DNA of 64,000 nucleotides from Crambe crambe. Taxonomy: Eukaryota > Porifera > Demospongiae > Poecilosclerida > Crambeidae. The notes under the pieces were generated by a model. It was not told the DNA's origin. It made no database searches and saw only the letters and a list, made by a program, of their open reading frames with translations. Positions within the stretch are counted from its first letter, which is position 1. Every line of letters starts with the position of its first letter. Both the position numbers and the translations under genes were made by a program. Below, piece by piece: positions 1-64,000 of this stretch. The DNA lies in the NCBI GenBank assembly GCA_963924555.1, contig OZ004586.1, positions 2,376,501 through 2,440,500 of the forward strand, in the 5' to 3' direction.

Positions 1-402
1 AGAATCATTGACATACCTCACAGCTGATGCTGGAATAACACCTGCACAGTCGTTGAACATGACTGAATTTATGGTGAGATTAGAGACATTGAAGAAACCA
101 AATCCCCCAGATTTATGGGGGCATTCAACTTTGACAAGAGCATATCCATTCTTGATCAACTCTTGCGAAGGAGCGATGTTTATATTGGAGGTATTCTCAA
201 TCAGACAAAATGGATGTTGTCCATCAATAGTGAAGGAAGAGTTGTTAAGTTGAAGGTTGGTATTGGGAGGGAGAGTTCCACTAGGAGAGCATAGATACTT
301 CATCAGACTCTCATCATCATTTATGAGCACTGTTTCTGCTAGACTAGTAGCTAGTATGCTCACTAACAAGGTTACCAGAAAAGCTTGACACATAATGCCC
401 AT
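1..402 (-). CDS. N-terminal part of a signal-peptide/multi-pass membrane family gene (partial)
   Basis: Only the first part of the gene is present; it runs off the left edge. The frame is open from an ATG at 402-400 to base 1. The first residues (MGIMCQAFLVTLL...) form a hydrophobic signal peptide, followed by an Asn/Ser-rich extracellular stretch with several N-glycosylation sequons. It is closely similar over its full length to the N-terminal part of the gene at 29583-33086. This copy is intact where that one has a 10-bp deletion, so it serves as the reference reading frame. A second in-frame ATG lies three codons downstream; I chose the upstream one because the hydrophobic run fits both and it is conserved in all three family copies. 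Function unknown. By analogy with the complete copy it would be a surface protein with a Cys-rich region and multiple membrane helices, but that part lies outside the window. Confidence 0.65.
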   Translation of the reverse strand, partial: MGIMCQAFLVTLLVSILATSLAETVLINDDESLMKYLCSPSGTLPPNTNLQLNNSSFTIDGQHPFCLIENTSNINIAPSQELIKNGYALVKVECPHKSGGFGFFNVSNLTINSVMFNDCAGVIPASAVRYVNDS

Positions 403-1190
403 TGCAGTTTGATAGCTATAGCATGACTTAATTGTACATAAAAGAGGTCACAAGGTCTTTTTAGTCATGTGATACTTCAGAGTGTGATAAGGCTGCACCA
501 CACAAATGTGACTAGCTCCCTAAAATGGATACTTGTACTAGAGATGTAGTGATGCCCATTATGATGAAAAGAGTCTACAAAGGTACCTCTAAGCTACTGT
601 AGTCATGTGATACTTTGAGTGTGTGTGGGTTAGTGGCTGATAAGGTTCACCACACAAATACCTGGGGATGGGGTTGACTTCCTTATTAGCTATAATAGAG
701 GTTTTGTTTACAAGAGGTAGTGATTAGTGAGTTATTCTCTGCTGAATTTACAAGCTGGTTTGATTGCTAGCTACATGAAGCATGAAGTGCCATGCAATGA
801 GGTAGCAACTGTACAGTAGAAGAGAATTTAATTGCTAACAAATTGAGTCAAATTGTAGAAGGGACAAGTCAGACTTTGAGATATAGCTAAAGGTTTACTA
901 GCAATAATAATGCTATAATCACATATCAATTTCAATTTCAATATCAATAATTATGGTGTGTGGCTTTTATTATCATAAAATAATGAGGGACATAGCTAGC
1001 TAATAGCTAGGTTCTACAAAAGTTACTTCTTAGCTACGTTCATTATTTGCCAATGTGTGAAAAACTAAACTCTGAAACTTAAAATATCAAATATAAAATA
1101 GTTAAATATACATAGACTAAGATGTGTGAAAACTAAACTCTACAAGTTAGCTAGCAAATAATTGATTAGTTGCAGTATACAGCTTTGTTT
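403..1190. other. Spacer: 5' flank of the partial gene and 3' flank of FN3-1
   Basis: No coding exon seen. Bases 403 to about 960 align with the 5' flank of the second family copy (about 33087-33500), so the promoter was duplicated with the gene. Short TAGC-rich tracts and AT-rich sequence; no transposon ends recognised. Confidence 0.5.
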
Positions 1191-4041
1191 TTAAATGTTA
1201 TCATATACTTTCTTTGCTGGAGACAGCGGAGGACTTTCTGCTGTAGTCACATGATGTCCATATGCCGCACAAACATCCAATTCCATTCCATCAGCAGGTC
1301 CTCTATAATCATAGATCTGATCATTGTAACACTAATGTAGCTACATTCATTAGCCATGCAGGAAAGTCTAATGACACATTATGCTCTTAGTGTAATAGGT
1401 ATAGCATTGATGATCTTTCATTTCATGGTTGACACTGAAGTAGCTAGCTAGCTACTTGGAGGTCACAATTTCATGCTGAGCTTAAGGGCAGACCTAATAA
1501 TTTCTGGGTTGTGTAGATGAAGTAGCAAGCTATTTTCCTGCTCTGTACATGTACGTATTATTGAGCATCATCCTCACTCTTTCTTTATTCCTTTATTGTG
1601 ACGATGGTAGATAAAGTAAGCAATGAAGATGATGGAAGTGTAAAGTGTGACAGTCAAGAGAAAGGTAACAATGATAGCAGCAGACAATTCTGTTCTACTG
1701 GATGTCTTGTCTGCACATGCAGAATGTAAGAACAAAGTAATAATGAGTGTAAATTTTAGTAATAAATTCAATTTTCACTCCATGAATACGAATGGTATTA
1801 GCTATATTATTGGTCCTACATCTGTAGCCATAGCTACGTATGCACTTACTTGATAAGAGAAGTACAACCACTTCTAATGTTTGAACTTCTGACCTTTGTC
1901 CTATAATAGTCTCTCCATTGGCTTCGGCAGTAGCAGCGACCTGAAACTGGTACTCAGTGGACAAGTTATCAACTACCACGAAATCCCTGGTTCTGGGAAC
2001 TGAGAGAAATAGCTGATTCTTCTCTCTCTCATCACCCTCCTTCAGTCCGTAGTACATTGTGTAGTTTGTAATTGTAGGGACATCAGACTGAATCTCATCC
2101 CAGAAAACTTTGACTGAGGAATGAGACAGGGCTTCCACTTCCACATTCATCACCATGGCTGAAAAACGAAGTGAAAAAGCTGATTTTAATAACTAATAAT
2201 AATTATAGAGGAATTACATGGTGGTGCAAAGGTGGTCTGATCAGGCAAATTAGCAGGTTCTCCTCGACCAATTCTTGTGTAAGCAGTGACTGTAATAACA
2301 GAAACTCTTGTTTGTGGAGTCAATGATGGGATAGTGAATGTAGTGCTCAAGTCTGAGGTGTTGACTCTGACAGTATTGTTGCCATTGACTGTATAAGTGA
2401 CTTCATAACTGATGATGACTCCATTAGGTTCTTGAGGAGGACTCCAAGTGAGTACAACGGAAGTGAACTTAGGAGTACCAGCAAGGTTAGACACAGGACC
2501 AGGAGCTACACATAAAAGCTAAATTATTATTACAATTATAAAATAGCAAGCTACGTATTACCTGTCAATATTTCAGTCACATTAGAAAAGGGTCCAGTGC
2601 CATTATCATTGACTCCAGCAACTCTGAAGGTGTAGTTTGTATAAGGAGTGAGTTTACTAGCTGTGAAGGTCCTATTCACCACCACACCAGGGATCAGAGC
2701 CTCTCCTACTTCTTGGAATTCCACTGTGTAGTTAGTGATTGGACCATTGCGTTCAATGCATCTGATTTGTGTCCAGGACACACTAACACTCCTGGAAGTG
2801 GTAGAGGAAATATTTACATGTGGGGAAGCAGTAGGTGCTGCAGCAGAATAAACCATTAGTATTAATATTTAATTTCAGTGTATGGTCTTACCAGCTGCTT
2901 TTGTAGTGAACTCTACAGTTGGTGTCAGAGGAGCACTGAATCCACTTGGTAATATAACAGTAATGGTTACACTGTAAACACTGAACTCTTGTAGGTTAGT
3001 GAACTCCACTGTGGGAATAGCAGTGGTCATCTTGGATTTGTAATCCTCAAATTTTTGACACAACTGCCTTGCAACAGCTACTCGTCTCAGGTCTACTCTA
3101 TACATATCCATTGGGAGACTGAATGGAGGCTGGGTCCAGGATATGGTCACAGATGTGGAAGTCAGTGATGAGAATGTGACATTTAGAGGTGTTTCAAAAT
3201 CTATTTGAAGATATCAAGACATATGTACATACTATACCATCACTGTGATTGCATGTATGTAGTATATGTATATATATACATTTCCTCACCTCTTATAGTG
3301 GCACTCACAGGTCCTACTACTATTGGAGTCTCATAAAGTGCAATCAGCCAGTAAGTAACTGTATGAGTTGACTGTTGTACTAGATGACTAGATGCTGTAG
3401 ACGTTGCTGTTATGCCAGCACTGAAGTCTGTAGGTCTTGTGTTACTTATTAATATTCGGTATCCCTCACTAGGAGGATTGGGTGGTGGCATCCAGGAGAC
3501 TCTCACTGTATCTAACCCAAACTGTCCTACCATAAAGTCAGTAGGAGCCTGTTCTGTAATATTAACAGTGAAGCATTATAAGCTATGTAAATAACTATAG
3601 ATGATTGTTACAGCTAAACTCTATTGTTACCATGCACCTAAACTTTAGATAAGGTTTAGTTACTGGTCACCCAAACTCCCTCATAGCATAGGTAGTGGAA
3701 CAGGTCAGGCCAGTCAGGCCCAGGCCTGACCAAAATTTTGGGAAATACAAGTCAATTAAGGTTAATGTATTATGTTAAAGTCAGTGGCTATCAATCAATA
3801 ACAAAAGAAAGTATCCTACATGATGCTCGGTCGAATATAACAAATTGTAGAGCTTCAGTGATCTGGAGGATTACATTTAATTTCAGGCCTGATCAATCGA
3901 ATCTTGCTTCCAACACCTCTGCATTGATAGCTACGTATAGCAGCCTGTGCACTCACCTTGACTCTGCACTGACATGATGAGAGTTGATACTAGACATAGT
4001 ATCATCATTAGTACTGTGACTAGCACACTGCTCTTCAATAT
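1191..4041 (-). CDS. FN3-1: single-pass receptor-like protein with five FN3 domains
   Basis: Eight exons join in frame to about 591 residues: 4041-3957 (signal peptide), 3553-3290, 3200-2892, 2837-2562, 2505-2218 and 2158-1850 (FN3 domains a to e, one per exon), 1710-1578 (transmembrane) and 1302-1191 (tail, TAA stop). Every FN3 exon has phase-1 borders with GT and AG splice sites. The domains keep FN3 landmarks: the early Trp (VRVSW, VTISW, VSVSW, LTWSP, VKVFW) and a late Tyr-x-Phe or equivalent, with many N-glycosylation sites. A helix of about 24 residues follows, then basic residues (YHRHNKGIKKE) and a tail ending SPPLSPAKKVYDNI. The proline stretch could bind SH3 domains, and YDN fits the pY-x-N binding pattern of Grb2-type SH2 domains (inference). 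Oddity: the start codon conserved in the other copies reads ATA here, so translation would have to begin at a later Met (11th codon) or the gene is failing. Ligand unknown. Confidence 0.8.
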
Positions 4042-4867
4042 GGTCCTCTGGTGGTGAACTATGAAAGACTTAGCAAACTAACTCACTGGGTATAGAGTAG
4101 GCAGATACTGAAAGGGTGAAACTTTGAAGTCACACCTGTCATACCTACACACCATCCAGTTTGTTATTTCACTTGATCTTGCGTATAATAATTATAGTTA
4201 TGCAGTATATCAATCATAGCCTGAAACCTGAAGGAAACTTGATAAGGAAGTTCATAGGATACACAAGGGCATGGCATGTTTCCTTGTTTCCTATTTGAAA
4301 TGTCATGAAATAATTATAGCTATGCTGTGCCCTTGCGTATCCCACAAAAATACATTGTGTTTCCTTCAAGTTTCTCTTGGAAACACAAGGGAAATCTCTT
4401 ATCTTTCATAGTGATACTCGTGTAGCTAGCTATATTTTACATAGCTACAGGTCCATCTTTGCAGGAAGGAGCTTGCTGAGCAGATATCATGTATGCATGT
4501 GTACTCATAGCAACAGTAATCTTAAATGGGGCATAGCTATGTCAATCATACAACAGGAAAATTTAAAGGGTAAAATTTTCATGGTTTAGCTAATACACAA
4601 AAACAAGGGACTGATTATAATTGTGGTTCACACTTGGAATTTTTGCAAACCATGCATGAATAATTCCCACTATAGGGTATAGCTATAGCTACATGTAATC
4701 ATCTAACATCATACAGTTACTGGCTGTTAAGTTGAAGGCATACAAATTATGCTAACTAGCTGCATGAAAATGAAACAAAACACAAGACTACTAGGGGCTA
4801 GGGCTAGGAGACTAGGGCTACTAGTGTTAAATATATGAGAAGAGAATATTTATAGCTAGTTAGCTAT
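4042..4867. promoter_or_regulatory. Spacer with the FN3-1 promoter region
   Basis: Bases 4081-4141 match the block found upstream of the other FN3 genes: ACTCACTGGGTATAGAG, then a CACACC box about 90 bp before the start codon. In other copies the box reads AGCCACACCTAC, which is a GTGTGG/CACCC type site on the coding strand; here it is diverged (AGTCACACCTGT). The rest, to the stop of FN3-2, is AT- and TAGC-rich and shares long stretches with 35270-35680. No gene seen. Confidence 0.45.
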
Positions 4868-7800
4868 TTAAAAGTTATCGTATACTTTCTCTGCTGGAGA
4901 CAGTGGGGGACTTTGTGTTATGGTCACATGTCCATATGCTGCACAAGAATCCATTTCCATTCCATCAGCTGGACCTCTGTAAATATAACAGGAATTTGAT
5001 TAGGAAATCTAATGATAGCTACTTGCACTCTTTGCGTACTGTATACTGATCTTTCTTTCATGGTTGACACTAAAATAACATACTTGGATGTCTCAGTTTC
5101 ACACAGAACTTGAGAGAAAGGATATTCCTGTGTGTAGGGCTACATTTCCATGCTGCTGTATTAAAATTGTACCATGCTCCATTTAAGCTGCATAGTTATA
5201 CTGTATATACAACTGTAGCTGGCATGCTGAACTTAAAGATGAAGGAGCTATTATGTATGCATATAGCTATGTGTCTCCATGGTTATTATCTTGGCCTTAC
5301 ATATTACAGTTATCATCTACTGTTTATATACTCACTCTTTCTTTATTCCTTTATCATAACAATGGTGAATAAAGTAAACGACAAAGATGATGGAAGTATA
5401 AAGTATGACAGTCAAGAGAAAGGTAACGACAATAGCAACAGATAATTCTGTTCTACTACATGTCACAACTGCACCTGCAGGAATTTAGAATGCGGGGTTT
5501 TTTTATGTGCTGGTCTAATTTCATTCCATGAGTATAAAAATGGCCATATGTAGCTGTTATATACATACTTACTTGGAGATGCACATGTGGTGGGTAGAAG
5601 AGGTACCACTTCTGGAGATGCACATGTGGTGGGTAGAAGAGGTACCACTTCTAATGTTTGAACTTCTGACCTTTGTCCCATAATAGTCTCTCCATTAGCT
5701 TCAGCAGTAGCAGCGACCTGAAATTGGTACTCAGTGGACAAGTTATCAACTACCACGAAATCCCTGGTACTGGGAACTGAGAGAAATAGCTGACTCCTCT
5801 CTCTCTCATCACCCTCCTTCAGTCCATAGTACATTGTGTAGTTTGTAATTGTAGACTGAGTCTTATTCCAGGACACTCTGACTGAGGAATGAGACAGGGC
5901 TTCCACTTCTACACTCATCACCATGGCTGAGAAATGAAGTGAATGAGTGAATTGAATTCACAATAATATTACAGAGGAATTACATGGTGCTGCAAAGGTA
6001 GTCTGATCAGGTAAATTAGCAGGTTCTCCTCGACCTATTCTTGTGTAAGCAGTGACCGTGATACCAGAGACTCTTGTTTGTGGAGTCAATGATGGGATAG
6101 TGAATGTAGTACTCAAGTCTGAGGTGTTGACTCTGACAGTATCGTTGCTATTGACTGTGTAAGTGACTTCATAACTGATGATGACTCCATTAGGTTCTTG
6201 AGGTGGACTCCAAGTGAGTACAATGGAAGTGAACTTAGGAGTACCAGCAAGGTTAGACACAAGACCAGGAGCTATACATTAATTGAAATTGATGTGACAA
6301 TAAGCTAGCTATAACACACAAGTTAATTACGTACTTTCTTCTTCTGTCAGAATACTGGTCACATTAGTAAAGGGTCCAGTGCCATTGTTATTGACTCCAG
6401 CAATTCTAAAGGTGTAGTTTGTGTAAGGAGTTAGTCCACTAGCTGTGAAGGTCCTATTCACCACCACACCAGGGATCAGAGCCCTTCCCACTTCTTGGAA
6501 TTCCACTGTGTAGTTAGTGATTGGACCATTGCGTTCAATGCATCTGATTTGTGTCCAGGATACACTAACACTTCTGGAGGTGGTAGAGAAAGTGTTTATG
6601 TGTGGGGAAGCAGTAGGTGCTGCAGCAGAGGAAATTTTCAGCATGATATTTAGTGTATATATGTATCATGGTCATACCAATTGCTTTTGTAGTGAACTCT
6701 ACAGTTGGTCTCAGAGTAGCATTATATCCACTTGCTGTTATAACAAGTATTGTTACTTGGTAAATACTGAATTCATGTAGGTTAGAAAAATCTACTGATA
6801 GAGTACTAGTGGTCATCTTGGATTTGTAATCCTCAACTCCTTCACACAACTGCCTTGCACTAGTTACTCGTCTCAGGTCTACTCTATACTCATCCATTGG
6901 GAGTATGGATCGAGGCTGGGTCCAGGATATGGTCACAGATGTGGAAGTCAGTGAAGACGATATGACAGTTATTGGTATATTAAAATCTGTATACATGCAA
7001 AGATACAACTGATGACAATAGCTACTCTCATTACAATCATAAACTCTTTCCTCATACCATTCCTACGTATTACCATCCGTTACGATTGTTTAACAATTGA
7101 ACAATGAATATATAAGGCCACTCTTTGTTGATCATTAGTTTTTTGCTCAGACTGATGTAGGTGGGCGGCATAGTATTGGCCATTGTGCCATTATTTTGTG
7201 AGAGTTCTATTCAGTCATTTTCTTGGAAAAAAACCACAGGAGTTAGCTATACAGTCAGAAGTGATGCAGTATAGAAATTTTAATAGCTAATGGCCAAATC
7301 CTGTAGGTAGCTAGAGCAAACTGATGCGGGCGGAGATGAGAAACTAATAATCATGCAATAAATAGAGCACTATGAAAATTTTAATCACCAAGAATTATTA
7401 CATGAAGATTGGTATTGGAGTCCCAAAAAGTGCAATCATGTGACTATATATATATACCTTTACTACATGACTACTAGCTATGGTTCCATCATTAACAATT
7501 CGTGGAGCATTGATTGATGGCTATATTTTATCTATGTGTGTAACCACTTCCTTACCTCTTACAGTGACACTCACAGGTCCTAATATTATCGGTTCCAGAG
7601 TCCTATAAAGTGCAACCAGCCAATATTTTACTGTAGTGTCAGATACCTGTCCTACATCACGACTAAATAATGTTGTAGTTGCAAATCTTATGCCAGCACT
7701 GAAGTCTGTAGGTCTTGTGTCACCTGTTGTTATTAGGTATCCCCTAAATGGATGATATAGTGGTGGTGTCCAGGAGACTCTCACTGTGTTTGTTCCAAAC

Positions 7801-10800
7801 TGTCTAGCCATGAGGTTAGTAGGAACTTGTTCTGTAATAATTAATTATAGCCATTTTAAACATGTATGCTGTATGGTTGTGGTATAGCTACTATACACCT
7901 TCTATAGAAACCTATTTGAAGTGTTACGTATGTTTTGAAGTTGTTATGGTTTGAAGAGGCATGCACTATAGATAATGAGATCAAGGGATCTAGACATGTC
8001 CACAGCTGTAGCATTCCAAGTGAAATTAGGGTGCTACATTGTGAGGATGTCAAGTTGAGCTGTTTATTAACTGATGTATATAACATACGTAGCAACCACT
8101 ATTCTTTGTGCTTATGTATTAAGTGAAGAAGCTACTTAAGTATCAAATTTATGGACTAGCTACGTATGGTACCTATATGTCTATATTGCCAGTAGTTAGA
8201 ACTGAAAACAGATAGCTATAGCTACTCGGGCTCTGCACAGTCTGTTATTTCAATAATGAACTAACATACGAGTATGAGTAGGTATACTGTAGCTAGCTAG
8301 TTTGCTATCCACAGATAACAGATTCTATAGCCAGCTACAACTGTAGCATGCCCTATATAGCTATAGCTATAATGGGCATTATTCCCATCATTTATGTACT
8401 ACATAGCTACTTGGTTGATAGGGGAATGGAATGGAATGTAGTATGTACTATCACTAGACCCTTTGTGTGAAGGGGGTGGGGTATGAGACTAGATATTACA
8501 TCATTTCCTCACCTCTTACTACAGTGGCACTCACAGGTCCTACTACTATTGGAGTCCTATAAAGTGCAACCACCCAATACTTGGTTGTACCAGGTTGCTG
8601 TTGTACTTGATGAAAAGAGTATGAACCATATCCAAATATCACTCTTATGCCAGCACTGGAGCCTGTAGGTCTTGTGTCACCTTTTGTTATTAAGTAAGCA
8701 GGATGTATGGGTGGTATTGTCCAAGAGACTCTCACTATATTGATCCAAGTCTGTCTAGCCGTGAGGTTAGTAGGAGCTTGTTCTGCAGTAATTAGACATG
8801 TCATGTATTGCACAGTGTTGTCTACTTAAAGTGCCCATGTGTGTAATAAAGTTGTACATAGCTAGTAGTTAGATAACAAGACTGAGAGTCTAGACACCCA
8901 AAGGCCTGAGGATTTAGCATCCCAAGCAAAGTTAAGAAGTGTTAGCTAGCTACGTATCTGTGCCCTACAAACTTATTGGACTACCTATACTTTTATCTTG
9001 TGAGCCAGCAGTTAGAATTGAAAATAGCTACTTGGGCCCAGCACAGTACATGTAGATATTATTCACACACTACAATGTTTCATTCCAGACCTGCATGTGG
9101 AATTTTAGTCTTGTAGTTTGATTTGAATGGCTTAGGCCAATGTGACTAAATACCTTGTTTCCTGTCCTCAAATTGGATAAGGGTATTTTTTTTATCATTT
9201 ATTGTATACTAGGGTGATGTGCAGTAATATATCATGCAAGTGAGCTTTTAAACTCCAACTTGTTTCATAACCCCTTAAAATTTTGCTACTGGAGGTTCCA
9301 ACCAAGCAGCTAGCTACATACTTAGGAATATGTACGTAATGTGTATACTAATAGATAAACCACCATACACAAATGATAAATTATTAATTGCTGTAGAAGT
9401 CAATCAAGCTTAGCAGATAATAATAAACGAGTATGCGGTGGCAAAATTAGCATGTGGGAGGTAGACAGGAAACAATCAATTTAATCAAGTTGGCCTGATG
9501 TATTCTGACTTGCTAGAGACTAATCTGTCAGGTTAGACTGCAGATCAAACTAGCTAGCTAGACCTGTGACTTTTTTGGTTCTTCGTGTGAAGGAGCATGA
9601 GACATAGCGTAAGTCATCTATTGTCGTCCACCATCTATTCTCGTCATCCAATGTCGACCAATTTCATGCGCGGAAGTATCCCAAACCACAAAAGATTACG
9701 GAGTGGCGCCACGTTGCCAGGAGTTTTATTGGTTTGTTGTTCTATCCTACAAGATAGCTGTTTTTTGTGTGCTAGTCAATGTCAAAACGCAAGGTAGGTC
9801 GCCATTCTTCGTTTCTTTTTACTTTTGGTAGGTTTTTGTTCGGTTCTTGTTCGGTTTTTTTCGGTTTTTTTTCACACCATTAATATCAATCGTATTATAG
9901 AGAGCAGAAGCTGCCAAGAGAGGATGGGAAAAACGAAAGGGAGTCGCTGAAACAAGTCAAAGGCCAAAAAAGTTCAAGCAATGGTCGGATGAAAGTATGC
10001 TACAAGCTGTAGAAGCCATTAAGAAAGGAACCCTTGGACTGAATGAAGCATCTAGAAGTTACCAGGTGCCTAGATCAACCCTGAGGGACAGGATTACTGG
10101 CCGAGTAACGCATGGAGAGAAATCTGGCCCCAAGCCTTACCTTTCCAGTGAAGAAGAGAAGGAGCTTGTGACTTTTCTCAAGCAAGCAGCACCATAGGTT
10201 ATGGAAAAACCAAGAAAGAGGTACTTGCAATGGTTCAAAAGACGGTAGAAAAGAAAGACGTTGATACCGAGAAATTCAATGGAGAGGGCTGGTGGTCTCG
10301 ATTTATGAGCCGTAATCCTAAAGTTATCTTTGCGTACTGCTGACCCTCTATCAAAAGCTAGGGCAGATGCCGTCACACAAGATAAGATTGATAAATACTG
10401 CAAATTGCTCGAGTCAACACTTGAAGAACACGACCTTGCTGATAAACCACATCGTATTTACAATGTTGATGAAAGTGGGATGCCCCTTGAGCATAAGCAG
10501 CCAAAGCATAGCTGAGAGAGGCACGAAGAAAGTTTATGGGAGATCTTCAGGTAACAAGGCACAGATCACAATCGTTGCCTGTGTTAGTGCTACAGGTGTT
10601 GCGCTACCTCCTATGGTGATATTTCAAGGTACTCGTCTTAATTATGAACTCACGATTGGTGAAGTACCAGGTACTTTATATGGGTTATCAGAAAAAGACC
10701 AGACTCTCTTTTTTCGTGATATTTTCACCAAATATATCTCCCCTGCTAGGCCAATTTTATTAATGCTTGATGGCCATTCTATACATTACACACCAGAAGT

Positions 10801-13800
10801 GGTGCATGCTGCTGCCAAACAAGGTGTAGTAATGCTCTGTCTCCCACCCCACACAACACACTGTATTCAACCTCTTGATGTCAGTTTTTTTAAGTCACTT
10901 AAAGCACATTGGTCTACTGCATGTCATGGCTATATGGTGAATAATCCAGGTCGTGTTGTGACCAAGTTTCAATTTCCTACCCTATTTAAAGAAGCATGGT
11001 TTAAAGCCATCAAACCAGAGACGTTTATCTCGGGATTTAGAAAAACTGGCGTTTACCCATTGAACCCCCTTGCTATTTCTGTTCCAGCTTCAGAATTTTT
11101 GTCCCTGGATTGGATACATCTAGCAGTAGCAATGATTTGTCAACCATCAGTTTACCATCATTGGATGATATGTCAGAAACTTCTGATGATCCTCCGATCT
11201 CCAATCCTGATTGTGCAACCCATGTGTACACGTCTGAACAAATCAGATTGTTTAAAACTAGGTATATATGAAAATGGATTTAATGTTTTTATGGACACAG
11301 AATATCTTAATTGGCTCCGTTTGAATCATCCGGAAGATGACCAGCTTCTTCAAGGTGCAACATGTGGAGAAGTCGATCCATCAGGTAGAAGTCAAAATGA
11401 CTCTTCTGTTGAAAAATTGGTATATTTTGAACACGATGGTGGTGGTTCTGAGCATGTTCCTCAGAGTTCTGCAACCACTGTGTCAGAAAATCATCCATCA
11501 ACTTCAAGAGTGCTGATATCCTCCACTCCAAAGTCAAAACAACCAAGTACAACTTCTTCTCCCTTCATACCAGCAAGTCATTCATCAACCTCTGCTGAAA
11601 TAACCTCTACTCCTAACTCGAGACGACCAGGTACGGCTTCTGTTCCTCAGAGCTCTGCAATGTCAACCACTACATCAGAAAATCATCCATCAACCTCAGG
11701 AGTGCTGATGTCTTCTATTCTGAAGTCAAGTACAACAATTTCTCCCATCACAGCAGCAAGTCGTCCATCAACCTCTGCTGAAATACCCTCTACTCCTAAC
11801 TCAAGACGATCAGGTACGGCTTCTGTTCTTCCCACCATTCCCACTCCCACTATGCTATCTTCTGCTATCACTGAATTTTTGACAACACCTATTGGAAATG
11901 TCACCAATATGACGAAGAAGAAGAGGAAAACGGCAGAAGAGTCTTCTGCTAGAGTATTGACTAGTGCACAATCACTTGCAATGTTAAAGGAAAAGCAAAG
12001 ACAGAAGAAAGAAGAGGAAGAGGAAAAAGAAAAGAGGAAGAAGAAAGAGAATTAAGGAAGCAAAAGAGAGAAGCAGAGAAACTGGCCATACAGAAGAGAA
12101 AGGAAGAAAGAGAGTCCAAGAGGAAAGAAAGGGAAGCAGAGAAGATGAAGAAAGCAGAAGAAAGGGAAGCAGAAAAGGTTAAGAAAGCAAAAGAAAGGGA
12201 AGCTAAGAAAGGAAAAGGAAAAGAAAAGGCTGAGTGCAAGCAAAAAGCAGCTCAGAAAGTGCAACAGCGAAAGGCACTAAGAAAAAACTTTAATGACATC
12301 CAGTTAGAGGATATCTCTTCCCACCAATGTGCTGTTTGTTTCGGTAGTTATGATGACGATTTGGTGGATGGTGACCTCATCCAAAGTTGGATACAATGTA
12401 CACACTTGTCTTGCTCAAAATGGATGCATGTTGATTGTGTGGATGCTGGTGAAGGAGGCATGATTTGCCCACTTTGTGACACATTATTTCTATAGTTTTA
12501 ATAATACTTCATATTGCTTTATTGCATTTTTTTAATAATAAATGTTTTGGCATCGATTTTTTAGGTCATTATAATAAAGTGCAAGTTACTGGACTGTTGG
12601 TGTGAAAGTTAATGATAGCATTCAAATTTTGCAGTAATGGTCTCCAAAACTGTAGATGACTTTAGGGTAGAGGTCGACAATAGCAACAATATGGGAGGGC
12701 GACAATAGATGGAGTAGGACGAGAATAGATGGAGAGATACCCTTCATCACATGTAACATATCTAACGTTAAGAATGTGCAAGGAAGTTTAATTCTGAGTT
12801 AGGAAGTGAGGTAGTGTTTATAATTATCCGTACATCTTTTTCCAAAAAAAATAATAAATTGAATTGCTATAAAGTTATGAATATTTCCTCCTTAAGTGTA
12901 CGAGGATCGATGACTTACGCTATTACTATAATATATTATAGCTAGCTATGATTATGACGTGCAGCTACAGTACATTATGTAAACATTTCCTCACCTCTTA
13001 TGGTGGCACTCACAGGTCCTACTACTATTGGAGTCCCATAAAGTGTAACCAGCCAATAAGTAACTGTACCAGGTCCCTGTTCTACACGATGACTAGATGC
13101 TGTAGATGCTATTATTCTGCCAGTATAGAAGTTGCTTGTTGGTCTTGTGTCACCTGTTCTTATTCGGTATCCCTCACTGGGAGGATTGGGTGGTGGTGTC
13201 CAGGAGATTCTCACTTCATATGTTCCAAACTGTCTAATCATGAAGTTAGTGGGAGCTTGTTCTGTAACGGAAAGTATCAATCAGGCTAATGAGCATATTA
13301 TTATTGTGATGGTCTAGTTATGTTAATAATACCCTTTGCATATTATGTAAAGAACATACTATTAGCCAATACAAAGTATTCCTGCATATAGGTGATGGAA
13401 GATGCATGCTCAAGAAGAACTTAGTGGCTAGAGTGAGACACCAATTATCAGACACCACCTATAATCGGACGCCGTATTCCAGTTTATAAAGCTCCCCTAA
13501 ATATAATTTAAGTACATAAAAATAGTAGTTTGAGTGTCTAAAAATTATTCCCAAAAAGAGTAGCTATGCTTCAAAATTACCGTTGCAACAGTTGATTGTT
13601 TCACAGTCCGAAATACATCGATTCTCGCATGCTTACCTCAATGTTCGAACGCTTAACAAAAACCTTGCTTTCTAGTAATTCAAGGCATAAATTATCCCAC
13701 AAATGATTAGGTTTGTGCCATAGCTATCACGTTAGAGAGAGAAAAAGTTTCTGACCTTTTCAATAAACTGCTGGCATTCTCATGATCAAAGAATAATAAT

Positions 13801-16800
13801 TATACGGACGGCCGATCTTACGCATGCGCGCATAATCAATTGTCGATCGATCCGACGGAGAAGGACTGAAGAGTGTTGTAGAGCTGCTTAACTGCCTGCT
13901 GGTGCTGCTGGTGCTGCTGGTGACTTTATTACCAGGTTTGTTTTGTAGGTAGTGCATGTGCTTCATTTACAACTAGCTAGCTATAGAGCTATAGATCTAG
14001 TTGCCTGTTGCAGAGCCAATTCGCAAAATCAGTCTAAGCTTAAGCTTATCTGCACTGAGATTCTTCCCTTTTGGAATGATCACATATTATTCCCCTATTA
14101 ATATAGCTATGCCATTCTAAGGCCTTAGGTTTCAGTATTTAAATCATACCAACAAAAATAAGTAAAATACTGAAGAATCGGAGCCATGAGCTAGCTATTT
14201 CATTGTAATTTCATGTTTGAGCATCATGTCCTGAGGTGTGCAATATGCACCTGTTGAATGATCAGAGCTATCATGTTTATACAGGGAGGAGCTAAACTAC
14301 TACTAATTTAATTATGGCTCCAAAGACTATAACCATACACTTCCTATATAATGTCAACTTTTGTATTCTTAGAGAATGTGGCCTAATCTTCCCTTAAAAG
14401 AGCGTATTTTCAAGTCTTCTGGTGCGAAACATTCTTACACATGTACCTCCACCAAAAGACCAACTAAATATAAGACTTACAGTTGTGAAAAACTTCAAAG
14501 AGCACTTCATGCAGTAGCATCCAGTGATATAAGTGTTCGTCGTGCAGCTGAGGAATACGGGATTCCAAGATCTACACTCTGGGATCATGCCTCTGGTCGT
14601 GTAACTGGCTTACGTAGCGGTCCACCGACTTACTTAACAGAAGAAGAAGAGAGGGAACTGGAGATGTTTCTTGTTGGATGTGCAAAGGTTGGTTTCCCAC
14701 GCTCACGTCAAGATGTAATGGAAATTGTGAGTAACAAGCTTGGTCATCAAGTGTCAAATGGTTGGTGGGACAATTTTTGTAGGAGACACCCCAATCTAAC
14801 TTTGAGAGTTGGTGCTCCACTCTCCAAGGCCAGGGCCATGGCTGCAGATCCAGGATCACTTCGTGAATATTTTGATGTTCTTGAAGATACACTCACAAAA
14901 AATAATTTGATGGATAAACCAAATTTAATTTTTAATATGGATGAATCAGGCTTTCCACTAAGTCCTAAAGCAATTAAAGGAATCTACAGCTGCGATGAGA
15001 GACATCCTGTTACAGTTACCTTGGGAGACAAGACTCAAATAACTGTTGTTGCCTGTGTTAGTGCTGCAGGTTATTGTATTCCCCCTATGATCATTTGGGA
15101 CAGGAAGAACCTTGCCCATGATTTAACAATAGGAGAAGTACCAGGTACTGTGTATGGACTTTCTATGAAAGGATGGATCGACCAAGGCTTGTTTAACAAG
15201 TGGTTTATAAAGCATTTCTTGAAGTATGCACCAAGTACACGACCTTTACTTCTTATATTTGATGGCCATTCGTCGCACTATTGCCCTGAAACTATAAGTT
15301 TAGCAGCAAAGCAAGAGGTCTTGCTATTCACACTACCTCCGAATACAACCAATCTTACGCAGCCATTGGACAAGGGATGTTTTGGTCCCTTAAAAGCAGC
15401 CTGGAGAAAAGCATGCCACCAGTTTATAATGGCACACCCAGGACAAGTCGTCACACGGTACAATTTTGCTACACTTTTTAATGAAGCTTGGATGAACTCG
15501 ATGTCAGTAAAAAATATTACTGCTGGCTTCAAAACGACTGGTATAGTGCCGTTCAATCCAAGTGCTCTCGAATTAGTATCAGAATCACAAGAGCCAACAC
15601 TGACCACGTCTTCAAATCTTGCCTATATATACCATTTTATAGTCCATGCCATAAATGTGCACAAAGACGTCCTTTCCTGGATTCGTATTCAGCCAATGAG
15701 GATGATGGTCTAGAAGCTTCGATTATGATGCCCGAGTTTGAAGAGAAAGAAGAAAGTGCTAGTGTTGATGAGAATATTGTGGTATTAGCTGAAAGATCAA
15801 AAAGTTTCATGAATCTCCAGGTCCCTTCTCCAATTTATAAAACTAAAATGCATCAGCCAAAGAAATCCAGTCGGGTTTTGACCAGTGAAGAAAATTTAAG
15901 GCTATTAAAGGAAAAGGAAAAAAAGAAGACAGAAGAAGCTGAGAAAAAGAGAAAGAAGAAGGAAGAACAAGATAAGAAAAGGGAAGAAAATGCAAAGAAA
16001 AAGAAGAAGAAAGAAGAGGATGCAAAGAAAAAAGATCAGACAGAAAAGGAGGCAGATGCAATTGTTCGAAGCAGTCCAGATTTTACTGAGGAAGAGCTCA
16101 TTTTGTTCAAGCAGCGGTATGACAATGGTTATGACTTGCTACATGATGAAAGATAAAATTTGTGGGTGAAACTGAAAATTATAGAAGATACCAGTACAGG
16201 CAAGTTCAATTAGAGAGCTTTACTCATGTTTCATATGACTACTAACACAGCTGCAGGGTTCTATCTAACCTGTTTTGATAAGGTCTAGACTACACCATGG
16301 ATAGTGTCATAATTGTCATTTCTCACCCTTTTTTTTGTGTAGCTAGAGCTATATATCTAACTAGTGATGTTACTATACAGGACAACCAACAAAGAACTTG
16401 AGCCAAAAGGAACAATTACAATTAAAGGAGCAGAGGAAGCTTGGACGTGAACTAAAGGCAGTGGAGAGAAAAAAGAAAAATATAGCTGGCAAAACTAGGG
16501 AAAGTGTAGCACCTGCAGTGACTTGTAAGTGGCTTGAAGCTATACTATAATCATTGCACTCTATAATTTGACTAACATAGCTCCTGGGCATGTGTTCACT
16601 GAACTAGAATTAGCTCTATTTGCATGAGAGTCGATTTGAAGAGGGGTACGATATCAATACTGATACTCGTTACAATGCCTGGTTAAGTAAGTGCAAAAAT
16701 ATTTTTTAAATTTCATAATTATCTTTTCACTGTTCAGAAGTCAGAACCGATCAGCGTGAAAGTATGCAACCTGTTTACTCCAAATATATAATATAATACT

Positions 16801-18922
16801 GTATGATTCATTTTCCCAGAAACATTTCTGGAGTCTACATTTACAAGCAGCACACCAGCCCCCCCTACTACCCAACCCCTTGGTCGTGGTAAGCGTGTGA
16901 TGATGAGGGGAGCTGGATCTCTCAGTGACAAAGGCAAGAGTCTGATCTACATACTTGTAACTTCAGTCTGTACGTAATTCTCTGATTCTAAATAGTACCC
17001 CCTGCCAAACCCCATGGAAGTCGTGGTACCCAAAACAGAGATCAGTCACAGAGGGAGAAGACAAAGAAGAAGCAGCAATCGGTAACCAGTCACACACTTT
17101 TAAATGATTACGTTTATTTTTACTTTTCATTTTAGTACCCCCCTCTGGCCATGGTAAGCGTGTGACAAGGAGAGCTGCATCTCTCAAAGGTAAAATAAAA
17201 AGTATGCATAAAGGCAAGAGTTGTCTAAATAGTAGTGCCCCCATGTAGGTCATGGTGCACAAAGCAAAGAGACCAATCCCAAATCCTCAGCTGGCCGTGG
17301 CAAGTGTATGAGGGGAGCTGCATCTCTCAAAGGTAAGGCAAAATCTGATCTACACTTGTAATTCTCAGTACAACTTTAAATAGTGCCCCCTACCAAACTC
17401 CATGGAGGTCATGGTACCCAAATCAGAGAGACTAATCTATTAGTCACAGAGGGAGAGGATGAAGAAGAAGCAGCAATTGGTAAGCAGTTACACACTTGTG
17501 TGAGTGTGAAAAATGACTTTTAAACCTTTAGTGCCCCCCCCCCCCCCTCCCTATAGTCATGGTAAGCATGTGGTAATGAGGGGAGCTGCACCTCTCAATC
17601 TATGTTATGCACTTCTAAATAGTGCCCCCTACTAAAACTTGTGGAAGTCAAGTTAATTGGTAGTGGTCCTTTTTCTGTAGGAAGTGATATCGAGATTACA
17701 GTCAGCAGCAAGTGCTCTGAAAGAAAGTGTGCCCACCCTAGAGCAAGAACATGGGTGCAATGTGGATTGTGCAGTAGATGGTGGCACTGCAAAACTTACA
17801 AGAGCTAAGGCTCAAGAATGCAACTTTATTTGTTCTGTTTATAGCTAGCCGAGTATATTTCAATCTATATATTATTTGCTCTGATACTGTCAAGCCTGTT
17901 TGCGAATTGCCTGTGTTTACCCTGATTGTGCTGTGTATGCCCCATGTTTACCTCCATATACCCATCTGTTTAGCTCCAAAAATTGCATAGGATACTGGAA
18001 GTGTATGTTTTACTGTGTAAACTCGCCACCAGTATACTAGGTCCTAAATCAAGCCTTACCTCAGTAAAAAAAATAATTTTGGACCACTGAATAAGAGCCT
18101 CAAGAGTACTAATGCTACTCGAAATCCGTGACCCAGTACAGAGGTCTCGACCTCCACCCCCGTGCTTAGGAGCCAAAGGGGAAGTGGTAGTGGTACTGTG
18201 TACAGGAGCTTGTGCCAAGGCAAAGTAGCCAACTCACCATGCACCACATGCCTTATGTTACGTCTTCTTGATAATCGTAATACAAATTCGGATGTCCGAC
18301 TAAGTAAGAACTAATTGAGTGCTACTGGGAAGGTCAAAGTTGTTTTTCTCACTGTAAAGTGATTAAAAATAATGTAGTGTAATGTTTTCTCACATTATTT
18401 GTGACAAGGATACTAGGAAGCAAGATTTTCGTTAGGCGTTCGAACATCAAGGTATGCGTATGAAAATAGATTTATTTCGGACTCTCTACAATTGGCTACT
18501 GCGACGGTAGTTCTGAAGCATAGCTACTCATTTTAGGAAGAAATATTAGACACTCCTACTACTATAATTTCATACTTCAACCATATTCAGTGGAGTTGTA
18601 TGGACTAAAATACGGCGTCCGATTATAGGTGGCGTCTGATAATTGGTGTGTCACTCTACATTGCTAGTCTCGCGAGCGTGAGTCTTCCGCAATACGTCTG
18701 GCTCGCGAGACTACTACATTGCATATGTACCTACACTTCATCATTTTTTGCTACCATACTGTCCTTCTAGCACATTATGCACAGAGCGTAAAAAATGTGT
18801 CTTTAATAACTAGCTAGCTAGTAGCCTGTGCACTCACCTTGACTCTGCACTGACACGATGAGAGTTGATACTAGACATAGCAACATCATTAGTACTGCAA
18901 CTAGCACACTGCTCTTCAACAT
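4868..18922 (-). CDS. FN3-2: receptor-like protein with seven FN3 domains, introns expanded by transposons
   Basis: Ten exons join in frame to about 791 residues: 18922-18838 (signal peptide), 13261-12995, 8782-8513 and 7831-7556 (three a-type FN3), 6986-6678 (b), 6619-6335 (c), 6271-5984 (d), 5926-5573 (e), 5468-5336 (transmembrane) and 4976-4868 (tail, TAA). All internal borders are phase 1 with consensus GT/AG, and each FN3 exon is a whole number of codons. The exon order equals that of FN3-5, which supports joining the distant 18.9-kb signal exon to 13.2 kb: the introns between are long because Pogo-B and Pogo-A sit in them. Tail ends SPPLSPAEKVYDNF. Exon e carries a 39-bp tandem duplication that doubles EVVPLLPTTCASP just before the membrane. 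The transmembrane exon has tandem acceptors six bases apart (CAG GTG CAG). No frame break seen. Role: cell-surface adhesion or recognition receptor (family inference); partner unknown. Confidence 0.75.
5576..5653 (-). repeat. 39-bp tandem duplication in the juxtamembrane part of FN3-2
   Basis: Two near-identical 39-bp units encode EVVPLLPTTCASP twice. FN3-5 has a shorter, partly deleted version at 36365-36430 and FN3-1 lacks it, so this linker is changing length within the array. Confidence 0.85.
9607..12920 (+). mobile_element. Pogo-A: decayed pogo/CENP-B-like DNA transposon
   Basis: Bounded by TA duplications (9605-9606 and 12921-12922) and 12-bp inverted ends GCGTAAGTCATC. Subterminal inverted repeats related to CCATCTATTCTCGTC occur near 9630 and 12715. 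It interrupts an intron of FN3-2: the flanks match the continuous intron of FN3-5 around 41530. It carries a frameshifted transposase with a PHD-type finger at its 3' end. The right boundary is less certain because about 170 bp lie between the subterminal repeat and the TIR. Confidence 0.75.
9985..12495 (+). pseudogene. Pogo-A transposase (broken), with C-terminal PHD-type finger
   Basis: Fragments in order: a psq-type helix-turn-helix (9997-10197, ending at a premature TAG); a Tc5/CENP-B-type DNA-binding piece (about 10193-10330, GWWSRFMSRNP) in another frame; the start of the DDE domain (10330-10515, NVDESGMPL); then a long open stretch (10500-12055) with LMLDGHSIHY and IQPLD. The three catalytic aspartates of a pogo-type nuclease are therefore present, but at least three frameshifts separate the pieces. 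Ser/Thr-rich repeats follow (11450-11870), then a very charged Lys/Glu region in two frames, and a zinc finger at 12310-12495 with C-x2-C, then C-x4-C, then H-x2-C and a final C-x2-C, the PHD pattern. The element cannot make an intact transposase. Confidence 0.8.
13897..13922. repeat. CTGCTGGTG microsatellite
   Basis: About three copies of a CTGCTGGTG/CTG unit in the 5' noncoding part of Pogo-B. Confidence 0.8.
14376..16156 (+). pseudogene. Pogo-B transposase with a frame break near 15600
   Basis: From ATG 14376 an open frame of 445 codons has a psq-type helix-turn-helix (about residues 38-80), a Tc5/CENP-B-type domain (WWDNFCRRHPNLTLR near 131-145) and the DDE domain with aspartates at about 189 (NMDESG), 296 (FDGHSSHY) and 332 (TQPLDKG); the 35-residue gap between the last two matches Pogo-C and -D. 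The frame then ends at 15713, while the matching continuation (LYIPFYSP..., then a Lys/Glu coiled region and LILFKQRYDNGYDL) runs in another frame to 16156. The homologous end in Pogo-C continues with RYFRWLDLNHP; here a stop replaces it. So the catalytic core is intact in sequence, but the full protein is broken at least twice. Confidence 0.8.
16381..17330 (+). pseudogene. Degenerate mini-exon series of Pogo-B (AT-hook-like)
   Basis: Short segments with splice-like edges: 16381-16524 (144 bp, after ATACAG and before GTAAGT) encodes a Lys/Gln-rich helix; 16820-16888 (69 bp, after CCCAG and before GTAAGC) ends QPLGRG. Diverged repeats near 16995, 17135, 17250 and 17385 share the pattern CCCCCT...CATGG...CGTGGTAAGCGTG and encode short GRGKR/GHGKR-type basic peptides. 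They correspond in position to the well-preserved cassette arrays of Pogo-C and -D. Exon borders beyond the first two are uncertain. Confidence 0.5.
17710..17855 (+). pseudogene. PHD-type finger remnant of Pogo-B
   Basis: Reads KCSERKCAHP, then TWVQCGLCSRWWHC, matching the Pogo-C finger (KCMERSCSHP, then KWVECSACNRWWHC). The frame shifts after WWHC; the final C-x-x-C-like part (NFICS) is in another frame. Clear homologue of the terminal exon of Pogo-C and -D but not functional. Confidence 0.7.
18657..18722. mobile_element. About 50-bp inverted-repeat element with 8-bp target duplication
   Basis: TAGTCTCGCGAGC and its inverse bound 18665-18713; TACATTGC is repeated on both sides (18657-18664 and 18715-18722). 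The 8-bp duplication and tiny size suggest a hAT-type non-autonomous element. It abuts the right end of Pogo-B. Confidence 0.65.
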
Positions 18923-18944
18923 GGTCCTCTGGTGGTGAACTATA

Positions 18945-19005
18945 CACTGGGTATAGAGTAGGCAATTTTAAAGGGGCGCGGCGAGACTATAAAGCCACAC
19001 CTACC
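18945..19005 (-). promoter_or_regulatory. Putative FN3-2 promoter block
   Basis: CACTGGGTATAGAG, then AAAGCCACACCTACC, 23 to 85 bp upstream of the start codon. The block recurs upstream of the FN3 genes at 24541, 42315, 46240, 59341 and 63001. Its conservation while surrounding spacer diverges points to a core or proximal promoter; the CACACC box resembles Sp/KLF sites (inference). Confidence 0.45.
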
Positions 19006-19620
19006 TTAATATAAGTAACATATAGACGAATCATATAGGCTGTGCCACATGGACATTGTTGTTCTTTAGCCTGTCTTACAATTGTTCTCAGAGTATACTA
19101 GCTAGCTAAATCTTTAGCTATAGCTAGCACAAATACTAACATCTCTGACTCTCATAGAGCAGGACAATATCTCAGCTAAAAATTAAATTTTCTTAAAGTT
19201 GGGTAAAGGTCGTCAATAACGTGATCTCCAGCTAGTCAGAGTGTGGTGGATAGAAGCATAGAAGCCGTATTTTTAAAAAAATTTTTAAGCTATAGGTCCC
19301 TTTTCCTATGCCCCTCACAAATATTATGTAGCTATAGCTAATAAAGTTGGCATAAGCATCAATAGCATACAACTTATTTCAAGGTCTTTGAAATTTCCTG
19401 CATGCATTGATGATGAGAGTGGGTACAACCTGGGATACTTTAAGGGGAAAATTTTACTGACTGACTGATATACCCCATTCAGGAGTACACATGCATGATA
19501 TCTGGATGCTTGGTAAGCTAGTGTATACGTATATCCTCATGCCCTTATCATAGCTACTACAATAGAAGTGAGCAATAAAGCTAAGAAATCAAATAAAGCA
19601 TTACCTATTATGAACACCTC

Positions 19621-19693
19621 TACATAATTAGCCTCGTCCCCAGGCTCTAATTCTCCGTATAATAGAGCCTGGGTACGAGGCTAGGTACATAAT
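19621..19693. mobile_element. 57-bp inverted-repeat element with 8-bp duplication
   Basis: TAGCCTCGTCCCCAGGCTCT pairs with its inverse (one mismatch) at 19629-19683. TACATAAT is repeated at 19621-19628 and 19686-19693. Same build as the element at 18665: ends in TAG and an 8-bp duplication, hence probably hAT-type. Confidence 0.65.
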
Positions 19694-20307
19694 CTAAAAA
19701 AGGGCTTAACTAATGGCACCTTTTACTGGACCATCTATGTATGCACTGATACCTCAGTTTATTGATGGTCCCTGCAATGTCCACTCTGTTTTCTTTCTTG
19801 ACTTGTTCAAGAGAACAATATCAATACACCCACTCATGAATGTAAAAATGTTATAAATATTGCATACCAGTACTCCAGAACTGCACGTATAATTGCTATG
19901 GTACATTCATTCATGGCTGCTTTGTAGTTTCACAATGACAATAAACAAAATACAAGTTCAGTAGCTTGTTCTTAAAACAACAACAACAACAACATTAACT
20001 ACCCATGTAGCTATGTAAGCTAGCTATTTTACATAATATAAAGTTTTTCTGGAATCCAGATGTTCATATAACCATATATATCAGAGAGGACGATAATACT
20101 CTCTAAGTAGGGATGGCATGGATCACCCCATTGGACTAATACTAGTATTTTCTTTCATAACTCCAGAATCCTTCCCTCCTACAGTCAGCAACTCTTAACT
20201 TGGAGACAGACCACCTACAATGTGCTAGGACTCAAATATGAAGAGCAGAAGACAAAGCAGTATCATTTTACAGCGATTTCTAAAATCGCCGTTTTCATCT
20301 GGTCGTT

Positions 20308-20308
20308 G

Positions 20309-20346
<38 letters not shown>

Positions 20347-20347
20347 T
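20308..20347. repeat. (ATC)n microsatellite
   Basis: About thirteen uninterrupted ATC units. Confidence 0.95.
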
Positions 20348-21957
20348 AAACAACTTATTTCAGACATGGTTCATTCAGATGCTATAATTTTATACCACAC
20401 TACTCAAAATTAACTGCGCTATAATCCTTTACCTTTAACTCGACATGTTCAAAAATAGCACGTCGTTTTCCAACTTGCCCCGCCCCCGTACCGTGATTCT
20501 TGGGGGACAACTAACTAGTGAATCTGTTACTAGCTTTCTCTCTTGATGTTGATCTCTCAATGCTCAGAGCGTAAACCCTAGGCACTAGTCTGATTATGAA
20601 TCAAGCCTTGATGCAACAGTATATCAGGTACATATCAGTAGCTAAAGGCCTTCGATAGCAATCTTATAGATAGCAATTACACTAGCTTACCAAGCAGATA
20701 TCATGCATGTGTACTCCTAAATGGGGCAAGTCAGTCAGTCAGTCAGTCAGTACAGCTATTTTAAAAATTTCCCCTTAAGCATCGTAGCTACTTCAGTAGA
20801 AGTAAGCAATAGCTAACAAGGATACCTATAGCTACAACAATAACTTTACCTTATGGTGTTATGATATACAGCAGTTATGTATTATTGCCATGGATACAAT
20901 ATATCTACATGTTTATGCATTCCACATGATGACTGCTCTATCTGCACAAATAACTTTTCACATATTCCTGCAAGCATGCATATAGTGTATATAGGATCAT
21001 CAGGAAGTTCATTAGCAATACAAATAGCTACTAGTAGGAACAATGTAGGGGATCTACATAGCTACAGTATCCTTCAGGTATACATTCTGAATGTGGTAGC
21101 TATATGTTATAGAGGTTACATAGCAGTGTATGTAGTCAGGATACTCTCCACTCGGTGCTTATCATGAATATTACAGCTATGTACATGCTCTTGTAGATGT
21201 TAAATTTACAAGGTAGGAAATCCTTGAATCTGATGATTCTTATTGGAGTGTTGCATGGATCATGGAGTGCAGCAGTGCAACACTTTGTTTAGGTGATATG
21301 AGATATCTGTAAAGGAGGAATGCATATAGCCAAGAACACCTTAAAAAGTTGTAGCTACGTGTTTCAAGGTTTAGAGTTTTATTGAGTAGTCTTCTATATC
21401 TGCACTTATCTCAGTTTCTCCACTCCAGAACTGCACATATGATTGTTATGGTATACCACAAACAATAACAACAACAACAACAACAACATTAGCTATGTAG
21501 CTACATAGCTACAAGCTAGCTAATAATAATATTAGCATAGCATAAACACAATACTATTTACTAAAGATTGATCAGCCCTGAAGTTACTCTAGACAATATA
21601 CATAGACAATATACATAGTCTTAAAATAAAGTTTTTCTGGAATCAAGAGTTCATATTTCCCTAGAAGTAGCTATAATAGTGACTCAAGAATGAATAGCTT
21701 CAATATTGGTTTACGTATGAGCATGGGGCCACTACTGCTTTAGTGCTGTGAGAGGATCTTTAAAGTGATATACGTACTATAGCTATTCATCATGAAGTTT
21801 CCAAGGAAGAGTGACTTGCTGAACTGCCTTCTAACTGCATGCCAAATAGCTGCATACCATAACCTGACATTATGCTATTATGATTATTCTGACATCATCA
21901 TACAGAAAAAACAAAAACAAACTGTCATGTTTTTATAGTTAACAAGTCACTTTAATT

Positions 21958-24494
21958 TTAAATGTTATCGTATAATTTCTCTGCTGGAGATAGTGGGGGA
22001 CTTTGTGTTGTTGTTACATGTCCATATGCTGCACAAACATCCATTTCCATTCCATCAGCAGGACCTCTGTCATAACGAATTTGATAATTGTAACTATCAT
22101 CTACTGTATATACTCACTCTTTCTTTGTTCCTCCATTATGACGATGGTAGATACAGTAAATGACAAAGATGATGGAAGTGTTAAGTATGACAGTCAAGAG
22201 AAAGGTAATGACAACAGCAACAGACAGTTTGAATGCCAAACCTGTATTAGAATTTAATTCTATCCCCACAATATTAAAACATTATTATATATAATTATTA
22301 CTTGGATCTGTGCAAATGGTTGGTAGAGATGGTACCGTTTCTGATATTCTGACCTCTGACCTTTCCCCCATAACAACTTCTCCATTAATTTCAGCTGTAG
22401 CAGCTACCTGAAACTGGTAATCTGTGATAACTGATCCAGTTAAATTCCTAATGACTATTGAGTTCATTGAACTGGGAATAGTGACATTATTCTCTTCTTT
22501 ACAACTTCCTATCTGAAGATAGTAGTAAACCGTATAGTTTATAATCATTGGGTTGTCGATACTCTCCCAGGAAACTCTGACTGAGAAAGTAGACACTGGC
22601 TCCACCATAAGTCTCATTACTACAGCTGCAGGTGGCATTAATGAATATACGTAGTTAACTGTTAGAATAATGCAGGGGGATAACTCACGTAACTCAAATG
22701 TAGTCTGATCAGGCAAATTAGCAGGTTCTCCTTGGCCTATTCTTGTGTAAGCAGTGACTGTAATAGCAGAGACTGTTGTTTGTGGAGTCAATGATGGGAT
22801 AGTGAATGTAGTGCTCAAGTCTGAGGTGTTGACTCTGACAGTATTGTTGCCATTGACTGTGTAAGTGACTTCATAACTGAGGATGACTCCATTAGGTTCT
22901 TGAGGAGGACTCCAAGTGAGTATGATGGAAGTGAACTTAGGAGTACCAGTGAGGTTAGACACAGGACCAGGAGCTATACAGAGACAGGAGGTGGTGAAAA
23001 TTTATAGCTAGCTAAGCTATAGGTATTACTTTCTTCCTCTGTCTGAACACTAATTAGATCAGTAAAGGGTCCAGTGCTATTGTCATTGACTCCAGCAACT
23101 CTGAAGGTGTAGTTTGTGTAAGGAGTGAGTTCACTAGCTGTGAAGGTTATATTCACCACCACACCAGGGATCAGAGCCCCTCCCACTTCTTGGAATTCCA
23201 CTGTGTAGTTAGTGATTGGACCATTACGTTCAATGCATCTGATTTCTGCCCAGGACACACTGATACTTTTGGAAGTGGTTAAGAGAGTAGTTATGTTGTG
23301 TGGAGAAGCAGTAGGTGCTGCACAGAACAAAACATTAGCATATTATTGTTATTTCAATGAATGTGGTCATACCAGCTGCCTTTGTAGTGAACTCTACTGT
23401 TGGTATCAGAGTAGCACTAAATCCACTTGGTAATGTAACAGTAATGGTTACATTGTAAATACTGAATACATGTAGGTTAGTAAACTCCACTGCGGAAACA
23501 CCAGTGGTCATCTTGGATTTGTAATCCTCAACCACTTGACATAACTGCCTTGCACCAGTTACTCGTCTCAGTTCTACTCTATACTCATCCATTGGGAGAC
23601 TGAATGGAGACTGGGTCCAGGATATGGTCACAGATGTGGCAGTTAGTGATGAAAAAGTGATATTTATTGGCCTGCTGAAATCTGATAGAACACTCATTAG
23701 TTACTGATTGTACATAATAATAAGCATTTCCTCACCTCTTACAAATCCTATCACAGGTCCTACTACTATTGGAGTCCCATAAAGTGCAACCAGCCAAAAA
23801 GTAAGTGTACCAGGTACCTGTCCTACATCACGAATAGATGCTCCAAATAGTGCTCTTATGCCAACACTGAAGTCTGTAGGTCTTGTTTCACCTGTTGTTA
23901 TTAGGTATCCCTTACTAGGAGGATTGGGTGGTGGTGTCCAGGAGACTCTCACTCTATTTATCCCAATCTGTCTCACCATGAGGTTAGAAGGAGCTTGTTC
24001 TATGATAATAGAGAAACATTTATTAGTTATATACATGTAGAATAGCTATATACCCATAAACCATCTTATCTTATAAAAGCTCGTATATATGGCCTAGCCA
24101 AAGTAGTTGTCTGTATGAACTGCATATTTATATTTGCATAATTGATAAAAGATGCATGCTCAGGTGTGGCTTGAGGAGGCATAATACATATATTAGCTTA
24201 AAAAGGGGGGGATGGGTACAGACCCCCTGCCCCTTGCTGATTCAAGACCTGTAGCTATAGTCTATGGACAGAACTCTTTTAAAAAGTGATAGCTAGCTAC
24301 TACCATACTGTCCTTCTAGCACACAGAGCATGTAACTATCTTGGCTACTTAGCTAGCTATGTTGAAGACTTAGAGACATTTAATCATAGCAGCCTGTGCA
24401 CCAGCTCACCTTGACTCTGCACTGACATGATGAGAGTTGATATTAGACATAGCATCATCATTAATACTGTGACTAGCACACTGGTCTTCAACAT
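21958..24494 (-). CDS. FN3-3: receptor-like protein with five FN3 domains
   Basis: Exons 24494-24410 (signal peptide MLKTSVLVTVLMMMLCL...), 23999-23736 (a), 23681-23373 (b), 23317-23030 (c), 22973-22689 (d), 22625-22302 (e), 22241-22118 (transmembrane) and 22066-21958 (tail, TAA) give about 595 residues with no frame break. Borders are phase 1 except the last intron (phase 2), as in all copies. FN3 hallmarks: VRVSWTPPP, VTISWTQ, ISVSWAE, LTWSPPQ, VRVSWES. The membrane exon is three codons shorter than in FN3-1 and encodes LSVAVVITFLLTVILNTSIIF; the tail ends SPPLSPAEKLYDNI. Exons a to c and the introns between them are almost identical to FN3-6, so the pair results from a recent duplication or gene conversion. 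Probably a surface recognition or adhesion receptor; ligand unknown. Confidence 0.85.
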
Positions 24495-24540
24495 GGTCCT
24501 CTGGTGGTGAACTATATAGCTAAGAGGTTTAGCAAACAAA

Positions 24541-24580
24541 TTCACTGGGTCAGGCAATTTTTTGCAAGCCACACCTACCT
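24541..24580 (-). promoter_or_regulatory. Putative FN3-3 promoter block
   Basis: TTCACTGGGT and GCAAGCCACACCTACC, 47 to 86 bp before the start codon; same motif order as the other genes. Confidence 0.45.
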
Positions 24581-25642
24581 AGCTATAATATAATATACAT
24601 ATTATACACCCATATAAGGAGGGGAAGATTTAGAAGCCACTGGTAATCATTATTAATGTAGCTACCAATTCTCCTCACACATGAATGTACCAGCTGCACT
24701 CCAGAACTGCATGTATCAATATAATTGTTATGGTACCATGCAGTTCTCCTGCTTTGTAGTTTCACAATGACGATGAATAAATACAAGTTCAGTAGCTTGT
24801 CCTTAATAAAACAACAATAACCACAACAAGAACAACAACATTAGGTATCCAAGCTAGCTACTTACAATATATAACATGTTATGATGCATATACATACTAT
24901 TTTTACTAAAGATTGATCAGCCCTTAAGTTGCTCTAGACAAATTACACAGCTAATAGCTATACGTAGTCTTAAAATAAAGTTTTCTGGAGTCCAGATGTT
25001 CATAGTAGATTTTATAATAGTGCCTCAAGAATGACATACCAGAATAGCGGTTTATGTATGAGCATGGGGTCTCTACTGCTTTTGTGCTGCATGTGAGAAG
25101 ATCCTGTGATGATTGAATGATATATTATTCATGTGAAGTGAAACTGCTTCAGTTTCCAAGAAAGACTTGCTGAACTGCATTCTAACTGCATACATGCATG
25201 ACCAATGCAATGGATCACTGTGTGGAAGTGTCCTGATGACATAGTCAGCAAACATCTGGTATTCTACTAGGGTGACCTTGAAGGGACCATAATTACTTCC
25301 ACTGTCTGCAGTACATGCTCACGTCACATGGTGGCAAATTCATTCTGGTCCAAACTAGTTTGGCAATCCTGTTATATAGTTACATGCACCTTTATCAGAT
25401 TAGCTATGGGCCCTAGATTTTCCATGCTGCTAGCTAAATTTGATCTGTATATACAGCTAGCTTAAGTCTATCATTTCTTCCTCTCAACTGCAAGGACCAT
25501 GTAGAATATGCCAATGTGCATGCATTGATGTATAACTCACGTAATAGCTGTATACCATAACCTGACATGATTACTCTGACATTATCATAAAACAAACTGT
25601 CACGTTTCTATAGTTAACAAGTCACTTTAAGTTTATTTTATC
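24581..25642. other. Spacer between FN3-3 and FN3-4
   Basis: No gene seen. Holds another copy of the common spacer block (about 24680-25000, with GATTGATCAGCCC near 24912) and sequence shared with the 3' flanks of the other subfamily members (the stretch GTTAACAAGTCACTTTAA near 25613 precedes the stop codon in all of them). Confidence 0.5.
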
Positions 25643-26484
25643 TTAAATGTTATCGTATAGCTAATTTCTCTGCTGGAGGTAGTGGGGGACTTTGTGTTGT
25701 TGTTACATGTCCATATGCCGCACAAGCATCCATTTCCATTCCATCAGCAGGACCTCTGTCATAGATAATTGTAGCTGTCATCTACTGTATATACTCACTC
25801 TTTCTTTGTTCCTCCATCATGACGATGGTAGATACAGTAAATGACAAAGATGATGGAAGTGTAAAGTATGACAGTCAAGAGAAAGGTAATGACAACAGCA
25901 ACAGACAGTTTGAATGCCAAACCTGTATTAGAATTCAATTCTGTCCCCACAATATTAAAACATTATCTTTATGTTTTACTTGGATCTGTGCAAATGGTTG
26001 GTAGAGATGGTACCATTTCTGATATTCTGACCTCTGACCTTTCCCCCATAACAACTTCTCCATTAATTTCAGCTGTAGCAGCTACCTGAAACTGGTAATC
26101 TGTGATAACTGATCCAGTTAAATTCCTAATGACTATTGAGTTCATTGAACTAGGAACAATGATATTACGCTCTTCTTTACAACTTCCTATCAGAAGATAG
26201 TAGTAAACCATAGTTTATAATCATTGGGTTGTCGATACTCTCCCAGGAAACTCTGACTGAGGAAGTAGACACTGGCTCCACCATAAGTCTCATTACTACA
26301 GCTGCAGGTGGCATCAACTGTTAACATAATGCAGGGGGGATAACTCATGTAACTCAAGTGTAGTCTGATCAGGCAAATTGACAGGTTCTCCTTGACCTAT
26401 TCTTGTGTAAGCAGTGACTGTAATATCAGAGACTCTTGTTTGTGGAGTCAATGATGGGATAGTGAATGTAGTGCTCAAGTCTGT
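25643..26484 (-). pseudogene. FN3-4: truncated FN3 receptor pseudogene
   Basis: Only the 3' half remains: part of domain d (26484-26349), domain e (26301-25980), transmembrane exon (25922-25799) and tail (25755-25643). Homology stops abruptly at 26484 inside exon d; signal peptide and domains a to c are missing. Further lesions: the donor of exon d reads AT instead of GT (at about 26348), exon e lacks two bases (322 instead of 324), and the tail has a 4-bp insertion that turns TA into TAGCTA at 25658-25663, replacing the conserved YDNI ending with AIR and a stop. Not expected to give a receptor. Confidence 0.85.
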
Positions 26485-26974
26485 AATCCAGTCCAAAGAT
26501 CAAAGAAGGCGGCGTATGAAACACCAGCTTGCTGTAGACCAGCTAGAATGTTCCTTCTTTTATACTAGCTACTCTCAGAAAAGCTTAACGTGGAATTTTA
26601 ATGTTATTCATTGACCACGTTGCACGTTTATAATGACATGATATTCTTGGCTATACGCATTCCTCCTTTACAGATATCTCATATCACCAATTGAAAAGTT
26701 TTAAGTATTGAATTGCACTCGATGTATAAATTACATTCTGAACTTAAATGAGTCAAAGCACTGTCTGTATAATAAAGTAATAAAGTTAAAGTTAAGGACT
26801 ATTTAGTTGGGCGAGCAAACATCAACAATATTAGAAATGTATTTATATGTTACACGTACGTCACTCAAAATGCGCATGCGCTTACGCATGCGCATGAAAT
26901 AGCTACTAAGCAGCGTCATAATAAGCAATCATTTTCGTTAAGCTTGAAGTTGAAACACTATTGTAGCGAGTATT

Positions 26975-27341
26975 ATGGAACCCAGAGAACCAGAAAACAA
27001 GCGAAGGAGGGCCCCAGAACACCCTCTAGAAACTGACCAGCAAAGAAGAGCGAGACCTCATGAAAGAAATGAAAGAGACAGAGCTAGAAGGAGAACAGAG
27101 TCAAAGGAACAGAGAAAAACAAGACTAGCAAAGAAATGCGACAGATAGAGCCAGGAGGAGGGAATGTACAGAGTCAGCAGAAGATAATGCTGAAAGAGCA
27201 GAGCAAATGAGAGCTAGAAGGAGAGCAGAGTCAGCAGAACACAGAGCTGCCAGATTACAGCATATGAGGGCTCATTATTTGAGAGACTGGCTACTGAGTC
27301 TGAACAGGAGTGGTAGCCTGGGTTCAGAGAAGACACTCTAA
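26975..27341 (+). pseudogene. Arg/Glu-rich transposon-derived coding remnant
   Basis: From ATG 26975 the frame reads MEPREPENKRRRAP, stops at about 27148, and with one base shift continues with repeated RRRAESAEHRAARLQHMR-like units to a stop at 27341. Such repeats of R-R-R-x-E-S-x-E occur at the N-termini of Helitron- and helicase-type transposon proteins; I infer that origin. TTAGTTGGGCGAGCAA at about 26803 and its inverse at 27455 may be ends of the element. Confidence 0.4.
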
Positions 27342-27342
27342 T

Positions 27343-27640
27343 GCTAACTGGGAATGCACCAAGTCAGTTAACAACCTGAATAGCTAGATATTGAAAGTCA
27401 CTGTTGGGGCTATCATAAGTGAGGGAGGAGCACATTGAAATGACCACTGGCTGCTTGCTCGCCCAACTAATGCTATACGAGCTTGAATTACATTACATTA
27501 GTTGGGCGAGCAAGCAGCCAGTGGTCATTTCAATGTGCTCCTTCCTCACTTATGATTATATAGCCCCAACAGTGACTTTCGATATCTAGCTATTCAGGTT
27601 GTTAACTGACTTGGTGCATTCCCAGTTATATCTCATATAA
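27343..27640. repeat. Near-perfect inverted repeat (arms about 130 bp)
   Basis: 27347-27470 and 27498-27631 are reverse complements with few mismatches around a loop of about 27 bp. Each arm carries TTAGTTGGGCGAGCAA or its complement next to the loop. Part of the insertion in the pseudogene at 26690-28236. Confidence 0.8.
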
Positions 27641-28301
27641 ATTCAAGGATGGCTCTCATTTGCTCTGCTCTTGCATTAAAGTTAATAAAGTAAGGTTTTC
27701 ATTTCAGGCACACCAACAGAATTGGTGATGGAGATGTTGCTGTCGCCACACAAATTCACTCCTATGATGCCAAAGTCACTGGGATCTTGATAAGATATCA
27801 AGTTGTTCAGTGATAGGTTATAGCAATGATTGAAAATAAATGCAGTTCTTATGTTATCATACTGTAAGTACTGATGGTAGGAGTCATTGACATACCTCAC
27901 AGCTGATGCTGGAATAATACCTGCACAATTATTAGTGAACATGACTGAACTTATGGTGAGGTTGGAGACATTGAAGAACCCAAATCCCCCAAATCCACCA
28001 GGGCATTGAACTTCAACATGATCGTGTCCATTCTAAAGTAGTTCTTGCGATGGAGCAATTGTTATATTGGAGGTATTCTCACTCAGACAAAATGGATGTT
28101 GTCCATCGATAGTGTTCCACTAGGAGAACATAGATAGCTACTTCATCAGACTCTCACCATCATTAATGAGCACTGCTTCTGCTAGACTAGTAGCTAGTAA
28201 CAAGGTCACCAGAAAAACTTGACACATAATGCCCATTGCAATCAAGCTATAATTTGATAGCTATAGCATGACTTGTACATAAAAGAGGTCATAAGGTCTT
28301 A

Positions 28302-29106
28302 AAGTCTATTCGCGTTCACCTCGACCTTTTTATATCCGTGATAACTTGCTCAATTCTTGACCAATTTCAAAATTTCAAACACCAGCAGCTAGCTAATTAT
28401 CCGAGATTTATGATGATACTTTTTATAAAGACTCAATCCTTACCAGTAAGAAGTTAGCTGTATGTCCCATAAGCAAAGTATGGAGCTGCCATTCACCACA
28501 AGGAATGTAGTGCGCGCGATAGAGCAACAACAATGGCTGCCAGGTGCTACTGAATCTCGAGTAAGTTAGCTAGCTTACGCAAGTAACTGCTGGTTAAAAC
28601 TAAGAAATATGAATTATAGAATAGTTCAGCTAACTAGAAAACTGAATCACAGAATCTTTTAGCTAACTAGCTAGATCGATAGAATCAATGAGAAGTCACA
28701 TTTTCAAGTTTAAATACAATATTCGAATCACTGCTAATCTTCCCGGCAGTTTAGCTTATACAGAACATTCATTGCTAAACCCTCCAGGAGTTGCTGGGAT
28801 CAGGAAAGGAAGGAGCAGGCTTGAGATGTCAGCTGAACCACCCTACCTCTCTGGGGATTGTCCAGTAGAAGAACAAGGCAGAAGTCCAGGGAGAGTCATG
28901 GCAGGCATGAGAGAAAGTCACGCAAAAACGAGAAAAGAAACGAGAAAATAACTTGATCTAAACTGATAACATGTGGCTTGGCTCCAATTACCCGCGCATA
29001 CTTCTAGCCATAACTATGTGGCTAATTGGATTAATACGCGTTCTTACGTAAGCTTACTACACTACAGCTACTTCCGGGGTCGAGGTGAACGCGCGCGAAT
29101 AGACTT
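28302..29106. mobile_element. 805-bp non-autonomous TIR element
   Basis: Ends AAGTCTATTCGCG...TTCACCTCGACC are inverted at both borders (the right copy has four extra bases, CGCG). TA flanks both sides (28300-28301 and 29107-29108; TTA is also possible). It sits in sequence that is continuous in the related 5' flank at about 33145, so the insertion is certain. An 87-codon open frame at 28688-28951 has no recognisable domain. Confidence 0.75.
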
Positions 29107-29582
29107 TAGTTAGCTAGTCATGTGACACTTCTTAGGCTTGATGGTGTGTGGGTTAGTGGTTGGTAAGGCTTCACCACACAAAGGTGACTGATTCAACTGT
29201 GGACAGTATTGCCATATCCTTGTAGCTGTGATGTAATGATGCACATGGTCTGAATATAGAGAGATGCTGTCTACAAGAAGTAGCTAGCTTGAGACACAAG
29301 TTGAAATTAGCTGGTTGCTAAAAAAATTTTTTCATGATACAGTAGCTGGAAAAAGCATGAAGTGTCACAAAAATTTAATGATCAGCTATTGGAGATACAC
29401 ACACAAAATTAACTTGCTTTACTAGACATAGCTAACATGAAAATGAAACAAAATAACTTCAAAATTAGTCTCATTAGCTATGCTATCGTAGATTACACAA
29501 AATATTTTTAAAAAAAGTCAATCCACACACCAATATAAAAGAATGATATTCACATTTGAATATCGATCTTCAGTCAAAATTA
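29107..29582. other. Spacer between the TIR element and the membrane-family gene
   Basis: The first part continues the 5' flank of the decayed copy; the rest is the 3' flank of the gene ending at 29583. No gene seen. A candidate poly(A) signal lies 3' of the gene only in AT-rich, unspecific sequence. Confidence 0.4.
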
Positions 29583-32052
29583 CTAATTCTGTCTCTCTTG
29601 CTCTTTGGCTGCTATGAACAGTTTCCTGTTCTCATCCTCACTAATTTCATAATTCATTTCGTTTCCTATGACTTCGTATCCATTTAGTCTCTTGAACAAC
29701 CTGTTTCTGATCTGGAGGAAGAAGTTCTGTTTTCTACATTTGTGGCTGCAGTGAAACAGTGTTATCAGGAAAAGCACGAATATAGCCAAACTCACTAAGA
29801 AGATATAAGCAACTGCTAAGGCTGAGTGGAAGGTGAAATAGAATTCTATTATTAGCCAATAGTCCACCATGAATAAAGTGTCTGTGAACCAAATAATACG
29901 ATTCTTGAACGGACAACAGAGACATTGTAAAATAATGAATATCAAAATGGTAAGGCGATGGATAGTCAGCATGATTTCAGTGTTAGTTCCTTGCAGAATG
30001 CCACTGACTATGAAGAGGGTGATGGTAATCCAGGGACGGAGTCCAAACCAGAACCTCCACTTATCCTTGAAAGGACCACCATAAGCATCGATGAAGGGCT
30101 TGAATTTGTTGACTAGTTTGAACCTCATGAAGCAGTAAGAGAAGGTGACGAGAATGGTGTAAGGAAGTAGAAAGAGTACGACAAATGCTGTAGCAAGAAA
30201 TAGATAGAAACCATGTACACCATGACCATATTCTTCACCATTGTAATACCACACACTCTGTTCACTGAGATTTGAATAATCGTGCTGATGGTATTTTATC
30301 GAATAAAGTGTAGTGTGGCTGAGAATATCGATCACTATGCGTAACAGTTTGGAAAATGAAAGGTAGAATAATGTGGCTAGAACTTGTACTGAAGATTTAG
30401 ATATGAAGTTGGAAACCCTAACAGAATGGTTTGCAACAATGATCATTCCAATGACAAGGCTCCATAGATACACAGGAAATACGAACTGGAATCCTACTCT
30501 AGCAGTAGTAGTCATTCCCTTATAGAAGCAGAGTGGAAAACCAAGGTCAAGGTTTAATAGTGAGATAACAATATGAAGGAATGTTAAATATGGTCCATGG
30601 TAATCTCGTGTTAGTTGATCCATTGACAGACCCAGTATGTTGGCATAGAATATGACCCCATTGATGGTGCCTGCGGCTACAGTGAGTCGTAATACAAAGA
30701 GAAGCACCACTAGAATGAGTCCGGCTAGAGCATACACTGGGAGAGTGAGGAGATAGAGATCAGTACAGTTGTCATAGCAGACATCAGATCCAAATACTGC
30801 ACTGTAATTCTCCTTGCACTGACCACATAAGATTCCAGTGTGATGATTGAGGCAGGATAGATCAGTAATGGAGTTGTTCAGAATGAAACTATGGAAACCT
30901 GGGTCACAGTAGCCAGGTGGACAGTTGGTAACAAATAAAATAGTTGTATTTTCTGAATTATGTTGTTGATAGCCAGTCCAGTGATATTGTGGACTAGTAA
31001 AGATTCGGGTATCGATGTTACATTTATATCCATGGTCATGAAGAGCAGACGTGCAGTTGCAATAACCTTCTTCAGACAAGTTAAAGCCAGGAGGGCAAAA
31101 TTCATTGACAGTTACATAAAAGTCAAAATCGGTACCAAGGATAGAGCTGTAGCGATGTATATTGATACAAATATTTCTTCCCTTCTTGTTTCGGAAAAAA
31201 GCTGACACTGTAGAGTTTCTTTTGCTTAATATACCTTCAAAATTTCCAATAAACAAGGATTTATCAAAGCAGCTTACCTGAAATGCACTGAATACCTGAT
31301 CATATGCTGATGTCATTGAAATAGCTTTCTCCCCTGGATAGGTATAAAATTGTGCTGCATATTGACCATCCAGATATGAATAGGTACAATTCCAATGTTT
31401 TGCATGTAACTGCCAGCATATTCCATTTGGGAGAGAAGTGTATTTATCCAATTCAGTCATTTCTTTCAATATGACTGGAAATATTGAGTGGCTTCTGTCA
31501 TAAGGACTTTGTATATTGAAATCTGGTGATCTTTGCTCATCAAATATTGATGGTGCATACAGAGAATTTTCTACGTTTAGATAATTTGTATTATTTTCAA
31601 AGTACAGTGCAACACTCATATTGGTGATGCTATGCAATGAATAGATTCTATTTGGCAATATTTGTATTGGACTTTGACCTTCAGCATATATGGCGCTTCC
31701 TTGGATGGCTGTGTTATTACAGAATCGAGCTTCCAGAGGTTCTTTCAGAAACAAAGTTGAAGACTTGTCAAGAATTATCCCTCCTCCTTGCATACCATAA
31801 CTGTAAGCTCCACGGACTGTCAAATTCCCAGTGATAGTTAGTGTACTTGAGCTGAAACTCATTATCCTTCCACTGTTTATAGTGAAATTATTCGTCCCAC
31901 TCATGGTAACGTTTAGACCACTTACACTCATTGCAGTAAAGGGGCAGGAAGCTCCACAATACATATAAGCATTGATTATCTTCACTTGAATAGGAAAACC
32001 GTAGTTTAAAGAAAGGAAAAAACCACCATACGGTTCAATGAAGATTCGACTT
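29583..32052 (-). CDS. Multi-pass membrane protein with repetitive and Cys-rich ectodomain (C-terminal part)
   Basis: One long open exon of about 820 codons to a TAA-type stop at 29583. The first 290 residues are Asn/Ser/Thr-rich with short repeats such as NVTMSG, TLTITGNLTV, GMQGGGIILD, the look of a right-handed beta-helix (polymorphic-membrane-protein-like) ectodomain. A Cys-rich part follows (CPPGF, GYCNCTSAL, CPPGYCDPGF, GILCGQCKENY), then about eight or nine hydrophobic helices (about residues 408-760) and a charged tail. This layout matches a large family of uncharacterised sponge proteins as I recall it; it is not a classical seven-helix receptor and I assign no function. The frame at its 5' end does not join the upstream part (32035-33086) without a one-base shift near 32046-32052. 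No GT-AG pair that would bridge the shift is visible there. Confidence 0.75.
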
Positions 32053-33086
32053 CTTCACTTCACTGACCGAGTGGTTGGAGGAAGGAGTTTCCATGTAAAA
32101 TACGTTAAGTGACAATGGTGCAAAATATAGATCAGTAATACTTTCATCTAAGCAATAGCTGTAAGGAATTCCTTTGAATGTAACTTGAGAATCAGTTATA
32201 CTGTTAACAAATGCTATGCATACAGCTATATTAGTGCTTGCTGATATTGCAGTTGGCCTCATAACCATGTCAACATTAGCATTGAACTGTTGCTGTGATA
32301 CTAACAAAGTGAACCATCCATCAAGTACTGAAGATACTGATATATTATCAGAATTAACCAAATCAGTGATACCTTCCACCAATCTTGATTCAAGAATGGG
32401 AGATTTTTGAAGTATTGAATTTTGAAATACTGAATAGTACTCAATATGTAAATTACATTCTGAACTTGAAGAAGTCAAAGAACTGTCAGTGAAATAGAAC
32501 AAAGATTTTGAATTGTTTTCATGTAGCATTACAGAAGCACTAACACTGATTCTGCTGTGGTTACACAAGTTGATGCCGATTATGTTAAATTCAGTGGATT
32601 TCTGACAAGGTACAAGGTCCTTCAGTTTTAAGTTGTAGCAATGATTGAATAGAAAGGTGGTTTTTGTAGGTGTGTTATATAACAAATGCTGATCAGAATC
32701 ATTGACATACCTCACAGCTGATGCTGGAATAACACCTGCACAGTCATTGAACATGATCAAACTTATGGTGAGATTAGAGACATTAAAGAAACCGAATCCT
32801 CCAGATTTATGGGGGCATTCAACTTTGACAAGAGCATATCCATTCTTGATCAACTCTTGCGAAGGAGCAATAGTTATATTGGAGGTATTCTCAATGGATG
32901 TCATCCATCAATTATGAAGGAAGAGTTGTTAAGTTGAAGGTTGGTATTGGGAGGGAGAGTTCCACTAGGAGAACATAGATACTTTATCAGACTTTCACCA
33001 TCATTAATGAGCACTGTTTCTGTTAGACTAGTAACTAGTATGCTCACTAACAAGGTCACCAGAAAAGCTTGACACATAATGCCCAT
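32035..33086 (-). pseudogene. N-terminal part of the same gene, with a 10-bp deletion
   Basis: Starts at ATG 33086 with the signal peptide MGIMCQAFLVTLLVSILV. The frame stops at about 32901 because ten bases present in the copy at 1-402 are missing, then reopens in a second frame (32904 down to 32035) with Cys-poor, Asn-rich ectodomain sequence (VECPHKSGGFGFFNVSNL, FNHCYNLKLKDL). With the second shift near 32050 the whole gene has two frame breaks. Either it is a young pseudogene, or two sequence errors are present; the deletion is supported by the paralogue and the rest is well conserved. Confidence 0.65.
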
Positions 33087-33803
33087 TGCAATCAAAGCTA
33101 GTTAGCTATAGCATGACTTATACATAAAAAAAGGTCACAAGGTCTTAGTTAGTCATGTGATACTTCAAAGACTTGAGTGTGTGTGGGTTAGTGGCTGATA
33201 AGGCTTCACCACACAAATAGCCTGGGGATGGGGTTGACTTCCTTATTAGCTATAATAGAGGTTTTATTTACAAGAGGTAGCTACCTATTTGATTAGTGAG
33301 GCTGAATTAACAAGCTGGTTTGATAGCTAGCTACATGAAGCATGAAGTGCCATGCAATGAGGTAGCAACTGTAGAAGAGAATAACAAATATTGAGTGAAA
33401 TTGTAGAAAGGATAAGTCAGACTCTGAGATATAGTAATAGTGTGACATACAATACTAAATACTATAATCAAATATCAATTTCAATTTCAATATCAATATG
33501 TAGTCTCACAAGCCAGACCCCTTACCCAACCCACCTGCACGTGCGACATAAAATAATGAGGGGCATACACATAGCTAATAGCTACTATAGGCTTGTGGCT
33601 TCATGTGTACACCCATACAGGGATTTTTGACTTGCCATATAAGGAGGGGAAGATTTAGAAGCCATTGTTAATCATATGGAGAGACCAATATCAGTACATA
33701 GGAATGTACCAGTTCTCCCCACTCGTGAATGTAGCTAAATGTAAAATTATAGTAGCCAAATGTTGCATACCAGTACTCCAGAACTGCATGTATAATTGTT
33801 ACG
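33087..33803. other. Spacer upstream of the membrane-family gene
   Basis: Aligns with 403 to about 960, so it includes the family promoter, then grades into FN3-type spacer (CCATATAAGGAGGGGAAGATTT near 33637, also at 24612, 59453 and 63118). No gene seen. Confidence 0.5.
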
Positions 33804-34738
33804 GTGTTGGAGGAACTGGAGACCCCCCTAGTCAGTGACCCCCAGTCACTAAATCCTAGTATTAAGTGACCACTAATCACTGAATACCGAGATTTGGTGA
33901 CTCCCAAGGTCACTAAATACTAAAATTAGGTGACTCCCCAGGGATAGAGTGACCCCTTTGCCAATTATTGTGCTATCCATGTAGTAACTAGGTTTTCAGC
34001 TTCCCACAAATTTATCACAGCAGCTAACTAGATATTTGCAAAATAAGTCTCCAGCAACAGATGAATCAAGGTGATACCATTCATTATAGTCACCACATCA
34101 TATCTCCTTCAGGCATTTTGGCTAAATATGCTTATTGATTCATCAGGAAATCATTGAACCTGTCATTCTCCAAGCTGAAGTAACTTCAATTACTCGGATT
34201 TTTCCTTGATGAAATTCAATATCTCTCCTCTGGCCACGTGATAGGCAAATCCAATAGCAAACAACCTGCAATTACTGGAACATCTCTGCTTTAAAGGGAC
34301 ATGGTCAATCGTCTCATCTTCCAAGTCTTTAATGAATGCTTGATAGATTAGAACTACACTGACAAGTCAATGATCAATGCTATCCACTTATGCCAAAACA
34401 GTCACTCAACCATCTGTACTGGTAGAAGCAACCCAATGATTACCATCTACATGATGCACCATCTTCACTCTTGTAATTATTGTGCACCTACTAAATAATA
34501 ACTGGCTTCCCATGGCCTAGCTCCAACTGAAGTCCAGGTTGAAAGAATAATCTAACCTTAGAGACTTTGCTTAGACCACCTGAAATACCTTCATGCATGG
34601 GAGAGACAATTGCACGTGTGGTTATCAAATCCTAAGGGGGGTTACTAAAACTAGAAATGGGTGATTTGGGGTCATGTAATTCTAGAATTTCGTGACCCCC
34701 AGTCACTGGATACTGGGGGTCACCAGATCCTCCAACAC
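33804..34738. mobile_element. 935-bp TIR element in the common spacer block
   Basis: Ends GTGTTGGAGGAACTGGAGAC and, inverted, GTGTTGGAGGATCTGGTGAC. CCCCCAGTCACT-type repeats occur just inside both ends. The flanks (AATTGTTACG and TGGTACCAGTTCTCC) are contiguous in sister spacers such as 43448-43475. Contains remnants of a protein with a cysteine-protease-like motif on the minus strand. Confidence 0.75.
34310..34480 (-). pseudogene. Ulp1-like (C48) peptidase fragment
   Basis: Minus-strand translation gives VHHVDGNHWVASTSTDG, a stop, then VTVL and DSI, then LIYQAFIKDLEDETID. The NHWV and following DS resemble the His and Asp boxes of Ulp1-type proteases carried by several DNA transposon classes. 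Several in-frame stops; no Cys box found. Tentative. Confidence 0.4.
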
Positions 34739-35677
34739 TGGTACCAGTTCTCCCCATTCATGGCTGCTTTGCAGTTTCGCAATGACGATGTCAGAACAAA
34801 ATAGCTACAAGTTCAGTAGCTTGTTCTTAAAAAAATATTATCTACTGCTAGATAAGCTTGTACTTACAATAACTACTGTAGCATATAGCATAAACATAAT
34901 ACTATTTAAAGATTGATCAGCCCTAAAGTTACTCTAGACAATATACATAGTCTTTAAATAAAGTTTTTCTGGGATCCAGAGTTCATATTTCCCTAAAAGG
35001 TATAATAGTGACTCAAGAATGACATACTGTACGTACATTATCAAAATAACTCAGAATAGCTTCGATATTGGTTTACGTATGAGCATGGGGCCTCTACTGC
35101 TTTTGTGCTGTGAGAGGATCCTGTGATGATTGAAGTGACATATGAAGCGAAACTGCTTCAGTTTCCAAGGAAGACTTGCTGAACTGCCTTCTAACTACAT
35201 GCATGCATGCATAGCAATAGAGATGGCTACAATGACCAATGCAATGAATCACTGTGTAGCTACATTATTAACACACAGGTCCATCTTTGCAGGAAGGAGC
35301 TTGCTGAGCAGATATCATGCATGCATGTGTACTAGTAGCAACAGTAATCTTAAATGAGCATAGCTATGTCAATCAATCAATCAAGCTATTACTGTACAAC
35401 AGGAAAATTTAAGGGGTAAAAATTTTCATGGTTTAATACACAAAACAAGGGAATTATAATTGTAGTTCACACTTGGAATTTTCGCAAACCATGCATAAAA
35501 AATACACTATAGGGTATATAGCTAGCTATACATGTAATCATTTTAACATAGCTGTTAAGTTGAAGGATGCTAACTAGCTGCATGAAAATGAAACAAAACA
35601 CAAGTCTACTAGGGGCTAGTGCTGGGCTGGGGCTAGGGCTAGTGTTAAATAATTTATGAGAAGAGAATGTAGTTATT
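34739..35677. other. Spacer between the TIR element and FN3-5
   Basis: Common spacer block (GCTGCTTTGCAGTTTC, GATTGATCAGCCC, AATAAAGTTTTTCTGG) followed by sequence nearly identical to 4440-4867, the 3' flank of FN3-2. No gene seen. Confidence 0.5.
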
Positions 35678-38600
35678 TTAAAAGTTATCATATACTTTCT
35701 CTGCTGGAGACAGTGGGGGACTTTGTGTTATGGTCACATGTCCATATGCTGCACAAGCATCCATTTCCATTCCATCAGCCGGACCTCTGTAAATATAACA
35801 GGAATTTGATTAAAAAATCTATTCGCACTCTTAGTGTACTGTACACTGATCTTTCTTTCATGGTTGACACTGAAATAACATACTTGGATGTCTCAGTTTC
35901 ACACAGAACTTCTTTAGATGAGAGAAAGGATGTAGGGCTAGCTACATTTTCATGCTGCTGTACCATGCTCCAATTAAGCTGCATATAGTTACTGTATATG
36001 TACTGTAGCTGGCATGCTGAACTTAAAAGCTATATATGTATGCATATAGCTATGTGCCTCCACATGTTACAGTTGTCATCTACTGTTTATATACTCACTC
36101 TTTCTTTATTCCTTCATCATAACGACGGTGAATAAAGTAAACGACAAAAATGATGGAAGTATAAAGTATGACAGTCAAGAGAAAGGTAACGACAATAGCA
36201 ACAGATAATTCTGTTCTACTACATATCACAACAGCACCTGCAGGAATTTAGAATGCATATTTAGCTAAGTGGGGGATTTTTCATGTGCTGGTTTAATTTC
36301 ACTCCATGAGTAATATAATAATTATTATTGTACAATAGCATCCATAGTGCTGTTACTTACTTGGAGATGCACATGTGGTGGGTACCACTTCTGGAGATGC
36401 ACATGTGATGGGTAGAAGAGGTACCACTTCTAATGTTTGAACTTCTGACCTTTGACCCATAATAGTCTCTCCATTAGCTTCGGCAGTAGCAGCGACCTGA
36501 AACTGGTACTCAGTGGACAAGTTATCAACTACCACGAAATCCCTGGTACTGGGAACTGAGAGAATTAGCTGACTCCTCCCCCTCTCATCACCCTCTTTCA
36601 GTCCATAGTACATTGTGTAGTTTGTTATTGTAGACTGAGTCTTATTCCAGGACACTCTGACTGAGGAATGAGACAGGGCTTCAACTTCCACATTCATCAC
36701 CATGGCTACATGAGAAATAAATCTGTTTAGCTATAGCTAGTAGTTATTGAGGAATTACATGGTGGTGCAAAGGTGGTCTGATCAGGCAAATTAGCAGGTT
36801 CTCCTCGACCTATTTTTGTGTAAGCAGTGACTGTAATAGCAGAGACTCTTGTTTGTGGAGTTAATGATGGGATAGTGAATGTAGTGCTCAAGTCTGAGGT
36901 GTTGACTCTGACAGTATTGTTGCCATTGACTGTGTAAGTAACTTCATAACTGATGATGACTCCATTAGGTTCTTGAGGTGGACTCCAAGTGAGTACAATG
37001 GAAGTGAACTTAGGAGTACCAGCGAGGTTAGATACAGGACCAGGAGCTATACATTAACTGAACTTAATGTAACAATTATTATACACAAGTTAATTACATA
37101 CTTTCATCTTCTGTTAGAATACTGGTTACATTAGTAAAGGGTCCATTGCCATTGTTATTGACTGCAGCAACTCTGAAGGTGTAGTTTGTGTAAGGAGTGA
37201 GTCCACTAGCTGTGAAGGTCCTATTCACCACCACACCAGAGATCAGAGCCCTTCCCACTTCTTGGAATTCCACTGTGTAGTTAGTGATTGGACCGTTGCG
37301 TTCAATACATCTGATTTGTGTCCAAGACACACTAACACTTCTGGAGGTGAAAGAGAAAGTGTTTATGTGTGGGGTAGCAGTAGGTGCTGCAGCAGAGCAA
37401 ATTTTCAGCACGATTATAAGTGTATATGTACGTATTATGGTCATACCAATTGCCTTTGTAGTGAACTCTACAGTTGGTCTCAGAGTTGCATTATATCCAC
37501 TTGTTGTTGTAACAAGTATTGTCACATTGTAAATACTGAATTCATGTAGGTTAGAAAAATCTACTGATAGAGTAGAAGCACTCCTGGTGGCCACCTTGGA
37601 CTTGAAATCCCGAACTTCCTGACACAACTGCCTTGCACCAGTTACTCGTCTCAGTTTTACTCTATACTCATCCATTGGGAGAATGGATTGAGGTTGGGTC
37701 CAGGATATGGTCACAGATGTGGAAGTCAGTGATGACAATATGACAGTTATTGGTATATTAAAATCTGTATACATGTAAAGATATACGATTTGAAGACAAT
37801 AGCTAAACTCTTTCCTCACACCATTCACAGGTCCTACTACGTATTACCATTTGTTATGATTAAAAATTGAACAATGAATGTAGCTAAGGCCACTATTTTG
37901 TTGATCATAAGTTTCTCATCAGATGGTTTTGCTCAGACTGATGCAGGCGGGCAACATAGTATTGGCCATTATGCCATTAATTTGATAGCAGTCATAATTT
38001 TTCTTGGAAAACCACAGGAGTGATACAGTCAGAAGTGATGCAGCCATATAGAGTAAACTGATGCGGGTGGGGATGAGAAACTAATAATCAATATTTTAAT
38101 AGTGGCCTAATTCTATGAAAATTAATCACCAAGAATTATCACATGGTGTTGGATCATGTGACTATATACCTAGTACTATATGACTACTAGCCACGGTTAC
38201 TCCCCATAGTTATATTCATTCATGGGGAATGGAATCAAATGCGTGATCACCAGATCCTTTTGTTTGTTCATGTGAGGGGGGTGGAAAATTGATTGATGCA
38301 TGCATAGCTAATATCATAGCTAGATCTATGTGTGTAACCATTTCCTTACCTCTTATAGTGACACTCACAGGTCCTACTACTTTTGGAGTCTCATATAGTG
38401 CAACCAGCCAATAAGTAACTGTAGTACCAGGTCTCTGTCCTACTTCACGACTAGATGCTATAGATGCTACCGTTATGCCAGCACTGAAGTCTGTAGGTCT
38501 TGTGTCACCTGTTGTTATTAGGTATCCCCTTCTAGGAGAATATTGTGGTGATGTCCAGGAGACACTCGCTTTGTTTATCCCAAACCGTCTAGCCATGAGG

Positions 38601-41600
38601 TTAGTAGGAGTTTGCTCTGTAATAATCACATTTAAGCATGTATGCTGTATGATGGTGGTAGTGTATACTCTATTGTAGCAACAATACACCTTCTATAGAA
38701 AAAAAAACCCATGTGTACCATGCCTGGCCATTGCCTGTTTGAAATGTTATACGTAGTTATAGGCTTTGAGTTAGAGGCATGCACTAGTAGACGATGAGAT
38801 CAAGGGATGTCCACAGCTGTAGTGAAGTGAGGGTGCTACTACGGGCTTCAGGGTGTCTGTCTAACTTACGTATAACACCTCTATTTTTGTGCTTCCTATT
38901 CTATAAAGTTTCTTTGAAGAAGCTTAAGTATCAAACTTATGGACTATAGCTGCCTATAATTATGCTTTTGCCTTTCAAGCCAGCAGTTAGAACTGAAAAC
39001 AGGTAGCTATGTTATTTCGATAATAGTAAGATATTGTTAACTAACATTGGATATACAAGTATATAATGAGCATATACACTGCAAAAACAGAATTGTTATT
39101 TCAATAAACATAACTCTTAGGCATTGTTAAAGGGTAACTGACATGAAAAAATTATTTCTCAGTTTATTACATTTTTGGGTTGTTTTGTATGCCTACATTA
39201 CTGGGAAGAAATATGACAAGCATTGGTTGAAGTTTCACTGAGAAAATAGCAGTAGAAGTTGGCCATTTCATTTACATCCTGTTTGGGGCGGGGCTTACTT
39301 GTGATGTCATAGAGGGAACTCATTGTACAATCTCTATTGAAAATAATACAAATGCTGGAGTCTGTATTTCACACATGGTTCAGTGTATTCCCTCCAAACT
39401 TTGCACAAGTTAATCTTAGAGTATGATAAAAGTTATACCAAAATTTGAAGTTCATGACTATTACCAAAGGTGAGATATCCAAAGAATCACTTCAAAATGT
39501 AGAAACAAGCTCTCAGAGTTGATGACCAGCTTATCATGCTGTAGGTAGGGGGCTAGAATTCTCAGATAGACTTACTGGAGCATGTGTGAGCTATACAGCA
39601 CAAGGCATCATACCTACTGGTTGTCAAACTAAGCATACAAGCTGACTAGCCAGCTAGCCTAGCCATTAGGCATTATTTGTGCTGTATAGCTCACACATAT
39701 CTAAGACAGCTCACACATACTCCAGTAAGTCTATCTAAGACTTTTAGGCCCCTACCTACAGCATACTTAGATTGGCCTCAGCTCAGAAAGCCTGTTTTTA
39801 CATCTTGTATGTAGTGAAGGATAGCTCACCTTTGATCAGAGGCATGGACTTTAAATTTTGTTACCTTTAACATACCCTAGCATTTGTTAGTGCAATGGAA
39901 GTATCACACCTTATGTGAAACACAGACTCCCAACATTTGTATTATTTTCAATAGAGATTGTACAATGAGTTCCCTCTATGACATCACAAGTAAGCCCCGC
40001 CCCAAACAGGATGTAAATGAAATGGCCAACTTCTACTGCTATTTTCTCAGTGAGACTTCCACCAATGCTTCTCATATTTCTTCCCAGTAATGTAGGCATA
40101 CAAAACAACCCAAAAATGTAATAAACTGAGAAATATTTTTTTCATGTCAGTCACCCTTTAAAACAATATAGACAGATTTCAAATGATTAACTTCACCTAA
40201 CTAAGTAGGTTTGTTAAAATAACAATTACGTTTTTGCAGTGTAGCTACGTAGTTTACTGACAGATACATAGTTCAAACATAGCCAGCCACTGGTGGGTCC
40301 ACCTAAATTTTTACTCTTTTTACTTTATCTAAACAACTGAATTGGCAAGCAAAATAGCACAATTATATCCTATTCAATAGTTGTTAAACTGAATGATCAC
40401 ACCTATGGCTATGCCAAAGCTATTACAACTATACCAGATTATTTTAGTGCATGTGGAATAATATCTATGGACTTCGCTTCACAGCTGCTGAATCTCCATT
40501 TTCACTTTGCTTGCATACTATTTTTGGCCTTCATTTCTTCAGGTATAGCCCTCTTCACGATCGTGGCAACTTCTTAATTGATGGAATCTAGCTAGCTCTA
40601 CATATAGTGCCGTGGTTGAATGTACGAACGTCTAAACGGTGGAAAAAAATTCGATAGAAAATTTTTTTCAATAGATAGCTAGACTGATTACCAAAATCAC
40701 TGAATTTTTATCCCCACCGAAATTATCCTGCTATACAGTAATAATTAATTATCATACGTACCTATAATAATGGGCATTCCCATAATAATTATGTAGCTAC
40801 ATGTACATAGCTACATGGGGAATGGAATGGAATGTGCAATCATTAGACTCTTTGTGTGAAGGGGGTGGGACATGAGACTAGATATGACGACATGCTACAT
40901 AGTATATGTACACATTTCCTCACCTATTACAGTGGCACTCACAGGTCCTACTACTATTGGAGTCCTATAAAGTGCAACCAGCCAATACTTAGTTGTACCA
41001 GGTCGCTGTCGTACATTATGGCCATATGTTCCAGATGCTACTCTTATGCCAGCACTGGAGCCTGTAGGTCTTGTATCACCTGTTGTTATTAGGTAAGTAG
41101 GAGAATAGGGTGGTGATGTCCAGGAGACTCTCACTGTATTGATCCAAATCTGTCTAGCCATGAAGTTAGTAGGAGCTTGTTCTAAATAATATAGACATGT
41201 CATATATTTGTCTGTTTAAAGTGCTCATGTGTGTTACAAATAGCTACACTTGGTGATCAAAGTTGCAATGGTTTGAACTGGGCATGCACTAAATAATGAC
41301 TGAAGGGTACACCCAAGGCATGATTAATTAAAGGATTTAGCATCCCAAGCAAAATGAAGAAGTTACTAAAGTATTAACTATCAGATTCTGTGCCCTACAA
41401 ATTTATTCTCTCTTTTGTCTTGGGAGCCAGCAGTTGGAGCTGAAAACTGCTACTTGGGCTCAGCACAGTGTATTATTACACATGCCCAAAATATATAAAT
41501 ACTGAATTCTTTGACCATTTTGGTTCTTCGTGTGAAGAAGATATAGCTAGCTATGATTATGACAGTATGTTATGTACGTTATGTACACATTTCCTCACCT

Positions 41601-42276
41601 CTTATAGTGGCATTCACAGGTCCTACTACTATTGGAGTCCCAAAAAGTGCAACCAGCCAATAAGTACTTGTACCAGGTGCCTGTCCTACAACATGACTAG
41701 ATGCTGTAGATGCTATTGATGTGCCAGCACTGAAGCTGCCTGTAGGTCTTGTGTCACCTGTTCTTATTCGGTATCCAACACTAGGACGATTGAATGGTCG
41801 TGTCCAGGAGATTCTCACTTCATATGTTCCGACCTGTCTAGCCATGAGGTTAGTAGGAGCTTGTTCTGTGATATTAATAGTGAAGCAGACTAAGCATACA
41901 TTGTGATGGTAGTGTGATTGTTACATGTGTTGTGATACCTAGCTATACCTATTGCATCTTAATATTCCAAATATAGCATAGTCAATGTGATATTCATTCC
42001 AATTCCTGCATAGTTGATGGAAGATGTATGCTCACTCAGGAAGATGTGGAAAACTAGGTATAGCGATACCTACACTTTAAAAGTGATGCTACCATACTGT
42101 CCTTCTAGAACATAAATAGCTATGTATCTATGTATCTTTAATAACTAGCTAGCCATCAACCTGCACTCACCTTGACTCTGCACTAACAGACTATCATGCA
42201 CTGACAGACTCTGCACTGACATGATGAGAGTTGATACTAGACATAGCATCATCATTAGCACAATACTCTTCAACAT
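35678..42276 (-). CDS. FN3-5: receptor-like protein with seven FN3 domains
   Basis: Exons 42276-42171 (signal peptide), 41865-41599, 41181-40924 and 38616-38350 (three a-type FN3), 37764-37447 (b), 37386-37102 (c), 37046-36759 (d), 36705-36361 (e), 36237-36099 (transmembrane) and 35786-35678 (tail, TAA); about 793 residues, no frame break. Same order as FN3-2, its closest relative. The signal exon is 21 bp longer than usual, because SVQS-type sequence is repeated (SVQSLSVHDSLLVQSQ). In the transmembrane exon the usual acceptor CAG has become CTG, and the CAG six bases upstream restores an in-frame acceptor. Intron b-c is open in frame, so intron retention would not stop translation. Tail SPPLSPAEKVYDNF with the YDN motif. 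A palindromic TTAA element lies in the intron between the second and third a-domains. Confidence 0.85.
39131..40157. mobile_element. 1-kb palindromic TTAA-flanked element (piggyBac-like, non-autonomous)
   Basis: TTAA at 39127-39130 and 40158-40161; ends AGGGTAACTGACATGAAAA and inverted AGGGTGACTGACATGAAAA. The inverted similarity runs far inward (GGGGCGGGGCTTACTTGTGA at 39290 pairs with 39990; ACTTACTGGAG near 39570 pairs with CTCCAGTAAG near 39720), so the element is almost one hairpin with arms near 490 bp. No transposase. TTAA preference is the piggyBac hallmark. Confidence 0.8.
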
Positions 42277-42314
42277 GGTCCTCTATGAGAGTGTAAGTAG
42301 CTAGGGCTCTGTCA

Positions 42315-42380
42315 ACTAACTCACTGGGTATAGAGTAGGCAATTTTAAAGGGGTGAGACTATAAAGCCACACCCACCCAC
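42315..42380 (-). promoter_or_regulatory. Putative FN3-5 promoter block
   Basis: ACTCACTGGGTATAGAGTAG, then ATAAAGCCACACCCACCC, about 40 to 100 bp upstream of the start codon; conserved motif order. Confidence 0.45.
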
Positions 42381-43883
42381 CCAATGTATATAACTATCAT
42401 AAATAACATAGCTAGATCTACATACAAAGTATAGCTCTAGCTGTGCCACATATGGACATTGTGTGTGAAGATTGTTCTTTAGCCTGTCTACATGATTGCA
42501 ACTAAGCTCTCAGAGTTAGCTATAGCTACGTAGCACAAAATAAGTCTCATGTTTGGTTCTTTATGTTGTTTTGTTTTGTTTTGACTTATCTATGATTTCA
42601 TTTCATCTATATTTTCATTTAGGCAGCCTTAGTATTAGCCAGTGGCTAGTTAGTTTGCCTTGTATCACTAAAGTTATAAGGAAAAAAATAGGGCAGGACA
42701 AGTTTATATGGTTAGATAGCTACCTATAAACTCAGCTGCTAAAATGCTAATTTGAGCCTTAAAATGTAATGTGTGTAGATAGCTAATTCTGATAATTCAA
42801 ATATTATTGTCATTATAGAATTCATAATAGATTGATATATACTACGATAATTTTAATTCACCCATAACAAAAATATGACTAGCTATAGTTTTGAAAGTTG
42901 GCATAAGCAGTCCAAGAATATAAGTGTGGCATCAAACAAGGTCTTAGAAATTCCTGCATGCATAAAGTATCTCCATAACCAGCTATCTAGCATTGACGAT
43001 GACATCTCACAAGAGCTTACCTATGCATGTGTACTCTAAATGGGGTACATGTATATCTGTCAGTCAGTCAGCACAGCTATTTAAGAATTTTCCCCTTAAG
43101 CATCATAGCTACTGCAGTAAAGTTGTACTAAGCAATAAAGCTAAGAAAATATAAAAAACAACAAAGCATATAGCTAGCTACCAAGCTACAACAATAACTT
43201 TACCTTATGGTGTTATGATAAATACAGCAGTTATATATTATTGATATATCTGTTTATGTATATATATACACATCATTCCATTCTCAATTTCGACAACATG
43301 GTGGCTGCTCTATCTGCACAGATAACTTTCCACATGTTTCCATAAGCTTTCCTTTGTGTAGGATCATCAGGAAGTTTATTAGCAATGCAAAATACTAGTA
43401 GGAACAATGTAGGGGATCTGAATATGTTTCATACCAGCACTCCAGAACTACATAATCGTTATGGTACCAGTTCTCCCCATTCATGGCTGCTTTGTAATTC
43501 TGCAATGACAATGAACATAAAACAACAATAACACTGAACAACCACAACATTAGCTACCCATGTAACTAGTTAGATAAGCTAGCTACTCACAATAACATAA
43601 TATGATACTACTGTAAACACAATACTATTTACTAAATATTGATCAGCCCTTTTTACTCTAGAGAAATTACATAATATACATAGTCTTAAAATAAAGTTTT
43701 TCTGGAATCCAGATGTTCATATCACAATAGATATAATATATATTTACAATTTCAATGAGTCATGACCTGAGAGTGCATGAGCTCTGCTCGCTTGCTGAAT
43801 TATTCTGACATCATCATACAGAAAAAATGATAAAACAAACTGTCATGTTTCTATAGTTAACAAGTCACTTTAACTTTTTTATC
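42381..43883. other. Spacer between FN3-5 and FN3-6
   Basis: No gene seen. Similar to 19030-21960: shared landmarks are the repeated CAGT tract (43065), TTTCCCCTTAAGCAT (43088) and the common spacer block (about 43430-43720). Confidence 0.5.
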
Positions 43884-46208
43884 TTAAATGTTATCGTATA
43901 ATTTCTCTGCTGGAGGTAGTGGGGGACTTTGTGTTGTTGTTATATGTCCATATGCCGCACAAATATCCATTTCCATTCCATCAGCAGGACCTCTGTCATA
44001 ACAAACTTGATAATCATTATAACTGTCATCTACTGTAGTTGCATATAGCTACTATACTCACTCTTTCTTTGTTCTTCCATCATGACGATGGTAGATATAG
44101 TAAGTGACGAAGATGATGGAAGTGTTAAGTATGACAGTCAAGAGAAAGGTAATGACAACAGCAACAGACAGTTCTATTCTACTGAATGCCAAACCTGTAT
44201 AAATTAGAATTTACCTCATAATAATACTAAAGTACAGCTACATTATCTTTATATATATTTTACTTGGATCTGTGGGTGATGGAACCATTTCTGATATTCT
44301 GACCTCTGACCTTCCCCCCATAACAATTTCTCCATTAATTTCAGCTGTAGCAGCTACCTGAAACTGGTAAATTGTAATAACTGATCCAGTTAAATTCCTA
44401 ATGACTATCGAGTTCATTGAACTGGGAATAGTGACATTATTCTCTTCTTTACAATTTCCTATCAGAAGATAGTAGTAAACCGTATAGTTTATAATCATTG
44501 GGTTGTTGATACTCTCCCAGGAAACTTTGACTGAGGAAGTAGACACAAGCTCCACCGTGAGTCTCATTACTACAGCTGCAGGTGGCGTCAATGAATATAT
44601 GTAGCTAACTGTTAGAATAATGCAGGGGGGATAACTCACGTAACTCAAGTGTAGTCTGATCAGACAAATTAGCAGGTTCTCCTTGATCTATTCTTGTGTA
44701 AGCAGTGACTGTAATAGCAGAGATTCTTGTTTGTGGAGTCAATGATTGGATAGTGAATGTAGTGCTGAAGTCTGAGGTGTTGACTCTGACAGTATTGTTG
44801 CCATTGACTGTGTAAGTGACTTCATAACTGACGATGACTCCATTAGGTTCTTGAGGTGGACTCCAAGTGAGTACAATGGAAGTGAACTTAGGAGTACCAG
44901 TGAGGTTAGACACAGGACCAGGAGCTATACAGAGACAGGAGGTGGTGAAAATTTATAGCTAGCTAAGCTATAGGTATTACTTTCTTCCTCTGTCTGAACA
45001 CTAATTAGATCAGTAAAGGGTCCAGTGCTATTGTCATTGACTCCAGCAACTCTGAAGGTGTAGTTTGTGTAAGGAGTGAGTCCACTAGCTGTGAAGGTTA
45101 TATTCACCACCACACCAGGGATCAGAGCCCCTCCCACTTCTTGGAATTCCACTGTGTAGTTAGTGATTGGACCATTACGTTCAATGCATCTGATTTCTGC
45201 CCAGGATACACTGATACTTTTGGAAGTGGTTAAGAGAGTAGTTATGTTGCGTGGAGAAGCAGTAGGTGCTGCACAGAACAAAATACTAGCATATTATTGT
45301 TATTTCAATGAATGTGGTCATACCAGCTGCCTTTGTAGTGAACTCTACTGTTGGTGTCAGAGTAGCGATAAATCCACTTGGTAATGTAACAGTAATTGTT
45401 ACACTGTAAATGCTGAATTCATGTAGGTTAGTAAACTCCACTGCGGAAACACCAGTGGTCATCTTGGATTTGTAATCCTCAACCACTTGACATAACTGCC
45501 TTGCACCAGTTACTCGTCTCAGTTCTACTCTATACTCATCCATTGGGAGACTGAATGGAGGCTGGGTCCAGGATATGGTCACAGATGTGGCAGTTAGTGA
45601 TGAAAAAGTGATATTTATTGGCCTGCTGAAATCTGATAGAACACTCATTAGTTACTGATTGTACATAATAATAAGCATTTCCTCACCTCTTACAAATCCT
45701 ATCACAGGTCCTACTACTATTGGAGTCCCATAAAGTGCAACCAGCCAAAAAGTAAGTGTACCAGGTGCCTGTCCTACATCACGACTAGATGCTCCAAATA
45801 CCACTGTTATGCCAGCACTGGAGTCTGTAGGTCTTGTGTCACCTGTTGTTATTAGGTATCCATATCTAGGAGGATTGGGTGGTGGTATCCAGGAGACTCT
45901 CACTCTTCCCATCCCAATCTGTCTAACGATGAGGTTAGTAGGAGCTGTTTTGTAATAATAGAGAAACATTTATTGGGTTAGTTATGATTGTTAAATGTAG
46001 TAATAGCAATACTCATAAACCATAAAGACTTGTACATGGTCTTCTAGCACACAGAGCATGTATCTTAGCTACTTAGCTGCTATGTTGAAGTTAGAGACAC
46101 CATGATCACTGTGTCTAGCTCACCTTGACTCTGCACTGACATGATGAGAGTTGATACTAGACATAGCATCATCATTAGTGCTGTGACTAGAACACTGCTC
46201 TTCAACAT
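43884..46208 (-). CDS. FN3-6: receptor-like protein with five FN3 domains
   Basis: Exons 46208-46124 (signal peptide), 45944-45687 (a), 45632-45324 (b), 45268-44981 (c), 44924-44640 (d), 44575-44264 (e), 44194-44062 (transmembrane) and 43992-43884 (tail, TAA); about 592 residues. In exon a the usual acceptor reads CAA instead of CAG; the next AG six bases inward (ACAG before CTCC) keeps the frame and costs two residues. The exon-e donor is the weak GTAAAA. Exons a to c match FN3-3 almost base for base, introns included; the membrane exon is the longer version (SLAFSRIELSVAV...). Tail SPPLPPAEKLYDNI. Confidence 0.82.
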
Positions 46209-46239
46209 GATCCTCTGGTGGTGAACTATATAGCTAAAC

Positions 46240-46300
46240 TAACTTACTGGGTCTCGAGCTAGCTAGAGTAGGCAATTTTTTGAAAGCCACACCTACCTAC
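46240..46300 (-). promoter_or_regulatory. Putative FN3-6 promoter block
   Basis: ACTTACTGGGT, GAGTAGGCAATTTTT and GAAAGCCACACCTACC upstream of the start codon, as in sister genes. Confidence 0.45.
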
Positions 46301-46410
46301 TACCTACCAATTCTCCCCACTCATGAATGTAAATGTTTATGTTATAAATGTTGCATACATGTACCAGCACTCCAAATCTGAGCCTACTATAATTGTTATG
46401 GTACCAGTTC

Positions 46411-46590
46411 TACCATTCCTGAAAGACCTCAACAATGAGAAACTAATAGAAGTGGGTGGTGCATTAGTTACCTGCTCTTCAAAGAATGAAGACTCTTCCA
46501 GAAGACATGATAGCTGCATGGTTAAGGGAAGAAAGCTACGTCACTGAAACCAGTGGTCCTCCCAGTTGGGCCAGTTTGGTGACTGCCCTC
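46411..46590 (+). pseudogene. Death-domain-like gene fragment
   Basis: An insertion of about 170 bp relative to sister spacers. Plus strand reads LPFLKDLNNEKLIEVGGAL, then after a frame shift PALQRMKTLPEDMIAAWLRE, then SGPPSWASLVTAL. The order (leucine-rich start, W-L in the middle, PxW-x-x-L-V-x-A-L end) is that of Death-fold domains, which are abundant in sponge innate-immunity genes. One frame break and no flanking exons: a fossil piece. Assignment is by pattern only. Confidence 0.45.
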
Positions 46591-47389
46591 CCCCTTTCAT
46601 GGCTGCTTTGTAGTTTCACAATGACGATGAACAAAATCCAAGTTCAGTAGCTTGTTCTTAAAACAACAACAATCACAACAACATTAGCTATCATCCATGT
46701 AGCTAGTTAGATAAGCTAGCTACTTACAATAACATAATTATGATACTACTGTAAACACAATTACTAAAGATTGATCAGCCCTTATGTTACTCTAGACAAA
46801 TTATATGTTACTCTTATACTTAGCACTTAGCTAAGTACTAACCCTCAATGCACATGTAAGACATGATACTTAGCTAAAGGTTATTGTTTTGATTTGTTGC
46901 ATTTGGCTACAAGCCAACTAGCTTTGCAGCTAATATGAACACCACCAGTACAGACATACAGACACTATACACAGTAGCTATACATACAATATAATACAAT
47001 ACATTATCAATAGAGTTGGTGGCATGGTTAATTGTTCTTGAGTTACGCGTTTATAGTTAGTATCAGTATGATTGTGTGTTGTGTATGACTCAAGAATGAC
47101 ATACTGTACGTACATTATCAAAATAACTCAGAATAGCTTCAATATTGGTTTACGTATGAGCTTGGGGGCTCTACTGCTTTTGTGCTGTGAGAGGATCTTT
47201 AAAGTGATATACGTACTATTCATGTGAAGTGAAACTGCTTCAGTTTCCAAGGAAGACTTGCTGAACTGCCTTCTAACTGCATGCCAAATAGCTGCATACC
47301 ATAACCTGACATTATGCTATGATGATTATTCTGACATCATCATACAGAACAAACTGTCATGTCTTTATAGTTAACAAGTCACTTTAACT
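46591..47389. other. Spacer between the Death-like fragment and FN3-7
   Basis: Common spacer block (46600-46800) and the 3' flank shared with FN3-3 (47100-47390, identical landmark GAATAGCTTCAATATTGG). No gene seen. Confidence 0.5.
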
Positions 47390-50300
47390 TTAAATGTTAT
47401 CATATAATTTCTCTGCTGGAGGTAGCGGGGGACTTTGTGTTGTTGTTACATGTCCATATGCCGCACAAACATCCATTTCCATTCCATCAGCAGGACCTCT
47501 GTCATAACAAACGTGATAATTGTAGTTGTCATCTACTGTATATACTCACTCTTTCTTTGTTCCTCCATCATGACGATGGTAGATACAGTAAATGACAAAG
47601 ATGATGGAAGTGTAAAGTATGACAGTCAAGAGAAAGGTAATGACAACAGCAACAGACAGTTTGAATGCCAAACCTGTATTAGAATTTAATTCTATCCCCA
47701 CAATATTAAAAATTTATCTTATATATTTTACTTGGATCTGTGCAAATGGTAGGTAGAGATGGTACCATTTCTGATATTCTGACCTCTGACCTTTCCCCCA
47801 TAACAACTTCTCCATTAATTTCAGCTGTAGCAGCTACCTGAAACTGGTAATCTATGATCTTCGATTCAGTTAAATTCCTAATGACTATTGAGTTCATCGA
47901 ACTGGGAATAGTAATATTACTCTCTTCTTTACAATTTCCTATCAGAAAATAGTAATAAACCGTATAGTTTATAATCACTGGATTGTCAATACTCTCCCAG
48001 GAAACTCTGACTGAAGAATCAGACACTGGCTCCACCATAAGTCTCATTACTACAGCTGCAGGTGGCATCAATGAATATATGTAGCTAACTGTTAGAATAA
48101 TGCAGGGGGGATAACTCACGTAACTCAAATGTAGTCTGATCAGGCAAATTAGCAGGTTCTCCTTTACCTATTCTTGTGTAAGCAGTGACTGTAATAGCAG
48201 AGACTCTTGTTTGTGGAGTCAATGATGGGATAGTGAATGTAGTGCTCAAGTCTGAGGTGTTGACCCTGACAGTATTGTTGCCATTGACTGTGTAAGTGAC
48301 TTCATAACCGATGATGATTCCATTAGGTTCTATAGGAGGACTCCAAGTGAGTACAATAGAAGTGAACTTAGGAGTACCAGCGAGGTTAGATACAGGACCA
48401 GGAGCTATACAGGAAGTGGTGAAAATTAGTTGTATATTAATAATTACGTAGCCATTACTTTCTTCTTCTGTCTGAACACTAATTAGATTAACAAAGGGTC
48501 CAGTGTCATTGTCATTGACTCCAGCGACTCTGAAGGTGTAGTTTGTGTAAGGAGTGAGTCCACTAGCTGTGAAGGTCCTATTCACCACCGCACCAGGGAT
48601 CAGAGCCCCTCCCACTTCTTGAAATTCCACTGTGTAGTTAGTGATTGGACCATTGCGTTCAATGCATCTGATTTGTGTCCAGAACACACTGACACTTCTG
48701 GAGGTGGCAGAGGAAGTATTTACATGTGGGGAAGCAGTAGGTGCTGTAGCAGAACAAACCATTAGCATAATTATTGTGATTTCAATGAATAGTCATACCA
48801 GCTGCCTTTGTAGTGAACTCTACAGTTGGTGTCAGAGTAACATTATATCCACTTGGTAATATAACAGTAATGGTTACACTGTAAATACTGAATTCCTGTA
48901 GGTTAGTGAACTCCACTGTGATAATACCAATGGTCATCTTGGATCTGTAATCCTCAACCATTGTACACAACTGTCTTGCACCAGTTATTCGTCTCAGGTC
49001 TACTATATACTCATCCATTGGGAGACTGAATGGAGGCTGGGTCCAGGATGTGGTCACAGATGTGGAAGTTAGTGATGAGAATGTGATATTTATTGGTGTG
49101 CTGAAATCTGATAGAACACTCATTAGTTACCGATTGTACATAATAAGTTACATTTCCTCACCTCTTACAGTGCCACTCACAGGTCCTACTACTATTGGAG
49201 TCCCATAAAGTGCAACCAGCCAATAATTAGTTGTACCAGGTACCTGTCCTACTGCATGACTAGATGCTCCAAATAGTGCTGTTATGCCAGCACTGGAGTC
49301 TGTAGGTCTTGTGTCACCTGTCGTTATCAGATATCCCCTACTAGGAGGATTGGGTGGTGGTGTCCAGGAGATTCTCACTCTATTTATCCCAATCTGTCTA
49401 ACCATGAGGTTAGTAGGAGCTTGTTAGAGAAATATTTATTTTAGGTTAGTTTATAATGATCGTTACATGTAGTAATAGCTATACCCATATCTTATCCTTT
49501 AATTAAAGTGGTCTAGCCAAATAATTGTCTGTATGAAATAGTGTCTGTAGACTATGTATCTGCACAAGTTGATAGAAGATTGCATGCTCAGGGAAGATGT
49601 TGTGGTTTGAGGAGGCCATGTGTAACTGTTAGCTTGAAAAAAAAGGGTGGGTGCCCTGCTTATATCTACAAGAACCTGTACAGACCTACTCTTTCAAAAA
49701 GTGATAGCTACTACCATACTGTCCTTCTAGCACACAGACCATGTATCTTAGCTACTTAGCTAGCTGCTATGTTGAAGTTAGAGACACCATGATCACTGTG
49801 TCTAGCTCACCTTGACTCTGCACTGACATGATGAGAGTTGATACTAGACTTAGCATCATCATTAGTACTGCAACTAGAGTAAACCACCGATTTCCGGACA
49901 TATCTGAATACGGACAGCTATATCTCTGGAGTGGATAGAGCTGTGATTATGTTTCTTTCACCAGATTATAAAGGAAGTCAAGTACTACGTGCAAACGGGT
50001 TTAGAGCAGCAATGGTCATCTCACCTGGTTGCTGTACTTCAAAACGTTCACCGTCCGAATCGAGTCAAACTCCGTACAAAAAAATCTAAAGTCGGTTACC
50101 CGGCACAGAAAGTACGAACAAGTATCTACAGTCAGAGTTATATTATATTTAGATACTAGAGTAAGCCACCGATTTCCGGACACATCAAAATACGGACAGC
50201 TATATCTCCGGAGTGGATAGAGCTGTGATCATGTTTCTCTCGCCAGATGATAAAGGAAGTCGAGTACTACGTGTAAACGGGTTTAGAACAGCAATGGTCA

Positions 50301-53300
50301 ACTCACCGGGTTGCTGTACTTCAAAACGTTCACCGTCCGAATCGAGTCAAACTCTGTACAAAAAAATCTAAAGTCGGTTACCCGGCACAGAAAGTACGAA
50401 CAAGCATCTACAGTCAGAGTTATATTATATTTAGATACTACAACTATCCATCTATAAAACCTCCCGACATGTCACGTTCTAATTGCAAGCTTGCAAAAAT
50501 AAACAGCTGTAAAAATTCGCACTAATTTTCAGCGCACGCGCAATGCATACCCACGTGATTGAACCACTGTACATGTGGTTGATTCTGCTAAAGTGCTAAT
50601 CTGTGTCTAGCTTATCTGAAAGTTTAGATCGAGTCAGTAAAGGTAAGTCGTTATTCGGGGGGCTGGAGTACTTATCTTCCTAGGTGTAAAAAATCTAAGT
50701 ATCCTCGTCAGTGTACTATATCGAGCTGGCTACACTATTTATTTTACTGTTATCATCTATTAACCTAATAGATGGCTAAATATGCTGCTTTAAAAGAACG
50801 TATCGTTGTATCTAAAAATAATAGCTTATCCAATTATTCCCAATTATCCCGTCCATCCAATTATTCCCAATGGGATAGTGTAAGCATGTCTAAGGCCATG
50901 CAAGCGGTGGAGTTGGGGGTATCAATCAGACGTGCTTCTGAGATGTATGGTGTCCCTAAATCGACTTTACAAGATAGGTTATCTGGTAAAGTTCAACATG
51001 GCTGCCGACCAGGTGCACCATCATATTTGACACATCAAGAGGAAGAGGAGGTTAAAGCATTTTTAATCAAATGTGCAGGTATTGGATACCCCCATACAAT
51101 TTCTCAAGTATTAGCAATTGTACAACAAATTATTGAAAATAAAGGTATAGATCGTAAAGTTTCTCATGGCTGGTGGCAACGATTTTGTCAAAGGCACAAA
51201 GACCTATCACTTCGTACTGCTGTACCTCTTTCTTTGTCAAGGGCAAAGGCCACGGATAGTGAGTGTTTAGAAAGGTATTGTGATATGTTGGAAGATACCT
51301 TAAAAAAGAATAATATTTTTAATAATCCAATGCGTATATACAATTGTGATGAGACGGGAATGCCATTGAACCCCAAAGGTGTTAAGGTTATTGCTAAAAC
51401 TGGTTCAAAAGATGTCTCCTCAGTTAGTGGTGAAACAAAGTCACAGATTACTGTGTTAGCTTGTACGTGTGCTAATGGTACATATATCCCTCCATTTGTG
51501 CTATTTGATCGCAAGACTCTTAATCCTGAGTTAACTACTGGGGAAATACCAGGAACTTTATATGGCATGTCGGATACTGGATGGATGAACAGTGAATTTT
51601 TTATGTATTGGTTCTACAACCATTTTTTGAACTCTATTCCGTCTTTACGGCCAATTTTATTATTAATGGATGGGCACTCGAGTCACTATAACCCAGAAGT
51701 CATCAGGGCAGCAGCTGATGAGAAAATAATTCTTTTCACACTGCCACCCAACACCACCCACATTACTCAGCCCCTAGATAAAGGTGCTTTTAGCCCTCTC
51801 AAAACCTGCTGGAAACGTGTGTGCCATGAATTTTATACTAAGAATCCTGGAAGAGTAGTTTCTCGGTTCGATTTTTCATCCCTTTTCTCAGAAGCATGGA
51901 AGCTGTCCATGACCCCACATAATATTTTTGCAGGATTTCAAGCAACTGGTGTTTATCCATTTGACAGATGTCGAATACAGGTCAAAGTACCAGAAGATAA
52001 GCGCCCTAAATTCCAGCCAGAAAGTTTAGCTGAACGTACAGGTTTAGTATACATACCTCTATACAGTCCACTTCAACGTTCAGGATCTGAGCTATCTGAT
52101 TCTCGAAGTGATCATTCACCATTACAGAGATCATTGTCTATGGGTAATATTAGTAATTATTCCCCTGTTACACCTGTCATTCGTCTTAAGAAAGCAACAT
52201 CAGTAAGTCGCTTTCTCAATACTCCTCTTGCCCCAAGTAAGATTCCTACAAAAAGTGTTAAATCTTGTGGTAAAGTTCTGACTAGCCTTGAAAACCTGCA
52301 AATTTTAGAAGAAAAAGAAAAGGCAAAAGCAGAAGAACTAAAAAAGAAGGAAGAGCGTAAAGCTTTACGAGCAGAAAATGCTAGAAGGAGGGCAGAAAAG
52401 GCTGAAGAGAAACGACTGGCCAAAGCCAAATTACAGAAAAAAGGAATCAATATGACTGATCAAGACAAGTTTACAGAGGAAGAGATCTCTCTTTATAACA
52501 AACGCTATGAAAATGGATATGACCTCCCAGATGAGCGGTACTTCAGATGGCTTGATTTGAATCATCCAAGTGCTTCAGATCACTGTAAGTATGGTTTCAT
52601 GTGTTGCATGTTTATAGCTGTAGAATCTGCTACAGATCCCAGTGGAATTGCTTCCAATGGTGGTCGAGGAAAGAAAGGTGTGTTAGGTATGGTGTGCATT
52701 AATTTGATGTGCATCTATCCTTACATGCATGCAGGGTCTGTGACTGGAATCGTTGCTCCCAGTGGTGATCGAGGAAAGAAAGGTGTGTTGGGTATGGTGT
52801 GCATTAATGTGTATCTATCCTTACATGCATGCAGGGTCTGTGACTGTTCCTCCCAATGGTGGTCGAGGAAAGAAAGGTGTGTTGGGTGTGGTGTGCATTA
52901 ATTTGACATTCATCTATCCTTACATGCATGCAGGGTCTGTGACTGTTCCTCCCAGTGGTGGTCGAGGAAAGAAAGGTGTGTTGGGTGTGGTGTGCATTAA
53001 TTTGACATTCATCTATCCTTGCATGCATGCAGGGCCTGTGAACACTGATCCAAGTGGAATCGTTACTTCCAGTGGTGATCGAGGAAAAAAAGGTGTGTTG
53101 GGTATGGTGTGCATTAATGTGTATCTATCCTTACATGCATGCAGGGTCTGTGACTGTTCCTCCCAGTGGTGATCGAGGAAAGAAAGGTGTGTTAGGTATG
53201 GTGTGCATTAATTTGATGTGCATCTATCTTTATATGCATGCAGGGTCTGTGATCACTGATCCAAGTGGAATCGTTACTCCCAGTGGTGGTCGAGGAAAGA

Positions 53301-56300
53301 AAGGTGTGTTGGGTGTGGTGTGCATTAATTTGACATTCATCTATCCTTACATGCATGCAGGGTCTGTGATCACTGATCCAAGTGGAATCGTTACTCCCAG
53401 TGGTGGTTGAGGAAAAAAAGGTGTGTTGGGTGTGGTGTGCATTAATTTGATGTGCATCTATCCTTACATGCATGCAGGGTCTGTGACTGTTCCTCCCAGT
53501 GGTGATCGAGGAAAGAAAGGTGTGTTAGGTATGGTGTGCATTAATTTGATGTGCATCTATCTTTATATGCATGCAGGGTCTGTGATCACTGATCCAAGTG
53601 GAATCGTTACTCCCAGTGGTGGTCGAGGAAAGAAAGGTGTGTTGGGTATGGTGTGCATTAATGTGTATCTATCCTTACATGCATGCAGGGTCTGTGACTG
53701 TTCCTCCCAATGGTGGTCGAGGAAAGAAAGGTGTGTTGGGTATGGTGTGCATTAATTTGATGTGCATCTATCCTTACATGAATGCAGGGTCTGTGACTGT
53801 TCCTCCCAATGGTGGTCGAGGAAAGAAAGGTGTGTTGGGTATGGTGTGCATTAATTTGATGTGCATCTATCCTTACATGCATGCAGGGTCTGTGACTGTT
53901 CCTCCCAATGGTGGTCGAGGAAAGAAAGGTGTGTTGGGTATGGTGTGCATTAATTTGATGTACATCTATCCTTACATGCATGCAGGGTCTGTGATCACTG
54001 ATCCAAGTGGAAGCGTTACTCCCAGTGGTGGTCGAGGAAAGAAAGGTGTGTTAGGTATGATGTGAATTAATTTGATGTGCATCTATCCTTACATGCATGC
54101 AGGGTCTGTGATCACTGATCCAAGTGGAATCGTTACTCCCAGTGGTGTACCCAGTGGTCCAAATGGTAAAGGATTCGGTGCTGGTAGACCAAAGAAAGGT
54201 TTGTTTAGTGTGGTATGTTTATCTTGGACTAAATTATATGATAATACAGGTGTCTCCAAGTGCATGGAGCGTTCATGCAGTCATCCTAAAGGTTATAAAT
54301 GGGTGGAGTGCTCAGCTTGTAACAGGTGGTGGCATTGCAGTTGTGCTGGGGTACAATCCTACACTGCCAAGAATCCTTCTTTTGTATTCAACTGTTCAGA
54401 ATGTCAGTGATTATTATTGATATTAATTTTTTAAATAAGATTACGTCATAATATCGCGTGCGAAAATTAGTGCGAATTTTTACAGCTGTTTATTTTTGCA
54501 AGCTTGCAATTAGAACATGACATGTCGGGAGGTTTTATAGATGGATAGTTGTAGTATCTAAATATAATATAACTCTGACCGTAGATACTTGTTCGTACTT
54601 TCTGTGCCGGGTAACCGACTTTAGATTTTTTTGTACGGAGTTTGACTCGATTCGGACGGTGAACGTTTTGAAGTACAGCAACCAGGTGAGATGACCATTG
54701 CTGCTCTAAACCCGTTTACACGTAGTACTTGACTTCCTTTATAATCTGGTGAAAGAAACATAATCACAGCTCTATCCACTCCAGAGATATAGCTGTCCGT
54801 ATTTTGATATGTCCGGAAATCGGTGGTTTACTCTACAACTATCCATCTATAAAACCTCCCGACATGTCATGTTCTAATTGCAAGCTTGCAAAAATAAACA
54901 GCTGTAAAAATTCGCACTAATTTTCGCACGCGATATTATGACGTAATCTTATTTTAAAAAATTAATATCAATATAATCACTGACATTCTGAACAGTTGAA
55001 TACAAAAGAAGGATTCTTGGCAGTGTAGGATTGTACCCCAGCACAACTGCAATGCCACCACCTGTTACAAGCTGAGCACTCCACCCATTTATAACCTTTA
55101 GGATGACTGCATGAACGCTCCATGCACTTGGAGACACCTGTATTATCATATAATTTAGTCCAAGATAAACATACCACACTAAACAAACCTTTCTTTGGTC
55201 TACCAGCACCGAATCCTTTACCATTTGGACCACTGGGTACACCACTGGGAGTAACGATTCCACTTGGATCAGTGATCACAGACCCTGCATGCATGTAAGG
55301 ATAGATGTACATCAAATTAATTCACACCATACCTAACACACCTTTCTTTCCTCGACCACCACTGGGAGTAACGCTTCCACTTGGATCAGTGATCACAGAC
55401 CCTGCATGCATGTAAGGATAGATGTAAATTAATGCACACCATACCCAACACACCTTTCTTTCCTCGACCATCATTGGGAGGAACAGTCACAGACCCTGCA
55501 TGCATGTAAGGATAGATACACATTAATGCACACCATACCCAACACACCTTTCTTTCCTCGACCACCACTGGGAGTAACGATTCCACTTGGATCAGTGTTC
55601 ACAGACCCTGCATGCATGTAAGGATAGATGAATGTCAAATTAATGCACACCACACCCAATACACCTTTCTTTCCTCGACCATCACTGGGAGTAACGATTC
55701 CACTTGGATCAGTGATCACAGACCCTGCATGCATGTAAAGATAGATGCACATCAAATTAATGCACACCATACCTAACACACCTTTCTTTCCTCGATCACC
55801 ACTGGGAGGAACAGTCACAGACCCTGCATGCATGTAAGGATAGATACACATTAATGCACACCATACCCAACACACCTTTTTTTCCTCGATCACCACTGGG
55901 AGTAACGATTCCACTTTGATCAGTGATCACAGACCCTGCATGCATGTAAGGATAGATGAATGTCAAATTAATGCACACCACACCCAACACACCTTTCTTT
56001 CCTCGACCACCATTGGGAGGAACAGTCACAGACCCTGCATGCATGTAAGGATAGATGTAAATTAATGCACACCATACCCAACACACCTTTCTTTCCTCGA
56101 CCACCATTGGGAGGAACAGTCACAGACCCTGCATGCATGTAAGGATAGATACACATTAATGCACACCACACCTAACACACCTTTCTTTCCTCGATCACCA
56201 CTGGGAGTAACGATTCCACTTGGATCAGTGATCACAGACCCTGCATGCATGTAAGGATAGATGCACATCAAATTAATGCACACCATACCTAACACACCTT

Positions 56301-59297
56301 TCTTTCCTCGACCACCATTGGGAGGAACAGTCACAGACCCTGCATGCATGTAAGGATAGATACACATTAATGCACACCATACCCAACACACCTTTCTTTC
56401 CTCGACCACCACTGGGAGTAACGATTCCACTTGGATCAGTGATCACAGACCCTGCATGCATGTAAGGATAGATGAATGTCAAATTAATGCACACCATACC
56501 TAACACACCTTTCTTTCCTCGACCACCATTGGGAGGAACAGTCACAGACCCTGAATGCATGTAAGGATAGATACACATTAATGCACACCATACCCAACAC
56601 ACCTTTCTTTCCTCGATCACCACTGGGAGCAACGATTCCAGTCACAGACCCTGCATGCATGTAAGGATAGATGCACATCAAATTAATGCACACCATACCT
56701 AACACACCTTTCTTTCCTCGACCACCATTGGAAGCAATTCCACTGGGATCTGTAGCAGATTCTACAGCTATAAACATGCAACACATGAAACCATACTTAC
56801 AGTGATCTGAAGCACTTGGATGATTCAAATCAAGCCATCTGAAGTACCGCTCATCTGGGAGGTCATATCCATTTTCATAGCGTTTGTTATAAAGAGAGAT
56901 CTCTTCCTCTGTAAACTCGTCTTGATCAGTCATATTGATTCCTTTTTTCTGTAATTTGGCTTTGGCCAGTCGTTTCTCTTTAGCCTTTTCTGCCCTCCTT
57001 CTAGCATTTTCTGCTCGTAAAGCTTTACGCTCTTCCTTCTTTTTTAGTTCTTCTGCTTTTGCCTTTTCTTTTTCTTCTAAAATTTGCAGGTTTTCAAGGC
57101 TAGTCAGAACTTTACCACAAGATTTAACACTTTTTGTAGGAATCTTACTTGGGGCAAGAGGAGTATTGAGAAAGCGACTTACTGATGTTGCTTTCTTAAG
57201 ACGAATGACAGGTGTAACAGGGGAATAATTACTAATATTACCCATAGATAATGATCTCTGTAATGGTGAATGATCACTTCGAGAATCAATATCCTCCTCA
57301 CCAAGTGAATCACTAGAAAGTGATCTCTGAATATCATTATCAGATAGCTCAGATCCTGAACGTTGATGAAGTGGACTGTATAGAGGTATGTATACTAAAC
57401 CTGTACGTTCAGCTAAACTTTCTGGCTGGAATTTAGGGCGCTTATCTTCTGGTACTTTGACCTGTATTCGACATCTGTCAAATGGATAAACACCAGTTGC
57501 TTGAAATCCTGCAAAAATATTATGTGGGGTCATGGACAGCTTCCATGCTTCTGAGAAAAGGGATGAAAAATCGAACCGAGAAACTACTCTTCCAGGATTC
57601 TTAGTATAAAATTCATGGCACACACGTTTCCAGCAGGTTTTGAGAGGGCTAAAAGCACCTTTATCTAGGGGCTGAGTAATGTGGGTGGTGTTGGGTGGCA
57701 GTGTGAAAAGAATTATTTTCTCATCAGCTGCTGCCCTGATGACTTCTGGGTTATAGTGACTCGAGTGCCCATCCATTAATAATAAAATTGGCCGTACTGA
57801 TGGAATAGAGTTCAAAAAATGGTTGTAGAACCAATACATAAAAAATTCACTGTTCATCCACCCAGTATCCGACATGCCATATAAAGTTCCTGGTATTTCC
57901 CCAGTAGTTAACTCAGGATTAAGAGTCTTGCGATCAAATAGCACAAATGGAGGGATATATGTACCATTAGCACACGTACAAGCTAACACAGTAATCTGTG
58001 ACTTTGTTTCACCACTAACTGAGGAGACATCTTTTGAACCAGTTTTAGCAATAACCTTAACACCTTTGGGGTTCAATGGCATTCCTGTCTCATCACAATT
58101 GTATATACGCATTGGATTATTAAAAATATTATTCTTTTTTAAGGTATCTTCCAACATATCACAATACCTTTCTAAACACTCACTATCCATGGCCTTTGCC
58201 CTTGACAAAGAAAGAGGTACAGCAGTACGAAGTGATAGGTCTTTGTGCCTTTGACAAAATCGTTGCCACCAGCCATGAGAAACTTTACGATCTATACCTT
58301 TATTTTCAATAATTTGTTGTACAATTGCTAATACTTGAGAAATTGTATGGGGGTATCCAATACCTGCACATTTGATTAAAAATGCTTTAACCTCCTCTTC
58401 CTCTTGATGTGTCAAATATGATGGTGCACCTGGTCGGCAGCCATGTTGAACTTTACCAGATAACCTATCTTGTAAAGTCGATTTAGGGACACCATACATC
58501 TCAGAAGCACGTCTGATTGATACCCCCAACTCCACCGCTTGCATGGCCTTCGACATGCTTACACTATCCCATTGGGAATAATTGGATGGACGGGATAATT
58601 GGGAATAATTGGATAAGCTATTATTTTTAGATACAACGATACGTTCTTTTAAAGCAGCATATTTAGCCATCTATTAGGTTAATAGATGATAACAGTAAAA
58701 TAAATAGTGTAGCCAGCTCGATATAGTACACTGACGAGGATACTTAGATTTTTTACACCTATAAGATAAGTACTCCAGCCCCCCCGAATAACGACTTACC
58801 TTTACTGACTCGATCTAAACTTTCAGACAAGCTAGACACAGATTAGCACTTTAGCAGAATCAACCACAGTGGTTCAACACGTGGGTATGCATTGCGCGTG
58901 CGCTGAAAATTAGTGCGAATTTTTACAGCTGTTTATTTTTGCAAGCTTGCAATTAGAACGTGACATGTCGGGAGGTTTTATAGATGGATAGTTGTAGTAT
59001 CTAAATATAATATAACTCTGACTGTAGATGCTTGTTCGTACTTTCTGTGCCGGGTAACCGACTTTAGATTTTTTTGTACGGAGTTTGACTCGATTCGGAC
59101 GGTGAACGTTTTGAAGTACAGCAACCCGGTGAGTTGACCATTGCTGTTCTAAACCCGTTTACACGTAGTACTCGACTTCCTTTATCATCTGGCGAGAGAA
59201 ACATGATCACAGCTCTATCCACTCCGGAGATATAGCTGTCCGTATTTTGATGTGTCCGGAAATCGGTGGCTTACTCTAGCACACTGCTCTTCAACAT
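47390..59297 (-). CDS. FN3-7: five-FN3 receptor-like gene, signal exon split by nested transposons
   Basis: Exons 49419-49162 (a), 49107-48799 (b), 48743-48459 (c), 48404-48120 (d), 48055-47732 (e), 47673-47550 (transmembrane) and 47498-47390 (tail SPPLPPAEKLYDNI) are open and correctly spliced in phase. The signal-peptide exon lies in two pieces: its 5' end with ATG at 59297-59279 and its 3' end at 49876-49811. Joining them across one TA gives the standard 85-bp exon, so the 9.4-kb Pogo-C/D insertion landed inside the signal sequence. As it stands the gene has no start or signal peptide. In addition the normal acceptor before domain a is deleted (about ten bases); an in-frame AAG acceptor remains possible. 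Since the rest is undamaged the hit looks recent and would be reversible by precise excision. Confidence 0.8.
50772..54410 (+). CDS. Pogo-C transposase with mini-exon tail and PHD finger
   Basis: Exon 1 is 50772-52584 (604 codons plus one base, donor GTAAGT). Domains: psq-type helix-turn-helix (about residues 38-75), Tc5/CENP-B-type DNA-binding domain (GWWQRFCQRHKDLSLR, 133-148), DDE nuclease with aspartates 193 (NCDETG), 300 (MDGHSSHY) and 336 (TQPLDKG), Ser-rich linker, Lys/Glu/Ala coiled region (about 525-570) and EEISLYNKRYENGYDL. Then follow tandem mini-exons from 52618 (see array entry), a 96-bp exon 54103-54198 with a canonical AT-hook core (GFGAGRPKK) and the last exon 54250-54410 with a PHD finger (C-x4-C, C-x2-C, H-x2-C, C-x2-C; WVECSACNRWWHC) and TGA. 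All small introns are 51-60 bp GT-AG. Expected role: TA-site cut-and-paste transposase with chromatin- or DNA-binding tail. One mini-exon has a stop (53407-53409), which could truncate the tail unless skipped. Confidence 0.8.
52618..54198 (+). repeat. Pogo-C cassette array: tandem mini-exons with their introns
   Basis: Fourteen repeats of about 94-117 bp. Each contains an exon-like part starting GGTCTGTG and ending GGAAAGAAAG, then GTGTGTT...CATGCAG as an intron. Exon parts are 60 bp (20 codons, SVITDPSGIVTPSGGRGKK) or 42 bp (14 codons, SVTVPPNGGRGKK), always phase 1 at both sides, so any number or subset keeps the frame. The commonest intron form is 57 bp and also open in frame; shorter 52-bp introns are not divisible by three. 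The first unit, 52618-52677, is 60 bp and follows exon 1. The basic GRGKK is AT-hook-like. Confidence 0.8.
54977..58670 (-). CDS. Pogo-D transposase with mini-exon tail and PHD finger
   Basis: Near-identical to the Pogo-C gene. Exon 1 is 58670-56801 (623 codons plus one base), with the same psq, CENP-B-like and DDE domains and all three catalytic aspartates. Differences: about 19 extra residues in the Ser-rich linker (SPLHQRS and an added SLSSDSLGEEDI region) and a handful of substitutions (KAMDSE for KATDSE, SVRP for SLRP, AKEKR for AEEKR, DQDEF for DQDKF). Mini-exons run from 56767-56708 to 55284-55189, and the PHD exon 55137-54977 is identical in predicted protein. No stop seen in its cassettes, so this copy looks the more intact; only the insertion of Pogo-C into its 3' terminal repeat disturbs it. 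Confidence 0.82.
55189..56767 (-). repeat. Pogo-D cassette array
   Basis: Fourteen exon-plus-intron units of the same kind as in Pogo-C, in the opposite orientation. Order of long (L, 60 bp) and short (S, 42 bp) exon forms differs from Pogo-C: after the special first unit, D reads S L S L S S L S L L S L L and C reads S S L S L L S L S S S L L. Confidence 0.75.
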
Positions 59298-59928
59298 GGT
59301 CCTCTAGTGGTGAACCAAATAGCTAAGAGGTTTAGCAAACTAACCCACTGGGTCTAATGAGCAATTTTGCAAGCCACACCTACTTATACTAACACATCAT
59401 GCAGTATAGGCTTGTGGCTTCATGTGTACACCCATACAGGGATTTTTGACTTGCCATATAAGGAGGGGAAGATTTAGAAGCCACTGTTAATCATTATACT
59501 GAGAGTAGCTACATATGAATGTACCAGTTCTCTCCACTCATGAATGTAAATGTTATAAATTATAGTAAATGTTGATGGCTGCTTTGCAGTTTCGCAATGA
59601 CGATGACCAAAATACAAGTTCAGTAGCTTGTTCTTAAAAAACAACAAAAATAACATTAGCTAGCTACCCATGTAGCTACATAGCTAGATACGTAGGTTAA
59701 GCTAGCTACTGCATAAACATAATAGTGACTCAAGAATGACATACTGTATGTACATTATCAAATATCAAAATAACTCAGAATAGCTTCAATATTCGTTTAC
59801 GTATGAGCATGGGCCTCTAACCTGACATCTAGCTATAGCTAAATGCTATTATGATCATTCTGATATCATCATACGAACAAACTGTCATGTTTTTTTTTAG
59901 TTAACAAGTCACTTTAAGTTTGTTTATC
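59298..59928 (-). promoter_or_regulatory. FN3-7 promoter block and spacer to FN3-8
   Basis: 59341-59385 holds CCCACTGGGT and GCAAGCCACACCTACT, the conserved upstream block, now separated from most of FN3-7 by the transposons. The remainder is common spacer and the 3' flank of FN3-8 (AGTTAACAAGTCACTTTAA near 59899). No gene seen. Confidence 0.5.
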
Positions 59929-62900
59929 TTAAATGTTATCATATAATTTCTCTGCTGGAGGTAGCGGGGGACTTTGTGTTGTTGTTACATGTCCATATGC
60001 TGCACAAACATCCATTTCCATTCCATCAGCATGACCTCTGTGATAACAAACCTGATAACTGTAGCTGTCCTCTAGTGTATATATACTCACTCTTTCTTTG
60101 TTCCTCCATCATGACGATGGTAGATACAGTAAGTGACAAAGATGATGGAAGTGTTAAGTACGACAGTCAAGAGAAAGGTAATGACAACAGCAACAGACAG
60201 TTTGAATGCCAAACCTGTATTAGAATTTAATTCTATCCCCACTATATTAAAGCATTATCTTATACGTATATATTTTACTTGGATCTGTGCAAATGGTGGG
60301 TAGAGATGGTACCATTTCTGATATTCTGACCTCTGACCTTTCCCCCATAAAAATCTCTCCATTAATTTCAGCTGTAGCAGCTACCTGAAACTGGTAATCT
60401 GTGATAACTGATCCAGTTAAATTCCTAATGACTATTGAGTTCATTGAACTGGGAATAGTGACATTATTCTCTTCTTTACAACTTCCTATCTGAAGATAGT
60501 AGTAAACCGTATAGTTTATAATCATTGGGTTGTTGATACTCTCCCAGGAAACTCTGACTGAGGAAGTAGACACTGGTTCCACCATAAGTGTCATTACTAC
60601 AGCTGCAGGTGGCATCAATGAATATACGTAGTTAACTGTTAGAATAATGCATGCATTGTAACATAGCAAGTAATAACTGCAATATAGACTATTTCAACCG
60701 AGACCAAAATGACAGAGACTAAAATGACTGACACAAATCAGAAGCTTAAATATTTTTAGAAAAAACACAAGCGGATGATTAGTACAGAATTTAACCACAC
60801 AGTACTGATTGTCAATACATAATAATAATTATAGTTAACAGTATTCCACATGCATGTAGGGGGGATAACTCACGTAACTCAAGTGTACTCTGATCAGGTA
60901 AATTAGCAGGTTCTCCTTGACCTATTCCTGTGTAAGCAGTGACTGTAATATCAGAGACTCTTGTTCGTGGAGTCGATGATGAGATAGTGAATGTAGTGCT
61001 CAAGTCTGAGGTGTTGACTCTGACAGTATTGTTGCCATTGACTGTGTAAGTGACTTCATAACTGATGATGACTCCATTAGGTTCTTGAGGTGGACTCCAA
61101 GTGAGTACGATGGAAGTGAACTTAGGAGTACCAGCAAGGTTAGACACAGGACCAGGAGCTATACAGGAAGTGGTGAAAATTAGTTGTATAGAGCTAACAA
61201 TAATAAGCCATTACTTTCTTCTTCTGTCAGAATACTGGTTACATTAGTAAAGGGTCCAGTGCCATTGTCATTGACTCCAGCAACTCTGAAGGTGTAGTTT
61301 GTGTAAGGAGTGAGTCCACTAGCTGTGAAGGTCCTATTCACCACCACACCAGGGATCAGAGCCCCTCCCACTTCTTCAAATTCCACTGTGTAGTTAGAGA
61401 TTGGACCATTGCGTTCAATGCAGCTGATTTGTGTCCAGGACACACTGACTCTTCTGGAGGTGGTTGAGAGAGTGTTTATGTGTGGGGAAGCAGTAGGTGC
61501 TGCAGGCAGCAGAGCAAACCATTAAGCTATGTGATTTCAATGAATGTGGTCATACCAGCTGCCTTTGTAGTGAACTCTACAATAGGTATAAGAGTAGCAG
61601 TGAATCCACTTGGTAATATAACAGTAATGGTTATACTGTAAATACTGAATTCATGTAGGTTAGAAAATTCCACTGTGGAAATACCAGTAGTCATCTTGGA
61701 CTTATTATCCTCAACCACTGTACACAATTGTCTTGCACCAGTTAGCTACTCGTCTCAGTTCTACTCTATACTCATCCATTGGGAGACTGAGTGGAGGCTG
61801 GGTCCAGGATATGGTCACAGATGTGGCAGTTAGTGATGAGAATGTGATATTTATTGACCTGCTGAAATCTGATAGAACACTCATTAGTTACTGATTGTAC
61901 ATAATAACGGGCTGATCCAGAGAGGGTGAAATGGGTGACTTATCACCCCCCCCCCCTATGATATTCATGAGCAACAAAATTAATACTGACATTATTCATT
62001 AACAGAAATTAAACTAGCTACTGCTAGTCATTTTTCTTGGGTATTTCTGCTTAAAATTGTCACATAATGTCAAGCAATGATTCCCAAGTGCCCAGCCTTA
62101 CTTCTGTCATTGTTAACCAATGTGGTCAATCAAAAGTAGGTGTGGCCACTAAAATTATGAAATTTAGTTGTCACCCCTCTTTCTCAAATCCTGGATCAGC
62201 CCCTGATAATAAGTTACATTTCCTCAACTCTTACAGTGCCACTCACAGGTCCTACTACTATTGGAGTCCCATAAAGTGCAACCAGCCAATAATTAACTGT
62301 ACCAGGTGCCTGTCCTACATCACGACTAGATGCTGTAGATGCTACTGATATGCCAGCACTACCGAAGTCTGCACTTAAAGTTATTCGGTATCCCTCACTA
62401 GGAGGATTGGGTGGTAGTGTCCAGGAGATTCTCACTTTGTCTATCCCAATCTGTCTAACCATGAGGTTAGTAGGAGCTTGTTCTGTAATAATAGAGAAAC
62501 ATTTATTAGGTTAGTTATGATTGTTACATGTAGTAATAGCTATATTCCCATAAACCCTATAAAGACTTGTACATAGTCTAGCCAAATAATTGTCTGTATG
62601 AAATATATTGATATCTGCATAAACTGATAGAAGATGAGTGCTCAGGAAGATGTGGTTTGAGGAGGGATATGTTAGCTTAAAAAAGGGGGGGGGGGGTGCC
62701 CTGCTTATACAATTAAGAACCTGTAGCTAAGTGTAATCTGCATGACTTACTCTTTCAAAAAGTGATAGCTACTACCATACTGTCCTTCTAGCACACAGAG
62801 CATGTATCTTAGCTATTTAGCTAGCTGTTATGTTGAAGTTAGAGACACCATGATCACTGTGTCTAGCTCACCTTGACTCTGGACTGACATGACGAGAGTT

Positions 62901-62956
62901 GATACTAGACATAGCATCATCATTAGTACTTTGACCACACTACTGCTCTTCAACAT
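59929..62956 (-). pseudogene. FN3-8: five-FN3 receptor-like gene with a frameshift and a lost donor
   Basis: Exons 62956-62872 (signal peptide), 62482-62228 (a), 61868-61556 (b), 61499-61215 (c), 61158-60874 (d), 60602-60279 (e), 60214-60091 (transmembrane), 60037-59929 (tail, KLYDNI, TAA). Two lesions: exon b is 313 bp instead of 309 because TA became TAGCTA at 61743-61748, and the donor of exon a reads TT instead of GT (62227-62226 region, TTGAGG for GTGAGG). Intron a-b carries a 299-bp element and intron d-e an unexplained insertion (about 60656-60855). Otherwise all other exons are open and phase-compatible. The conserved tail proline GPADG reads GHADG. Probably inactivated recently. Confidence 0.75.
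61907..62205. mobile_element. 299-bp TIR element in an FN3-8 intron
   Basis: GGGCTGATCCAG near the left end and its inverse near the right; ATAATA repeated at 61901-61906 and 62206-62211. Sister introns (for example 49138-49150) lack it. No coding capacity. Confidence 0.65.
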
Positions 62957-63313
62957 GGTCCTCTGGTGGTGAACTAGCTATATAGTTAAGAGGTTTAGCA
63001 AACTAACTCACTGGGTCTAGCAATTTTGCAAGCCACACCTACATACTAAAACATCATGCAGTATTGACTTGTGGCTTGACATCATGCATGTGTACACCCA
63101 TACAGGATTTTTGACTTGCCATATAAGGAGGGGAAGATTTAGAAACCACTGCTAATCATTATACGTAATATTATGGAGAGCCCTATGAATGTACCACTCA
63201 TGAATGTTGCATACCATTTTACAATAACATAATTATGATTCTAGCTACAATAAACAAATACTCTTTACTAAAGATTGATCAGCCCTTATGTTACTCTAGA
63301 CAAATCACGTACA
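62957..63313 (-). promoter_or_regulatory. FN3-8 promoter block and upstream spacer
   Basis: 63001-63045 has ACTCACTGGGT and GCAAGCCACACCTACA, the conserved block. Further upstream the shared AAGGAGGGGAAGATTT (63123) and GATTGATCAGCCC (63272) spacer motifs. No gene. Confidence 0.45.
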
Positions 63314-63530
63314 TGAAGGGGAAAAAAATTATTCTAAATAAAAAAGGCCATCTACCTATAGCAGTTTCTGTGAACAAACATCGAAATTATGCTGCCCTAC
63401 ATCACTGCCTCCCACCAAGCTGCTTTAATTGTTCATGGCAGCATAATTTTGATGTTTGTTCACAGAAACAGCTAGAGGTAAAAGTACAGGCTAACCCTAC
63501 ATTTTATTTAGCATAAATTTTTTCCCTTCA
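63314..63530. mobile_element. 217-bp foldback element
   Basis: TGAAGGGGAAAAAAATTAT and inverted TGAAGGGAAAAAATTTAT at the ends; CTGTGAACAAACATC and ATTATGCTGCC inverted further in. Almost a full hairpin. Target duplication not clear. Confidence 0.7.
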
Positions 63531-64000
63531 CTTGTTTGTTTACTTTTTATATGACCTTTATAATACTGTATCAACTCATGTTTTACGTATGTAGCACAAA
63601 AAATTCTTCTAAATAAAAAGTTAGCCATAAAATTTTTACCACTCCTAGCCGACTAATTTCAATAACAACACCTATATTATCACCCAACTTAAATCTCTAC
63701 TTCACTCCCCCTTTAGAAACAAGTAAGTCAAGTAACCCCTTAGCTACCTGTACCCATCACCAAACTCAAGAACCACAGCAATATTACAAAACTACTATTT
63801 TAGGTCTCCTAATTCCGATAACCACACCCATCACCCAACTTAAGCCCAACTTCACTCCCTCCATGAGGCCGGAGAGAAGTACAGATAGTTTGCTTAAGTT
63901 GGGTGATATGGGTGTGGTTCTTGATGTCATTGTAATTTACTTCTTGCATATTAAACAACTCTCATGAGATAACCATTTCCCAAGAATGAAATCTTGCTGT
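63531..64000. other. Right-edge spacer with a short inverted repeat
   Basis: ACCACACCCATCACCCAACTT (63820-63840) pairs with the reverse near 63893-63918, and a related direct copy lies near 63670-63690. May be an end of another element continuing outside. No gene seen. Confidence 0.4.

Follow-up and report, generated by a model that had tools for sequence, protein, structure and literature searches.

The hexamers TAGCTA and TACGTA in the genome of the sponge Crambe crambe are best explained as footprints left on excision by cut-and-paste transposons that target TA, namely pogo and other Tc1/mariner-type elements with their MITEs, a reading to which we give a probability of roughly 0.72. The model, in which a duplicated target TA and one base from each element end are left behind, is the best account of the data and is partly supported. 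Within the window, a 64,000-nucleotide stretch of contig OZ004586.1, and in loci sampled elsewhere in the assembly, derived 4-bp insertions occur at plain TA with a mostly palindromic pair of new bases, TA-flanked elements with the required ends are resident, some in young copies, and one site exists in empty, filled and 4-bp-scar states.

Abundance of TAGCTA and TACGTA

TAGCTA is the commonest hexamer of the window, with 201 occurrences against means of 23.9, 35.1 and 93.7 (maximum 112) in 40 Markov simulations each of orders 1, 2 and 3. TACGTA, the second putative scar, which the first-pass annotation of this DNA did not mention, occurs 38 times (simulated means 6.2, 8.3 and 15.9; maximum 30). 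TACCTA (26) lies just above its highest order-3 count (25), TACATA goes beyond the simulated range at order 3 and TATATA at orders 1 and 2; TAGGTA, TAATTA and TATGTA lie inside the ranges at all three orders. Under a strict TAnn x nnTA / nn expectation, 17 random loci of 10 kb (170 kb) hold 279 TAGCTA versus 98.5 expected (2.83x) and 56 TACGTA versus 22.3 (2.51x); the remaining 14 TAnnTA words reach 0.95x to 1.54x, so that these two alone exceed 2x. Applied to the window, that model yields 2.74x for TACGTA, 2.57x for TAGCTA and 1.6x for TAGGTA/TACCTA. By raw count, TAGCTA ranks fourth in the random loci, after AGAGAG, GAGAGA and TTTTTT.

Genome-wide, there are 225,395 copies of TAGCTA but 19,934 of its reversal, and 3,968 copies of TAGCTAGCTAGCTA but 37 of its reversal; these ratios overstate the excess because the reversed words hold CpG, which is depleted here (observed/expected 0.34 in the random loci). 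Extrapolating roughly from the genome count and the random-loci model, the excess of TAGCTA amounts to about 140,000. TACGTA occurs 41,536 times; since other CpG-bearing palindromes also exceed the model in the random loci (TGCGCA, 33 versus 12.6; GCCGGC, 8 versus 2.8), the case for TACGTA rests on the insertions described below. The milder excess of TACATA/TATGTA in the random loci (1.54x) is consistent with CpG decay of TACGTA; TAACTA/TAGTTA likewise stands at 1.54x.

Insertions at TA in paralogous copies

The first-pass annotation had named nine TAGCTA sites of the window and, in sister copies, six TA sites; all 15 coordinates are exact and the flanks match. Across the window and two further loci (L038 and L039), 136 TAGCTA sites have a homologue, and 22 of them have one that is 4 bp shorter, a count that takes in added units as well as some events present in two copies. 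Comparison of homologues polarises the TAGCTA sites at 25658, 61743 and 28135 (Table 1) and a TACGTA at L038 5234 (TA in 12/12 homologues) as derived insertions into a single TA. The commonest length of polarised singleton insertions is 4 bp, with 17 of 34 events at the alignment level, a figure that drops to nearer 12 when double alignments of the same event are merged. Part of the window and its duplicate in L039 differ by 0.7% (70 SNPs and 16 indels over 9,979 bp); of the seven 4-bp indels between them, five are TAGCTA/TACGTA scars and the other two an added unit.

Of 76 distinct contexts of 4-bp insertion, XYnnXY describes 24, 18 of them at TA; with four further TA cases in which the flank extends the match, this yields 22 TA/TAnnTA differences, many of them lacking polarity. 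The inserted nn is GC in 11, CG in four, AT in three, and CA, TG, TC and AC in one each. It is thus palindromic in 18 of 22 cases, compared with 4 of the 16 possible dinucleotides. The TC case (L038 3018; four other carriers, one lacking copy) resembles a loss, and the TAACTA at 24333 follows no simple rule.

Each of three coding copies was said to be shifted in frame by its scar. The shift is evident at 61743, whose sisters carry fn3 exons as minus-strand frames: two match PF00041 and are open, namely 23338-23700(-) and L039 8496-8849(-), the latter a 97.6% copy, and a third sister, 45289-45651(-), is open as well. It is plausible at 28135, where one sister has a frame that is open but matches nothing in Pfam, and is not established at 25658. 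The putative scars sometimes break genes, as in the fn3 exon copy. The scar at 29111 lies 2 bp past the end of the MITE inserted at 28300-29108, and the TAGCTA within a MITE copy at 28668 could alternatively be read as a CTAG duplication.

Table 1. Transposable elements, empty site and scar sites in the window
Feature	Position	Strand	Remark
Pogo-type p1, both TA included, TA-GCGTAAGTCATC...GATGACTTACGC-TA, G...C ends	9605..12922	+	DDE_1 frame 10322-12052
Pogo-type p2, both TA included, TA-GAGTGAGACACC...GGTGTGTCACTC-TA, G...C ends	13429..18658	+	DDE_1 and HTH_psq frame 14373-15710
Pogo-type p3, TA-CAACTATCC...GGATAGTTG-TA, C...G ends	50439..54553	+	DDE_1, HTH_psq and HTH_Tnp_Tc5 frame 50772-52898
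Pogo-type p4, C...G ends, p3 family	54834..58996	-	DDE_1 frame 56487-58670(-)
Empty TA site gatac-TA-gagtaag, matching the p4 flanks	50148..50175	.	Unfilled site at 50158
MITE TA-AAGTCTATTCGCG...GCGCGAATAGACTT-TA, A...T ends	28300..29108	.	Absent from sister 33072-33217
Putative TAGCTA scar in fn3 exon copy	61743..61748	.	TA in 10/10 homologues
Putative TAGCTA scar	25658..25663	.	TA in 13/13 homologues
Putative TAGCTA scar	28135..28140	.	TA in 2/2 homologues
Putative TAGCTA scar	29111..29116	.	Sister 33150 reads TA
Putative TAGCTA scar	35939..35944	.	Sister 5141 reads TA
Putative TAGCTA scar	21668..21673	.	Sister 35001 reads TA
Putative TAGCTA scar	62975..62980	.	Six homologues: one TA (24513), three CA, one TAGCTA (L039), one with another 4 bp nearby (L038)
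Putative TAGCTA scar pair, starts 8 bp apart	4853..4866	.	Sister 35670-35675 reads TA at both
Putative TAGCTA scar	4587..4592	.	TA in 1/1 homologue (35434)
TAGCTA within MITE copy	28668..28673	.	TA in the other copy, L035 8569
TAGCTA (TA in L039 duplicate)	59506..59511	.	
TACGTA (TA in L039 duplicate)	59689..59694	.	
Extra unit, TAGCTAGCTA	24290..24299	.	TAGCTA in 5/5 homologues
TAACTA insertion at TA, non-palindromic exception	24333..24338	.	TA in 7/7 homologues

Resident elements and the search for element/scar pairs

The four pogo-type elements of the window (p1 to p4) all have terminal inverted repeats flanked by a TA duplication and a frame with a DDE_1 (PF03184) transposase domain (E values from 1.8e-15 to 3.9e-21). 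HTH_psq is present in the frames of p2, p3 and p4, and HTH_Tnp_Tc5 in those of p3 and p4; no Psq-, CENP-B- or Tc5-type helix-turn-helix was found in the open frame of p1, which may lack an exon. The four had been described as uniformly TA-G...C-TA, which is wrong: p3 and p4 have C...G ends, as the empty site at 50158 shows. Filled and empty sites pair up for p4 and for a relative of p1 on C8; there is no such pair for p2, and p3 stands in an inverted arrangement with no clean pair. Eight other TA sites, each in its own flanking sequence, are followed by left ends related to that of p1, of which the one in L044 is diverged; the p1 right end is seen at p1 and the C8 copy only.

Filled/empty pairs establish TA as the target of G...C, C...G and A...T elements, all of which are present and some of which are very young. 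A 560-bp G...C MITE, TA-GGGTAGG...CCTACCC-TA, has 91 and 88 exact ends; its best 40 matches are all at least 97% identical, and all 20 copies fetched from these 40 have TA at both ends. C...G families include p4, CAGTGG and CACTG. Judging from near-identical copies and empty sites, resident elements with the required ends are putatively active.

One site, on C17, was found in three states: TA in two near-identical copies (L048 and L049), TA[122-bp C...G MITE]TA in L033, and TATATA at the position of the MITE in L047, which is otherwise nearly equal to L033. One direct exit scar has been caught, though not of the commonest type, TAGCTA. A search of the p1-family site on C8 and of the GGGTAGG-MITE sites found no place at which one copy holds a G...C element and a different copy TAGCTA. 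Of the homologues fetched for the C8 site, three have TA and one has CA. For the joined flanks of 20 GGGTAGG-MITE copies, in a search that scores the best 40 of 3,362 candidates and disfavours gapped copies, homologues matched in length, differed by 1 bp in either direction or, in one case, were 4 bp longer, the last being a TAATTA at the neighbouring TA.

Discussion

We propose the following hypothetical sequence of events, in which (i) insertion would duplicate the target TA; (ii) exit would leave both TA copies and one base of each inverted end; (iii) G...C elements would leave TA-GC-TA and C...G elements TA-CG-TA, the scar being palindromic because the two element ends are inverted copies; (iv) CpG decay would turn part of the TACGTA scars into TACATA/TATGTA; and (v) each scar would offer new TA sites open to repeat insertion, with further units added by slippage. 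Steps (ii) to (iv) and the biochemistry of exit are inferred. The one-base-per-end rule, already put forward in the first-pass annotation, predicts TACGTA for C...G elements, a word more than 2x in excess in the random loci and found as insertions at TA, and it fits the prevalence of palindromes; it does not fit the TATATA on C17, where a C...G element predicts TACGTA. The interpretation is not fully supported, owing to this sole three-state site, the C...G ends of two of the four window pogo elements, the missing G...C element/TAGCTA pair, and tandem runs in excess of a random re-hitting estimate. Scars exceed the G...C elements seen by a wide margin, which requires each element to have exited many times.

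We consider it unlikely that the scars arise by a Tc1-type exit with a two-base overhang from one end, in which GC...GC ends would religate a self-complementary GC to give TAGCTA, and CG...CG ends TACGTA. Such an exit agrees with the GC start of p1 and its relatives, with the GCGGCG start of an element at L021 7562-8732, with numerous DDE_3 (Tc1/mariner) domains (151 matches) and with the two- to four-base footprints reported for Tc1/mariner elements (PMC7913693). However, the delimited C-starting TA elements start with CA or CC, none with CG, yet TACGTA insertions at TA arise. GG/CC and GA/TC ends would further predict TAGGTA/TACCTA and TAGATA/TATCTA, which stand at 1.18x and 1.25x, respectively, in the random loci but higher in the window (1.6x and 1.39x), and the 22 TA/TAnnTA differences include no GG or CC and one TC.

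An origin without any transposon, by staggered breaks at TA followed by fill-in of the 5' overhangs and the addition, by a polymerase, of one untemplated G or C to each end, would yield the identical TA-n-n-TA form, and the position of scars at ordinary TA sites and the TAGGTA/TACCTA level in the window agree with it. It is nevertheless improbable: independent additions predict TAGGTA/TACCTA to be as frequent as TAGCTA plus TACGTA, whereas GG/CC accounts for 0 of 22 differences; it gives no reason for the 18 palindromes; and a 4-bp scar is present at a known element site (C17).

Growth of (TAGC)n microsatellites by slippage, or conversely loss of TAGC from an older TAGCTA, is very improbable as the origin of the scars. 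Existing scars do gain units (at 24290, L039 2604 and L039 3528), and runs of at least two TAGCTA units, 29 of 243 in the random loci, exceed our rough estimate for random re-hitting, so slippage adds units too, alongside the re-use of the new TA previously offered as the source of (TAGC)n. These units are secondary: new cases arise at a plain TA, which offers no template for GC, as had been argued from the window. The best-covered sites polarise as insertions (13/13, 10/10 and 12/12), and the polarised events listed include no exact six-base TAGCTA that at least two other copies carry and a single copy lacks. That TAGCTA is merely copied as the end or part of a dispersed repeat family is scarcely credible: TAGC... 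element ends exist (p1 and the L021 element), but around TAGCTA no position within 12 bases carries more than 0.085 bits, the bases beside isolated scars in the random loci are those found beside any TA, and new cases appear singly within paralogues.

Returning to the excision reading, the pogo-like Fot1 of Fusarium leaves 4 bp behind, a TA and two further bases, similar in form to the present scars except that the two bases are A/T; our literature search found no paper giving that footprint. Sleeping Beauty is described as leaving TAG(T/A)CTA (PMC2874221) and ZB 0 to 3 bp (PMC7913693). In both accounts, as in our model, the target TA is duplicated and a few end bases are kept between the TA copies after end joining; the C. 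crambe scars differ in being mostly a two-base palindrome, on a genome scale. The footprints of 0 to 4 bp given for Passer, of the pogo superfamily (PMC9976928), likewise show a pogo-type element leaving short footprints; compared by length only, those were measured in cell culture, whereas here they are a standing genomic feature. Stowaway MITEs in Triticeae beta-amylase genes are credited with historic putative footprints and re-insertion beside an old one (PMC1925063), which resembles our case in involving putative old footprints of TA-targeting MITEs; those described are ragged end fragments of 1-4 bp in single genes, in contrast to one dominant form at very many sites.

In summary, we lean slightly towards the view that transposon exit is one of the main sources of small mutations in this genome, given five new scars and two added units versus 70 substitutions in a young 10-kb duplicate. 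It would have made one hexamer the commonest of the window and the fourth in random loci, broken one copy of a gene and one of a transposon, and left scars that record the end class of the departed element (GC for G...C, CG for C...G), a readable log of past activity. Excision footprints have so far been known one at a time. If they form a leading class of small indels here, a single assembly would serve to count how often TA transposons exit, which targets they choose and how their exit is repaired. The fixed four-base form of the scar shifts reading frames, and it would set a trap for indel and microsatellite models, in that a leading hexamer would be a repair product rather than a motif.

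Results

TAGCTA is the most frequent hexamer of the window, with 201 copies against 107 for the runner-up and simulated means of 23.9, 35.1 and 93.7 under Markov models of orders 1, 2 and 3 (40 runs per order), the last of which already includes the words TAGC and GCTA. TACGTA occurs 38 times, against means of 6.2, 8.3 and 15.9. Counts of TAGGTA, TAATTA and TATGTA lay inside the simulated ranges of all three orders; TACCTA (26) exceeded the order-3 maximum of 25, TACATA (53) equalled the order-1 maximum and exceeded that of order 3, and TATATA (61) exceeded every simulation of orders 1 and 2. With the expectation taken as TAnn × nnTA / nn, the window showed 2.74-fold TACGTA, 2.57-fold TAGCTA and 1.6-fold TAGGTA/TACCTA, and 17 loci of 10 kb sampled elsewhere in the genome ("random loci") contained 279 TAGCTA (98.5 expected) and 56 TACGTA (22.3 expected), followed by TACATA/TATGTA and TAACTA/TAGTTA (both 1.54-fold). 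Both approaches bear out the excess of TAGCTA over shuffled sequence expected in the first-pass annotation. In the raw ranking of the random loci TAGCTA was fourth, after AGAGAG, GAGAGA and TTTTTT. Since further CpG-bearing palindromes were also raised under the same model (e.g. TGCGCA, 33 against 12.6), the TACGTA count by itself carries less weight than the TAGCTA count.

Across the assembly (143,139,886 bases, 119 contigs), in which the window is C9:2376501-2440500, TAGCTA occurs 225,395 times and its reversed control ATCGAT 19,934 times, a ratio that overstates the excess because ATCGAT contains the depleted CpG (observed/expected 0.34 in the random loci); extrapolation from these loci gives approximately 83,000 expected copies and an excess of about 140,000. 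TACGTA occurs 41,536 times and its reversed control ATGCAT, itself a repeated word, 90,712 times. TGCATG (87 in the window), CATGCA and ATGCAT are over-abundant too; taken with a TG to TGCATG insertion that is derived and a 208-bp insertion within (TGCA) repeats (window e.g. 25088, 60651-60860), this possibly reflects a second scar-like process or a microsatellite process.

The flanks of TAGCTA carry at most 0.085 bits per position, and isolated scars, as such words are called here, have in the random loci the neighbouring bases of any TA. A regulatory motif or a repeat end was rejected in view of these nearly information-free flanks. An Rfam scan of the window at gathering score gave 0 matches. 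TA(GCTA)n runs in the random loci were single in 214 cases, double in 22 and triple in 7; a rough estimate for chance repeat hits on about 2% of TA sites is some 8 multi-unit runs in 243, fewer than seen, which leaves a share to slippage or local preference. The mixed neighbours TAGCTACGTA/TACGTAGCTA (4 in the random loci, 6 in the window) cannot be produced by slippage, but with a rough chance expectation of 2 to 3 each they add little.

Every site named in the first-pass annotation was located with matching flanks, and its reading of TA versus TAGCTA as insertion at TA is supported by the multi-copy alignments, which show the scar to be derived wherever coverage is best: TA is present in 13/13 homologues at 25658, 10/10 at 61743 and 2/2 at 28135, and all 12 homologues of a TACGTA at L038 5234 (L-numbers denote other loci of the genome, C-numbers contigs) read TA. 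Among polarised singleton insertions, defined by at least two homologues without the insertion and none with it or in another state, 17 of 34 are of 4 bp at alignment level. As some events were aligned twice (25658/25661; 61739/61740/61743), they represent about 12 distinct events: three new TAGCTA, one new TACGTA, one added TAGC unit, one TAACTA and six of other kinds.

The clearest comparison is also the youngest: L039 (C9:2351501-2361500) is a duplicate of window 43616-49877 and 59276-63041, and its alignment with the window (9,979 bases) contains 70 substitutions and 16 indels. All seven 4-bp indels lie at TA (Table); for four of the five new scars there is no third copy of the same length to fix direction. 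Among close pairs besides this one (94% identity or more, >250 bp), the remaining 4-bp indels are ATAT and TAAT. In a pogo-type element copy on C9, L002, positions 1292-1298 hold TAGCTA where L003 and L004 (>98% identical) have TA. This scar cuts short its open transposase frame, which stops about 70 codons before that of L003 (393 against 549 codons, the remainder of the difference being at the opposite end). A further insertion of about 304 bp (window 61907-62206, L039 8869-9167), absent from L038, has ends CGGGCTGATCC...GGATCAGCCCCTG at TAA and is presumably a Harbinger-type MITE.

Elements of the window, and 4-bp differences at TA between the window and its duplicate L039
Feature	Location	Sequence	Remark
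p1, pogo-type	9605-12922	TA-GCG...CGC-TA	
p2, pogo-type	13429-18658	TA-GAG...CTC-TA	
p3, pogo-type	50439-54553	TA-CAAC...GTTG-TA	
p4, pogo-type	54834-58996 (-)	TA-CAAC...GTTG-TA	empty site at 50158
New scar	window 59506	TAGCTA	
New scar	window 61743	TAGCTA	
New scar	L039 6690	TAGCTA	
New scar	window 59689	TACGTA	
New scar	L039 6717	TACGTA	
Added unit	L039 2604	TAGC	
Added unit	L039 3528	TACG	

The claim that scars shift coding frames is best supported at 61743, where the sister copy (23338-23700) and the L039 copy retain an open minus-strand fn3 frame (PF00041; E 2e-8 and 1e-9) that the 4-bp scar breaks. At 28135 a sister has a minus-strand frame of 149 codons, cut by the window end and lacking Pfam matches; in the scarred copy there is no frame of that length. 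At 25658 the domain search found none. The fn3-containing family, with 77 matches to window 21692-24476, lies in two clusters on C9 (2341459-2457891 and 2793526-3423003).

A census of all data yielded 76 distinct 4-bp insertion contexts, restricted to alignments of at least 80 bp and 72% identity, to gaps away from the alignment ends and to flanks with 8 or more of 10 bases matching. The pairs at 29111, 35939, 21668, 4853 and 4861 fall outside the 76 and were verified by eye. The form XYnnXY accounted for 24 contexts, with XY being TA in 18. In eight cases the flank extends the match to 3 bp; four of these (three TAGCTA, one TACGTA) were added, giving 22 TA/TAnnTA differences, and CTGACTG, CATGCAT, TAGTTAG and TATATAT were excluded. 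The CTAGCTAG cases (28667, L038 6720) were classed as tandem and are outside the 22. The inserted nn was GC in 11 (including window 7244, whose sister has GA, not TA), CG in 4, AT in 3, and CA, TG, TC and AC in one each; polarity is established for part of the 22 only, and in the TC case one copy seems to have lost the bases. Palindromic nn thus make up 18 of 22, against one quarter if nn were free (binomial 3.6e-8, on the rough approximation that sites are independent).

All four window elements encode a DDE_1 transposase. The first-pass annotation described all of them as G...C elements by first and last base, which holds for p1 and p2; p3 and p4 are C...G, as read from their ends and the empty site of p4. 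The latter two lie within a large inverted duplication (50156-59279; 92% over 4.5 kb) that contains tandem repeats at about 52.6-54.1 and 55.2-56.7 kb. Eight further sites, differing in their flanks, have the p1-type left end directly after TA (L040, L041, L042, L043, L020, L011, L007 and L044, the last of them diverged). The starting sequences of the other TA elements delimited include CAGTGG, CCGTAC, CCGTAG, CACTG, CAGCGG, GGGACT, GCGGCG and AAGTC. One 560-bp MITE, TA-GGGTAGG...CCTACCC-TA, found nested in L021, has 91 and 88 exact 18-base ends; its best 40 matches are all at least 97% identical, and 20 of 20 copies examined have TA at both ends. Genome-wide, at least 150 DDE_1 and at least 151 DDE_3 domain matches were detected. 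On C11, between about 1.6 and 3.8 Mb, many same-strand DDE_1 matches occur, a good number with DDE_3 5-7 kb further on; the pattern, spread over about 2.2 Mb, looks like a large repeated unit with two transposase kinds.

Longer insertions between paralogues of the window and fetched loci provided clean filled/empty TA pairs for p4 and an L031 MITE and a nested pair for the L036 insertion; no TAGCTA partner was seen in this screen. Joined flanks of 13 elements (best 40 of 452 candidates) had junction-spanning homologues at four sites, 37 places among the matches listed. Fifteen of these, picked partly for extra length, were examined: 14 lack a 4-bp insertion at the junction and one reads TATATA. 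At this site, on C17, the near-identical L048 and L049 are empty (GGGAAG-TA-GAAATG), L033 holds a 122-bp C...G MITE between two TA, and L047, which elsewhere hardly differs from L033, has GGGAAG-TATATA-GAAG. The place occupied by an element in the nearest copy is thus taken here by a 4-bp TAnnTA joint. Its nn is TA, not the CG of the simple rule, which could reflect two later transitions, dinucleotide slippage or a looser rule for that family.

For the C8 copy of the p1-type element (L041/L046), with both ends read, the homologues examined have plain TA in three cases and CA in one. Left flanks of L040, L042, L043, L007, L011 and L021, searched jointly with that of L020, gave self-matches only among the best 40 of 1,303, which says little because the L020 satellite filled nearly all of these. 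Joined flanks of 20 GGGTAGG MITEs (best 40 of 3,362) had spanning homologues at six sites, and no TAGCTA was detected in them (letters read at two places); one homologue is 4 bp longer, with the extra bases forming TAATTA at the adjoining TA. Scoring only the best 40 candidates favours ungapped copies. Among the sites searched, the proposed pairing of a G...C element in one copy with TAGCTA in another was not encountered. Two candidates were rejected: the MITE copy L102 is 4 bp longer in total, but this comes from two separate 2-bp insertions within the element, with no scar, and the 341 bp extra in another copy at the scar site L039 6690 have ends unlike inverted repeats. The repeat at the L001 insertion site crosses the junction at no fewer than 13 places (e.g. 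C17:6441-6445k with C18:5552-5556k), some of them equally spaced on different contigs, which suggests a larger dispersed repeat.

Discussion

We consider excision footprints that keep one base from each element end to be the best fit for the scars, with a probability of roughly 70%. Retention of one base per inverted end would necessarily make nn palindromic, and CA and TG scars may be CG after CpG decay. The excision reading of the first-pass annotation is retained in this form, which also best accounts for TACGTA, a second scar absent from that annotation; its expected G...C element/TAGCTA counterpart is the part that did not emerge. Untemplated base addition at TA, instead of transposon exit, is improbable: it need not yield palindromes, which predominate among the observed nn. 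Nevertheless, the 1.6-fold TACCTA/TAGGTA in the window and a TACGTA excess shared with other CpG palindromes speak for it, and lower our confidence in excision slightly.

Fot1 probably leaves a footprint of TA plus two bases; the literature searched gave no paper describing it. According to the respective reports, footprints are 2-4 bp for Tc1/mariner elements and 0-3 bp for ZB (PMC7913693), 0-4 bp for Passer, of the pogo type (PMC9976928), ragged end fragments of 1-4 bp for Stowaway (PMC1925063) and TAG(T/A)CTA for Sleeping Beauty (PMC2874221); the portions of PMC4832277 and PMC2170065 seen contain nothing on pogo exit joints. Among the papers listed on Fot1 footprints, TAGCTA, genome-wide or pogo footprints and sponge pogo elements or MITEs, with most subscription journals outside the coverage, none was seen to report a genome whose most frequent hexamers include a footprint. 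The scars themselves are real, general across the sampled contigs of this sponge genome, and recent.
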